Shown here: piece by piece, positions 1 through 64,000 of the stretch
Layout: the number at the start of each line of letters is the position of its first letter
How positions within the stretch are numbered: position 1 is the first letter of the stretch
Source: Romanomermis culicivorax
Taxonomy: Eukaryota; Nematoda; Enoplea; Mermithida; Mermithidae
NCBI GenBank assembly: GCA_963922205.1
Contig: CAWUHX010000081.1
Coordinates: forward strand, 124,001-188,000
Length of the DNA stretch: 64,000 nucleotides
Direction of reading: 5' to 3'
The notes under the pieces: model-generated
What the model was told of the DNA's origin: nothing
The model's database searches: none
The model's input: only the letters and a program-made list of their open reading frames with translations
Made by a program: the position numbers and the translations under genes

Positions 1-480
1 CACGGGTACCAAGGGTGCTATTCTGACACACTCAGTCAGTTAAAATGAATTACTCTGGATGTTTTGAGGGCGCACCCGAAAACATCTAAGGGATCATGGG
101 TACAAGGTGTCCCTGGGTGAATATGAGTGTAAAATAACTGAGGCGGCCGCAGTTATGTATCGAGGCGTACTCAATACCTTCGCTGAGGCGGACTCAATGG
201 TGCCTATTACATTACATGACTAACAGGGGTGGACCCCGGAGGCGGACTCTGGGTCAGTGGTGACTCTAGCGCGGGCATCGTTAAGCCAGTTAACCAAGGC
301 GTTCGAGTGAATAAAATATGACAGGGGGTCCTATACACTCTAGGCCCAACCGGAGGCTGTGCCGCGGTCCCTCGGGAACCACTATGGCGGGGACACTAAA
401 GAAGATCTATGTATGACAGCTCGATGAGATGAAAGAAGATGAGTGAATTTAGATAAGAAATTTACAAGAAGGTTGCTAAA
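1..480. other. Unassigned non-coding stretch
   Basis: No gene is recognisable. The motif GAGGCGGACTC occurs twice (near 185 and 240), which suggests remnants of a short repeat related to the array that follows. No reading frame here looks coding. Confidence 0.4.
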
Positions 481-827
481 CCCTTGCAGACGTCAGACAC
501 AGGCAGTACTGACTGCAAATGCCTGCCGTCGACATGAGTCAAACAACCAACCCAGCTGAGGCCGAGTGTAACTCGTTTAAACCTGCAGTTAAAGCTTGAA
601 AACAGCCACGTGCTGATCAACAGTGCCGCTACCCGGGCCGACAACCTGATCAGCACGCAGGCTAGAGAGCATCTCAGGTAGTGTATATATGCGGACTGAT
701 GTTTCCCAGGCATCAGCCCCCAGACATACACAAACCCTTTGACAAGAGAGGTAGGTGATAGGACCATGCGCCAGCGATCACCTACAACTCAAGTGGAATA
801 CTCATAGGACCGACAGTAACCTGGTGC

Positions 828-1522
828 TGACGTCAAAAGGTAGGGGTATGAACCAACCCATGACCTTGGTGCTGACTGCAGGTGTCTGGGATAAGAGTAT
901 TCAAGTATCATGTCGCAGTTGCAGACGCCAGGGGGTGAGTGCCTAAGGCCAACAAAACCCCTGCAGTAGCACATAATGTTACCGTTGCGGACGTCAGAAA
1001 TAGGATCCTGTGACCTCAATTCCTGCTGCGAGAACATGATACATTGTCATTGCTGACGTCAGCAATAGGGCCCTGAAGCCAACTATCGGTATACAGCAAC
1101 ACGTGATGGTGCCGTTGCTGACGTCAAAAGGTGGAACCGAGGGTCTGATACCTTAAGTCAATGACATGAGATGCAGTTGTTGCAGACGTCAGATGTGGCA
1201 CCCGTAAGACCTGCACATCTTCGAATAGTGACACGGTGCGTCACTATTGCTGACGTCACGGATGGGGTGCAGAGAACCAGCTGAACCTGTTGCAGCAACG
1301 TCAACTTCAGCTGTTGCAGACGTCAGAAGTCATTCCTGCAGGAGTGTTAACTTAAACAACAACACGTAATGTCTGTTGCTGACGTCAGGAGTAGAACCCG
1401 GAGGGCTACCCACCCCTTAAAGCAACAGCAAGTGAAGCGGCTGTTGCAGACGTCAGTGGTTGCATCCGTAAGGCTGAACCACACAACAACAACAACCCGT
1501 AACGTTGTCGTTGCTGACGTCA
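828..1522. repeat. ~65-bp tandem array with TGACGTCA / AGACGTCA cores
   Basis: A core of the form GCNGACGTCA recurs at 828, 873 (degenerate), 923 (degenerate), 989, 1054, 1119, 1184, 1251, 1318, 1380, 1448 and 1515. From 923 on the spacing is 62-68 bases. From 1119 the cores alternate strictly between TGACGTCA and AGACGTCA, so the real unit is a ~131-bp dimer. An outlying core is at 488. Sequence between cores has diverged strongly, so this is an old minisatellite in which the core has been kept. Confidence 0.8.
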
Positions 1523-1559
1523 AAGAGCATGACCCGTAAAGTCTATGTTCTAGATGCAA

Positions 1560-1656
1560 CAACCGGAAAGTAGAAGAAACAGACCTTACAGTAGGGAGAA
1601 ATAAAGAAGAGAGAAGCTTACGTAAGGGTGTCATACTGTAGCGGTGGCATCAGAAA

Positions 1657-1687
<31 letters not shown>

Positions 1688-2195
1688 GACACCTCTCAGA
1701 TAACCGAGAAAAGAAATGGGGAGAAAATAACCAAAAACGGGGAATACGAGATTTGGACATACGCGTGTTAAGTGTGTAACAGTAGGTGTAAAATTTTTGG
1801 GGCCGGAAAAGTGAGCAATACCGACAGTTTCCGCCGACATAAAAAAATACTGTACACAATTAACAAATCACAGCCACGTATGACGTCCAGAATCATATGT
1901 GGAGGGTGTACGGTATCATGGGGTCATGGACCACCGACAGTCAGGAGAGGCCGTCAACCCCTACAGCTGTGATACCAGTACCCGCGTATGGGTATACTGT
2001 AGTTACAGTATGGGAATGGGCACAGGCGTACTGTAATGGCATCACCCTGAGGGCTACAGTATACCACTCAGGATTAGATAAGGGGGGGGAAAGAAAGGGA
2101 AAAGAAACTGAATAAGGTAGTTTACAACGCAGATTAAGTATGCAGAATGTACAGAATGAGTCAAGGGAGAAATACAGAATACTCGATATATAACT
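1560..2195. other. Non-coding stretch with a 23-base T run
   Basis: A homopolymer of 23 T lies at 1665-1687. The rest contains no recognisable gene or repeat; the open frames here are short and unremarkable. Confidence 0.4.
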
Positions 2196-2640
2196 CAACT
2201 CTGGGACACATAACTCGACTCTGAGGATAAATAACTCGACTCAGGGGGAATTTATTACTCATAGGGGGTTATTTACACGCATGAGATAATTATTTACACA
2301 TGTAGATCACATTTATCACTTGTAAGGGCAAGTCCCGTCTTACAGTAATTAAACTCGATGTAAAGGGATAAATTCCGACCTACAGTAATAACTCGCGACT
2401 TGAGGGGAGGTAGCCGACCTACAGTAGCGGTAATCCGAAATAAGGGACATTCCCGACCCATTAGGCAGTAAACCCGAATTGGGGGTGGGGTCTCGGACTT
2501 ATTGGATGGCTAGTACCCGATTTTAAGGGGGCTTGTCCGACTTAAAATGGGAATTGACCCGACCTGGGGGTAGTTCCGACCCAAGGGTGAAGTTTTTGCA
2601 CTTAAGGGCGAGTGCCAGACTTAAGGACGATTTTCCAGCC
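2195..2640. repeat. Degenerate short tandem repeat (CCCGACTTA-type units)
   Basis: Short phrases such as AACTCGACT, CCGACCTACAGTA, CCCGACTTA and TAAGGG recur every 25-40 bases throughout. The unit is too diverged for an exact consensus by eye. 2640-3250 downstream shows no gene and only weak traces of the same phrases. Confidence 0.55.
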
Positions 2641-3254
2641 TCGCCATGTCACAGGTTGCGCCATCCATGTCACGTGTATGACATGTGGATTTGGGAGAGC
2701 TGGGGAGGTTTGGGTATCTCATCAGGTAATACCGTGTTTTAGACGTCACATTGATGGTGAACCATATCAGATTGATCCTATTACAGTGAGTAATAGGCTG
2801 TGACTCCTGATGGATACTGGCATTTTCCCCAGGCTTCCCTAAATGGCGTTGGGGCCTAACCTGGCAAATGGTGGCTATAGAGAGGTCTATAGTTGGTTCT
2901 CTCGTGTTGTCCTTGGGGTCTTGCTGTAGGGTAATGGACAACGCTGCCAGGCTAGGTGCGACAATCCCCGAGTCCTACTCAGTGAGAGTGGGGACAGGGT
3001 CACCCGTAAAATGACCTAGTTTGTGGGACCCGATTATGAACCAGACAGCCCCTTTTTAGCCCGAACCTGAGAGGTGGAGGCCCGACTTATCTGTGGAAAA
3101 CTTGGGAAACCGACTTAGGAAGGGTTTCCCAACAAATACCCCACAAATAACAATAATCCCCTGAGAAGATTCACCTAGTCCTGTTTCTCAAGCGATTCGA
3201 CGCAACGGGCGGCAAGTCCCTGGATGCTTTCGGTCTTCTGGCACTGGGAGCGGG

Positions 3255-3530
3255 GATGCGATCCACAAACGTCCTAGCGGCGAGCGGCGGCGAGCGGCGA
3301 TGAGCGGGAGGCGATACTCCAACGTTTTCTTCACGAACCGGGGGCGGTCAGACACCTGGCACTGATGGGCAGCGGGTACTGTAGACGGTAAGCGGCGGAC
3401 GCAGTGAACACGGGTAAATTTATGCAAATTTATTGGTAATAAGGCGGCGGACGCACAGGTGTATAATAAAATATGCAAATTTGACGAAGGGCGGCGGACG
3501 CGGAGTTACAACTGGACGAAAGCTTGGTGA
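3255..3530. repeat. GC-rich repeats with GGCGGACGC units
   Basis: GGCGGACGC-type units occur near 3391, 3445 and 3493 (period about 50), preceded by GGCGAGCGGCGG runs near 3285. The GC content contrasts with the AT-rich surroundings. No supported reading frame. Confidence 0.55.
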
Positions 3531-3558
3531 ACCCAAGAATGAGCGAAAAACTAAAGAA

Positions 3559-3580
3559 ACATGTCCTTTTAAGGACATGT
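3559..3580. repeat. 22-bp palindrome
   Basis: ACATGTCCTT at 3559-3568 is followed by TT and its exact complement AAGGACATGT at 3571-3580. It lies just before imperfect CTGCAG-containing palindromes (3586-3645) resembling those at 17.5 kb. 3650-4200 holds nothing else recognisable. Confidence 0.8.
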
Positions 3581-4199
3581 TTGGCTACAGCTGCAGCTTG
3601 GGCGGAGTTTCTCGGCGCTCAAGCTAACTTCTGCAGCTAGACGCGATGCAGAAGATGCCTATGAGCACATAGACATTTTTTCATTCACATGCGTTTAGCA
3701 CTGAGGCCGGCTGCAGTGCCTATGCTAAGCATATGAACGTCTTTAGCTAAAACTTCTTAGCTAGTCGTTTTTGCGTAACAAGAACGACGCTAATTTTGAT
3801 GATAAGAGGTGCATGGAGCGCACCAAAAATAGCCATGTGCTCGTGGAGCACGACTGGCGGAAGTTTTTAGCTAAAGGGCCTACTGTAGCCCGCGTTTGTA
3901 AAGAAATAAAAATACAACAAAACGAAACATAGAAATGCATGAAAAATATAAAAACGAACGTAAAATGCATGTGTAAAAATGAAATAAACAAAAGCATGAT
4001 CGAGTAATAAACGGAACATGAAACAAATAACAAAATGTCGGCATGATCGGAATCACGTGACGTTGGAAAATTTAGCGGCACGTGACACATTTTATTGATC
4101 TTGTACATTATAGTGATTATTTTTTGTTTGCGTTTACATTGCACATTTTTACATACATGTGTTTACATCATTTTGTTGTTGTTTTTGTATATTTGTCAT

Positions 4200-5100
4200 A
4201 TTTAATTCCCCCTTGATTAATTTTCTTTTTAATTTTAGATTTTAAAATTTTTAATTTTAAATTTCAATTTTTTTAACTTTGTCCATTTGAAATCTTGAAA
4301 TGTTTTAATTATAAATTTTAAATTTTTTTAATTATAAATTTTGAAATTTTTTATTTATAAATTTTAAAGTTTTGTTATCATAAAATTTAAAATTCTTCAA
4401 TTTTAAATTTTTAAATTTTTTATTTCATTTTTTTTAATTTTTAATTTTGAATTTTAATTTTTTTAAAATTTTTAAATTTTGAATTTTTAAATTTTGAATT
4501 TTTAAATTTTGAATTTTTAAATTTTGAATTTTTAAATTTTGAATTTTAAATTTTTACATTTTTCAATTTTGAATTTTAAACTTTTCTAAATTTTAATTTT
4601 AATTTTTTTCAATTACGAATTTTGAAATTTTCTAACTCATAATTTTTAAATTTTAAATTTTCAATTTTTCGAACAATTTTTAAATTTTAAATTTCTTTGA
4701 TTTTAAATTTTTCAACTTTTGAATTTTTTAAATTTCAAAATTTTTTAAATTTAAATTTTATAGTTTAAAATTCTTTAAATTTGTTCATTTTAAGTTTCAA
4801 AATTGTTCATTTTAAATTTTCAAAATTTTCAATTTCAAATTTTAAAATTTTTCAATTATCGATTGTAGAATTTTTTGATTATAAATTTTGAATTTAAAAT
4901 TTCTTAAATTTGTTTCTGAATTACAAAACTTTTCAATTATGATTTTAAAATTTTTTAATTTTTAATCTTAAAATTTTCGAATTTTAATCTTAAAATTTTC
5001 TAATTTTAATCTTAAAATTTTTTAATTTTAATCTTAAAATTTTATAATTTTAATCTTAAAATTTTATAATTTTAAATTTAACAATTTTTTTCAATTAATG
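4200..5100. repeat. AT-only low-complexity tract
   Basis: About 900 bases made almost entirely of A and T, mostly variants of AATTTTGAATTTTTAAATTT. Clear short-period sub-blocks are a TTTTGAATTTTTAAA run near 4470-4550 and a TTTTAATCTTAAAATT run near 4965-5065. No coding content. Confidence 0.9.
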
Positions 5101-5317
5101 AACAACTTAGATGCAACGCGTGCATCATTGCGTAGACACTCGCGAACGTTATGAAAATTTACTCACATGTTTGGCTTGTATAGTTATTTGCGACTTAAAC
5201 TTTCAGATCTGCACGTTTAAAAATTTGGCTCACAGCTCTCAATATTCGCACATTTACTGTACTACGGGAAAACTCTAGCCCATTCAGCCGTTTTACGTGT
5301 TTTTGACTAGGTGGCAG

Positions 5318-6149
5318 CAGCGTTTTTTTTTTGTGCACAGACATTTGTGCCAATTGGCACAAGAGGCCAAAAAAATTTGTGCCAATGGCACAAAAATTTT
5401 TTTTTACTAAAGACATACTGAAAACTGCGGAAAAGTTTTAGGCCAAAAGTTTGATACAAAGTTATTGTTTAACGCATTAATTTTTTGTAAAAATCGTGCC
5501 CAACCTATTTTTCAACTAACCATGACAGTGAGAAGAGATAAAACTGTGCAACAAAATAGTTCACGAAATCCAAAAAAGAAATGGAATGCTGAGACAATTT
5601 AAATAGCTCTAGAATTGTTCAGGAAGTTCAAATTGATTCAATTTTCGACTACGAACGAATGTATATTAAACAACCATGTAAAGACTAGAGAAAATAAAGT
5701 CGAAAATCGTGTTAATTTTCGACCGAAATATTGTACCATTGTCAACGATATCGATTTTTCTATTTGAATCAATCAAACACAAAAAGTAACTATTTCAGTT
5801 TTAAATCCGAATCTCTGACTTAATGAAGAGAGAATATTCAGGATTTCTTTTCACTCATCAGTCTCGACAGCCTATAAAGTTTGCTGCAACGATACTAATA
5901 CACTGTTCAAAGAGAAATCGTTCGCGTTCGGGTCAAATATACGAATGGGAAATATTATATTCATTGATTCGGCGCGAAGCGCCGAAAATTGTTTGCATTT
6001 TCAGCTCCTAAAACGTCTAAAAATGAAGGAAATTTAATGTTTGACCAGCCTAAAAATTTGTGCCAATTGGCACAAACGCTCAAAATTTTTTGTGCCATTC
6101 CAAATTTTTTTGTGCCAAAAACCATGTTTTGGCACAAAAAAAAACACTG
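5318..6149. mobile_element. Family B MITE, copy B1 (832 bp, 8-bp target duplication)
   Basis: The element starts CAGCGTTTTTTTTTTGTGC and ends GGCACAAAAAAAAACACTG, so the termini are imperfect inverted repeats. It is flanked by a perfect 8-bp duplication GGTGGCAG (5310-5317 and 6150-6157), the size expected of hAT-type transposition. TGTGCC/GGCACA motifs, including palindromic TTGTGCCAATTGGCACAA, are clustered at both ends. The hairpin TCGGCGCGAAGCGCCGA lies at 5969-5985. There is no transposase frame, so it is non-autonomous. Confidence 0.9.
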
Positions 6150-6356
6150 GGTGGCAGTGTTGCCAAGTTAGGGGTTTTTCCCCAAATGTAGGAGTTTTTT
6201 TGATGGCGTTGAGGTTTTTTAGGGGTTTTTTGTTTCAGAGGTTTTTTATTTTTATTTTTGAGGTTTTGGGGTTTTTTTCCACGAATGGGCCTGTTTGAAT
6301 TTTGTGTGCTTGATGGAGAATTACTGTATAGAAAAAAGAAAAAAGTGTGATGAAAT

Positions 6357-7197
6357 CAGCGTTTTTTTGTGCACGGACATTTGTGCCAATTGGCACAAAG
6401 GGCCAAAAAAATTTGTGCCAATGGCACAAAAAAAAATTTCACTCTAAAAGCGTACTGAAAACCTTGAGAAAGTTTTGTGCCAAAAGTTTGATAAAAACTA
6501 TAACTAAAGACACTTTCACCGCATTAATTTGCATAAAAATCGTGCCTGCTCTATTTTCTCTAACCACGTCAGTGAAATAAGAAAAACTGATCTAGAAAAC
6601 GGTTTCTGCGATCCGAAAAGAAATTGAATGCTGCGAAAATTCAGATATTTTTATATACTTTTTGTCATGAAGTTTTCCTTTAAGCTTTTCGGCTTCCTTC
6701 CTAACAACTATTAAAGATGAGATTAGGATGTCTTGTCTATAATTGCTTTCTCGTGAAAAAAGCTAGGTCCTAAGTCGCCTCGCATAAATTTTTGGTTGAA
6801 TAATTGTGCCAAAAATGTCGATTTTTTTGTGTGAATACAACACCAAATATATAAGTTTCGGTTCTCAATCCAGCTGAATGAACAGAGAAAGTTAATAATT
6901 TCTATCTTTTAGCCAGTCATTGACAATCTCAGAGTCTGTCGCGATAATAAAAATATACTATTCGAATAGGATCCGCTTTCGTTTTTGAGACAAAGGAAAG
7001 TAGTTAATATTAAACTCATTGAATCGGCGCGAAGCGCTGCGAAAATTTCGCGTTTTCAGCCCTTAGAATGACTAAAAATAAAGGAAATTTAGCCTTGGAC
7101 CAGTCAAAAAATTTGTGCCAATTGGCACAAACGCTCAAAATTTTTTGTGCCATCCCAAATTTTTTTGTGCCAAAAACCATGTTTTGGCACAAAAAAA
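6357..7197. mobile_element. Family B MITE, copy B2
   Basis: A close relative of the reverse complement of copy B4 (56663-57501) across nearly its full length. It begins CAGCGTTTTTTTGTGCACGG and carries TTGTGCCAATTGGCACAA near both ends, with the GGCGCGAAGCGC hairpin near 7025-7038. The right terminus has lost the expected CACTG, and no clean target duplication is visible. No coding capacity. Confidence 0.85.
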
Positions 7198-7369
7198 TGA
7201 ATATTGATTGAATAGTGTGGCCAGTTTCTGTAATTTGCAATTGAATTAGCATGTTTTTGTCTTAATTACCAAATTTTGGCTTTTGGAGCAGCGTGTTTTT
7301 TTCCAAAAAATTTCCTTAAAGTAATAATAAAAATGAATGAATTTAGGGTAAGGTTAAGTGGGGTGACTT

Positions 7370-8050
7370 TGATCAGCTGATCAGAGAATTGTTCACGATA
7401 GATTCCATAATTTTACAACTAACACAGCAGAGGGATATAGGCCTGTAATCTCCTTTCTTGATGATTGGTATTAGATTTGCTTGATTCCAGAAACTAAGAA
7501 TTGAAGAAGTTTAGAAGGAAACTTCAAAAATACTGGTTAATGGAATGGCTAGGTGGTGTGCCAGTTTTTTGTAGAAATGTGCACATAAACCGTCAGGTCC
7601 AAGAGCATAGGAGGAATTCTTTTTTTTAATTTCAGTAGTGACTAGTTCAACAGAGAATCGCACAGATGTAAGTTTTGACTTGGCTCTTAAGGGAAAATCA
7701 GGAATAGAACAATCATCAATCTTAAAGACTGATGAGAAATAATCGTTGAATAATCCACTGATTTCTTTTGGATCATGAACAACAGTATGGGCATCTTTTC
7801 GTATGGGGGGAACTTGACTACTGGTGCTCAATTTAGAGTTTACAAAATTATAGAAAGATTTAGGGTTATTTTTGCGAATTATTTTCTCTTCAATAGAAGC
7901 CTGATGAGCAGAGATTAATTTCTTCAGGTGTAAAGAATGAGACTTGTATTTCAGTTTATCTGCAATAGTTCTAGATGATTTGTACCTTCTCCATAGAGTC
8001 AACTTTTTAGAGAATGCCTTCTTAATATTTTTAGGATAGCATATTTTATT
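7370..8050 (-). pseudogene. Non-LTR retrotransposon reverse transcriptase fragment
   Basis: Read on the minus strand from about 8050, a frame encodes the part upstream of and including the first reverse transcriptase motifs, with ALGPDGLCAHFYKKL followed by IFEVSF. After a frameshift near 7511 the next conserved piece, IPIIKKGDYRPISLCC..SCKIMES, is readable down to about 7370. The endonuclease and the YADD catalytic block are absent. It matches the relics at 14.9-16.7 and 59.3-61.2 kb and is a truncated, dead copy of a jockey/CR1-like LINE. Confidence 0.8.
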
Positions 8051-8168
8051 TGATCAGGTTTTAAAATGTTTAGTAAAAAAACTATAAATTCGTTCAAATT
8101 TAACATTGAATTATACATTTAATTTGCATTTTCACTAAATATATTCACTATTATTCTATTGTAGCAGG

Positions 8169-9173
8169 CAGTGCTTTTCCCCCAAATCGTTCTTTTTTTG
8201 GAAAAAATTTTAGAAAAGGAAAAAAATTTTGAACTCTTTCCCCATTTGGGGAAGAATATTTTGGGGATATGATTCACAAAAGATACATTTTGGTGAATTT
8301 TAGAGGATCATAATCTCCAAATTTTCTGGCGCTTCGTGCCCGTTATAACTTCAATAATCATTATTATGTATATTACCTAGCTCAAGCGCAGCTTTTAGCA
8401 TGTCTACCTTCACTTATCACTTTATCTATATAATAGTTGTCATCATCTTAAACGTATTATCTTATGTTTGTTTCAATTGGTAATCTTCAATATTTTATCT
8501 TGATATTTAATAAAGATTCGCATTTTTTCCTTGGCACATTTTTTGAGAAAGGTCGATACATCGTCTCTAAATTTTTTGAAGCGAATATTCTTTTCTAAAC
8601 GTGAAATCGATTCAAAAGCTTCATGGAAGTAGTTTTCGGAAATTTCTACTCGTCTTACTCATTTCTTTTCGACCAAGTTCATGAGAGTTAATGAATAAAT
8701 TACTGGTTTTGAAATTTTTCAAATAATAAAATTGTAGAAAATACAACTTTTGAGCACAAAATTCGAATCTATTTCTTGAAATAAATGTTCGGAAAGTTGA
8801 TTTTCCAGCGTCACAGAATGCCAATCCCAAAAAATTTTTCCGGCGCCTAGCGTCGGAAAGATTAATATCTTTTTTCGGGCTCTCACTTGACATCCTAGAG
8901 GACTTAAGCATCGATTTCTCATGTAATTCAAAGTCAGTATGCTCCTGGATGGTTTGCTGGAAAATTTGTTCCACAATGCTTGTAGATTAGACCTCGATCA
9001 AACTCGAAAATTTCAATTTTTCCCTCAATTTTGATAAATTAACGGCTCTAAAAACACCAGAAGGTTTGAAAAAGTTCAAAAACACATACATAAATAAGGA
9101 ATCTGTAAGCATTTTTAAGCGAAAAATTTGGGGAAATATGGAAAAAATTTTGCTGGGTGCAGAAAAAACACTG
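8169..9173. mobile_element. Family A MITE, copy A1 (~1.0 kb, TTCCCC-type ends)
   Basis: Starts CAGTGCTTTTCCCC and ends GAAAAAACACTG. Its body is shared with A2 (11498-12602) and with the reverse complement of A3 (53604-54706), for example the block near 8520-9000 around TTCCACAATGCTTGTAGATT. Subterminal motifs here are TTCCCC/GGGGAA (palindrome near 8240). Short open frames on the minus strand are not convincingly coding. Clean target duplication not seen. Confidence 0.75.
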
Positions 9174-9179
9174 AGTATG

Positions 9180-9690
9180 GATTAGAATTAGGATTAGGAG
9201 GCTTAGAAATTAGAGATTTTGTGTTGTATTTGTGCAAGCACTGCAAGCTGAGGCTTAAGCATCGTTTAAGAAGCTTCTAACTGAATTTCTGAATCTTTTC
9301 AAAATTAAAACATGCAGGTTCAATTTAGTTTGATCTTTGAAGTTTGAAACCCACAATTTTCTGACAGTATTGTTGGACAGTATTCTACGTGTGCGATATG
9401 GCTTGGTTTTAAGGAATGAAAGTTGTAATTCTTTTACTGTAACAAAACCTATGTTGAAAAAATTTACGTGTATGATCATTCAAACAGTTTGGTGCAGCGA
9501 TTGGCTGAATGTGATGATGAAGACGAAATTCTGCAGCTAGCAGCTGAATAAAGTTGTTGATTCTTAAAAAACTTATGCCTGATTTATTTTTTCATCTATG
9601 AATTGAATTTATTCTATGTTTTCAAGAATTGGGGTTTTTCTAGGGATTTTCAAAAATTTTTGAGGTTTTCTAGGGGTTTTGTGGATTGAT
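9180..9690. other. Unassigned spacer
   Basis: Contains a short GGATTAGGA run near 9190-9200 and open frames of 67-74 residues with no recognisable similarity. I see no supported feature. Confidence 0.4.
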
Positions 9691-9700
9691 TGAGGTTTTT

Positions 9701-9862
9701 GCTAGGTGGACTCGAGTCCATCTAAGGGGTTTTTCAACAAGATGGACTCGGGTCCATCTAGCCATTTTGTGGGTTTCGGCTAGATGGGCTCGAGTCTATT
9801 TAGCCATTTTGTGGGTTTTGGCTAGATGGACTCAAGTCCATCGGACTCAAGTCCATCTAGCC
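9701..9862. repeat. Array of GATGGACTCGAGTCCATC palindromes
   Basis: Four palindromic units, each a variant of GATGGACTCGAGTCCATC with CTAG-type flanks, lie at 9701-9725, 9740-9762, 9779-9804 and 9820-9862; the last is a partly doubled unit. Spacers are short, and two are near-identical (CCATTTTGTGGGTTT). The surrounding DNA repeats GAGGTTTT/GGGGTTTT phrases also seen near 6170-6270. Confidence 0.85.
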
Positions 9863-10339
9863 ACTGCCGAAAATTTTAAAGGAAAAATTAATGAAAAATA
9901 CATATTAGGCGAAAACCTGTCTGGGGGAAAATGGGAAAATAAATTTTTTACTTCTTCCGCCATTTGAGGAAGAGGCACAGGGCAAAAAACAGCGACTTAT
10001 ATCCGACAGAAACTTAATTTACTAATGATGCCTAATTTGAAATTCCGCGCGAAGCGCTGGAAAATTTTCAGTATTTCCCTTTTAAAACGCATATAATGCA
10101 TTTTCGACATCTCAAAAATTTTGACTAATCAACAAGGGGGCGGTAATTTTGGTCAATCAAAAGAGGGCTAACGCTTCGTCCCTATGCATGGTAAAAAATG
10201 AACTCAATTTCGATTACAGTGCACAAGAATACATTATAGAAAGAAAGAAAGAAATTTATTAAATGCGAATAAATACACGAGTAAATGCGACTAATACAGA
10301 AAAGCTCATGGACGTGACCAAAGCACGTATATATAAATA

Positions 10340-11285
10340 CATGGCCGTGCGCAAGGCCGCCCCCCCCCCCCCCCCATTGAGGCAGTAACTCTAAACCGAA
10401 AAGATGCGTTTTGGTGGACTTTAAAAGGTCAAAATCTCAAAATTTTCCGGCGCTTCGCGCCGGTCATGTATAATTATAACTATATTCTATCAGGCGCGGC
10501 CGTTAGCATATCTACTTCGACTTACTAATTAATGCTCAACAGTTTCTATCAGACAAGTTAGATCGTTTCATTTTCTAATCGTTTACAGTCAATTATGTCG
10601 CCGAAAATAGAGATTTTTCATCATGTCTCTCAATTTTTTCCCTCGATGATTGGAATTTTTTAAACGTTTGCAATCTGAATTTTTGCGTTTATTGAAGGTG
10701 GAAATTGAAGACATTACTCTAGAACGCGATTTCAAAACATTTGTTCACGAATTATCTGTTGGAGAGATTTATTTTTCAGCGTTTTAGGATACAAAAACCC
10801 AATAATTTTTCCGGCGCTTCGCGCCGGAATGGAAGGCAAATTACGCTTCATCAGTCTGATTTTAATTTATTTCCCAACGTTATGAAGGTTCATTTTCCAG
10901 CGTTTTAGAAAGTGAAAATCAAAAAATTTTTCCGGCGCTCCGCGCCGGACCATTCTATAGAACACCAATATATTCTTCATGAGCTCATTTTGACTAACAT
11001 AACCAGAATTTTCTCAATTTTTTTCCTCATTTTTGCAGGTTTCTGACTACAACAAAATGCTTGGGTATGCTCCTAAAATGCATAAAAAAGCAACCGTAGC
11101 CACATTATAAGCGTTTTTAAAAATGTGGAAAAAAATTTTGGTTCCGGTTCTCATGTGGAAAAAATCTTCGAGGAAAAAAAACCATGATGCACATAGTATA
11201 TCCGCGTAAGATCAACATTTCTGGGACTATTCAGTGAAAAAATCTAGTCCGCCCCCCCCATGAAAAAATCCTGCGCACGGCCCTG
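10340..11285. mobile_element. hAT-type MITE, copy C1 (946 bp, perfect 8-bp duplication)
   Basis: Left end CATGGCCGTGCGCAAGG and right end (complement) CAGGGCCGTGCGCAGGA form hAT-style terminal inverted repeats. The flanking duplication TATAAATA is perfect (10332-10339, 11286-11293). The interior carries CCGGCGCTTCGCGCCGG at 10447-10463 and 10811-10827 and a one-base variant at 10932-10948, and is shared with C2 (28448) and C3 (55965), although those copies have different termini. No transposase. Confidence 0.93.
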
Positions 11286-11338
11286 TATAAATAAATGTTC
11301 TTTAGAATGCAACTCCCTGGATCAATATACAAAATCTA

Positions 11339-11489
11339 CAACCATGTATCTGCAGTAACTCTATGAGTTCCATCCCATTGACGATATATCGAGATATTCT
11401 GATCGAGTGATACGCAGGTTCTTGGTGAACTCGATTTAATTTCTTCTCGATCAAAGTTACTATATAGGACTTCGATCCGCCTCCGAAAC
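11339..11489 (-). other. Possible 3' terminal coding fragment
   Basis: A minus-strand open frame outside any repeat encodes about 50 residues ending YRQWDGTHRVTADTWL before a stop. If C1 (inserted downstream) is ignored, a candidate polyadenylation signal AATAAA follows near 10255-10260. The upstream side is cut by element A2. I do not recognise the protein; it may be the end of a gene or retroelement destroyed by insertions, or chance. Confidence 0.2.
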
Positions 11490-11497
11490 GCTGTGTT

Positions 11498-12602
11498 CAC
11501 TGTTTTTTCCACATTTGCACTATAATGTGGAAAAAATTTTTGAGGTCTTTCCACAAATGTGGAAGAAAAAATTGGGGTTTTCATATCGAAAAGATGCATT
11601 TTGGTGCATTTTAGGAAGTCCTAATGTCAAAATTTTAACTTTAACTTTTTTTTTATTTTTTATTTTACTTTTTTTTTTTTTACTTTTATTTTTTAACATA
11701 TTTTTATTTTGAAATTTTTTAACTTTTAACTTAATTATTTTGATTATTTTGAAAATTTTAATTATTTTGAAATTTTTTAACTTTTAACTTAAATTGTAAC
11801 TTTAATAATCAACATTATTTATTGAGTAACTCAGGCGCGGCTTTTATCATGTCTACCTTCATTTATCGCTTAATCTATATTAGTTTTCATCATCTTAAAC
11901 GTATTATCTCATGTTTTAATTGATAATCTTCAATATTTTATCATGATATTTAATAAAGATTCGCATTTTTTCCTTTTGAGAAAGATCAATACGTCAAGTC
12001 TCTACGCTTTTTGATGGGATTATTTCTTTGCTAACGTAAAATCTATTCAAAAGCTTCCTGGAAATATCTTTCGGAAATTTATACTCTTCTTACTCATATA
12101 TTTTCGACCAAGTTCATGAGAGTTTACAAATAAATTATAGATTTAAAAATTTTTCAAGTAAAATTCTAGAAATTCCGACCTTTGAACACAAATTTGGAAT
12201 CTAATTCTTGAAATAAATGTTCGGAAAATTGATTTTCCAGCATCCCGGAATGTCAATAAAACATCTTTTTTGGGCCTTCGCTTGTCATCATAGAGGACTT
12301 GACCATCGATTTTTCGTGTAGTGTAATTCAAGTCAATTATGCTCTTGGATAGTTTGCCGGAAAATTTATTCCACAATGCTTGTAGATTAGGCTTTAAAGT
12401 CGAACATTTCAATTTTAATGAATTAGCTTCTCTAAAAACGTTGGAAAGCTTGAAAAGGCTCAAAAACAGTGCGATGAAGCGTCTGTGAGCATTTCTAAGC
12501 GAAAAAACGAGGATTTTAAGACGAAAAAAATTTTTTCCACGTGTCGAAAAAAATTTTACCCCTTTCCACATTTGTGGAAAGAAGTTCGTGGAAAAAACAG
12601 TG
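11498..12602. mobile_element. Family A MITE, copy A2 (1,105 bp, perfect 8-bp duplication)
   Basis: Ends are CACTGTTTTTTCCAC and its exact complement GTGGAAAAAACAGTG. Target duplication GCTGTGTT is perfect (11490-11497 and 12603-12610). Subterminal motifs are TTCCACA/TGTGGAA, including TTTCCACAAATGTGGAAG near 11540 and the matching palindrome near 12565. A T-rich block (11640-11790) replaces part of the interior. Non-autonomous; the open frame on the minus strand at its right end is an accident of the repeat. Confidence 0.92.
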
Positions 12603-12622
12603 GCTGTGTTATCCACAAAAAA

Positions 12623-12835
12623 CAGTTTTTTTTGTGCCAAAACATGGTTTTTGGCACAAAAAAATTTGGAATGGCACAAAAAATTTTGAGCGTTTGTGCC
12701 AATTGGCACAAAATTTTTGGCTGGTCAAACATTCAATTTCCTTGATTTTTAGACGTTTTAGGAGCTGAAAATACCAAAAATTTTCGATTCAATGAATATA
12801 ATATTTCCTACTACTCGTATAGGAACGAGTATATT
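12623..12835. mobile_element. Family B MITE fragment, copy B3 (one end only)
   Basis: Begins CAGTTTTTTTTGTGCC and reproduces the terminal ~200 bases of B4 (56663 onward), including the GGCACA/TGTGCC cluster and the TTGTGCCAATTGGCACAA palindrome near 12694. It lacks the rest of the element, ending in unrelated sequence. Confidence 0.8.
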
Positions 12836-12849
12836 TTAGCCGAAACTCT

Positions 12850-13022
12850 CAAATTTGCTCAAATTGGGCTCTTTCAAGTAGTCTGACACTCGAGTAAATC
12901 AACCAGCACATTTTCAAAGCACGGAGTGGCACCTACAGAAAAATCCTACCTACATCAAGAATCGACCCTGGTCCACCAGCCTATGGACTTAATGCGTGTA
13001 CCACTACACAATTTCCCCAGAA
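12850..13022 (-). mobile_element. Probable tRNA-derived SINE
   Basis: On the minus strand, GTGTAGTGGTACACGC (12994-13009) resembles an RNA polymerase III A box region, and GGGTCGATTCTT (12957-12968) resembles a B box (consensus GGTTCGANTCC). Their spacing, about 30 bases, is what a tRNA-derived promoter has. A body of about 100 bases follows toward 12850. It does not fold cleanly as a functional tRNA by eye, so a SINE head is preferred over a tRNA gene. Confidence 0.55.
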
Positions 13023-13420
13023 AGTATCAACACTATATTCTTTTAAGACCCTTGATACTATTTAAACTAACAACTTCATTTGGAAGAGCTTCAACAGCGC
13101 TCTGCGCCCTTCGGGGGCAACTGCTGTACCTTAAGCCTAAGCCTAAGGAAAATTTACTCACTAAGCACAGAAATCGATGAAAATCGAAATTATTAAAATA
13201 CTAAACTCAAATTAGATTTCCAAATCTGTTGACTTTCGACAATAAAGGGTAATATGTCTAACATGGTCTGAAAATTTGCATAATATATATAAAAGTCTGA
13301 AAATAGTTATATGTGTATTTTATGGCAAAATACCCTGCAGAATTTGAACCGGTCGTTCAAATTTCATCATTTTTTCTTTCCGCGCTTCCACTTTACCTTT
13401 AATAATTAAAAACAACCAGA

Positions 13421-14415
13421 GGTCCCCAAGGTCGAAAATTTAGGTAGGGGTAAAATCGTAAATTTTAAGGGTAGTACTTGAAATATGCCGTGACCTTTTT
13501 TTTTGCTCCTAACTTTTCGCGAAGGAGGGGGGAGTTGTAGTACTCTAACAACCACATAGAACTTACAAACATGAATAATGCCATATAATGCCATTACTTT
13601 ATGCTTTTTACAGTCAAATAACATTTACTATTTCAACTCCATTTAACTTTAATACAGTAATTATACGTACAGAATAGTCACACTTTTCACATTGTTGTGC
13701 CAACTGATTCCTGCACATTTCAAGAATCGGGCACAACATACGTTTGGAAACATTGTTTCAACCAGCATCTTCAGCAGTATGGGCTTATCCCATCACTGAT
13801 TAGGCTTCGAACAGTGCTTCCAATTGAAAGTGTTGCTGCCGAATGTGGATCCCATTACATTATGAACCACGAGTTTCAACGGACCTCGCATGTCTCAACT
13901 CTTAGCAGGAAAGTATGCCACAGCTTGGGTGGAGAAATATAACCATATGCGCACAGAAGACCCAACGCAGAAGTCGGAAAAACGGAAAAAGGAAAGGAGA
14001 GTATGAAGAGGAAAGATTTTAAGAACATAATGTTTTTCTTCCCAGGGGGCGATTTTTTGATTAATCACATATGCATAAGTCATTATTTCATCTCCCAATT
14101 ATATTTATAATGATTTCCTACAAGTAGTGTATATTAATGTGCTGATATCATTTCCTAAAAATCGCTATATGGCACAGAAGTTGCATACTTTTCCATTATC
14201 ATTTGCTCAGTAAATGTGTCAAAGAGAGCAGTGAGTAATTCCTCAGAATTACACATTCTGCAATTTTTCTCGAATTGGTATAACCTACTGGGGAGAAGAT
14301 GAAGTCTACCAAAATTTTTTGCTAGAGTGAGCTGTTTTTATGCGGGTAGTAAATGAATTTCCAAATCTAAGACGGGGGTAATACCCCCCCATACCCCCCC
14401 ACGGGGTGCTCTGAA
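13421..14415. repeat. Family D repeat, copy D1 (~1 kb)
   Basis: Starts GTCCCCAAGGTCGAAA and runs to the poly-C palindrome ATACCCCCCCCATACC near 14380-14400. A second copy in the same orientation lies at 19113-20140. A short frame near 13697-13942, part of which (SGTTYVWKHCFNQHLQQYGL) is also open in the other copy, could be a remnant of a transposon protein, but I do not recognise it. No terminal inverted repeats found. Confidence 0.8.
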
Positions 14416-14439
14416 AATAACTATTTATGGTATTAACGC

Positions 14440-14817
14440 TGGGTGAATTCATTTCGGGCGCTCCGCTTCCGAAATGAATTTTACCCCTCGTATTGGACCC
14501 GAACGCGAGCGATTTCTCTTCGAACAGTGTATTAGAGTATCGTTGCAGAAAACTTTACAGGCTGTTAATGACTGATGAATGTTCTCTGTTCATTTGGTCA
14601 GATTCGGATTTAAAACTGAAATCCTTAATTTTTGTGTTTGATTGATTCTAATAGAAAAATAGAAATCGTTGATACACTGTTTCGACCGAAAATTTACACA
14701 ATTTTAGACTTTATTCTCTCTACATTATATAAATATTCGCATTCGAAAATTGAATCGATTTGAACTTCCTGAACAATTCTAGAGTTATTCAAATTTTCTC
14801 AGCATTCCGTTTCTTTT
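14440..14817. mobile_element. Family B MITE fragment, copy B8
   Basis: Reverse complement of the 5575-5985 interval of B1, including the ATTTGAACTTCCTGAACAAT block and a decayed hairpin (GGGCGCTCCGCTTCCG, near 14457). Its right side is cut where the LINE relic begins (about 14818), which suggests the LINE inserted into or recombined with it. Confidence 0.7.
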
Positions 14818-14869
14818 TAAGTCGCCGTGAACTATTTTCTTGCAGTTTTTTCGTATTTTATGAATCTCC

Positions 14870-16712
14870 TCAAATCTATTTGGCAAAAGTCGATTGGACA
14901 GATTTTTTCGAACAATGCATTACTGTTAATGACTTCTATCTTGTCTTTTTAGAACTAATGAAGAAATTAATACTGGAATTTGTTCCCAAAAAGAAAAAAT
15001 TCTCAAAAACCTCTAATTTGCCAAATTTTTTGAAATTAAAATGAATAAAAAAAAGCTTGTGAAAAAATTATGCTAAAAATCGTAGTTATGCTGACAAAAA
15101 TAGACTGAAACACAATTCCAATGTCTTGAAAACTGCAATGATCAAATATTATGCTAGAAAGGAAGAATGTTTGCTAAAATCGAATTCAATCAAGGATTTT
15201 TATAGATTTATCAATAATAAAACTCAGTTGAGACACACTATCCCTGTTATTGTTTCTGGTGAGTCTGATATAACTGATGATAAAATGAAAAGTGAAATAT
15301 TCAACCAATATTTTGGATCAGTATTTATCTTGGACAATGAAAAAATCCCTGAATATTTTCAAAAGCAGTTTAATAAAGATTTATCAATCAAATTTGATTT
15401 CTTAAAAGTCATATTGACTGTAAAATATTTGAAGCCTACACTGTCTCTTGGTCCTGATGGTCTGTGTGCCTTTTTCCTGAAAAAATTATATCTAGTTTTG
15501 GCAGAATCTTTGAGAACAATTTTTGAAATTTCATTTATAACTGGACAATTACCAGATATTTGGAAAACATCAAATGTGGTACCTGTTTTCAAAAAAAAGG
15601 ACCCAGCAAAGGTAGAAAATTATAGACCAGTTTCTTTATGTTGTGTCTCATGTAAGGTTATGGAAAGTATTATAAATGTAGACCTGATGGCTTATTTTGA
15701 GTCAAATAATTTTCTGAATGATAGACAATTTGGATTTAGAAAGAAAAAATCTTGTGTCCTTCAGCTTTTAAGTTGTAAAACATTATGGGCTAAAAATTTG
15801 GATAAAAAAGTAGCAACAGATTCAATTTATATCGATTTTCAGAAAGCATTTGATACTGTTTCTCATGAAAAACCGGTCGGAAAATTAGCTTCCTATGGCA
15901 TATCTGATTTTTTATTGGGATGGTTACATGGTTTTTTATTTAATAGGACTCAACAGGTAAAAATTGGCAATTGCTTCTCTAATCCAATTAAGGTTACTAG
16001 TGGGATCCCTCAGGGTAATGTATTGGGACCAACATTGTTCCTAATTTTCATAAATGATATATTTGATGGTATTAGCAGTGAAATTTATCTTTTTGCTGAT
16101 GATGTGAAAATATTTAATGCTACAAAAAATGCTGAAGTACTACAAGGCGATCTTGTCAAAGTTTATGATTGGTCATTGAAATGGCAATTATCTATTTCTC
16201 TGGAAAAATGCTCTGTTTTGCATCTTGGGAGTAATAACCCCAAAGTTGAGTATTATATAAACGATTTTCTGATTCCTACTGTTTCAGAGATGAAGGATCT
16301 TGGTGTTTTGTTCAATGAAAAATTGTCAGCAACTGCCCACTGTAATTATGTGGTTAAAAAAGCATCTAGGGTGGCAAATTTGATCTTAAAATGTTTTCAC
16401 TCTAAACTTCAATGAATTAAAAATCAGGGCTTTTAAATCCTATGTTCTCCCTATTCTGGAATATGGTTCACCACTCTGGAATCCTTGTCTGGTTGGGGAT
16501 ATTAAATTGGTAGAAAAAGTTCAACGAAGGTTTACAAAAAGAATTTTTCGATATAAAGATTCAAGCTATAAGGAGCGCCTCAACAAATCTGGCCTTGATG
16601 ACCTTGCATTTAGACGTACGTGTATCGACTTATCTTACGTGTTCTTAATTTTGAAATTTAGTTATTCCACCCGACTTATTTTTCACTTTGAGTCCGTTCA
16701 ATTATTGCGCGT
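14870..16712 (+). pseudogene. Non-LTR retrotransposon (LINE) reverse transcriptase relic
   Basis: The longest LINE copy. An open frame of about 430 codons (15126-16415) contains the reverse transcriptase blocks in order: LGPDGLCAFFLKKL, VVPVFKKKDPAKVENYRPVS, YIDFQKAFDTVSH, GIPQGNVLGPTLFLIFINDI and LFADDVKIF, the catalytic FADD box. A frameshift near 16410 moves the thumb/C-terminal part (PILEYGSPLWNP, then VEKVQRRFTKRIF) to another frame. Upstream, 14880-15050 encodes the pre-RT region in a third frame. No endonuclease domain is present, so the copy is 5' truncated. It is jockey/CR1-like in layout. Confidence 0.88.
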
Positions 16713-16799
16713 CTAACGTATTTAAATCGTATAAATCGAAATATAACTCTAATGCTTTAAAACATGATTTTTGCTCGCGATATATTGATGTTTAGCGCC

Positions 16800-16925
16800 T
16801 GGGCGCAGCTGCTGTACCCTAAGCCTAAGCCGAAGGAAAATTTAAAAGGAAAAATAAATGTCTACTCGCTAATCACATAAATCCATGCTCAAAATTAACA
16901 AACAACTCATATACAGTAATTAGGC
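16800..16925. repeat. Shared CTGCTGTACC-CCTAAGCCTAAG segment
   Basis: The stretch around 16806-16855 (CAGCTGCTGTACCCTAAGCC and the following AAGGAAAATTT) repeats the segment at 13105-13150. Both include two or three copies of CCTAAG, which reads TTAGGC-like on the other strand. Confidence 0.6.
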
Positions 16926-17260
16926 TGAAGGCCGGGAACCCACTTATAAAATTTAGCCGACCCCACCCACAACTTGGGCGAACCCTATACCCGGCCCCCA
17001 CCTAAACTCGGAAAAATTGGAAAACAGTGACTTTTTTTGCCTTTTTGGGAAAATTTTCGAAATTTTTTCGACTTTTTTGGGGGTTTTTCGACCTTCCTCC
17101 CCAAAATTTCGGAAATGTTGGTATTCTTACCCCAAAATTTTGGGTTTACCCTCCCTCCAACTGGTCGGACCTCTTACACGTATGACAGAAATATCGATCT
17201 TAAAAATGTTTTATATCTCTCCCTCCCCAAATCCGAAAAAAGTGAAGGGAACATCCCCCC
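16925..17260. repeat. Family L G/C-run repeat, reverse copy
   Basis: Blocks such as CCCCAAAATTTTGGGTTTACCC near 17130-17150 and TTTTTTCGACTTTTTTGGGG near 17060 match, in reverse complement, the segment at 44868-45115 (GTTTGTGGTGGGGGTGGGTA and GGGGGGGAGGTCGAAAA). A shorter relative lies at 38385-38575. No coding content. 17290-17480 holds nothing recognisable. Confidence 0.6.
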
Positions 17261-17484
17261 TACCAAGTGGCCAAACAAGTGATGTCTGACCAATTTTGCA
17301 TTGTACATTTATGGCCTGGCATGGCGTTACGTTGAATGCTTTAAGCAAGTTTGGGTATTTTTAGAAGTAAATGCACGTGATATTGGGAAGCCACATTTAC
17401 TACTATTCCTAGGAATGGTGCTGATATTATCTTTAAAGATTAAATTTTGTGAGACTGTGATATCTAAATCCCTGGGAAGTTTGG

Positions 17485-17805
17485 GAAGCTACAGCTTGAG
17501 CTCCAGCTGAGCTGCAGCTCAAGCTGTAGCTCAAGCTGTAGCTTAACTCTTGTATGTTATACCATTGCCGTTAAGCTGCAGCTCAGCTGTAGCTTAACTC
17601 ATTCACGCAAAACATCGAGAAAATTAAGCTGCAGCTGAGCTGTAGCTTAACTCTGTATGTTATAACATTGTCGTTAAGGTGCAGCTCAGCTGCAGCTTAA
17701 TTTTCCCGATATATTTTGTGTGTACGAGTTAAGCTTCAGCTGAGCTGCAGCTTAACGGCAATGGTATAACATGTAGAGGTAAGCTGTAGCTCAGCTGGAG
17801 CTTAA
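17485..17805. repeat. Alternating palindrome-spacer array
   Basis: Six palindromic blocks built on TTAAGCTGCAGCT and its complement lie at 17485-17546 (longer), 17571-17597, 17624-17650, 17674-17700, 17729-17755 and 17779-17805; the last five are exactly 27 bases each. Spacers of 23-28 bases fall into two types: A (17547-17570, 17651-17673, and reversed 17756-17778) and B (17598-17623, and reversed 17701-17728). The order A B A B' A' is mirror-symmetric around the middle A, so the whole block can fold as nested hairpins. Confidence 0.9.
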
Positions 17806-18170
17806 GTCTCTTTGATGAAACCGGTCCCAAATGTATAGTATATACATTTATCGTGTACATAGAATGCAGTCAAAGTGTCCCCCTATCCCTCTATGTGCAG
17901 GTATGATAAACATGCTTGTGGAACCGTTTTTGCTTTTTTGTTCACTCTCTGGTTGAAAAGTCTAAGGGTCTCACCTCCCTGTTAAATTCTTTCTGTGCAT
18001 GTCGGATTATATTTTTATCTAGGGTACAATGATATTTGGGATTAGCATTTCCTATGTTTGACACAAAGCTCTATCTTGTGAAATATCAAGCCACCACTAT
18101 TCAAAACACCTATATACGTGTACAGTCAAGGTCAGTTTGGAAAGTATTTTTGTTTGAAGACCTGTTGATT
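17806..18170. other. Unassigned spacer
   Basis: No gene, array or recognised repeat copy; the open frame starting at 18036 runs into the following repeat and is not coding by appearance. Confidence 0.4.
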
Positions 18171-18507
18171 CATACATGTAACGGAGCTCCGAGGTCTCGG
18201 GGGGGTTGGAGCACTTCTTTGGGGCCGGGGGTCAGTAATTCCCAAAATTTTTGGGGGGAGGGGTCCCTGAAGGAAAAAAAATTCGATTTTTTCCATGAAA
18301 AATGTCCGAAAAACGGTTTAAAAAGTAGTAATTTTTGTCTAAAAAATGATAAAATATGTACTTATGGCGCGAAGCGCCGAGAAAATTGACGTTTTTGACC
18401 ATTTTTTGTTCAAAAATTGACATTTTTCATGGAAAAAATGACATTTTTCAGTATTTTTCCGACTAAAACTATGGGGGTCCCTAGGGCTACCATACGTACA
18501 GAAAATA
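18171..18507. repeat. Family E repeat, copy E1
   Basis: Begins at ACATGTAACGGAGCTCCGAGG and ends GGGGGTCCCTAGGGCTACCATA. The interior includes GGCGCGAAGCGCCGA at 18366-18380 and runs of TTGACATTTTTC/TGACGTTTTTGAC. Other copies are E2 (18748), E3 (20140, reversed), E4 (51010), E5 (62165, reversed) and E6 (52855). Some copies end in TTACATGTAT on both sides, suggesting short terminal inverted repeats. Confidence 0.8.
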
Positions 18508-18747
18508 ATCGTTAAAAGTTTAGCAGTACTTGCCTCATTATGGGTCACAGTATGTGGATCTTTATACTCGTACATGGATGCAGAAATGTTCAATTAATGG
18601 GTGTCAAAAGCATTCATGTGATAGAGGGGGAGTGCTATAGGAACCCCCCCCCCCCCCCCAGACATCGTCGACCATATGGCTAGCTATTGGGCTATGCCCG
18701 CTCCAGCATTTTCCAATCCTAAGGTTAGCTATATGGTAGTCATAGGC

Positions 18748-19110
18748 ATATATGTAACGGACTCCGAGGTCTGGGGGGGGGGGGGGTCGGGCCACTTTTT
18801 TGGGCCGTGGTTTAGTTATTCCCAAAATTTTGGGGGGAGGAGTATCCGAAGGAAAAAAATTCGATTTTTTCTCGAAAAAAGTCCGAAAAACGGTTCAAAA
18901 ATAGTGATTTTTGTCTGAAAAATGACAAAAAAGGTATTTATGGCGTGAAGCGCTGAAAAATGTGACGTTTTTGACTATTTTTTGGTCAAAAATTGGCATT
19001 TTCCATCACAAAATTGACATTTTTCAGTATTTTTCCGACCAAAAGTATGGGGGTCCCTAGGGCTACCATATGGCTAGCCATAGGATTGGAAAATCCTGGG
19101 GGGTGGTCCA
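18748..19110. repeat. Family E repeat, copy E2
   Basis: Same orientation as E1 and about 90% similar by eye: TATGTAACGGACTCCGAGG at the left, GGGGGTCCCTAGGGCTACCATA then GGCTAGCCATAGGATTGG at the right. The 18600-18745 interval before it contains reverse-oriented terminal pieces of the same family (poly-C, ATATGGCTAGCTATTGGGC). Confidence 0.75.
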
Positions 19111-19112
19111 GT

Positions 19113-20140
19113 GGTCCCCAAGGTCGAAACTTTAGGTAGGGGTAAAATCGTAAATTTCAAGGGTAGTACTTGAAATATGCCGTGACCTTTTTTTTGCTCC
19201 CAATTTTTTGCGAAGGAGGAGGGAGTTGTAGTACTCTAACCACATAGAACTTACAAAAATGAATAATGCCCCTACTTTATGCTTTTTACAGTCAAAAAAC
19301 ATTTACTATTTCAACTCCATTTTCCAGCTCCCAATCATGCAACTTTAATGCACTAATTATACGTACAGAATAGTCACACTTTGAAGACTGTTGTGCCAAC
19401 TGATTCCTGCAAATTTCACGAATCGGGCACAACATACGTTTGGAAACATTGTTTCAACCAGCATCTTCAGCAGTATGGGCTTATCTCATCACTGATTAGG
19501 CTTGGAACAGTGCTTTCAATTGAAAGTCCTGGTGCTGAATGTGGCTTTAGTATTATTAATCCCATTAGACTATGAAGTACGAGTTTGAAATCAAGTACCA
19601 CTCCTGATCCACGTCAACAGACCTCACATGTCTCAACTCACAGCAGGAAAGTATGCCACAGCTTGGATAACCATATGCGCACAGAAGACCCACCGCAGAA
19701 GCGGGGAAAAGGAAGGGAGAGCATGAAGAGGCAGAATTTTAAGAATATAATGTTTTTCTTCCCAAGGGGCGATTTTTTGATTAATCACATATACATAAGT
19801 CATTATTTCATCTCCCAATTATATTTATAATGATTTCCTACAAGTGGTATATATTAATGTGCTGATATCCCTTCCTAAAAATCGCTATATGGCACAGAAG
19901 TTGCATACTTTCCCATTATCATTTGCTCAGTAAATGTGTCAAAAAGAGCAGTGAGTAATTCCTCAGAATCACACATTCTGCAATTTTTCTCGAATTAGTA
20001 TAACCTACTGGGGAGAGGATGAAGTCTACCAAAATTTTTTGCTATAGTGAGCTGTTTTTATGGGGGTAGTAAATGAATTTCCAAATCTAAGACGGGGGTA
20101 ATACCCCCCCCCCATACCACCCCCATGGGGTGCTCTGGGG
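19113..20140. repeat. Family D repeat, copy D2 (~1 kb)
   Basis: A direct-orientation repeat of 13421-14415, from GTCCCCAAGGTCGAAAC to the poly-C palindrome near 20105-20125, differing by scattered substitutions and small indels. It sits between E2 and E3, which are in opposite orientation to each other. Confidence 0.82.
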
Positions 20141-20510
20141 CGGTCACCCAAGCCATATGGTCAACGATTTCTGAGGGGGGGTTCCCATAGCACTTCCCTC
20201 CCCCAATTACGTGTATGGTCATAGAGACCCCCATACTTTTGATCGGAAAAATACTGAAAAATGTCAATTTTTGAACAAAAAACGGTCTGAAGCGTCAATT
20301 TTTTCGGCGCTTCTCACCATGAATACATTTTTACGAGTTTCTTTGCAGACAAAAATCACTATTTTTTGAACCGTTTTTAGGACATTTTTTGGTGAAAAAG
20401 ATCGATTTTCTACAGATACCCCCGAAAAATTTGGGGAATCAGTGACCCCCGGCCACAAAAAAAGTTACCTGAATCCCCAGACCTCGGGGCCCCGTTACAT
20501 GTATGGAAAA
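20140..20510. repeat. Family E repeat, copy E3 (reversed)
   Basis: Reverse complement of E1/E2: CAATTACGTGTATGG near the left, TCGGCGCTTCTCACC near 20303 (decayed hairpin), and GACCTCGGGGCCCCGTTACATGTAT at the right. It lies about 180 bases before the start codon of the STOML1-like gene, so it may contribute to its upstream region. Confidence 0.8.
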
Positions 20511-20689
20511 GTAGCTCTCCTTGATCTGAATGAAATAGATAACGCGAGTAAACGTAAATCTCGCCACAATTACCGGGTGTAGTCAAGTATTTTTTGCAGT
20601 ACAATATCGGCTGGCTGTTGTGATTCGACACACAATTCAATGTCCTTAGTCGAATTCGCTTATTCCAATGAGTCATCATAATATAAACG

Positions 20690-21020
20690 ATGCGTTCTAA
20701 ACAGTATCGGCGAGTATCCACCATGCACCCTGTGGCCGCAAGTAGTAAAAAATACAAGTCCAATAACAATGACGATCACGTTTGGTCCGGCTTAAATTAT
20801 TCTTCGATATTTACGTACGATTCTACGGAACAGTTTCAGTCGTATTTTACTTACGGTAGCTCTTACGATTCCAAAGAAGACAACAGCACAAAATTTAATT
20901 ACACTTACAACGACTCTGCGATGAATCGCAATGCCATTTCGAAGAAAGTTGATTCGATGCGAGGTTCGGAAAAATTTTCACGCACCAGTTCGACGGTCGA
21001 TAATGATGCATCGAATTCAG
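20690..21020 (+). CDS. STOML1: STOML1 exon 1
   Basis: Encodes residues 1-110 plus the first base of codon 111; donor CAG|GTGTTG. Begins MRSKQYRRV, similar in style to the YxRVPL start of family members. The rest is low in conserved features, so the exact start is less certain than the later exons. Confidence 0.8.
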
Positions 21021-24000
21021 GTGTTGTTTTCTGGATCTGAAAAAGACACTTCCTTCCTTCTCTTTCTCTTCTACTTGTAGAACTTGAGAGTTTCGATGTG
21101 TCCCCTGAACTACCACTGAAATCGCGCAATCCAGTATAATTTATTGTATGATAAATTCAGTTTTCAATCAATTGTATGACTAATCTACTGAAAAATTTTG
21201 ATATTCGAAAAAATGTAAATTTGTTATTACTAACTACTGAAATATAAAAGAAATACAAATCTAGCGTTTTGCCAGGGAAAGAAAATACTTTCGAATCGAT
21301 ATTGATATTCTTATCGTTCCTCGGAATATTAGCTACGATGCCTTTCTCGCTTTTGATTTGTTTGAAAGTGAGCTGATCGGGGATTTCCAAATTTGTTTTT
21401 CTATTCTTGTGAATATTTTTCAGGTCGTAAAAGACTCCGAACGCATGATAATTTCCCGTTTAGGTCGGTTTTTACCTCCTAGAGGACCAGGTGAATTAAT
21501 AATGACATGGAATTCGTTTTTTTATTGAAATCATATTTCAGGGATTACTTTCATATTTCCTTGTATCGATGAATGGAAATTATTGAAAATTGTAGAACAA
21601 ACTGCAGTGCTGAGTAATTTACAGGTGAGTAGAATGGGTCTACGTCAATTTGGCGTATGACAATTTGGCGAAGACAATTTGGCGTGTAAGTCAATTTGGC
21701 GTATATGTCAATTTGGCGTAATGTGTCAATTTAGTGTATGTACGTAGTCGTTTCGCGTTTGGCTAAGTGAAAAATTTAAATGTGAAAATTCGGTTTCAAA
21801 TTAAACATTAAATTTTAAAAAAATTAGTAGTCGAATTTAAAATTTTGAAATGTTATAAAGTTATTTTGTAGGTGGTAGAAGAAACAACTGCTTCAAATTT
21901 CTTGATATTTATGCATATTAAATTCGAATTTTCATGTCTCTTAAAACGAATTTTTTTTAAACCTTGTGTTATCTCCCCTCAAATACAATGACAGAAAACT
22001 TTTTTAGTGGAAAAGTTTAACGTGAACTTTAACTTTTTAGTGAAAAACTTTAACAAAAAACCTACATAAAGCTCATTGTGCAGGAATTGTGCGAACTTTC
22101 TAATTAAATCACAAATGCTTCCTCCATGAAAAGTTAAAAGTTATTAAAAATTTCTAGGAAATATAAATTTTTTTGCCATTTGGTGTAAATTTTGCCACAA
22201 TTTCCAGTGTCGTCGACTACCAGCGAATTTCACAACTTGTCCTATGATTTTTAGTTACTGAATAGAAAAAAATTTGTTAAATCGAAGTCGAATGATGCCA
22301 TGTGTTGTGTCTGATTATTTTTTCTTTCTCTACCGTCATCTTTTTATAATATTCTCATAAACAAGGTCATAAAATTTTATTACTTTTGGCCGGCCGCTGT
22401 TTCAACAGTGTCCTAGGCGGACAGATGACAGCATTTAATCATTTTCACGCTCGCCTCTTGACCTGGACATTCCAATACAGGCATACAAAAAATAAGGTTT
22501 TGTGTCATTATATGCAACTCGGTTGGATAATACAGCAATACGCCAAAGTGACATATACGCCAAATTGACTTATACGCCAAATTGGCATACGCCAAATTGT
22601 CTTCGCCAAATTGTCGTACGCCAAATTGTCATACGCCAAATTGACGTGATCCCGAGTAGAATCACTACCGGCCCACCACAGGTTCAATATGCTCCAATGT
22701 ACATAATTCTCTCCAAAATATTTTTTAATTCGAATAGGAAATCACTGAATTGTATTTTGATTTTCACATTTGTAAATTTTAGGCTTCTACGTGCGATAAA
22801 GCTGTAATGGAAATAAGCGTGCGTTTCGCCTTTAAAATCACCAATCCTATCCTATGCGTTAATGCAGCTCAGAATTTCGATGATTCGATCAGGAATATGG
22901 CCAGAACGGTTATGCGCAAAATTATCGACAAAAAGTACCAGGAAGATTTGGAAAAGAAGATGAAATTTGTGGAAGAGGACTTCAAAGTGAGCATTACACG
23001 AGAGAGTTTAGTAAATTTGAATTCAGACTAATTTTCGTGTTAGATTAACGAAATAATTTTGTCATTCTTTTTTTAGCGCCAATTTAACTTCGACTTACAA
23101 AGTTGGGGCGTTGCAATACTGAACGTCGAAATTTTTGACCTTAAATTGCTGAAAAAGCCCGCGTCGCTGGCTCAAGATTTCTTGAAAGCTTTCCTCAAAC
23201 AACCTCAATTAACAACGGCGTTTTTTCATAGTTTATTGCCCACAGCCGGAGCTAATTACGCTACGCCTTCGATTTTTTCCAACGATACCTTGACGCCTTT
23301 GACTGCTTTGTCGAGTCTTGACGGCGTAAAATTAAACGGTAATACACGAATAAAATGTTTACGTTTTGAGAGACTTGAATTTCTCGTTTCAAAAACGAGA
23401 ACTTTTCGAAATTTACGTCAAAGTCTCGTCATTTTTTTTAAATGTTGACGTGCTCTACTGGAAAATTTGGCATCGCTGATATTGAGCTTAGCATTCGAAG
23501 CTATTAGAAGCGTTTCCTGTCAAGTTTTTGATTACGTCCTAAATCTGTGCACGCATGCTTTTTCATGGTATTGTTGATACAGTTATGTTTTTTTGCAGAA
23601 AATTTTTTTTCATATGATCCTGAATTTTTTTGGAAAAAGTAAATGTAGTGTTGATAATGCCTGCGTTCCCCAGGATTCTGGATTCATCGATTTTCGAAGA
23701 TATCCGTTTAATAATATTAAGTTGTCTGCTCGACTACTTGAAGTTATCATATTTGTCAATTATTCGTTCTTCTTTCAGTTCACGAAACCGATCTAGGCTC
23801 AAAAAAGAAAAACCTGGATGTCAAAACCTTGGCCGAACAATTGAACGCTGCATGCTCGTGTCAACCGTCTTTGGTATCGAAATTAGGCCGCGATGTTGTT
23901 TATCAAGTCAACTGTAGTTCCATGGGAGCATTCTATCTCTACGCTTCGTCGTTGGAACCTGGTAAAAAATAATTTTATATTTTTTCAGTGCATGTCATGT

Positions 24001-27000
24001 AGCCTTTGTGGGAATTAGTTATACCTTATGATAAAAATCTCATCAATTGAACAGCGGTATGGGACTGCAGAGGTGAAATGAGATTATTATTTCGGTTAGA
24101 AAATTCAGCTAGACTCAGGATTTGCGTTTTGTAAAAAATAATGAAAAGTCTATCTCAATTATATACGTTAAATTTATCGATTTTTATTTGACTGGAACAT
24201 TACAAAACATTTTTGTCAAACATACTTTTAGAAAATCTGGTTTTAAACATACATGTATATGTAGCAGATAACCCTCGCGATAGGAGGTCGAAGTATTTTT
24301 TGAGGGAGGAGAGAGATCAGACGTGGTTCAAAACCCAAATTATGACTTTAAAAAATTGAAAATATCTATGTAACATTTCCATCGATATTATGGGTTATTA
24401 ACTGTTCAGCACATGGTTTTTTAGCACGGTGCTAATGAAACCAGATCCGTGCTAATAGAAATTTCGGACGTTCTAATGACTGAAGGTGAGAAATTTTCAC
24501 GAAAAATCCGAGAAGAAAATTAGATAAAAGATATCAACAAATTGTGGTAAAAAATTAAAAGTCGTCATTTTCTACTATTCACTCCATAACTTTCACAAAA
24601 TGAAACATTTTTTCTGAATGCTTTCTTTTTCGTTCAAATGCCTTTTGAAAGTGCCAACATCAAGTATGATTGCATGAGTCTATAATACCATAAAAGCTGG
24701 TTATCGACAAACTCACCCATTAGTTTCGTGTGCTAACTGTGCTTATGAAATATTTTTTGGCACGAGTGCTAATGAGACTCGTGCTTGAAAAACCCTGGGT
24801 CAACATTGAAGTTAAGGGTTCCTTTACTCCGCACGTTAACTTTAAGTCTAAAAATCTTTACGAAAATTTTACTCACTACCTTTATTGAAGCATAATGTTT
24901 ACTCGAAGCGCTGAAACCAAAAATTTTCATTTTTATCGACATACACTTTCGCCACGTAGTAACGATGATATTATAAAATTATAATAGTTTACTTGGGTGA
25001 ATTAATTCCTCAAAGAAAATACCTACAGCTATTATCATTCCTTCAGCCTAGAATGATTGATATCTAATATACTATTCTTTGCCGTAGCATACAAAAATTA
25101 TCATACCAGTGCGCAAGGTAGTTTTTTTACCGCTCTCTTGTCGCGTGCAATAGTATATTCGTTAGAATCAATAAGAGTCGAAATAGAAAACAATTATGTG
25201 TGATTTTCAATAGAATAAAATTAAAATAAATTTTTTCTCCGAAGAAAGTTGCAGTATCCATTATGATTTGTAGATTTTTTAGTTTTATATCTAACTGATC
25301 TATTATGTAAAATATGGGTCTCCATTCGAATGAATTGATTCTTATTATAATTTTGTTCTTGATATCGTGCGCTTCAAAAGTATAAAATCATCATCAAAAA
25401 CTGGCCAATATAAATTTTATCTGCTTCCGAACTTGAAAAAGTGATGGAGGAGGTAAGGCGTTGAGTCGATAAAACTTATCTTCATGATTCTTCCGGTTTT
25501 GAGGAACTTCAACGAATTGTAAACAACTATAGTAATATATTTCATTTAGAATGAAAATGAAAAAAAGAACGTTGATCGATTGATCATTCAAAAAATCTCT
25601 CGTACTGTGAAATGATAAATACTTATATTTCAGTGAAAAAACTGATTTTTGAGAATCCACTTAACTTATTACATAAATACACTTATTTCAATCAGAATTG
25701 AAATCAATGATTAATTGTTTCTCAAAACAGAATGAAAAATTACTTTAGCTGACTGCAAAATTACGACTGTGGCTTAAAAATCCAGCAAATCCGTACCAAT
25801 CTGATTTATGATCGCAGAAATTGTTATGAATTGTAAGTAGATTGACATGGTCGGAACAACTGTAGTTAGAAGAATGTAGGGATCAAATAATTAATTTTTT
25901 AACGGTATTGAACGAAAAATCAGCGTAAATTTTTGAGTTGTGACTCGACATGCAATCAGTACTCTGAACAACGGTTTGGCTCAAGAATCCTTTTTCTCCC
26001 TCCGGGTCGGGTCAGAAAATATCTGGTAATATCGAGTTGCGAACCGGGTCAAGAGAAGAGACCATATACATCCCTACTTGTAACCAGAGCAGAGCTGGGT
26101 AGTGGCCGAAGTTCATGCCGACTGTAATATATAAATTTTTGGTTAGTTGTTTGACTTTTTAAATGTTAGTTGTCTGTTTTCAGCTCAGAATGATCCAAAT
26201 TTATGAAAAATAGTTGATTTCTAGCCGATTTTTTGGTTTAACAGCTAATTAACGGCACTCTAGCTGATTGAAAATATAGCACATCGCCTACATCTGATTG
26301 TGTGTGTAAAGTGGCGTTGAAAACTTCTAGCTAGAAGGTCAATAGATACCATGATATCCACGATCACTCATGGGCAGGTGTTAGAAGACACTGACCACTG
26401 ACAGCAAATTTGAAAACTTTCATTTTTTGGGACTGAAATGATCAACCGTGTCTGACTCCCTGCAAGGAATGTCAAATTTCTCTATATTTTGGCTCTTCTA
26501 TAGTCGCTTTTTAAATTTTTGGGTCATGAAAATCATTTAAGGATAATTCCAGCGCATGTCGCTTTCCCAGACCTGTGCAGAGGTCATTTTAAAGTCCGTC
26601 GTTTTTCGCGTCCGAGTACGACCCAAATTTCCTCAGATTACATAGTTGTCACTTTTTGAAAAACTTGTTTTGACATTGAAACAAGAAGGTTGTTTGAATT
26701 TGTTAACAAATTGGTTCATTGTTTGACTTGTTATTTCTTGAATGAGCTGGTTGGTCCTCAAAGGGTTGACTCACTCCTTCTCATTCCTGTAGATAAGGGG
26801 ATTTGGGAGAGGCGTCCGCCAAAAATTTTCAATAGTATAGGCAGTTGTAGACGAACCCACAACTTTCAGTTGTCGAAAGCTACACCCCCCCCCCACACTT
26901 AGCCGGCCAGAAATGGAGAAAAATAGAAAATGACTTTTTGGAGCAAAAATCGGTCAATGTAAACGATTTTGATGACTGTATGGATTTGGTTGTGATTTTT

Positions 27001-28051
27001 CAATTTGAAAGCATTTTGAGCTTTAGTTCCCTTGATTGAAATTCCAAACATACAGGCTCAGTGTAACAGATTGATTTAAAGAAATAATACTTCCCCAACT
27101 TCAGCATTCTCAAATCAAATGGAACATTATAAAAATCAATAAATATTAAAACAAAGAATTTATTTTTATTTTATATTATGTAGTGTCGTATTTATGATAT
27201 TTGTGATATAATTTTTACACTTTATAGTAGCCAGTGCTTGGCGTCTGATTTAAAAAATCAAAATTACTCCGTCAATATTGATTATTTCCAAATGAGCCTC
27301 GTAATGCAAAAATGTAACCAAATCCACATGACAGTGATGTCCATGCATCGTAAAGCCAACATTTTTTTGAAACTATTGTCCTTACTGCTATACTATCTAT
27401 CTGTGACGCAGTTTGTTCATTATTTGCATATGCGCCTTCCTTCTTTTCGAGGCTCATTGTTGATTTGTCATTAATTTCAAATATGAGCATCTGACATCTG
27501 AAATGGGAAGTTTAAGTTTCAAGACTTTGAATTCTCACTGGACGAATTATTGTGGATTGGGTAACCGGAAATGTTATCGGTACTGTAGTTGCCATTCCAA
27601 GCAATGATTTCAAAGGAACCATACGTATTGTGGGTTGACTCTTGGCACAAAAATACATACATTATTCCATAATTTTATACAAAAAAGATCTAGGAACTTT
27701 TCATGAAAAAACTTTGGAAACCTGGGAAGTCAGAAAATTTGGTTTTACAAAATCTGTATGAACCCTGTTATTAGATCTTTCAAAAAAACTATTTAATTCT
27801 GCTTCTCGCAAGGTTCCCGAGTAGCCTCAATTCAATGCACAACATGTCCTCCGCCTGAAATTAACGAATGCAACGGTCGCCGTAACGTCGAAATCTACAT
27901 CGGTTCGGACGACTTGGAGTCCGTTTTGTTAGGCATAATCGACCCTATGGATTTATACACGACCGGCCGTCTTAAAGTTCGAGGTGATCTGAACCTCGCC
28001 CGTAAATTACGCCACTTGTCCGAGTGCGTTAAAATTTCGAGTCTGGTCTGA
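20690..28051 (+). CDS. STOML1: Stomatin-like protein 1 (SPFH/stomatin domain plus SCP2 domain), 8 exons
   Basis: Joined exons 20690-21020, 21276-21367, 21424-21490, 21542-21624, 22783-22986, 23077-23338, 23779-23961 and 27813-28051 give an uninterrupted 486-residue protein with consistent intron phases. Residues 1-118 are a polar, Ser/Thr-rich N-terminus; 119-141 form the membrane hairpin (ILIFLSFLGILATMPFSLLI); about 142-310 are the stomatin/prohibitin domain (ERMIISRLGRFLPPRGPG); about 350-486 are a sterol-carrier-protein-2 domain ending in TTGRLKVRGDLNLARKL. This fusion is diagnostic of STOML1/UNC-24, a peripheral hairpin membrane protein linked in other animals to sterol transfer in late endosomes and to ion-channel modulation. 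The start is the first ATG of the exon; an upstream exon cannot be excluded. Introns 4 and 7 are swollen by repeats. AATAAA at 28212-28217 is a candidate polyadenylation signal. Confidence 0.93.
21276..21367 (+). CDS. STOML1: STOML1 exon 2 (membrane hairpin)
   Basis: Acceptor TTTTGCCAG, donor AAA|GTGAGC. It has no methionine near its start and is too short to stand out as an open frame; it was found by the phase match and by the hydrophobic stretch preceding the stomatin domain, which has a central proline as stomatin hairpins do. Confidence 0.88.
21424..21490 (+). CDS. STOML1: STOML1 exon 3
   Basis: Acceptor ATTTTTCAG, donor CCAG|GTGAAT. Encodes VVKDSERMIISRLGRFLPPR, the first strand of the stomatin domain. 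Its flanking introns are only 56 and 51 bases. Confidence 0.92.
21542..21624 (+). CDS. STOML1: STOML1 exon 4
   Basis: Acceptor ATATTTCAG, donor ACAG|GTGAGT. Encodes GITFIFPCIDEWKLLKIV and onward. The donor's GAGTAGAAT is the left copy of the target duplication made by the element in the following intron. Confidence 0.92.
21636..22653. mobile_element. Foldback-like element with tandem-repeat inverted termini (1,018 bp) in STOML1 intron 4
   Basis: Both ends are runs of a ~16-base unit containing CAATTTGGCG (left, at least six units to about 21740) or its complement CGCCAAATTG (right, from about 22545). Outer termini are GGGTCTACGTCAATTTGGCG and the complement of GGGATCACGTCAATTTGGCG. The flanking 9-bp duplication GAGTAGAAT is perfect (21627-21635, 22654-22662). 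Tandem-repeat inverted termini and 9-bp duplications match Foldback/Mutator-like elements. The interior (21745-22540) has no convincing transposase frame. Confidence 0.93.
22783..22986 (+). CDS. STOML1: STOML1 exon 5
   Basis: Acceptor AATTTTAG, donor AAA|GTGAGC; exactly 68 codons, phase 0 at both sides. Encodes STCDKAVMEISVRFAFKI and the NMARTVMRKIIDKKYQEDL helix, the core of the stomatin domain. Confidence 0.94.
23077..23338 (+). CDS. STOML1: STOML1 exon 6
   Basis: Acceptor TTTTTTTAG, donor AACG|GTAATA. Encodes the end of the stomatin domain (SWGVAILNVEIFDLKLL) and the linker toward the SCP2 domain. Confidence 0.93.
23779..23961 (+). CDS. STOML1: STOML1 exon 7 (start of SCP2 domain)
   Basis: Acceptor TTCTTTCAG, donor CCTG|GTAAAA. 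Encodes VHETDLGSKKKNLDVKTLAE, then CQPSLVSKLGRDVVYQVN and GAFYLYASSLEPG, the first half of the SCP2 fold. Only this frame continues both neighbours; other open frames here are shadows. Confidence 0.92.
23962..27812 (+). other. STOML1 intron 7 (3,851 bp)
   Basis: A phase-1 intron joining codon 408. It contains inverted-terminus element F1 (24417-24793) and otherwise no recognised gene; open frames of 60-90 codons inside show no family resemblance. 26.0-26.15 kb has a few GGGTC-rich phrases like those of family G but no clear boundaries. Confidence 0.75.
24417..24793. mobile_element. Family F inverted-repeat element, copy F1
   Basis: Left end TTTTTTAGCACGGTGCTAATGA; right end (complement) TTTTTCAAGCACGAGTCTCATTAGCAC. 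A second copy is at 47952-48478, sharing AAAGATATCAACAAATTGTGGTA. Both are short, non-coding and built of GCTAAT/ATTAGC motifs at the termini. Confidence 0.75.
27813..28051 (+). CDS. STOML1: STOML1 exon 8 (end of SCP2 domain, stop)
   Basis: Acceptor CTTCTCGCAAG. Begins GSRVASIQCTTCPPP and includes VEIYIGSDDLESVLLGIIDP followed by MDLYTTGRLKVRGDLNL, matching the conserved C-terminal SCP2 signature; stop TGA at 28049-28051. Confidence 0.93.
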
Positions 28052-28447
28052 AAAAATATTCTTCAAAGGAAATTTATGCTACACTATTGTGTAATTCTTC
28101 GTGAAAATTTGAAAAAAATTTCCATCAGTTCCTCACAGACATGTAGGGCAAGAATTTTCCAAGGGGGAACTCAGACTTCTCATCGAGGGGGCGGGGCTTG
28201 GTTAGCAAAAAAATAAAGAGAGCTCCGCAAGCATGTTTTTCATACAAAATCTACATGAAAATAATTTTAAAAAACTGTCTACGGAAAAGTGCAAGGGGTT
28301 TTTTGAAGCCTTTTTCGGACCTGGGCTGTCTAGGTTCTCAGGTAGGAGGGTTCACCCCCAACCTACCAAGGAAACCCCCTACTAATGGAACCATATTTCC
28401 AAACAAATGGATTCCATAATTCTAACCTGCAATAATTGTAATATATG

Positions 28448-29255
28448 CAGTGGCGGACACAGGGACGGGGGGACGCCCACCAACTTTTATTCCCAAATGA
28501 TGGTTCAAATGGAATTCAAAACCGAAAAGATGCATTTTGGTTGACTTCAGAAGGTCAAAATCTCAAAATGTTGGTCATGGGTATAATAATTATTATTTGC
28601 TGTCAGGCGTGGCCGTTAGCATATCTACTTCCACTTACTAATTAATCTTCAACAGTTTCTATCAATTGAAAGACCTCGTCTCATTTTGTAATCAATAACA
28701 GTCAGTATTTCGCCGAAAATTGAGATTTTTCATGAATTCTCTCAATTTTTCTCTCGGGCCTTGAAATTTTTGAAACGTTAACAACATGAACTTTTGCATT
28801 TATAGGCGATGCAGATTAAAGTCATCATTCTAGACTCTAATTTTAGAGCTTCTATTCAGGGATATTTGTTGCAGAGATTCATTTTCCCGCGTTTCAGAAT
28901 ATAAAAATCCGAAAATTTTTCCGGGGCTTGGCGCCAGAATAAGAAACAAATTACGTTTTATTAGTTTGATTTTAATTTATTTCTCAACGTTGTGAAGGTT
29001 CATTTTCCAGCGTTTTAGATAGTGAAAATCCAAAAAATTTTGCGGCGCTCCACGCCGGACAAAGAAATAATTATAATTCTCTAATTGAAAATAAGTACAA
29101 TTCTCTAGTCGGCTCGATTATTTGATATTTTTTACTGTTGTCCCTCATCTTTTTAATTTGAGGAAAAAATCGTTTGTATTTCAATGCAAGTACAAAAATA
29201 TAAAAATTGCTTTTCCGTCCCCCCCACCCGAAAAAAATTCCTGCGTTCGCCACTG
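28448..29255. mobile_element. hAT-type MITE, copy C2 (808 bp)
   Basis: Left end CAGTGGCGGACACAGG and right end (complement) CAGTGGCGAACGCAGGAATT are hAT-style termini. Flanks AATATATG (28440-28447) and AATGTATG (29256-29263) are an 8-bp duplication with one mismatch. The interior matches C1 over several hundred bases (for example GGCCGTTAGCATATCTACTT). Hairpins have decayed to CCGGGGCTTGGCGCC and GCGGCGCTCCACGCC. Located about 400 bases beyond the STOML1 stop codon. Confidence 0.9.
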
Positions 29256-29263
29256 AATGTATG

Positions 29264-30150
29264 CATCTGGAATCTTCAACCAATTTATAAAATATAGTCT
29301 GAAAAGTATTTCAATTTATTTAAGTACTCAAAGAAAAACTAAGATCACCATATCTCTAGTGATCAAAGTTCATCTCCCTTTTATAAATATAGTACAATTT
29401 TGTGGCTGCATTAGATTAAATCTCGTCCTATTCTATTCAGCTCGTTTTTTTCTACGAGTAATTCATTGCGTGTCATGCATAGTTTGTCCTAGTCGACGTA
29501 GTTTCATCGTAAGTTTCAATTGTAACTAACTTCGTGTAATTTTATATACAATGCACATCTTTCTGAAAGTAAGCTGACATTTGATTATCGATCTTCTTGT
29601 CCAGGGTGGGAAATTAAGACAGCTTTAATTTTTCGACTATGCCGTTTTAATAATCGTATTCTTTATTTTTTATTCGCGTGTGTTGTTTATGAGAACAATC
29701 GTGACGTTTATAGTCGTAGTTTCTAGTCATTGTTGTTATTTGCGACTTTGAAATAAAACCTGCATCGACAGTACGGTTTCGATATGCTGGGAAACTTAAT
29801 GGAGACGCAGACCCATGTGCGTGAATCAGTTGTGCATGGGCTGCGTATCTTGAAAAACTACTTCAAAAGTGCGAATTCCTTTTACGAGTGCCAGTTTCGT
29901 TTTGATCACATGATTTTATATACTTTTGAAGTTCGATCAACGCCACATTAGACGCTAATTGAGAGAAAAAGCACCATTTTCATCACATACAAATGAGAAT
30001 TTTTCAGAGTATATACACTATACCAGACGAAATGAACCCTCTAAAAGTCGCGTCTTCGGCTGCACAAAGAAATCTTTGATCATTCTGCATAATTGACACT
30101 CATGCAAAATCTGCCAATCATGGATTTTCTAAGAGACAATATGTGAGAAA
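29264..30150. other. Unassigned intergenic DNA
   Basis: No repeat family seen elsewhere in the window and no convincing coding region; frames here are short and AT-biased. Confidence 0.4.
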
Positions 30151-31950
30151 ATTCAGTTTCTCATACAGAGAATTGTGATAAGTAAAAAATTAACCCTACC
30201 TGAAAATCACACATTTGGTGTAACTTGATGCGCTAGGAACGAAAACGATATTCATTTTCCTGAAAATCAAAACTCGCATATCTACAGTACGACAAAAGTT
30301 GACAATTTTCGATTTTTGACATACAATATTTTCAACTTTTGAAAATTTAGGTACATCAAACATCGTGTTCGAAAAGTTTACCCAATGTTAGGTCAATCGA
30401 TGGGCCACAATTTACTGTAGGGTTTATTAGTGTAAAGTAAGTATTATGAATACAGTGGTGCTCGGAACATCAAATTTTGAGAGCACAAATCGTCTTTTTT
30501 CACAAAAGTCACCATATCTACCATTAAAGCTCAGAAGCACCACAAAATTCCGTATACAATTGGTAGTTTACGATGTCCTCTACCAGCTAACAAAAAACTA
30601 CGGAAATTCATGTTCTGCTAAAGGGTGGTCGCAGAACTTGGAGTATGAATACCATCTGATAATTAAATTTTCTGATATCGCCATCTCTATAGTGAGAGAA
30701 TCAAAACTTGATACATTTCAAAAATGAGACATTAGAACAAGTTTTGTATCCTAAATATTAAAGTAATGCTCACCTCGCATAAAAATCAAGATTCGCATAG
30801 CTACAGTACCCCAAAGTTGGGCATTTTTGCATTTTTTGGTCTTTTTACGAGACTTAAGATGTACTGGCTTATAAACATGACCTAGCTTTATGGTTGAACA
30901 TTAATTAGATGCTAAATACAATGCTCTATAACGTGGTATAAAAATTTTTTTCCTATTTTGCATTCTAAACTTTTTAATAAGATTTAAAATGTTGAAAACA
31001 GGAAGATAAAAATGGTTGAATAGCTAAACGTTTCCACAGAAATGATTGTTTCTACGGCTAAAGTTCAAAAGAACCGAAAACTTCCTCATGCAGTAGATAG
31101 TTCACGTTGTCTTCTAGTTGCCGAGGAAAAATCATAAGACTTCATGTAATGCTATGAGATTAAATCTACAAAAAACAGCGAACTATTTTAGTTGAGAAAT
31201 TTGAATTTCAATTCTTGATCAACAGAAGTTGGCTTTTCTCGAAATTTTATGTTTCAGATTAGATGATCATTATGAGTGGACATACAGAAAGAAACAAAGC
31301 ATCAGACTTGAAGGAGTCGATTTACAATAAATCACTTCCCATATTCAAATTTGGGTCATAGCTTGGGATTTTTCATAGCTTCTGATTCATCTTAATCACA
31401 TAGATCGTTTGCTTTAATACGATAGTAGTAGGCTCATTGGTCTTCACGAAGCTGACTTGCTTCCAAAGGCCAAAAACCTGCAACTCGTTGCGTTAGTTCA
31501 TCTCAGGAAACTGTCCTTTTTTGAGCAGGAGTCTGAATATCATTTCAGGGTCGAACGCTTGCTTGAGACAAAGGTTCTCATCAGACATTCTTGGCAGAAA
31601 CTTATTTTGCTGTGGCATGAGCGTTTTACATGTTCTTTGACTTTTGAGTGCATCATCCTACAATATCGGTGCCTCTGTAGCGTAGAATTCTTGTGATGCT
31701 TCTTGAAGATGTGGGATTAATAGCGTCGAACGAACTGCTTCATTATATAAACTCAAAAGAATTTATTCAATGTGCAATGGCTTCCGTGGGGTCAAAGGTA
31801 CAGTCTTAATCCAAAGTTGACTCGAATATCCTGCATTGTGAAAGAGGTGTAGGCACTATCAACAGTCAAATAACGTGTAAAAAGTTCAAACAAAGCAGAA
31901 GCTGTTTCTGCAGGAAAAAATTGATGGAGGAATTCATCTAAAACAAAAGC

Positions 31951-32142
31951 TTGAAGTTGAAATTATTACCAGACTTATGTGCCAAAATTGAGTTTTCCAA
32001 AGAAGTTTCTGGTCATGGAAAAAAGTACAGTCGCCTTCCTGAACACAGAGGAGCCTACAACTATCCTACTGAAGCAGACGATTCAGGTGAGGAATATGAA
32101 ACAGAATATATGAATGGCCCAACACTGTATAACCTGAAGTAA
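31951..32142 (+). pseudogene. Unrecognised open frame inside the large inverted-repeat element
   Basis: 63 codons, ending DSGEEYETEYMNGPTLYNLK. The acidic C-terminus and good codon balance look more protein-like than the neighbourhood, but no family is recognised. Placement between the arms suggests a transposon gene fragment. Confidence 0.2.
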
Positions 32143-33770
32143 TTTCTTAGGAGCCTATTTGCTTCAAAAGCTTGCAATGCATTGCTCTTCTATTTACGTC
32201 CATTCCCACTGCCGTAAGGCCCATCTATACTTTTTTCACTAAAAAACATACGCAAGCGATTTGCTCTTCAAGTATTGGAGCAATTTCAGTATATAATACA
32301 TCGCAAGGTAGATATCGAAATTTCCGATCGAAAGATACCCAACACGTTTAACAAGCATCTACTGTGCGCTTGAAATTTAGCTTTGACGCAAGAAACGTAA
32401 GAAACGCAAGACGCATACAAAATAGCTGATATCAGCAACATTACGCAAATTTTTTTTGCAAAATATACTTCACTGCATAGAACTCGTCAAGATCTTTCTT
32501 GCGCACAGAGAAAATGAGGGATTCGTTCAATTTTAATCGTTGCAATCACTTGCGACAGATTTTCGAGAAAAAAGTATATATGAGCCTTTACTGTCCTTTA
32601 ATCTGAAACATAAAATTTCAAAGAAAGCTAATTTTTGTTAATGAAGAATTGCAAATCAAACTATACCGACTCAGTTAGCAGTTCTTTGTAGATTTAACCC
32701 CCTAGCAGTACGTGAACTTTGTCATTTTTTGTAGGCATTTGGGTGACACAGTGAGCTACCCACTGTACAGTTAGGTTAGTCGTTTTGAGCTTCAACAGTG
32801 AATGTTGTATTTGTTATATGGGTCGGGGCTTTGGATGAAGGCAGGCAGGAGTTGGGTCCAGGGATCATCCTTAATGCACGTGTTTCCAACACCCACGCTT
32901 ATCCGATAAACTAACTTCTTAAAGTACTCAAACCCCACAGTGAAATAATCCGTGAAATAAGTGAAGTAAATAAAATTGCATAGGGAATTTTTTGCTGCTT
33001 CTGAGCTTTAATGGTAGATATGATGATTTTTATGAAAAAAATTAGAATTTTCGCTCTTGAAATTTGATGTTTCGAGCAGCACTGCATTCTTAATACGTAC
33101 TTTACGCTAATCTCCAGTAAATTGTGGCCCATCGATTGGCCTAATGTTGGGTAAATTTTCAGAACATTATATCTGACCTACCTAAACCTGCAAAAGTTGA
33201 AAGAAGTGTATATGTCAAAAATCGAAAAAATCGAAAATTGTCACCTTTTGTCTTATAGGTGGCGCGATAGCGTCAGCCTATTGGTCCCCAAGTTTCATGT
33301 CCCCCCACCCTAGAGCCAAAGCGGTAAGAGCTAGAACCTTCGGGTTTTTTTCATAATTTCGGGCATAGGGGCAAACTATGGGGCGCCTTTTGTAATTTCG
33401 CCTCTATCTGCAAATGGTGCTCGGTGGGGCCCCAAGAACATGCAAAAAACGTACTTTCTAAGGGCCCCCAGTTCCACTATGCCCCACAATGGGTGTGCCA
33501 TATCCAAGCTCCATATTTCGGTCTAAGCATCTTGGGGGTGCAATCTCAAATGCGATTTTTCATTTTTTTAAATATCGCCTCAATTCAATTATATGGTGGT
33601 CCAAAGACCCGGAAAACGCCAAATTCCCCAATTTTGTTATATAGTACTTACGGCTTCAAAAAAATAATTTTTTGCAGCATAATGCCCTAGGGTGCGAGAA
33701 TTTTTTGCGGTTTCAATTGAACTGGTAGCCTTAATAGGATTTTAGTGGTGCAAGGGTTTTCGATCATGGG

Positions 33771-34745
33771 GAATTCAATGAACGTGGTCACTTTACACAC
33801 AATTTTATCGCGGGTGTAAACAGGCGTATCTTCGTGATTTTTTCGTGGAAGACGTTTTCGACCGTGGGGAATTCAATGAATCACTTTACTCAAAAATTAT
33901 CTCAGATGTAAACAAATACATTTCTGCGATATTTTGCGAGGTGGCTATGGAGAAATCGACGGATGCAGTCACGTTACACAAAAAATTATCTTGAGTGTAA
34001 ACAAGCCTATTTCAGCTATTTTTTTTGTGGAGGGAGTTCTCAACCGCGGGAATTCAATGGTTATTTCACACGAAAAATTATCCTGCATGTAAAACCCGTG
34101 GTCTTTTTCCAGAAAGGATTTTCGACCACTGGGAACTCAATGGATGCGATCACTTTACACAAAAAAATATCCCGAGTATAAACAAGCGTATTTTTCTGAT
34201 TTTTTGGCGGAAGGGGTTTTTGACCAGGGTTATTCAATGGATGTGGTCACTTTACACAAAAAAATTATCCCAAGTGTAAACTGATGAATTTCCCCGATTT
34301 TTTGTTGGTAGGAGTTTTTGACTACAGAGAATTCAATAGACTCAAACACTTTACATAAAAAATTATCCTTGGTGTAAACAGGCGTGCTTCGGGATTTTTT
34401 GATGGAGGGGATTCTGGACCGGGGGTTATTCAATAAATGCGGTCACCTTACACAAAAAAAATTATTCCGAGTGTAAACAAACGAATTTCCCTAATTTTCT
34501 TGGTGGAAAGAGGCTTTGTGTAAAGTAATCAGACCCATTGAATTATGAACTACGGAGAATTCAATAGTCGCGACCACTTTACACAAAAGATTATCTTAAG
34601 TGTAAACAAATGTATTTCTGCGATTTTTGATGGAAGGGGTTTCTGACCATTGGGAATTCAAGGGACGCAAGGTATTTCTGCGATATTTTGGGTTGAGGGG
34701 TTCTTGTCCATGAGGAATTCAATCGATATGGTCACTTCACACTTT
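33771..34745. repeat. ~97-bp tandem array (about ten units)
   Basis: Units carry GGGGAATTCAATG, then TCACTTTACACAAAAAATTATC and AGTGTAAACA. Unit starts are near 33771, 33869, 33955, 34049, 34135, 34233, 34330, 34427, 34557, 34656 and 34709, mostly 86-100 bases apart with the last unit shortened. Units differ from one another by many substitutions. Confidence 0.88.
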
Positions 34746-34915
34746 CTTTACAACGTGTTCTAAGTATTATGCAGTTTACACATCTTTTACTTCTTCCGAA
34801 AGTAAGAATTCATAGCTTTTTACTCTTTCTTTGATGTGAAGATGGCCAAATTTAAAACTTCAGTGTGCTTCTATGACGGCTTTCATGCATGGTTGAGGCC
34901 CACTGAAAAAAGGTG

Positions 34916-36262
34916 GACTAGTTTAATAGAAATGCCCTGATGGGGCAGAAAAAAGAAGAATATACTTGCTTGGATAGTCACCAAGCTTGAAAAAGGAGCG
35001 GACTAGATTTCTGAGAGCTTGGGTTAAAGTTGGAAAAAATTCACTTTTCTAGTATTGGATTTTCATTCTTTCTCATTAAAAAATTTTCGATGTCTGTGAA
35101 AAAGTATATTCTGCAGCTGAGTGCATCAACACACTTTCTAACCAAACATGTGCATCTCTGAAATGTTAAGGAGGGCACTTGGGTGGACCCTGGTTCATTC
35201 AAAAATAGTTGGCCAAAAAATTTTTTTCATACAAAATTTTCTACTTTCAAAACTCTTGAGGTAGTTTGCACCCCCATGTTTGAACTTTTTCATTAAATTT
35301 AGTGTTAATAAAACAGTAATCAAGTGTGGAAAAGTGACAAATAAAATCTCACTCAGTTTTTTTTAGAAGAATCTACAGCACAAATTCTACTTAGAACTAA
35401 TTTGATTGTGCAGGATCTATTTAATTCAGTCATTTTATCTAACATATGGTATAGAATTCACTATTTTTTATATAACACATGGTATAAAATTTACTGATTA
35501 AAAGTTGTAAACAAACTCATTCTCTCAATATAGGCACTCGAAATCAAGTTATCACAAGTTTTTTTTAAATATTCAACAAAATAGCAATTTATAGTTTTTG
35601 GATTTAAACTGAAAGTTGCACAAAGAGTACTTTTTGCAGGATTGCAGACGGGAAGCAATTTCGTCCACCCCGATCGCTCTCATCCTGCTTTCAAAACAGT
35701 GGTACTGTTGCCATGGGAGTGTGAGTAGAGTGGGGGAGACGCGGGAACCGAATTTGGTGCACATATCTGATATAGGCATGGCTGAATCAGAAGCTTTTTA
35801 ATGGCATTTTTGTATTCTTTACCCTGTTGCCCTATTTGCGTGTGGTGTCCAATGACTGCAACTAAGGCTCAGTTGCACTACAGCAGTCTAAGCTCGAGCT
35901 CAATAATCTCGAACAAAAAGGCGACTCGGTTTTATCTCAAGTTTGATTATATACAGTATAATGTCAGTGTCATCAGGATTATAACGAACTGAATGTCGAG
36001 ATTATCCCCAGCCCGAGCTCGTTGCACAATTATCTTTGAACAATAGAGCAAGATGCAATATGCTGCAGAATATACTTTTTCACAGGCATGGAAAATTTTT
36101 TAATGAGAAAGAATGAAAATCCAATATTAGAAAAGTGAATTTTTTCCAACTTCAACCCAAGTTCTCAAAAATCTAGTCTGCCCCTTTTTCAAGCTTTTTC
36201 GAGCAAGCAAGTATACTCTTCTTTTTTTCTGCCCCATCGAAGCATTTTCTAATAAACTAGTC
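34916..36262. mobile_element. 1,347-bp element with ~200-bp inverted termini
   Basis: Starts GACTAGTTTAATAGAAATGC; ends with the complement of GACTAGTTTATTAGAAAATGC. Inverted similarity runs about 200 bases inward (34916-35130 with 36050-36262), including GGGGCAGAAAAAAGAAGAAT. The interior 35.13-36.05 kb has no convincing gene. No clear target duplication. Confidence 0.8.
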
Positions 36263-36459
36263 TATTAGAAAATATATTTATTAAAAAATACACCTTTTGT
36301 CTTATTGTAGCTATGTATGCGAGTTTTGATTTTCAGACGAAATGAACATCATTTTCGTTTCCAGCGCATCAAGTAAGATCAATCATGTGTTTCTCAGGTA
36401 GGGTTAATTTTTTACTTATCACAACCAAGTTGAATCTTCTCAGAAATCGGGTCTTAAGA

Positions 36460-36810
36460 TGTGTAACGGAGTGTTTTGACCTTCAGTACCAGTCAGAAAT
36501 AACCGTCGTTTTCTCGCGAACCGTTCGCGAAAATTTTTTGCTGTTGGCAAATTTTCGCGTTATGGGTAAAATTTATGACCGCAAAGCGTTGCCCAATTGT
36601 TCAGAAAATCTAAAAAAAGCCGCCATGCATTATAATAAGTAATTACGAACAAATACTGTGCCTTACAGACACAGTTTTTTTTATATTATCGGATAACAGA
36701 AAACTATGACAGTTCAAAAAGTCTACGTTTTGTGTATTCGCGAAAACTTTTGCTTTTTTAGCTGTTCGCGAACAAAAAGGAATGTTACTTCTGACCGGTA
36801 CTGTACCAAT
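36460..36810. repeat. Inverted repeat rich in TTCGCGAA
   Basis: 36460-36560 (AGTACCAGTCAGAAATAACC, CGCGAACCGTTCGCGAAAA) pairs with the complement of 36735-36810 (TTCGCGAACAAAAAGGAATG, CTTCTGACCGGTACTG). A small foldback element or MITE is likely. 36.8-37.99 kb beyond it shows no supported gene. Confidence 0.6.
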
Positions 36811-37993
36811 GTTTTTTTGTACTCGGTCCATTTGTACTGGTACAAACGACCTCTCAAAAACCGTTTGTACTCCAAAATTTTCGAAAATTTCCTGAAAAAA
36901 ACACTCATTGTAATTAAATGCAACAAACATGATGTGAAATATGAATATGTTGGCCATTTTCACGAGACTACAAATGCACACACATAAAACAGTTGATCAT
37001 GTGGTACAGACATACTCCACTAAGCTTTTATTATTATGCCATAGCTGCTAGTTTGTCGTTATCGATGCGGACCGTTGATACTGAATACTGACGGCTGTTG
37101 AGTGGCGAAAAATTTTTTGTGCCAAAATTTTCTTTCGTACTCTGGACCGTTTCGTTTGCAAAGTACAAAAAAAACTCTGTACTGTACACTATGACAACAA
37201 TTGACCTACCTGTTATGTCTGCCAGATAATGTGTGCTACCATAGGAAGGTTGGAAGCATCGGTAAAATTCTTTGGTTAGGTGTGACATAAGCACATGACC
37301 TGTCAATTTCTCGGTCTACAAAGTGTTCTTGACCCGCCCAGTGAGGGCGGTTGAGCCCCATTCAAACTCGTTAGCGGCGATTAGGATTCCTTAGCGGAAT
37401 TCGTATTGGATAAAGTGTTTCGATATTTTTTGCATATTCATGTAGGTCGTCAGCGTAGCATAGTGCCATGAAAATATTTGCATGGACTCTGCTGACATAC
37501 TCAGGAATCGAGTTGCCGTTAAGGATTCCTAATCTACTAGGAGTATAGACGGGGCTTTCGTTCCGCTTGGTATTGTAAGTATAAAAAACCGTGAAACTCA
37601 TTTTCGAATGTCTCGAACATTTTCTCAAATTAATTTTGCCCTAAATATAGAAAGTTGTGATTAAAATTCCCAGCTCCAAAGCCAAAAAACGTAACGATTA
37701 CATATTCAAAATGTTTCTGAGAATTAGCCAATCTGTGTGTGCGCTTTAGAAATTACCGTTTTCGCCTTAGAGCGCAGACAGTGCGAAACGGACAAGAATT
37801 TTTGATTTCAAAATCTTGGAAAACCTCTAGTTTAAAAAAACAATGAGAACAATAATGTATCCAAATTCATGTAAAATCATCAAACAGCAACATATTCCAT
37901 TAGTATATATACGTGATGCATGCTCAAAATTCAATAGGAATCAAATTATTTGACTAGAATAAAAATAATTGAAATAAAACGCGAAATCAGTCA

Positions 37994-38204
37994 TCAGTCG
38001 TTTTTCGAATGTTCAATAAAGCGAATAACGCAAAATGGCAGAATAAATGCGGTAAAAAATGGTAAAGAAAAATTGTATATGAAACAACAAGCGTAGAATA
38101 AGTATAGATTTTTGACGTTATCCAACAAATGGCTCGAAATCATGGATAAAACGAGATTTAATGAAGACAATAAGAGACGATTGGACGGTTTGATATCGTG
38201 ATTT
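37994..38204 (-). CDS. G6PC: G6PC exon 6 (stop)
   Basis: Acceptor TTTTTCCAG. Encodes KNHDIKPSNRLLLSSLNLVL then two membrane segments ending ILPFCVIRFIEHSKND; stop TGA at 37994-37996 (minus strand). Confidence 0.9.
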
Positions 38205-41200
38205 CTGGAAAAATGTTGAAAAATGAAGTATTTTGAGCAAATCAGCAGAGCTTTCACGGAAATAATCGATCTTCAATAATCGTTTGCAGTAGCGATAGGC
38301 CGAGAAACCCATATATTATGAGATGAACTAGCAGCGAAAGCTGATGGGAATTTTTTTTACTCTCATGGTACATGTATAGTTGGGAGTTGAGGTAACTCCC
38401 GCCGGAACCAGTACCAACCCCAACCTCCCCAAACTTGAAAAAATGGGTTCGAAAATTTTGGAGAATTTTCGACTTTTCGGTTTCATTTTTGACTCCCCCT
38501 ATGGATTTAGGAAAATTTGGATGCCCCAACCCACGATCGAACATTGAATTTGCTCCCCAACCGACCTGAGACTTCACAGATATGCTTAAAAAATACCGTC
38601 TATGGCGCCCATTCGACAGGCTCACTTTTTATCACATTTGCAAAGTAGGCAAATAATGAAATCAAGTTAAAAGTAAAAAGTCTTGGTACTTCATTCCGTA
38701 GTAATTCCGAGAATCGGCCGCCAATCCTAGACCCAACAGAGCACCCAAATCGCGGTAAAAAGCCGTAAACGGCGTAGTCGATACATGTATCCAAGCTTTA
38801 TTTTTACAATATTTGACGGCCAAAGCTATCGACCAATTTAAATCATGTCGAGAGAAATAAGCCACTAATAGGACGATGGAGGCCAAAAAAGCTAAAACGC
38901 AAACGGCGACGAATAATTCCGCAAAATTGACGACTTTGCAGTGTTTGAAAATTATACGGCCGAGGATAAGGCCTAAATAGTGGAGCGAATTGATTAAAAG
39001 TCGTGATTAACAAATAATTACAAGAACATTAGGACTGAACTTGTTAGACAAGTTTTCGTCAGTGTCAGTGTTTCCAATTTTTGATCTAGAAGATACAACG
39101 CTTGTATATATAACTGCTGAATTCGTAAAATCCGTTTACAAGCAATAAGTTTCATCACAATTCATTCTGAATTTCTCAAAACATGCATCATCAGTTAAAT
39201 AGTCCGAAATTTTCCAATTCGTTAGTTAATGCAAGAAATTTAAAATATTAGCTGCAAAAGTCAGTGAAAGTCTAGAGGCGAGCCTTTTCTGCTAGAAAGT
39301 AGATGTGCAGCTATTTTGGATCAAACGATTCTATCCTCAAAATTTCGCATCAAATTTCACCGATTAAATTTGAAATTTTGACTTGAAAATTTTTGACATT
39401 TTCTAAATTTTCAAAATGGTCTGTCGTTTTGAGATTATTGTATGCCTTTCCAAACAGTATTGCTTCATTTTCATAGTCTTTAAATCGAAAGAGATTTTGG
39501 AACTTTTTTTGTTTGACGCACTATTACGAAAAATTTTGAATGCAAGGTAATTTGGCCTGAGTTATCAAATTCAAATTACCACCCACTAGTGATGTTTGTC
39601 GGATATCCGGACTGATATCCAGATCCAAACTTTTTATGGAAAACTTTTAGCACAAATGACGAATAAAAATAGGAAGTCAGAGCACTAAATAGCTTCGTTG
39701 AACAGGCGATAGTGAAATCCAATCAAACTAATTTTTAGATGACATAAATGTGAAGTGATCAAGCAAAAAAGTTGAGAGCTAAAGATAAACATGTTATGCT
39801 ATTACTGACAAACTTGCAGTTTTTCTGTCTTTATTTTCGGTTTACCCTATCCTGTGGTTGATATCTTCTGCTTGTTTTTTAGATTTTTATTCTGATTTCT
39901 TTTATCTGACTGCGTTAAAAGTACCGTTTCTTATGTTATATTAATTACTCAAAGAATTAATAGTAGTGAATTTTTTTCAATGTCGTCTTCGTGGACATTT
40001 ATGCAATCTCACTCGAGGAACAGTTTATGTACGTAATAAATTTTCAGCACATTCAGCTCAAAACATAAATAATTTCCTATTATATTGTCTCTTATAATTC
40101 TTGGACTAACAATAACAAACTAAGATGAAAAAAAGATCAATGATTTCAAGTTTGTCCATCACATTATAGAAATTTCTTCTATAATTTACTCTGTTTACCT
40201 CGGCAGATTTTTGTAAACTTTGTGTAACTATATTCTTTCCTTTTCTAATCAATATTTTTTTCATCGATCTAACCACGGCACGTACCTTGAAATTTATAAA
40301 TTAATTTTTCTACCATCGCATGGGCGCCAAAGTAAATTACAAGGCGGTAAGTTACGACGGCCGCCAAGTTGCGATACAATCGACTGAACGTACCAAACAC
40401 AAGCACAATTCTTTCTTATTTACACTTGTAGTTTTTTGAGCAATTTTTGAGCTTTGAACTTTTTCCGTAAATGTGGAAGAAAATATCGGCCGTCAATAAC
40501 AAAATTGCTTCTTCTGGTGCATTTTAGGAAGTCAAAATCTTTAAATTTTACGGCGCTGTGCGCTGCTTTTAGATATATTTATCATTGTCAATTTGACTTT
40601 GGCTGGAACGAGGCTCCCCGCAAGGCAAGTACCGTTTCTCAATAACTAACACAATCACAACCAATATTGTCCAATAATCATTGATATTCAACGTTCAGTT
40701 TTTGAATCTAACTTTTCTCATGATTTTATTTTCATTTTGTTCCCACTTGATGATTGTTAAAGTAAGGCAATTTGAAACATACAAATGTTTGATATAATCA
40801 TCAGTGATGACTTTAAAAAATATTTTACGAGCTTAGTTTTCATAAAATTTAAAAACAGTGAACACAAGCCGATTTTGTCATACAAATATGACCAGATGTC
40901 CGGATATCCGATATCTCTAAAAATCCGTATATCCGGATGTCAAAAAATATCTAAGGAATCTCATCTCACCTACAACAATGCCAAGCACAAGTTGGTGCGG
41001 GAAATGAGCAGCAACGTATAACCGAGATAGAGCAATGAAAAATAAAACTGAGGCATAAGCCATCCAATAAAATATCTTTGACGTTGAATTCATTCTGCAA
41101 TGAATTTTTATTTGAAAAAGTTTGATCTCCAGGTTATCAGACTCACTTTCTAGTGAAATTCATAAGAAATACGTACCAAACACAAGCAGTGACCATTGCG

Positions 41201-42297
41201 TGACCACTCGGAGATCCTAAAAACGATCATGAATCGCTTCAATTGATTAAAATACAATAAAGATCGAGAAGTTCCTCAGGCTCACACTTACCCGGCCCTG
41301 TTTCACAAGTATGCTCGAATTGATCCAATTTTGGCGTCGTCGTATTACTGTAATATTCCGAATTATGGATCCACCAATACGGCCTGTCGGACATTAATAC
41401 CCTAGAAATGCACGTGTAAATGTAGAAATTTCGTATGGTAGAATGAACAAAGCATTGGCAGGTATTTCATAAACTGCACTTGAAAAAATAATCGAAAATT
41501 TCAGTCACACATGAGCACTGCAGGATATGATACTATGTTTTTCTCTAAAATTTCAATTTTGACCGTTTTCAACCAAATTTCGTTATTTTTCGAAATACCG
41601 AATGTCCTACGATAAAAAAATTTCCGAACGAAACTTCGTTATAGTCGAACGTCTATAATTCTAGAATATACACATAATTTTTTCTTGGTATAACAAAAGG
41701 AAAAGTTGCATACTCTGGATGGAAGAATAAAAACTTCCAATACCAAATCCTCCATCGGTTTCAGTATTTTCACTTGTGTCAGGATATTTCATTCCAAGCC
41801 AACATAATCCATTGTCTTTTAAGAACCATATGAAATACGGAAAAAAGAAATTGTGTAATAATAATTTTCTAATTTGCATAAGAACCAACAAGTAAGATAA
41901 TTTAGACGGAAATCATGACTTTAGCAGCGTATTTCAGGATTTCGAAAAAAATTGAAAAATAATCCTTTTTTGGAATTTTCGCATGAAAATTTTGAAATTT
42001 GGCTTGTTACTGTGAAAAATTTTCGATGATCAAGGGAGTGAAAAAAATTAAAGTCTACCATTTAAAAGTCATATTCAAAAATTCGCTGACCGCTCCGGCA
42101 ATGAAGAATTCTTGCGCCGTATGTTTGCTGAGAGGAAAAATGAAAGGGAAATAAAACGTGAACACCATTTTAGGATCGCCGAATTTCGTAATCAATTGCC
42201 AAAACTTGTCGACCCAACTGACGCCTAATATGGGAAATTTCTGTAAATATATAATAACGCCAACGCCCCAGTGATTGAGGCCGCTTTCGAGGAGCAT
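37994..42297 (-). CDS. G6PC: Glucose-6-phosphatase catalytic subunit, 6 exons
   Basis: Minus-strand exons 42297-42059, 41401-41292, 41216-41147, 41094-40970, 38972-38690 and 38204-37994 join in phase to 345 residues (human G6PC1: 357). The enzyme hydrolyses glucose-6-phosphate to glucose and phosphate in the ER membrane, the last step of gluconeogenesis and glycogenolysis. The phosphatase signature is complete: K79-x6-R86-P87 (KWVLMSDRP), PSGH with H122 at 119-122, and R164 with H170 in SRLYVAAHFPHQ. The conserved WIHVSTTPFTAFYRDLGALL with GLGLAADS block is in exon 5. Several hydrophobic segments fit a multi-pass protein. The C-terminus SKND is not a canonical KKXX ER-retention signal. Intron 3 is only 52 bases; intron 4 is 1,997 bases. 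Confidence 0.95.
38385..38575. repeat. Family L G/C-run repeat fragment in G6PC intron 5
   Basis: Contains CAACCTCCCCAAACTTG, TTCGACTTTTCGG and GCCCCAACCCACGATCG, similar in layout to the 16925-17260 and 44868-45115 copies. It makes up much of the 485-base intron. Confidence 0.5.
38690..38972 (-). CDS. G6PC: G6PC exon 5
   Basis: Acceptor CTATTTAG, donor ATGAA|GTACCA. Encodes GLILGRIIFKHCKVVNFAEL, a membrane helix, then the strongly conserved WIHVSTTPFTAFYRDLGALL. Frames extending past the donor end soon after, consistent with intron. Confidence 0.94.
39585..40935. mobile_element. Possible TIR element in G6PC intron 4
   Basis: Left TAGTGATGTTTGTCGGATAT followed by CCGGA, and right CCGGATATCCGATATCTCTA, are imperfect inverted repeats and resemble the termini of family G (TAGAGATGTATCGGGTA). 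A family A fragment (40440-40565, with GTAAATGTGGAAGAAAA and GGCGCTGTGCGC) lies inside. No clean target duplication was found, so limits are tentative. Confidence 0.4.
40970..41094 (-). CDS. G6PC: G6PC exon 4
   Basis: Acceptor CATTGCAG, donor GTAG|GTGAGA. Encodes a hydrophobic helix then ALSRLYVAAHFPHQLVLGIV, the nucleophile histidine region (Arg164, His170). Confidence 0.95.
41147..41216 (-). CDS. G6PC: G6PC exon 3
   Basis: Acceptor TTTTTAG, donor AA|GTGAGT. Encodes GSPSGHAMVTACVWYVFLMN, with the catalytic His of PSGH. A nearer GT (in GGTACGT) would create a stop after joining, so the later donor was chosen. Confidence 0.93.
41292..41401 (-). CDS. G6PC: G6PC exon 2
   Basis: Acceptor TTTCTAG, donor CCGG|GTAAGT. 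Encodes VLMSDRPYWWIHNSEYYSNT and FEHTCETGPG, including the active-site Arg-Pro and the conserved PYWW. Confidence 0.95.
42059..42297 (-). CDS. G6PC: G6PC exon 1
   Basis: Encodes residues 1-79 and two bases of codon 80. Starts MLLESGLNHWGVGVIIYLQ, aligned in length with the family start; ends with FLNMTFK, the lysine of the phosphatase motif. Donor TG|GTAGAC. Confidence 0.92.
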
Positions 42298-42559
42298 AAC
42301 TTTTGATTGATTGAAACTAAATAAATTACAAAAAGATCTGAAAAGTAGAAAGTAGCATAAAACAAACTTATTTTAACACTAAATAACGAAATTTTCAAAA
42401 GAGTTGAGACTGTGGAAATCTCAATGATGCCACGCAAATTTTTTCACGAACATTAATTTTGAGCATTTTCGTATCCTAAAAGTTCATTCCACGCCACGGA
42501 ATCCGAGAAGGACACTAGATTTTTTCATTTTCACTCCATAAATCTTTATTTTTCACTCC

Positions 42560-43020
42560 ATAAGTCAAGTTCTGCGATACAATATTGAGGATGTCGACGA
42601 AAAAACAAGTTTAAATCACACATGCGATTCCAAGATTTCACACGCGAGAAATCACGTTGCAAATCGATTTAAAAAAATGATTCAAGTGCATATTGATATC
42701 AAAAATCATCTCAATACCAAAAAAATAAATCACCTTGTTAATTTAACCTAAATTTTAAAAAAGACATCACGTTACATCTTGATTCCAACAAAAGAAATCG
42801 TGCGCAGTTTGATTTCACAAAAAGCAGTCAAGGTGCACTTGATTTCTTCTCTTGAAATCGAGATACAACTCGATAATTTTTTTAATCATGATGCAGCTAG
42901 ACTTTTTTAGAATCAAGATATAGTTTGATTTTCGTTCTTTTCTCAAAATCAATATTCACTCGATTTTTTTTTGATCAAGATGCACTTGATATTGTTAATC
43001 AAGTTTCAACCTAGTTTCCC
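42560..43020. repeat. Degenerate repeat of AATCAAGATGCACTTGAT-type units
   Basis: Variants of AATCAAG(A)TGCACTTGATT recur about every 40-50 bases, often in both orientations (TTGATTTC, GAAATCAA). It lies 0.3-0.7 kb upstream of the G6PC start codon. The unit is too diverged to define exactly by eye. Confidence 0.5.
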
Positions 43021-43656
43021 GTGTGTGAAATTTTGAAATAGCATGTCTGATTTTATCTTTATTTTTTCTCCGACTCGATATCTTAAATATTTCGATGCAA
43101 AACTATGGAGTGCGTCTTTTGGTGATTAATCGGGAATTTTACATGTTTTCCAAATCTCGCACTAGTTTTTCAAGGTACGGCGACGAAATCAAGTGATTCT
43201 TCCCGGATTCCGTATTACCTTTTTATTAGCCTCCCTGAAATTTAACAAATAACCCGCATTGGGGAATGAACTTGCATTGTGAGTGAAAATACATACTGTC
43301 AATAAAGTGTCATTCCTGAACATAACACAAAAAGGTTCATTAATAACACACATTTTGTTGTCTGTCTTGACTTATACTTGTATGCCTCATTCAATTCCGT
43401 AGGCAGTAATGTTGAACTTTTCCCTACCTCGACAGTGTTCCAATAGTTTTATTGCAGATTTTTCTTACGCTTCAGTTAGAGGCCTCCAGTCTTCTCTATT
43501 GGTTCGGTTAGGCGGTCCAGAGGCATTTTCGCTTGCACTACTTTCACACGACCAAACCTCATAGGTGCACAAGGTCTAAGTTTTAGATGAAGGATAAATT
43601 CCAAAACCATGATATAGGAATTTTTTTGAAAATCAAAACCGTGATTTTATTTTTTC

Positions 43657-43857
43657 TTGTTTGTCACGCCCTTACTGATTCTTCTTGTTTGGCAACAATT
43701 CAAAGTTTGCAAATATGCCAAAGCCTGGGTTGCTGCCAATCATTTGCCTACTGAGGACCCAGTTCAGCAAAAAAAGAAAATCAGAGATGAAGAAAAATTA
43801 GACGATGAAGTTAAACAAACTGTTTTCGTCTACTTGCCTACCAGTGCTACATTTTAA
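43657..43857 (+). CDS. Small unrecognised open frame
   Basis: 66 codons: a hydrophobic start (FVTPLLILLVWQQ) then a charged tail (QQKKKIRDEEKLDDEVKQ). Codon choice looks more protein-like than the surroundings and AATAAA follows near 43950. It could be a small membrane protein, a last exon or a processed fragment. I do not recognise it. Confidence 0.22.
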   Translation: MFVTPLLILLVWQQFKVCKYAKAWVAANHLPTEDPVQQKKKIRDEEKLDDEVKQTVFVYLPTSATF

Positions 43858-44023
43858 CAAAAGTCTGCTTTTGATATTTCTTATTGTCATAATGCAACCA
43901 TATTAAAACTTATAACTCAGTGCTTCATGCTCGGAATTTTTATGTATTAAATAAAAGGTGTAGACATCCAAATAATAAATAGCTCATGTTTTGAATGTTC
44001 GTGCATTTATCCACGAGTCAGAT

Positions 44024-44346
44024 AGCATATTTTAAAAATATCGGGTCCGAGTCTAGGTTCGGGTCCAAAATTTCAAGATTATCGGGTTCGGGTCTAACAA
44101 AATGGTCGGGTAATTTCGGGTCTTGTTTGGAGTCCGAGTATACCTGATACATCTCTAGTATCGTGTAGCATATTTTGAAAATATCGGGTCTATTTCCGGT
44201 CCAAACTTTTAATAATATCGGGTTCGAGTCCGGTTCCGGGTCCAAAATTTAAAGAGTATTGGGTCCAGTTAAGAGTCCGGGTTCAATAAAATGGTCGGGT
44301 AATTTCGGATCTTGTTTCGGGTCCGGGTACCCGATACATCTCTATA
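44024..44346. mobile_element. Family G elements, two adjacent copies
   Basis: Two runs of ATATCGGGTC/GGTCGGGTAATTTCGGG phrases, each ending in ATACATCTCTA (about 44158 and 44346). The ending is the complement of TAGAGATGTAT, the terminus of the clean copy at 53008. Left ends have decayed. Confidence 0.65.
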
Positions 44347-44349
44347 ATT

Positions 44350-44870
44350 GAATAGTAAATAACTGATCTATAAATTATTCAGACAATTCATCACTGTTTT
44401 TAGGTAATTGAATCATAAATACCTGGTCTTTAGAATAATCAAATAAAAAATCAATGGTCTGTAAGCAGACTACCCCATAGGGAGGGGTATGAGGGGGGTA
44501 TTACCCCTACTTAAAGTCCTAAAAAATGATCACTGGTTGCCTAATTTTGAGAAAAAATGATATGTTTAGTGGACATTTAGCTACACTGACCCCGCAAATT
44601 TTCAACTTTACCCCCTACCTGAAAAATTTGACCTTGGGGAACTCTGTCTGTAAGTACCTAAACCGTAAATACCTGGTCTACAAAATACTCAGAATAGTAA
44701 ACCACTGGTGTGTAGATACTTCATCCTCTTCAAAATGCTCATGTAATAAATCACCAGAATAATCTGATGTGCCTAAATAGTAAGTTCCTGGCCTGTAGGT
44801 ACCGAATAGTGAATACTTGGTCTTCAGAATGCTCAGATAGTAAATCCATGGGATAGATCTCAGCCCGGAG
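44350..44870. repeat. Degenerate AATAGTAAATACCTGGTCT repeat
   Basis: AGTAAATACCTGGTCTACA-like units recur near 44350, 44405, 44660, 44690, 44775, 44805 and 44840, each followed by a variant of AATACTCAG. A block with CCCC/GGGG runs (44465-44640) interrupts the array. Confidence 0.6.
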
Positions 44871-45115
44871 ATAATCCCGGGGCATACCAGTTGGAGGGGG
44901 TAAACCCAAAATTTTGGGGTGGGTGGGGGTCCCAAGATTTCCAAAATTTTTGGGGGGGAGGTCGAAAAAATTCCAAAAAGCTACTTTTTCCCCAATTTTT
45001 TCGAGTTTGTGGTGGGGGTGGGTATAGGGTTGACAAAGTTACGGGGGATTCCAATATTTGGGTATAGGTTTCGACCAAGTTGGGGTCCCCCAAACCCCCA
45101 CCAATTACAGGTATG
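44868..45115. repeat. Family L G/C-run repeat
   Basis: Forward copy of the segment at 16925-17260: GGGGGTAAACCCAAAATTTT, GGGGGGGAGGTCGAAAAAAT and GGTGGGGGTGGGTATAGGG. Non-coding. 45.12-45.83 kb beyond it has no recognised feature. Confidence 0.6.
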
Positions 45116-45833
45116 TCTCGGGGCTCCCCCCACGCTGAGGTACTGTTTTTATGTGCCCATTGAGCTAGAAATTTCACACTTGAAGCACTAATAGCATTAC
45201 AATAGATATTCAAGTCTGGTGATAAAATGAGAAGAAAATTTTGGTTCCAGAAAACTTTTCCTCAAAAATGTTGCTATGGGAAGCTCGTTTTTGACAGGAA
45301 AGCTTACAGATCTCCGTAAACTCTTAGTCAGCAGGCTCTTATGTATGCAAAATTTAGCAGTTTATGCCGTAAAAGAACTTAAAATTTCTTGGTACGACAC
45401 CTTTCATATATCTCTACAACTTAAAAAAGCTGTGAGTGCAAGCGAACATCGCTGAACCAATGACAGGCACCATTGAACCATGAATTGGTGCAAATGAGTC
45501 CAGACACGTTTAATCAGTTGAAGGAAAATATCAGATGCTGCTAACAAGTCTGGATCTAGTCAAAACTGACAGATCTATCAGAAACTGATATGTTACAGTA
45601 GAAGTGCTTTAGCTTTATTTTTGTGATTTTTAGCTATTTACTTTGTGCAGCATTGAGTGATTTTACTGATCATAGGCATTCGTTCAATATTTTCTGAACA
45701 TCGAGAGCACGAATTTTTTGACAAATGAATGTTTTGACCGAGTAAATTTTCAGAGTACTGCCGGCTGGAAAATTCTTACATTATGCGCGTTAGTGTAAAA
45801 GCGCCTGAAATTTCTGAGCGGACCGTATGCTAT

Positions 45834-46821
45834 GGGCCGAATCGCTGAAAGTGGAGCAAAGAAAGGGCGAAGTAGGAGCAATGTAGGAACAAACTAAAAG
45901 AGAAGAAGTATGTTCTCCGAGTTTACTTCACCATTTTAAATACTAAACTTGCTCTTCTGTCGTATCGCAGAAGCTGGAGTAAAGTAGATTTTCCTCCGGA
46001 GCAAAGTCAGAAAAACTTGGAGCTAGTGCAGACATTTTTATACGTCCCTTTTTCCAATTTATCTCTCATCACACTCACGGTGTGCAATGCATATGAAAAG
46101 TTGAACACAAAATGAAAATGAAAATCTTCAATGAAGAGCGTCAAAGCAATACGATCATAAATGAGCTGCAGATCACTGCACTGAAAGAAGAAATTAATGT
46201 ATCAAAAATTAAACCTGATTACTATAGTGAAAAAATCTTGGTGATGAGCCGAAAGGATGTTGAACAACGAGTGACAATTGTCCTACTTGGGTTAAAACTA
46301 TGGTGATCGAGAATTTATGACCAGTGGTTTTCTGAATCAGTAACCTCCTGCATCACATGGCTCATCAGACAACGGCTCTTCTATCAGTTAATTCATTACG
46401 TGTTTACTTGCATCTCATCTGATACCGCACTATGATGCATCATTGACCTGGTTAGATTTCACCAATTAAATCAACCAGATGATGAACAATAAATTTCTAG
46501 ATTCGCCATAAAGTTTGAAAGCATTTCTTATGTGAATCGGCCTAAACCCGAACGATAAAAAAATCTACTAACTCTATCGCCATCATTTTTCACAGTGCAA
46601 AAGTATTCATCTCTCTAAATTTATTTCTGCTCCTAGCAGGATTAATATTCAGAACTATTTCGTTTCCTTTTCTTCCTAGTTTGCTCCAAAGTTTCTCCGA
46701 GTTTGTTCCTACTTTACTTTCTCTACCTTCTGCGATGCGAAAAAGTTTCTTTCTGAATTTGCTCCTTAAATGCTCCCAATCTTCTATTATTTTACTTACT
46801 CCACCTTCAGCGATTCGGCCC
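45834..46821. mobile_element. 988-bp TIR element with ~180-bp inverted ends
   Basis: Starts GGGCCGAATCGCTGAAAGTG and ends with the complement of GGGCCGAATCGCTGAAGGTG. Inverted similarity continues inward through motifs such as GGAGCAAA, GTAGGAACAAACT and CGATGCGAAAAA-type blocks to about 46020 and 46650. An internal open frame (46112-46306) is not recognised. No clear target duplication. Confidence 0.82.
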
Positions 46822-47950
46822 TAAGTTGAACTAAATTGGGCCGCCAATTAATGTTTTTTCTACCAATGTTCTAAAACGAAATTGCACGTACAAACAACAA
46901 AATTGGGTAAAGACAGGGGCATGTCTGGCGCACAATATATGTATTAAAGAACTTAACGCGTCTGCATTTCGGGGTCAATTCAAGTGCCAAACAATGCATC
47001 AGATTAGGTAGCGTGTCGACTGTCGAGTTGAGTATTTGTTAAAATCGTTACCAACATTACATTTATTCATTACGCACAGCAGCGAAGGTAAGAAAAAATA
47101 GAAAATCTAATATTCGCTTTACAGGAGTCGAGACGGGGACTTGCAATACAGCATGGGTGTAATCCATCTTGATGACCATATAAGGACTGGCCTAGAGAAA
47201 AAACGATCCACATGAAGGGATTGTGGTGCCTCACTGAGTTGAACTGGTGTTCAGATTTTATTCCTCTGGTCGTTCATCCGCTGTAATTTCGTACTTTAAA
47301 ATACCATCATCACGAGCTGTACTCTCTTACAGTAAGTAAACTATTGCTTTTTAGTTTGAAATCTGAATATCAGCAACCTCCGGCTTTTGTTGTGTAAATT
47401 ATACTGTAAAAATATCTACTTTTCCTTCGATCAAAATCCGAATGACGATGATCCTCTCCATACATAACACTGCACGATAATTTATGTACACTAAAGCGGC
47501 CTAAATCTGAAGGTCAAGCGCAAGCGGTAATGATTTGATAAATTTTCGTAAAAATTAAGCTTACTTCACGAAAAACGCATTTGCAGAGCTTAAAAGACTT
47601 GCTCATTTCAGCGTCGAACCACGACTCAATTTTCGTTAAAACAGTAGTTCCTGAGGGAATACAAAGACTAGAAACCTTCTATCGTTTCTCAATTTTTATG
47701 ATTTCAAAAGAAAAATATGTCAGCTAGAATTACGCTAGGGTCTATGACCAACCGATCGGAACCTTTTCAACGGGGCAGAGCATGTGTGCGCCAGAAATAC
47801 CCTGATTAGCAAGTAGGAATTAAACATTGAAACCTGAAACAGAATATAATGAAGCAGAACAATTCACCAATTGAGTCGCCTCATTATGAGCCTTAGATGA
47901 CTTATAAAATTTTCTTAATGAGTCATTAGTTGTAAATCAGAGTTAAAATA
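46822..47950. other. Unassigned intergenic DNA
   Basis: About 1.1 kb with no supported gene, no array and no copy of the repeat families defined here. Confidence 0.4.
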
Positions 47951-47951
47951 C

Positions 47952-48478
47952 CAGTTTTTTTAGCACAGTGCTAATGAAACCAGCGCCGAGCTAATAGAAA
48001 TTTTAGACGTTAGCAAAGGTGATGATGACCGGAAGTGAGAATTTTTTAAGAAACGTTCGAGAAGAAAATTCAATAAAAGATATCAACAAATTGTGGTAAA
48101 GAATCAAAAAACGTAATTTTCTAACAATTATTTCATGACTTCAAAAAAATTAAAAATTCGTTCTTAATGCTTTCTTTTTTGTCCACTTCCAATGTTTTAT
48201 TGACCAGCTTCGCTTCTTTCAATCCAAAAAGCGCACGTTCAGATACAACCAGAACATGTAAACTTTTATTTAAACAGAACGTGACTAGCGATTCCTAAAA
48301 ACTTTACTGTCAAACTGACCCCTGCATATTTATTTGAGTTGGTTAAACTACTAAGTGCATAATGTATGAATGTGATAATTCAATTAGAATCAGGTGAGAG
48401 CCTAATTCCAATCGTGCTAACTGCGCTGATGAGATACTTTTCTATTGGCGAGAGTGCTAATGGGACTTGTGCTAAAAG
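47952..48478. mobile_element. Family F inverted-repeat element, copy F2
   Basis: Begins TTTTTTTAGCACAGTGCTAATG and ends near GCTAATGGGACTTGTGCTAAAA. Shares AGATATCAACAAATTGTGGTAAA with F1. It is about 150 bases longer owing to a central insert rich in unrelated sequence. Confidence 0.75.
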
Positions 48479-48697
48479 CCTGCTTGGCTTGCTAAAAGCC
48501 TGTTTGGTTCATCTTCCATAATTCAAATCAGTCAGTGTGAGCAAATCGGATAATCAGTCAATGTTCCACATCAGCAAGACACGTATCAGCACTGCCGTCG
48601 AGTGTGGCATGGGTCAATTAATTAATTGTAAAAATGTCCAGCATTGAAGCATACAGACACTGTTTCGAAATTCGAATGACAGGGTATGACTAAAGAA

Positions 48698-48916
48698 AGG
48701 GTCATTTATACTTGCCTTTTTCGACGGAACGGATCGCCAACAGCTTGAAACGTTCAGCCTGAAAATCCACTTTCGATCGGAAAGGATAACTGTAATTTTC
48801 TAGAAAATGACCGACGGGTACCTCCAGCCGAAGTGGACGGAACGAAACTTTCCCTTTCGTTTGATAACGTTGTGTCGATTGCATTCCGTTCCGTCGGAAA
48901 AGGCAAATGACCCTTT
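48698..48916. mobile_element. Family J MITE (~215 bp), copy J1
   Basis: Left AAAGGGTCATTTATACTTGCC then TTTTTCGACGGAACGGA; right is the complement of AAAGGGTCATTTGCC then TTTTCCGACGGAACGGA. A second, more diverged copy lies at 61545-61775. Non-coding. Confidence 0.8.
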
Positions 48917-49289
48917 ACTCATGGAAACATCGTAAAACCTCAAAAAGTGTAAACAACTAATTTCACTAATTAAACTTCATTATTGAATGATCACTACTAT
49001 TTAAATAATTGCCCGAATTTCTGAGAATCAACCTTCCTACTCCTGATTCTTGTTTGAGCATATTGCATCAAAATGAACTGAGAATACCAGTCCGGATGGC
49101 GAGAAACGTTAAGATCTAGTGCAAAGCCAAGACCGTCAGTTGAATATCCCATAAGACACTTGAAATAAGGAGCGAAAAGAATTACGCTGATCAACATCAA
49201 TAGAATGACATATTTTTTATCGTACTGACGGAGTCCTTAGCTTGCAAATTCACGAGTACATTAATTAAATTTCCTACCAAAAACTGTTT

Positions 49290-49925
49290 TTTGCCCGACC
49301 TTCTTTCCACATTTGTGGATAGACCTAAAAAATGTATTTTTTTAATTTGAAAAAAAATTTTCAAATTAAAAAAGTGCAAAATATGTCGCAATTTTTGGCT
49401 AAATTTTGTACATTTTGCATTATTTCAGTACTCCGAAACACTTGAAACCTCCGAAACACAATCATATTTTAATACTACAGAGACATCACGCTGTGAAAGT
49501 AATGATGAGGATACTAATGATGGTGATTCTACACAGCCCTGAAGCCAGGAATTTTTTTGGAGGAGGAGGGGTACATATTTTTTCACTCAATTTACCGTAA
49601 AATTGGCATTTCCGACTTCACTTTTTCTTGAAAAAAAGGTCCTTTGCCTTTTTTAACATCTGATACATTTCGGGGGGCCATGCTCCCCCAGCCCACTGCC
49701 TACAGGCTTGATCCTACATTACCGTTAATTTGACGAAGAAATGTTGTGATGGGCCTTCGTTCTTTCTCTGATCCACGAATACAAATTTTTAATTTAAAAA
49801 ACTTCGTCAAGAGTCATAAAAATTTGTTACCGATTTGTAGAAAGACCCCAAATTTTTTTCCACATTCGGAAAAAATTGTCTAGATATAGTGTAATTTGTG
49901 GAAAAAAACAATGCTACCAAATGGA
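49290..49925. repeat. Family A terminal fragments
   Basis: CTTTCCACATTTGTGGATAG near 49303 and CCCCAAATTTTTTTCCACATT near 49848 match the subterminal TTCCAC modules of A2/A4. The interior of the family is missing. A minus-strand frame at 48997-49200 just before this is discussed under rejected items. Confidence 0.5.
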
Positions 49926-50398
49926 AGGAAAACCAGAATTTCAGTTCAACGATGTGTCTAAAATTCCGTCATTCGTGAATTTTGAAAATTCGATACTGAA
50001 ACTTCTTATTTGGCTGCCTATTTTAGTTGCAGCATTACTTCCTCAGAAGATTCAGAGAGTATCAATAACGTATACTGTCGGATGATACGCCTTGCCGACG
50101 GGTTAAAAAATCCCGGTCAGGCCCGTCCATTTCCCACCAGGCATAAGCCAAGTCGACCACCGGCTCGTGATTAATCACTTTCACTTAATATACTCATCAA
50201 ATGAGTTTCTCTATTCGGTGGCTGTCATGAAGGTACAAAGGTTCAAATTTGATCTGGCCTATCTACAACAGATTTTTTTATTACCGAAAAAGAGCGTTTT
50301 TATTCATTTGACGACACTCGTCTTCTTTTTTTCTGACATTACGTTTTGGCGCACTATTTTTCAGTCAACAATAAATAAATAGGACGCGAAAAATACTT

Positions 50399-50680
50399 AT
50401 GGCCAAAATCCAGATTCCCCGTCAAAATACACCACCAACACAAGTACCGGTATCAGAAAACAAACAACTTGATTTGATATCTAGGTCGTTCCGACGCTGG
50501 AACGTATCTTGTCCTGATGATTGTGTTCAACAATTTAAATTTTATCAGACTTGGCATCTTGAATGTCCTAGTGTGCACGTCTTTCAGCATTATTGTCATT
50601 CAGATTTAGTCGAAAAAGTAGAATTTGAACATCACATGGCAAAACATCTGACGTTGGACTACACAATTACGAATAAATAA
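50399..50680 (+). CDS. Unrecognised open frame upstream of FMO
   Basis: 93 codons starting MAKIQIPRQNTPPTQVPV and including NVSCPDDCVQQFKFYQTWHL. Balanced codon use and no repeat similarity make it one of the more protein-like short frames, and it ends 116 bases before the FMO start codon. No domain is recognised; it could be an exon of an unannotated gene or chance. Confidence 0.25.
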   Translation: MAKIQIPRQNTPPTQVPVSENKQLDLISRSFRRWNVSCPDDCVQQFKFYQTWHLECPSVHVFQHYCHSDLVEKVEFEHHMAKHLTLDYTITNK

Positions 50681-50795
50681 TGAGCTAAGCTGCTAGCAAC
50701 AAAAGCTTCGTTACTTCATATTCCTTTCGGCCAAAAGCAGCTTGTCGTTTTCATTCTGCTATTCTCGAGAATATACATGCTTATTTAGAGTCATA

Positions 50796-50937
50796 ATGAA
50801 GGTAGCCATAATTGGTGCAGGCGTCAGCGGCCTAATTTGTATAAAGGTATGCAAGGATTACGGATTCGATATCGTCTGTTTCGAAAAAACGAACGATATT
50901 GGTGGACTGTGGAGATACAAAGACGAAGACTATGAGG
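50796..50937 (+). CDS. FMO: FMO exon 1
   Basis: Encodes residues 1-47 and one base of codon 48; donor GAGG|GTAAGC. The ATG at 50796 puts the Rossmann GxGxxG at residue 7, as expected; an upstream in-frame ATG at 50742 would add 18 unneeded residues. Confidence 0.93.
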
Positions 50938-53900
50938 GTAAGCAAGAGCGAAAACGCAACAGAAGACTGTAGATCTTCAGGTAGGGATGAAGTTCAAATT
51001 TTGTATGAAAAAAACCTTTTCTCCTCGAAGTTGGGCGACTTTTTTGGGTCGGGGGCCAGCGATTAGCCAAAATTTTGGGGGGAAGGAGTTTGGCGACTTT
51101 TTTGGGTCGAGGGCCAGTGATAAGCCAAAATTTTGTTGGGAAGGGTCTCTGAAGGAAAAAAATCGATTACTTCACAAAAAAATCGTAAAATGCTTCAAAA
51201 AATAGTAATTTTTATCTAAAAAACCGTAAAAAATGTATTCATGGCGCGAAGAGACGAAAAAATTGACGTTTTTGACCATTTTTTATTCAAAAATTGACAT
51301 TTTCCGTCAAAAAATTGATATTTTTCAGTTTACGACCAAAAGTATGGTTAGCCAAAGGATTGGAAAACCCTGGGGATGGCGAAATGGCTAGCCATATGAC
51401 CGACGATTTCTCGGGGGGTCCTATAGCACTTCCACCCAATTACATGTATGCTCACAATATTAAATATCCCCAGTTATTCATTTTTAGGACTTTTGACAGC
51501 GGTAATACCCCTTCATACCCCTCCCTATCTTGTGGTCTGGTACCGAAGTTGATATCTTATTTTAGACATTTTTCGATTACAACCCAAATACTTCAGTCAT
51601 TGTAACAACTACGTCAACAATTGTGTATCGGGAGCATATATCGACTCCCAATCCGAATAGATGGCAACATCTAACGCAGTTTTTGTCATTGCTTAGTCTT
51701 GATCAGTGTTGAATTCAAGTTTTGAACTCTCATAACTCACTCAAAAACGTAGAGCATTTACTTAAAAGGGTGGCTGTGATTTTTGAACAAATCTCGCCTC
51801 GAAAAAGTCTACTGGTTGATGTCCAACGTGTTGTCTATAAGAAAAAATCACTTACAGTACTCATTGAGAAAAATCCCCAAAATTGAAATCAAATTTACTG
51901 TCTACTAAGTCGTAGATTTTATGTTTCTTTCATTTTTAAAATACACCTGCCTTTAGAATGGTAACTGGTAGTGATGCAAGCAAGAGAAATTTCACTGAAC
52001 TTCGCAAATTATACAAGTGAAATATTCAAACAGCATCAGTCATTCTTGTGAGGATCGCAGGATGAAGAGATAGAAATGATCTTTAGTAGCCCAACAAATG
52101 TCAATGCGAAAATTCTTTCAAGGACAAGCTTCAGTGATGAAATCGACTATCATAAACACCAGCAAGGAATTAATGGCGTTTAGCGATTATCCGCCACCGG
52201 CCGAGTTTCCAAACTTTATGCACAACACGAAGGTTTTAGAGTACACGCAAATGTATGCCAAGCACTTCGACCTTTTGTCCTACATCAAATTCTGCCACGA
52301 GGTGACCTCGGTGAAAAAAGATAAAAATTACACGCAAAATGGAAAATGGAATGTGCATTATGCGAAAAAAGACAACGAACAGTAAGAAATGTTCGTAAAA
52401 ACCAGATAGAATCGAAAGTCATTCTTTTTTACAGGGAGGTGCAGGATGTGGAGATCTTCGATGCAGTTTTCGTTGCTATTGGACATCACGTTTATCCGCA
52501 CGTACCACATTTCGATGGCATAGAAAACTTTAAAGGGCGGGTTATTCACAGCCACGCCTATAAACATCAAAAAAGTTACCATGATCGCAAAGCAGTTGTT
52601 GTTGGAATTGGAAATTCTGGTGGAGATATCGCCGTCGAATTGGCGCGTGTTGCAGAAAAGGTGTGAAAACTACAGAACTGTGCGACCGGCGTATGGATTT
52701 TTTAACCGCTTACTGAATGTTCAGCACACAATAGTAGACATTCATTCAATGCAGATCTGCGGGAGGTCAGTCGGACTTTTTGCGGATGGGGTCATACTCA
52801 TTGTTCGTTCAAAACTTATGCACAGGATCATCGAATGAAAAATAAAAAAATATAAAAAGGCCGAAAAATAATTCAATGGACAGTGCTTTTGCTTGGAAAA
52901 CAAGCGCCGAAAAAACTGACATTTTTGAGAATTTTTTGTTCAAAAAAGACGATTTTCTACCAAAATAACACATTTTTCAGTTTTTTCCGAATAGATGTGC
53001 TAGCCATTAGAGATGTATCGGGTAGTATATTTTGAAAATATCGGGTCCAGGTCAAAAATTTTAAGAATATAGGGTTTGTGTCAAAATTTTGAAAATATCG
53101 GTCAGAGTCCAACAAAGTGGTCGGGTAATTTCGGGTCCGGATACCTGATACATCTCTAATATCGGATCCAGGTCCACTCCAAAATTTTAAGAATATCGGG
53201 TCGGATCCAACAAAATGGCCGGATAATTTTGGGTCTTGTTTCGGGTCCGGATACCCTATACATCTCTACTAGCCATACAGCTGACGGTTGCTAGGGGGTT
53301 CTTATTGCACTTCCCCAATAGTTATTGACGTTGAACAATTAGTTTTACACAAAAAAAATTTATTCGCAGAGTAACACACTCGTCAGGGAACTTATATATA
53401 CTTATTCTTAAGCGAAATTTTTTAATGAAAATCGTGGAAAAGTGTAATAAAAGTAAAAAGTAAACTTGAAAGAAAATTAAAATCAATTATTCTCAGCGAA
53501 TTTCGATAAAATATTTTTTGACTATTTTTCAATATTTTTTGTTTTTGTTTAGAACTAGCATATTTTAGATCATTTGAAGTGTTTAACAAGCAATGCTCTC
53601 GGTCAGTGTTTTTTATTCTGCACCGGGCTTTCTGCAGAAAAACCAAAAAAAAATTTCTGCACCGCGGTTTTCTCCTATTACCACTGTTTTTTCCCCGGGC
53701 CTTTTCCCCAAATGGGGAAGCGGTCAAAATTTGTTACCCTATTTTCCCGAAGTCGTTTTTCGCTTCAAACTCCTCAGAGACGCTTTATTTATGTATTTTT
53801 GAGCTTTTTCAAACCTTCTGCTGTTTTTTAAAGCCGTTAATTCATTGAAATTGAGGAAACATTTGAAATTTTTGAGTTTGATCGAAGTCTAATCTACAAG

Positions 53901-55791
53901 CATTGTAGAACAAATTTTCCAGCAAACTATCCAAGAGCATAATGACTTCGAATTACATGAGAAATCAACGGTTAAGTCCTCTATGATGACAAGTGAGAGC
54001 CGAAAAAACAGATACTAATCTTTCCGACACAGAGCGCCGGAAAATTTTTTTTGCGTATTCACATTCCGCAACACTGGAAAATCAATTTTCCAAACATTTA
54101 TTTCAAGAATTACATTCGAATTTTGTGTTCAAAAGTCGTATAATTTCTAGAATTTTATATTTGAAAAAATTTAAAACCAGTAATTTATTCGCAAACTCTC
54201 ATGAACTTGGCCGAAAAGATATGAGTAAGAAGAGTAGAAATTTCCGAAAACTAATTCCATGAAGCTTTCGGATTGATTTGACGTTAAGAAAGGAATATTC
54301 GATTCAAAAAGTTCACAGACTTGACGTATTGATCCTTCTCAAAAAATGTGTCAAGGAAAAAATGTGAATCTTCATAAAATATCAAGATAAAATATTGAAG
54401 ATTACCAATTAAAACATGATATAATACGTTTAAGATGATAAAATCTATTGAAGATTAAATGATAAGTGAAGCTAGACATGTTAAAAGCCGCACCTGAGCT
54501 AGGAAATAAATAAAATAACAATGCTTATTAAACTTAAAACCGGCACGAAGCGTCGGGAAATTTCGAGATTATGACGTTCTAAAATGCACCAAAATACATC
54601 TTTTCTGTATCTGTTGTGATCAAACACATGGTTAAAAAAATTCTGCACCAGTGCAGAAGTCAACAAAAAAAATTCTGCACGGAGCCTAAAGAGTCCGCCC
54701 GCACTGTGCACAAAAAACAATTTTTTCACCCTATGTACAACACAGTAAAGTATACAATTTTTTACGCAACTTACCAAAACTTAACACCTATCTATGCCCT
54801 GCTTCTTCAGGTCTACCTGGCAACTCGACGCGGCAGCTGGTGCTTGGCGCGCATCGGAAATTACGGCATTCCTGCTGATATGCTGATAGTCCGTCGTATC
54901 GTTCACTATTTGGCCAAATACGTGTCCATGTGGCCAATCAAACGGTTCGTCGAATGGCAAGCTAATCTGAATTTCGACCATGAACTCTACGGTTTAGCTT
55001 GCGATCACGAAATCAGCGCCCAACATCCTATGGTGAACGACGAATTGCCCAATCGCATCATGTCGGGTGGAATTTGTATAAAACCGGATATCAAAAGCTT
55101 TCTGGACGGAAATACCATACTCTTCAAAGATGGATCAACAGTAACAGGCGTGAATGACGTCATTTTATGCACTGGTTACGATATTTCGTTTCCGATTATC
55201 GATCAAAAAATATTGGAAGTCAAACAAAATCGCGTGGACACCCTGTACAAAAATATTTTTCCCATAAATTTGGAGCACGCCACATTATTTTTCATCGGTT
55301 TGGTTCAACCTATAGGTGCTATAGCGCCCATTTCTGAAATGCAGGCTCGATTGTGTTGCGAAGTTTTGTGTCGGAATGTCATCTTACCGAATGTCGAAAA
55401 AATGAAAATTTTGAGCCGACAAGAACACGAAAAAGTGTACAAAAGGTACGTGGAATCTCGGCGACATACCATCCAAGTGGACTACATAGAGTACACGGAT
55501 AATTTAGCCGAATTGATCCACGCCAAACCAAATTGGTTGAAGATTTTGTTCAAAGATCCCAAATTGGCGTGGACTTTGTTTTTTGCGCCTACTGCTCCTT
55601 ATCAATACAGGCTGCAAGGACCACAGTCTTGGCCTGGTGCGAGAGAAGCTCTTTTAACTATATGGGATAGAACTTTCCAGCCTCTCAAATCCGGACGCTG
55701 TTACACTCGCAAGAGAAGTTCTTCAAAAATGTATTTGATTTGCATATTTTTAGTGTTCTCCATCATTGTAATTTGGTATTTTTTGCTGTGA
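50796..55791 (+). CDS. FMO: Flavin-containing monooxygenase (FMO5-like), 4 exons
   Basis: Exons 50796-50937, 52123-52381, 52435-52660 and 54811-55791 join in phase to 535 residues, close to the 533 of human FMO5. FMOs use FAD and NADPH to insert oxygen into soft nucleophiles, or in FMO5 to carry out Baeyer-Villiger oxidation. Visible motifs: FAD-binding GAGVSG (7-12) and DIGGLW (34-39); the FMO signature FxGxxxHxxxY as [11 protein letters not shown] (166-176); NADPH-binding GIGNSGGD (191-198); the ATGY-type box as LCTGYD (328-333). The last ~20 residues ([20 protein letters not shown]) form a C-terminal membrane anchor typical of ER-bound FMOs. [15 protein letters not shown] and [13 protein letters not shown] are closest, from memory, to FMO5. 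Introns 1 and 3 hold several transposons. Confidence 0.95.
51010..51452. repeat. Family E repeat, copy E4, in FMO intron 1
   Basis: Contains CCAAAATTTTGGGGGGAAGG (with a duplicated GGCGACTTTTTTGGGTCG block), GGCGCGAAGAGACGA near 51243 (decayed hairpin), and ends CCCAATTACATGTATG. Same orientation as E1. Confidence 0.75.
52123..52381 (+). CDS. FMO: FMO exon 2
   Basis: Acceptor TTCTTTCAAG, donor ACA|GTAAGA. Encodes [20 protein letters not shown], then [20 protein letters not shown], conserved in FMOs. Confidence 0.94.
52435..52660 (+). CDS. FMO: FMO exon 3
   Basis: Acceptor TTTTTTACAG, donor AAAAG|GTGTGA; the intron before it is 53 bases. Encodes the FMO signature and the NADPH-binding loop (GIGNSGGD). 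Confidence 0.94.
52855..53335. repeat. Family E repeat, copy E6, interrupted by a family G element
   Basis: AAGCGCCGAAAAAACTGACA (52904) and TTTTTTCCGAATAGATGTGC belong to family E; after the G element (53008-53268) the E sequence resumes with ACAGCTGACGGTTGCTAGGG. Located in FMO intron 3. Confidence 0.65.
53008..53268. mobile_element. Family G MITE (261 bp) with perfect 8-bp duplication
   Basis: Starts TAGAGATGTATCGGGTA and ends with TACCCTATACATCTCTA, an almost perfect inverted terminus. Flanks CTAGCCAT (53000-53007, 53269-53276) are identical. The body is made of ATCGGGTC-type phrases. Terminus and duplication size fit hAT-type transposition. Confidence 0.93.
53604..54706. mobile_element. 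Family A MITE, copy A3 (~1.1 kb, TTCTGCAC-type ends) in FMO intron 3
   Basis: Starts CAGTGTTTTTTATTCTGCAC; right side has TTCTGCACCAGTGCAGAA near 54642 and ends near CACTG at 54702-54706. The body is the reverse complement of A1/A2 (for example AATCTACAAGCATTGTAGAA near 53890). Hairpin decayed to CCGGCACGAAGCGTCGG near 54540. Both CCCCAAATGGGG and TTCTGCAC modules occur at the left. No clean target duplication. Confidence 0.78.
54811..55791 (+). CDS. FMO: FMO exon 4 (stop)
   Basis: Acceptor CTTCTTCAG. Encodes [19 protein letters not shown] through the C-terminal anchor; the frame is open further upstream only into family A sequence, so the splice acceptor at 54810 is preferred. Stop TGA at 55789-55791. 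Confidence 0.95.
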   Translation, partial: VYLATRRGSWCLARIGNYGIPADMLIVRRIVHYLAKYVSMWPIKRFVEWQANLNFDHELYGLACDHEISAQHPMVNDELPNRIMSGGICIKPDIKSFLDGNTILFKDGSTVTGVNDVILCTGYDISFPIIDQKILEVKQNRVDTLYKNIFPINLEHATLFFIGLVQPIGAIAPISEMQARLCCEVLCRNVILPNVEKMKILSRQEHEKVYKRYVESRRHTIQVDYIEYTDNLAELIHAKPNWLKILFKDPKLAWTLFFAPTAPYQYRLQGPQSWPGAREALLTIWDRTFQPLKSGRCYTRKRSSSKMYLICIFLVFSIIVIWYFLL

Positions 55792-55964
55792 ACCATACGC
55801 AGAAGCTCATTTATCGAGCTCGAACAGAACTCATGTGCCTTAGTGTAAACCAAAACAGTTTCTTTACTGACACTTGTGAATTAACTGGCGTTGTATTTGT
55901 GACTGAAATTATCAGCATTACTGTAGATAGCGTTCACAGTTTTTCCTTGCGTGGACTGCTGCAG

Positions 55965-56643
55965 CACCGTTTTTTTTTCCTCAAATGGGGTCTTTTGAGG
56001 AAAAAAATTTCGAAATGAGGAAAAAAATTTTGGGTATGGTTCTCATTGAAGAAAAAATTTTGGGGAATTCAAAACCGAAAAGATGCGTTTTGGCGGACTT
56101 AAAAGGGTCAAAATCTCAATTTTCCGGCGCTTCGCGCCGGTCACGGGTACAACAATCTTGACTATTTTCTATCAGGCGCGGCCATTAGCATATCTACTTC
56201 GACTTACTAATTAATGCTCAACAGTTTCTTCCAGCGTTTTAGAAAGTGAAAAGCCAAAAAATTTTTCGGTGCTCTGCGCCGGACCAAGAGCTAAATAAAA
56301 TTAGATGATTCTAATCGGAACCACCAAAATGTCAATAGAGCGGATAAATTCCTGAGAACTCTATCGTTAACATGCTTCACCTACTTCTGTAGAACACCAA
56401 TATATTCTTCATGAGCTCATTTTTAACAAACATAACCAGAATTTTCTCAATTTTTTCCTCATTTTTGCAGGTTTCTGACTCCGAATACAACAAAATGCTT
56501 GGGTATGCTCTTAAAATGCATAAAAAAGCATCCGTAGCCACATTATAAGCGTTTTTAAAAATGAGGAAAATTTTTGGAAAATGAGGAAAAAATTTTTGGG
56601 TCCGGTTCTCATGTGGAAAAAATCTTCGAGGAAAAAAACGGTG
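55965..56643. mobile_element. Family C MITE, copy C3 (679 bp, TTCCTC-type ends)
   Basis: Ends CACCGTTTTTTTTCCTC and the complement of CACCGTTTTTTTCCTCG. Flanks TGCTGCAG (55957-55964) and CACTGCAG (56644-56651) agree at 6 of 8 positions. Interior matches C1, with CCGGCGCTTCGCGCCGG at 56124-56140. It begins about 170 bases after the FMO stop codon. Confidence 0.85.
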
Positions 56644-56662
56644 CACTGCAGTGCGAGTGCAC

Positions 56663-57501
56663 CAGTGTTTTTTTTGTGCCAAAACGTGGTTTTTGGCACA
56701 AAAAATTTGGGATGGCACAAAAAATTTTGAGCGTTTGGCCCAATTGGCACAAATTTTTTGACTGGTCCAAGGCTAAATTTCCTTTATTTTTAGTCATTTT
56801 AGGGGCTGAAAACGCAAAATTTTCTCGGCGCTTCGCGCCGATTCAATGAGTTTAATATTAACTGCTTTCCTTTGTCTCAAAAACGCGAGCGGATTCTATT
56901 CGAATAGTATATTTTTATTATCGCAACAGACTTTGAGATAGTCAATGACTGGCTAAAAGGTAAAAATTATTAACTTTCTCTGTTCATTCAGTTGGATTGA
57001 GAACCGAAACTTATATTTTTGATGTTGATTCAAACAAAAAAATCGACATTTTTGGAACAATTATTCAATTAAAAATTTATGCGAGGCGACTTTCGACTAA
57101 GCTTTTTTTACGAGAAAGCAATTATTAGACAAGACATCCTAATCTCATTTTTAATAGTTGTTAGGAAGGAAGCCGAAAAATAAAGGAAAACTTCACGACA
57201 AAAAGTCCATAAAAATTTCTCAATTTTCGCAGCATTCAATTTTTTTTGGATCGTAGAAACCGTTTTCTAGATCATTTTTTCTTATCTCACTGACGTGGTT
57301 AGAGAAAATAGAGCAGGCACGATTTTTATGGCGGTGAAAGTATCTTTAGTTATAGTTTTTATCAAACTTTTGGCACAAAACCTTCCTAAGGTTTTCAGTA
57401 CTTACGTTTTTAGAGTGAAAAATTTTTTTGTGTAATTGGCACAAATTTTTTTGGCCCTTTGTGCCAGTTGGCACAAATTTCCGTGCACAAAAAAAACGCT
57501 G
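56663..57501. mobile_element. Family B MITE, copy B4 (839 bp, perfect 8-bp duplication)
   Basis: Starts CAGTGTTTTTTTTGTGCC and ends GTGCACAAAAAAAACGCTG. Duplication GAGTGCAC is perfect (56655-56662, 57502-57509); its last three bases are the first bases of A4, so B4 inserted at the very terminus of A4. Hairpin TCGGCGCTTCGCGCCGA at 56825-56841. Confidence 0.93.
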
Positions 57502-57506
57502 GAGTG

Positions 57507-58765
57507 CACTGTTTTTTTTCACGAACTTTTTTCCACTAATGTGGAAAGGGGTCAAATTTTTTTTCCACAGGTGGAAAAATTTGTTTTCGTCTTAAAATCC
57601 TCGTTTTTGCGCTTGAAAATGCTCATAAACGCTTTATTTAAGTGTTTTTGAGCTTTTTAAAGCATTCTGATAACCATTCTGATCATATAACTCAAAAATT
57701 AGATTTAAATTTTGTGTTCATAAATCGTAATTTCTAGAAATTTATCATTCGAAAAAATTTTAAAACCATTGATTTGTTCGTAACCTTTCATAAATTTGAC
57801 CGAAAAGTTATGAGTCAGAAGCGTAGAAATTTTCCAAAAATACTTCCATGAAGCTTTTGAATTGAATTTACGTCAAGAGAAGAACAAACGCTTTAAAAAG
57901 TTGAGAAAGTTGACGTATTGATCCTTCTCAAAAAATGTGTCAAGGAAAAAATGTGAATCTTCATTATATATCAAGATAAAATATTGAAGATTACCAATTA
58001 AAACATGAGATAATACGTTTAGAATGATGAAAATAGATTAAGTGATAAGTGAAGGTATAGACATGCTAGAAGCTGCACCTGAGCTAAGAAAAAAATAATG
58101 CTTATTAAAGTTATAACCAGCGCGAAGCGCCGAAAAATTTTGAGATTTGGACCTCCTAAAATGCACCAAAATGCATCTTTTCAATATGAAAACCCCAAAT
58201 TTTTTTTCCACATTTGTGGAAAGGCCTCAAAAAGTTTTTCCACATTCTAAATTTTTTTGGGTAATATGGCGAATATGTCCCTAGAGCAAAATTTTACAAA
58301 CAACATATTTTCTGATAGAGTTCATCATGCTGAATCTAATGAAATAAAAATAAACTTGCGGTCTCTAATATTTCGCGATTTATATTTTTGAATTTTCAGA
58401 CAAAATGGCTCTAAATTTAATCAGGATTTATAACATTACAAAAGATGATGATGAGTTAATTCGGATGTTACGTGTGTGGGGAGGGACATATAGGTTTAGG
58501 CTGCTCAGGCTTAGGCTTGGGGTTAGGCTTAGGGTCTACTGCTTAGGCTTAGGCTTAGGCTTTGCGAATAAAACGTTGACAATTTTTAAGTTGTTTTGTC
58601 TATATCTTTTGAACTACTTGTGATCGCAAGCTAGTTTTTATTTCGTTGGATGCAGAATGAAAAGTTGTTCTAGAAAACATAGTTTTTAAAAATTTTGGCG
58701 CTAGGGACATATTCGCCAAAAATTTCTTTTTTTCCACATTAGCGCAAATGTGAAAAAAACTGCTG
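57507..58765. mobile_element. Family A MITE, copy A4 (TTCCAC-type ends), interrupted by element K
   Basis: Left end CACTGTTTTTTTTCACG; TTTTTCCACTAATGTGGAAAG and CCACATTTGTGGAAAGG modules near 57528 and 58210. Shorter body than A1-A3 (a deletion near 57680). The right terminal module CCACATTAGCGCAAATGTG resumes after element K at 58735. Hairpin CAGCGCGAAGCGCCG near 58120. Confidence 0.82.
58267..58718. mobile_element. Element K (452 bp, ~108-bp inverted termini)
   Basis: TGGCGAATATGTCCCTAG (58267-58284) and its exact complement (58701-58718) begin inverted termini that stay similar for about 108 bases each. Between them is a cluster of TTAGGC units (58496-58562). The open frame 58405-58623 just reads the cluster (GLGLG-type residues) and is not a real gene. 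Confidence 0.85.
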
Positions 58766-59141
58766 CAGTGTTTTTTTTGTGCACGGACATTTGTGGCCAT
58801 TGGCGCAAGGGGGGAAAATTTGTGCCAATGGCACCAAAAAAATTTTTTACCCTAAAAACGTACTGAAAATCTCTGAAAAGTTTTGTGCCAAAAGTTTGAT
58901 AAAGACATACTTAACTATAAAGATACTTTCACGTTCACTGCACTAATTTGCCTGAAAATCGTGCCTACTCTGTTTTCTCTAATCGCGTCAGTGAGATTAG
59001 AAAAACCTATCTAGAAAACGGTTTCTGCGATTTGGAAAGAAATCGAATTCTGTGAGAATTTAGATATTTTTATGAACTTTGTCAGGAAGTTTATATTTTT
59101 TTACACTTTTCGGCTATGAATTTCTTCCTTCCTAAAAACCA
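58766..59141. mobile_element. Family B MITE fragment, copy B5
   Basis: Begins CAGTGTTTTTTTTGTGCACG and follows the left part of B2 (TTTTGTGCCAAAAGTTTGAT at 58881) until about 59140, where a different terminus starts (CAGGCCCGTATTTAGAGGCG, hAT-like, 59142). The remainder of that second element could not be delimited. Confidence 0.7.
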
Positions 59142-59310
59142 GGCCCGTATTTAGAGGCGGGGGAAGGGGGAATCATCCTGAATTTTTTTAGAATAAAATT
59201 TTCAGCAATATCATTGCACTTATACATCACAATTCCCAAATTAAAACATTATATTTATATACTTTTCGTAAAACATATAATTTAGCCACTATGCAAAAAT
59301 GATTTTCTTT

Positions 59311-61197
59311 TTATTCCGTAAATTCAAAAAAAAATTTTGGGGAATTCCCCCATTTTTTAAGAATCCTGGATAAAAATTCGATTACATCGTTTTTTAAATA
59401 TGTCAACATTAAGAGCGGACGCAACATGACTATAGGTAACATATTCCACGTATCAATATATCTATTACAAAAATCTTTTTTGAGTAATCGCGTACGAAAT
59501 TTTGATTTTATATAATCTATACGGGTTGTTAACACGATAATTAAAAGCACTGTACACAAAAAAATTATTTGAGTCCAGAATGAACATAGCATAAATCAGT
59601 TATATTTCTTCTAAATTCAAGAGAATGCAGGCTGGCAGACTTCAATCTTTCTTGATAATTCTTAGAGTTAAAGCCATATAATCGTTTTCTGAACCACTTC
59701 TGAACTTTCTTTACCCTTTGTATTTCACCCATTAGATAAGGATTCCAAATAGGACTACCATATTTTCAAGGATTGGCCGAAGACAAGTTTTAAATGCCCT
59801 GATTTTTAATTCATTTATATTTGAGTTGAGACATTTGAAAATTAGAATTGATACCCTAGAAGCCTTCTTGATCATGTAATCACAGTGTGGAACAAAACTG
59901 AGTTTTTCATCAACATAAACACCAAAAGCTTTCATTTCAGTGACAGCATCAAGATCACATTCACCGATTCTGTACTGATTGGATGGATTATTTTTCCCCA
60001 TATGTAAAACTGCACATTTAGGCAATGACATACTAAGTTGCCATTCCTCAGACCATTTATAGAAGCTGTTTAAATCTTCCTGCATTAGTACTGAATTGCA
60101 TGCGTTAGTAAAAAATTTTGCATCATCCGCATAGAGATCACTTTTAATTATATCACTCAGATCATTTTAAATATCAGGAACAATGTTGGACCTAACACAC
60201 TTCCTTGAGGAACAACACTCATTATTGGAGTTGGAGTAGAAATGGCATCACTTAGTTTTACACATTGAGTTCTATTTGTTAGAAAGTTGCAAATCCAATT
60301 CATTGTGAATTTATCAATTTTATATCCTTGCAGTTTTTGTAAAAGCTTTGAATGTGAGACAGTATCAAATGCTTTCTTAAAATCGATGTATACAACATCA
60401 ACAGGAACTTGATCATCCAACTTCTTAACCCACTTAGTTTTACATTCAAGAAGTTTTGAGACACATGATTTATTCTTTCTGAATCCAAACTGCTTACTAC
60501 TGAATAAGGCATATCTGTCAAGATGACCTACAATACCTTTATTAATTATTCCTTCCATGATTTTGCACTACAAAGTGATATGGGCCTGTAGTTTTCAACT
60601 TTGTTACGATCCCCTTTTTTGAAGATTGGAACAATGTATGATGTTTTCCATAAATCAGGTAATGTGCCAGTCCTATAAGAAACCTCAAAGATAACACTAA
60701 GAGGTTCAGCAAGAACAAGGTGTAACTTTTTCAGAAAGTAGGCGCACAGACCATCAGGTCCATGCGAAAATGTGGGTTTTAGATTTTTCAATGCCAACAA
60801 AACTTTCATGATATCAAATTTATTTGACTTGCGATATTCAAATCCTTTACCAGGAAAAGGGGGACTTTTTCGGTCATCAACAGTTAAGACAGTTGTAAAA
60901 TATTTGTTGGAAATATCACATTTGTCGAAGTCACTACTAACTTCGATATTATGATAATGCAATGTCGGGATCGTTTCTCGCTTTACAGTTTTGCTGTTGA
61001 CAAATTCATAAAACTTTTTTAAGGAGGGGGATTTCAATAGAGTTTCTTCTTTCTTAGCATAATGGATATTCATTTCGTTTTTAAGTTTATTTGAAATCAA
61101 CTTCTACCTGTTCTTATTTTCAGCATTTCTGTTGTTGGTATATATACTCCACAATTTACGTTTTCCCTTTTTTAATCTTCTCAAAAATATTTTGACA
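59311..61197 (-). pseudogene. Non-LTR retrotransposon (LINE) relic, reverse transcriptase to 3' end
   Basis: Minus-strand pieces in several frames: pre-RT and first RT blocks (61100-60546: HGPDGLCAYFLKKL, YIVPIFKKGDRNKVENYRPI), middle (60558-60157: YIDFKKAFDTVSH, VPQGSVLGPTLFLIF), the YADD box near 60130-60120 (DLYADDAKFF), the thumb (60085-59732) and the C-terminal region down to 59311 (FCNRYIDTWNMLP). At least three frameshifts and a stop near 61107 show it is dead. It preserves the 3' portion missing from the 14.9-kb copy; no endonuclease. Confidence 0.88.
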
Positions 61198-61209
61198 TTT
61201 TTAACAAAT

Positions 61210-61412
61210 AAAAGTGATTAAAATTATACTCATTGACTCGACGCGAAGCGCCTAGAAAATTTCACGTTTTCAGCCCCTAAAATGACTAAAAATCAAGGAA
61301 ATTAACCTTCGACCAGTCAAACGATTTGTACCAATTGGCACAAACGCTTAAATTTTTTGTGCCATTCGAAATTTTCCTGTGCCAAAAGCCATATTTTGGC
61401 AAAAAACACTGG
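61210..61412. mobile_element. Family B MITE fragment, copy B6
   Basis: Right-end portion in B1/B2 orientation: CGACGCGAAGCGCCT (61240, decayed hairpin), ACCAATTGGCACAAACGCTT, then TGTGCCAAAAGCCATATTTT, ending in GGCAAAAAACACTG. Confidence 0.75.
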
Positions 61413-61544
61413 TGGCGTGTCAAAGTTTTTTGTGCCAAAAAACAATCAAGCAATGCCCGGCGAGAACTGTCATCAGTTTGATCGGTCGAAAATTTTATCG
61501 ATTTTTCAGTTTTTTCCTCGGAAAATTTTCTGGCTTGGTCTTTA

Positions 61545-61775
61545 TGATCATTCATACTTGCTTTTTCCAACAGAACGGATCATCAACAGCTTGAAAATTT
61601 CAGCCTGAAAATTCACTTTTGGTCGGAAAGGATAATTGTAATCTTGCGGAAAATGACTGACAGTAACCTGTAACCGAACAGAACGACAATTTTCCTTTCG
61701 CTCGGTTACGTTCCGTCGATTGATTTCCGTTTCTTCCCGTCGGAAAAAGCACGTTTATAAATGATCTTTTAGGTT
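61545..61775. mobile_element. Family J MITE, copy J2
   Basis: Matches J1 (48698-48916) across its length: CTTGCTTTTTCCAACAGAACGG at the left, CCGTCGATTGATTTCCGT and CCCGTCGGAAAAAGC at the right. Ends ATGATCATT/AATGATC are short inverted repeats. Confidence 0.75.
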
Positions 61776-62164
61776 TAGGCTTAAACTTACGGTTAGGAAG
61801 CAGTGCTACATTTTCTGACAATCAAATCAGTGATATAAATATTTGCGATCAATGAAAAATGACACAGTGTTTTCGACTAATCAAATTGACGGCAGTACTT
61901 GCTCTGCACTACTTTGTGCCAAAACACGGTTTTTGGCATCGAATTTTTGCTTTTCAAATCTGTCTGTGAGCAAACTACGGCAAATTTGATTCTACTAATG
62001 TACTACTACTATATGTGTGCTTTTATGGTATACATAGACTATTGACAGATTTATATCTTTAATGTACAAAGTGTTTTATTAAAGTGCGACTTTTTTGAAG
62101 TCAATTCAAATAATTAGTTGTTTCGATAGCTTAGAAGGACACCAATAAGTGTACAGAAGATCAA

Positions 62165-62395
62165 CAAAAAATAATCCAAAACGTCAATTTTATCGGCACT
62201 TCGCGCCATGAATACATTTTTTATAGTTATTTAGACAAAAATTACTATTTTTTAACCGTTTTTCGGAACTTTTTTGTGAAAAAGTCGAATTTTTTCCTTC
62301 AGAGACCCGTCCCCCTGAAATTTTGGGGAATCAGTGACCCACAAAAAGTCGACTGACCCCCCAGACTACGATACATTGTTACATGTATGAGCCAA
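62165..62395. repeat. Family E repeat, copy E5 (reversed, partial)
   Basis: TCGGCACTTCGCGCCATGAAT (62191) and GAAATTTTGGGGAATCAGTGA match E3; ends at TTACATGTATG. 61.78-62.16 kb before it has only a stray GTGCCAAAACACGG family B terminus (61915-61935). Confidence 0.7.
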
Positions 62396-63200
62396 AGTTA
62401 TGAACTATGAACTGAATTTGATCTACCTATCCTCCTTTCCGACACGAATCACTGGAAAATTTTGTAGAATTTTACTATATGGACGCCTGTAAATCGATGT
62501 TTTTAAGACTTATTCCATGACTCAAGGTTTAGTTTTGCAGTCTAGAATGATATTCAGACTTGAGCAATGAGATGATGTTTTCAATCAGCTAACCTTCTGG
62601 AAGATCAGCTTGAAGTCAATAATATGTCATAAATTCGGGTGAAACAGCAAGAAGGATAAAAAAACTTCCGGCGTGAAGCGCCGACAATTTCAATTAATTT
62701 TAATATTAAAACACTGCAATGAACTTTGTCAACATTTATTTCCTGAATAATCTAAAATCATCATTTTCCATTCAAGAAAAAATTTAAAAATCACATGGAA
62801 AAAATGCAAATTGAAAACCAGCATGATATGAAAATTGACTTTTGCATCGTGCACAAACGCCCTAAAAAATTGTGCGCGAACTCTGGAAATTGTGCTCAAT
62901 GCAAAAAACAGCCTGTTTTCAGTGCTGTATTTACGTTTTTATCCAATTTCGAGCGATAATCTTTTTCTTGGTTTTCAGTATATATTTAAAAGGAAAAAAC
63001 TGGTACCACTGCATGTGGTTCACACCCATCTCGAGACGTTATGCACTCATAAGCAATATTGAGGAGAATCAACGGCACGAGCACGGAGTCATGTTGGCAG
63101 ACCCGATGTGTCCGTCCCGTTAAATAGTTCCAACAATCCACTATGCTTTAGTGAGTACATATAACGTTATAAGATGGGTGTTGACCAGACGTAGTAATAA
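62396..63200. other. Unassigned DNA with one GCGTGAAGCGCC hairpin
   Basis: CCGGCGTGAAGCGCCGA at 62668-62684 marks a probable remnant of one of the hairpin-bearing families, but neither end is visible. Two overlapping short frames (62835-63123) show no recognisable protein. Confidence 0.4.
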
Positions 63201-63204
63201 AAAA

Positions 63205-63425
63205 CGTTTTTGTGCTATCGACCCGAATTTTTTGGCCTCTTGTGCCAACCAGCGTTCCTTGTGGTCAAACACGATTTGTGGCTAGAAAACTTTGGAATGG
63301 CTCAGAAAATTTGAGCGCTTGTTTCCACAGGATTTTGATCGGTCAAAGACTAAATTTTGCTGTTTTCTGAATACTTTAGGAGCTGAAATCTTAAATTTTC
63401 TCTGCAATTTCGCACCGAATCCTTT
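63205..63425. mobile_element. Family B MITE fragment, copy B7 (strongly diverged)
   Basis: In the B4 orientation: GTGGCTAGAAAACTTTGGAATGG, CTCAGAAAATTTGAGCGCTTG, GATCGGTCAAAGACTAAATTT, GGAGCTGAAATCTTAAATTTTC. The TGTGCC motifs have mostly decayed. Beyond it, 63.43-64.0 kb holds no supported gene; the last bases (TCTTTCCACAAATCTGGAAAG) look like the start of another family A end. Confidence 0.55.
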
Positions 63426-64000
63426 CCTTACATCTTTGCAGATGATCCCAAAATGTTTAACGGATCAGCCAGATGAATTGTTTCACATTCTGATGTAAAC
63501 AAAAAACAAAATTGACTTTCAGTCCAAAGAAAATAAAATGAGTGTGTCATTCGATAAATATAATGTTCTGTTGTATAAATTACTATCTTGTAAGATGGTA
63601 ATATCCCGGGTACAATACAAGTTACAGGCCTGGGTATAACAATGACTAGTAGCTCATCCTGCTCACTTCTCAAATTTTCAAGGAAGACTCATGAGCTGCA
63701 AATCTGATGCCTACTTGAAAGTTCAAGCGGTAGAAATAAAAATGGGTCACTGGATTTTTTAGAAAAATGGCTTGTCTAGCGTACACTTAGCTACACACTA
63801 CCGTTCGGTATCATTGCTATCATACGCACCGACCTGCACTTTCAGTGGCAAAAAACAATCTGTTTCATAAGTTTAGCCTCAAAAAATGCATAACCACTTG
63901 GTACATATATAGGTACCTTAATTTAAACATGATAATGTTAAATGTCGCTACCACCACACACATCAAGCATTTTAGGGTCTTTCCACAAATCTGGAAAGAT

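Follow-up and report, generated by a model that had tools for sequence, protein, structure and literature searches.

Several described systems stand close to the elements of this work. Hermes, a hAT transposon, carries at both ends subterminal repeats for the BED domain with the motif AAGT, including a quasi-palindromic pair; their arrangement differs between left and right, an AT-rich flank is needed and exact phasing is described as crucial (PMC10368747). DNA-binding domains of hAT proteins and CGGBPs bind diverse motifs, and in four tested hAT proteins the motifs match their own subterminal regions (PMC8097297). Galileo, a Drosophila element of the P superfamily with 7-bp duplications, shows chimeric copies, and exchange has been proposed to found new subfamilies; matching duplications were missing from copies with two different ends, and the mechanism proposed is ectopic recombination or conversion (PMC3573991). 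Among plant MULEs with tandem terminal inverted repeats (TIRs), some have amplified (PMC3310237). In maize, Ac/Ds, Ds2 and Ds-l4 show hAT ends, subterminal repeats, filler interiors and 8-bp duplications, and nesting is called rarer for Ds (PMC3260210).

The elements described here share part of each design. As in Hermes, repeated short motifs lie near both ends with a quasi-palindromic pair and an unequal left/right arrangement; however, Hermes has one motif in one element, whereas here one spacing occurs with at least four motif sets and the T-run ends are tied to no transposase (PMC10368747). The work on CGGBPs and hAT domains begins with proteins, while here motif divergence is read on the DNA end scaffold alone (PMC8097297). 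As in Galileo, ends or interior derive from different subfamilies, but the present composites retain duplications and nested states exist (PMC3573991). Extra terminal repeats stacked in tandem recall the tandem-TIR MULEs, which are Mutator-like and for which the abstract does not mention different motif sets on one core (PMC3310237). With maize Ac/Ds they share hAT ends with subterminal repeats and 8-bp duplications, although Ds combines many interiors with one end type and is said to nest more rarely, whereas here several end types surround one interior and nested composites have multiplied (PMC3260210). In the open-access literature searched, as represented by extracts, no report of the same phenomenon was noticed.

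The window is a 64,000-nt stretch of Romanomermis culicivorax (assembly GCA_963922205.1, contig CAWUHX010000081.1, positions 124,001-188,000, forward strand). Its elements, numbered from the first letter of the window, are the following (TSD, target site duplication):

5318-6149, plus strand: B1, GTGCC-motif element with both ends; TSD GGTGGCAG, 8/8
6357-7199, plus strand: B2, GTGCC-motif element; decayed right terminus, without TSD
8040-8168, plus strand: host flank to the left of A1, with a 30-mer of the repeated flank at 8088
8169-9173, plus strand: A1, A core; left TTCCCC alpha end, right terminal TTCTGCAC
10340-11285, plus strand: C1, C core within GTGCGC outer ends; TSD TATAAATA, 8/8
11114-11190, plus strand: old CCTC/CCAC beta end inside the C1 outer end
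11498-12602, plus strand: A2, TTCCAC ends on an A core; TSD GCTGTGTT, 8/8
12623-12790, minus strand: B4, GTGCC alpha end alone, truncated
28448-29255, plus strand: C2, C core with CAGTGGCGG ends; TSD AATATATG/AATGTATG, 7/8 by eye
53604-54714, minus strand: A3, outer TTCTGCAC ends around an A core; uncertain right boundary, without TSD
53682-53765, minus strand: inner TTCCCC beta end of A3, complete, with its own CACTG terminus
55965-56643, plus strand: C3, C core; ends of CCTC, in part CCAC; TSD 6/8
56663-57501, minus strand: B3, GTGCC-motif element; TSD GAGTGCAC, 8/8
57507-58762, minus strand: A4, A core with TTCCAC ends
58766-61411, plus strand: B5, GTGCC-motif element, without TSD

The eight copies named in the preliminary description (B1, B2, B4, A1 to A4 and C3) are present close to the positions given there. 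A different inverted-repeat element, at about 58268-58719, interrupts A4, and B5 is split by LINE sequence at about 59130-61190. C1 and C2, absent from that list, carry two further end types on the C core.

The assignment to hAT-type elements made in the preliminary description is borne out by 8-bp duplications, CA..TG tips and subterminal arrays. The duplication is exact at B1, A2, B3 and C1; the A4 flanks score 7/8, an unsure value because the left flank overlaps the B3 insertion, and scores at the boundaries tried are low for A1 (1/8), A3 (2/8), B2 (3/8) and B5 (2/8). Among 50 sampled A-core loci, 22 have an 8/8 duplication and four more 7/8, against means of 0.15 and 0.20 in a mismatched-locus control; clean boundaries are absent at 24 of the 50. 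The 26 duplicated loci bear CCCC (14), GCC/GTAC (6), GCAC (3) and CTGCAC (2) ends, and one is a GCC/GTAC copy sitting in a CCGCAC element. Bounded ends show the tips CACTG, CAGTG, CACCG and CAGGG, some of them decayed (CGGTG, CGCTG), tips of the CA..TG type being a criterion of the boundary search itself, and are followed by arrays in which one short motif recurs in either orientation. The units measure about 0.7-1.1 kb and the A and C cores have 2605 and 2114 matches in the genome (reversed-pattern control 0); short and of high copy number, the elements are non-autonomous hAT-type MITEs. None of the four open reading frames scanned with Pfam, among 23 of at least 110 aa in the window, is a hAT. 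Membership of the P superfamily, as for Galileo, was rejected since it needs a 7-bp duplication and here it is 8 bp. Mutator-like elements have a duplication of about 9 bp and long TIRs; an assignment to them, as tandem-TIR MULEs, was rejected given the 8-bp duplications and left and right scaffolds that are dissimilar beyond the tip. Pattern scans of viral contigs with the B palindrome and a GC-rich core piece gave 0 matches each, and the palindrome has one bacterial match in the genome contigs, taken as chance.

A3 had been considered an array of two module types and a possible intermediate between motifs. Instead, a full inner TTCCCC end that has a CACTG of its own at 53682 lies within the outer TTCTGCAC end at 53604. 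A newer CTGCAC end has been added outside, the old CCCC end remains buried beneath it, and junctions across the genome indicate nested insertion. Nor is A1 a plain TTCCCC copy, its right terminus being TTCTGCAC; the left host flank ends in GTAGCAGG, which is the duplicated GTAACAGG with one mismatch, and A1 is interpreted as a nested copy that has lost its right inner end by deletion. The left nested junction of the CTGCAC case was predicted from the right junction and was found at 82 places, the six junctions read all matching the prediction. The right junction occurs at 502 places and the empty host at 125, with controls of 0 for all three.

A second case is provided by the C core, which occurs in three end sets inside the single window (C1, C2 and C3). 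The left junction of C1 is GGCAGTAACTC. An empty host of 154 bp, bounded by TCCCTAGT, was found (L111), and the nested left junction occurs at eight places (up to 3 mismatches; control 0); in the two nested places read, ATGCACAC stands at both the left and the right junction with the C core between, and the composite L122 is itself flanked by CTTACTTA/TTTACTTA. The deleted junction is the same in the window copy and nine sampled copies and is present at 571 places genome-wide (control 0). The old inner tip is readable in eight sampled C copies, exactly as CGGTG in four. Empty, nested and deleted states with copy numbers were traced for two end sets only, CTGCAC and GTGCGC. The junction counts are not strictly comparable with one another, since they come from patterns of 19, 24 and 25 bases in which 1, 2 and 2 mismatches were allowed. 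Stacked ends occur in L047, with GCAC over CCAC over CTGCAC, and elsewhere a GCC end lies over a CCCC remnant.

Judging from sequence, we propose, with a probability of roughly three in four, that other hAT ends have captured hAT MITE cores, in addition to a divergence of motifs over a conserved scaffold. Each end is a module made of a CA..TG-type tip, a T-run and an in-phase array of a short motif pointing in both directions. In the order of events that we infer, a core element would insert into another hAT-type element and the nested pair would transpose as a single unit using the outer ends; one inner end would then be lost by deletion and the shortened composite would amplify. Repeated rounds would give rise to stacked ends with the newest outermost.

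The scaffold itself was analyzed by comparing motif-masked ends of the four classes GTGCC, CCAC, CCCC and CCTC, one copy per class (A4, with its flanks joined around the insert, for CCAC), with shuffles that preserved slots, spacer lengths and homopolymer runs. The four classes use a common asymmetric pair of end scaffolds: same-end pairs are similar in 12 of 12 comparisons (z 2.8-6.8), whereas the 16 left/right cross pairs are all without similarity (z at most 1.4). This supports the idea of the preliminary description that different motif sets lie over a common scaffold, and therefore the letters of the motifs have changed over slots that kept their positions and, in many cases, their A/T spacers. 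Its statement that all positions change together stands in part: the set does change on a common spacing, as seen in the B, A4, CCCC-type and C3 ends, but CCTC ends are a mixture of CCTC and CCAC, and A2 is without one alpha slot. C3, described as a TTCCTC copy, is not purely of that type, with TTCCAC in the second slot of the right end, as in 16 of 17 genomic beta ends. The patterns used to pick these ends, which selected 9 and 17 of the 30 C loci, demand CCTC in the outermost slot, so that a1 and b1 are CCTC by construction. Beyond these classes, the same cores bear CTGCAC, GCAC, GCC/GTAC and GTGCGC ends. For the CTGCAC and GCAC ends, membership in the alpha scaffold of the four classes is not supported (z at most 1.5), and their match to the beta scaffold is weak (z 0.3-2.6).

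A phased end scaffold with interchangeable motif letters might be envisaged, in which transposase specificity switched several times with most slots following and stacked ends are a stratigraphy of past transposases, a reading that we hold tentatively. Within one element lineage, the slots could have been rewritten together in place, by concerted evolution or gene conversion, as the DNA-binding domain of the transposase changed. Spacing and spacers common to four motif classes at both ends favor such switching, as do the CCAC and CCCC alpha ends being collinear into the A core, the uniformity of most CCCC slots, decay aside, and the mixing of two motifs at set slots in the CCTC class, which resembles a stepwise path. 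However, the CTGCAC and GTGCGC ends arrived by nested insertion, stacked ends are an addition outside and not a rewriting, and no autonomous lineage was seen to switch; switching in place is possible but somewhat doubtful.

Abortive gap repair is the model for maize Ds filler DNA. Applied here, the outer element would excise and repair would copy the core into the gap, giving new ends on an old core. The old-end remnant within the GCC type, which begins in the middle of the CCCC end and shows no duplication by eye, is what such a process could leave. In both traced cases, on the contrary, the inner element is flanked by 8-bp duplications, which repair copying would not make, and we consider gap repair unlikely.

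If T-runs and A-runs were needed beside every motif, AT-rich ends could become alike by convergence with no shared scaffold. The spacers are A/T-rich, and conservation of spacer s1 is lacking between B1 and the CCAC ends (2 of 12 and 3 of 14 identical). Besides, five of 17 same-end pairs failed in an earlier run restricted to the window (B1-A2, z 0.6; A2-C3, z 1.5; and the three pairs that include the outer beta end of A3, z 0.1-0.8), and the CTGCAC and GCAC alpha ends are unmatched. However, left-right pairs of the same material reach a z of at most 1.4 under shuffles that preserved slots, spacer lengths and homopolymers, and convergence appears quite improbable.

One core lies beneath different motif sets, for both A and C, and the two histories disagree in places. 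The p-distance between A2 and A4 is 0.208 in the interior and 0.156 in the ends, while between A3 and A4 it is 0.157 and 0.445; for the quartet of window copies the interior sites divide 7, 8 and 4 among the three groupings and so favor none of them. The core tree rejects the CCAC pair A2 and A4 as one clade (p-AU 0.00045) and also a single clade of GCC/GTAC copies (p-AU 0.0009). The tree set held 54 copies, with labels assigned from signatures and then corrected by eye; dropping ten unlabelled copies, including L046, whose ends are GCC/GTAC, left 44, and dropping four with doubtful labels left 40. The preliminary description had reserved a perfect agreement of motif type with interior phylogeny for simple descent; end types are clustered on the tree, yet not perfectly, with 6 changes against a minimum of 4 (40 copies) and 10 against a shuffled mean of 23.1 (44 rows). 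Descent therefore covers most copies, and exchange accounts for exceptions and origins. Simple descent with faster-evolving ends and no exchange, which this clustering would suit, is very improbable, since the ends of A2 and A4 are similar although the tree separates their cores, ends are stacked, one window holds the C core in three end sets, and nested junctions contradict it in two cases.

The domain PF05699 is abundant in the genome, with 1837 candidate hAT domains, of which 150 were scored and 32 had their 3' flanks read by eye. None of these 32 flanks has the T-run motif arrays of the window as its own terminus. An autonomous element bearing one of the T-run end sets was likewise not found among them; a few (e.g. 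L100, L107, L110) have no recognisable terminus. Pieces of the A or C family in three flanks (L091, L106, L110) and a CCGCAC-type MITE in another (L104) are taken as separate insertions. A resemblance to the end of a hAT whose open frame is 864 aa long is seen for the C1 outer end alone. No matching transposase was found in the 32 flanks, and the motifs are putative binding sites for the BED domain of a transposase; each motif set may answer to a different transposase.

The general view is that non-autonomous elements need a matching transposase and disappear once it is lost. End capture, whose steps are still present as separate genomic copies for two end sets, offers a specific way in which the core of a MITE could persist after the loss of its transposase: a core without its enzyme may find a new one through new recognition ends. 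If the cores do bear a stratigraphy of past transposases, the succession of hATs in this genome would therefore be readable from the ends of its MITEs. Moreover, a shared scaffold with different motif sets would provide a natural series on how the DNA-binding domain of hAT transposases and its site change together.

The MITE copies named in the preliminary description, which belong to three core families (A, B and C) of hAT-type elements, were all located in the window, alongside FMO-like gene exons, LINE reverse transcriptase pieces and numerous short transposons. B1, A2, B3 and C1 are bounded by exact 8-bp flanking repeats. The repeat matches at 7/8 in C2, at 6/8 in C3 and at 7/8 in A4, although the left flank of A4 overlaps the B3 insertion; A1, A3, B2 and B5 showed no flanking duplication at the boundaries tried. 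The end design described earlier, a T-run followed by one short motif in both orientations, is present at the ends of the copies, and interiors and ends of A1-A4 have different histories: A2 and A4 have p-distances of 0.208 in the interior and 0.156 in the ends, against 0.157 and 0.445 for A3 and A4. Three motif assignments needed revision. A1, listed as a TTCCCC copy, has TTCTGCAC as its right terminus; A3, said to carry two module types, has a complete CACTG-TTCCCC end at 53682 enclosed by a TTCTGCAC end at 53604; and C3 does contain its TTCCTC motif, but with CCAC mixed in.

Genome-wide patterns were counted in the 359.1 Mb assembly, where the window is C81:124001-188000. An A-core pattern of 28 bases matched 2605 times and a C-core pattern of 31 bases 2114 times (each with up to 1 mismatch; reversed controls 0). 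Among 50 sampled A-core loci, the first 30 listed plus 20 chosen from the remaining listing, 26 carried flanking duplications matching at 7/8 or 8/8. The ends of these copies, classed by their short subterminal motif, were CCCC in 14, GCC/GTAC in six, GCAC in three and CTGCAC in two; the one remaining is a GCC/GTAC copy inside a CCGCAC element. The three GCAC copies (L047, L055 and L075) are not independent insertions, since flank and duplication GTTTATAC are common to all of them, and a larger repeated unit probably contains all three. The CCAC alpha (left) end pattern matched 1591 times, a count of ends whatever interior they enclose.

Simple descent of motif type with the interior accounts for most copies. 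On the core tree, end types could be assigned to 44 of 54 copies, which required 10 changes (least 5, shuffled mean 23.1), and 40 copies with firmer labels required 6 (least 4). A single clade was rejected for the CCAC pair A2 and A4 (p-AU 0.00045) and for the GCC/GTAC copies (p-AU 0.0009), L086 lying apart from the others. Repeated acquisition or recombination therefore covers the rest.

Some copies have one end stacked outside another. By eye, the remnant of a CCCC alpha end lies inside a GCC end and a CCCC beta (right) end inside CTGCAC ends, and L047 reads, outermost first, GCAC, CCAC, CTGCAC and core. In C1-type copies an old CCTC beta end is enclosed by GTGCGC ends, its tip being legible in 8 sampled copies and exactly CGGTG in 4. 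For C1 the empty host was found in L111 as 154 bp without insert and with TCCCTAGT at both sides. The nested left junction (host, ATGCACAC and C3-type left end) occurred at 8 places (control 0), three with one mismatch, two with two and three with three. Both places read, L122 and L123, show ATGCACAC at either junction and the C core in between; L122 has three additional bases beyond the right ATGCACAC, and the L123 sequence read stops short of the right outer end. The outer ends of L122 are flanked by CTTACTTA/TTTACTTA (7/8), so the composite moved as a unit. In C1 itself the host is joined straight to the core at GGCAGT-AACTC, identically in the window copy and 9 sampled ones, and this junction occurs at 571 places genome-wide (control 0). 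By eye, the C1 outer end is similar to the end of one hAT whose open frame has 864 aa. The C host site seems, by eye, struck in both orientations (L110, L122).

In the CTGCAC case, a duplication GTAACAGG was suggested by the right junctions of A3 (one mismatch), L043, L064 and L087; such junctions are also present in L061 and L076. The left junction predicted from GTAACAGG was found at 82 places (up to 1 mismatch; control 0), and all six that were read combine one recurring host flank with GTAACAGG and an alpha end of CCCC type, in some partly decayed or deleted. The empty site, with the two host flanks joined, occurred at 125 places (up to 2 mismatches; control 0) and the right junction at 502 (control 0). 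That right junctions outnumber left ones is consistent with the left inner end having been lost before amplification, although pattern length and mismatch tolerance differed among the three counts. The host flank recurs in A1 (30-mer at 8088), there with GTAGCAGG; the right inner end of A1 is missing, and this would account for the mixed ends and absent duplication of that copy.

Further features were observed in the window. A piece resembling TTTTAG..AAAATC.C.AAAATTTT-CCGGCGCTTCGCGCCGG, which includes a GC-rich palindrome, occurs in A, B and C cores and is repeated within C1. At 55960-61411 the four copies C3, B3, A4 and B5 abut one another, with B3 inserted in or beside the A4 tip; element ends may be favoured as targets. 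The array at 9650-9870 may represent an additional end type that has a motif of its own, and the end at 9880-10010 may be one more motif class, carried by a remnant of an A core.

10790-10830, 10905-10950, 56795-56845 and 7020-7065: examples of the core piece with AAAATTTT-CCGGCGCTTCGCGCCGG
9650-9870: palindrome array with units such as GATGGACTCGAGTCCATC and a minus-strand CAGTGG tip
9880-10010: beta-type end, decayed, whose motifs are TTCCTC/GGCGGAA and whose tip is CAGCG (minus strand CGCTG)
58268-58719: a distinct element with inverted repeats (GGCGAATATGTCCCTAG...), lying within A4

Under the different motifs lies a common scaffold. Tip inwards, the alpha slots follow m(14)m'(14)m'(16)m(4)m' and the beta slots m(8)m(4)m'(16)m(2-3)m', with small departures, in GTGCC (B), CCAC (A4) and CCCC ends and, with decay, in CCTC (C3); A2 is one alpha slot short, and the innermost beta slot differs between CCAC and CCCC. 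With motifs masked, one copy per class and spacer shuffles that preserve slots, homopolymer runs and lengths, each of the 12 same-end pairs among the four classes was similar (z 2.8-6.8) and none of the 16 left-right pairs was (z at most 1.4). In an initial run on the window copies, 12 of 17 same-end pairs reached z 2.6-4.6. The five that failed were B1-A2 (0.6), A2-C3 (1.5) and the three pairs involving the outer beta end of A3 (0.1-0.8); eight cross pairs reached at most 0.7. Hand-segmented spacers s2 and s3 agree with the shuffle test, and s1 between B1 and CCAC does not. In the masked test, CTGCAC and GCAC ends showed no match to the four-class alpha scaffold (z at most 1.5), and their match to the beta scaffold was weak (z 0.3-2.6).

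That all motif positions change together, as the preliminary description held, is strongly borne out in the CCCC class and partially in the C-core class, since slots are near uniform in the former and mixed in the latter. In 13 bounded CCCC copies the slots hold CCCC forms or decayed forms (b2 and b3, counted from the tip, in 13/13), the class form being one letter off at a2 (CGGGAA, 8/13) and b5 (TTCCCG, 11/13); their slot tables contain no CCAC, CCTC or GTGCC motif. The C-core beta array is a mixture at set slots, with CCAC at slot 2 (16/17), CCTC at slot 4 (14/17) and CCAC at slot 5 (10/17); alpha slot 5 is GTGGAA in 5/9 and GAGGAA in 2/9, and the outermost slots are CCTC by construction, the copies having been selected that way.

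The Hermes study (PMC10368747) describes a BED domain reading a short motif that needs an adjoining AT-rich region, cooperative binding of a quasi-palindromic motif pair, and motif phasing that is called crucial. Another report (PMC8097297) attributes very diverse specificities to hAT-type DNA-binding domains and, for four tested hAT proteins, motifs matching their own subterminal regions. Together these make likely a division of labour in which transposase assembly would fix the slots and A/T spacers, and the BED helix the motif letters. No cognate transposase for the end sets of these copies was found by eye in 32 hAT-domain 3' flanks, which hold many other subterminal repeat families. After the hAT coding end these include GGATCC, ATCCGGAT, CGGGTA, CGAGTC and others (L091-L093, L102, L103, L105, L108, L109, L111, L112, L114, L118-L121). 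L094, L095, L097 and L098 form one hAT family with near-identical 3' ends and 864-aa open frames in two copies, and this family was possibly active recently.

The literature already describes chimeric ends in Galileo (PMC3573991), tandem terminal repeats in MULEs (PMC3310237) and foreign interiors in Ds (PMC3260210). Within a limited literature search, no earlier account was noticed that combines a core passing through successive unlike hAT end sets, its nested steps still preserved, with a shared end scaffold that carries different motif sets.
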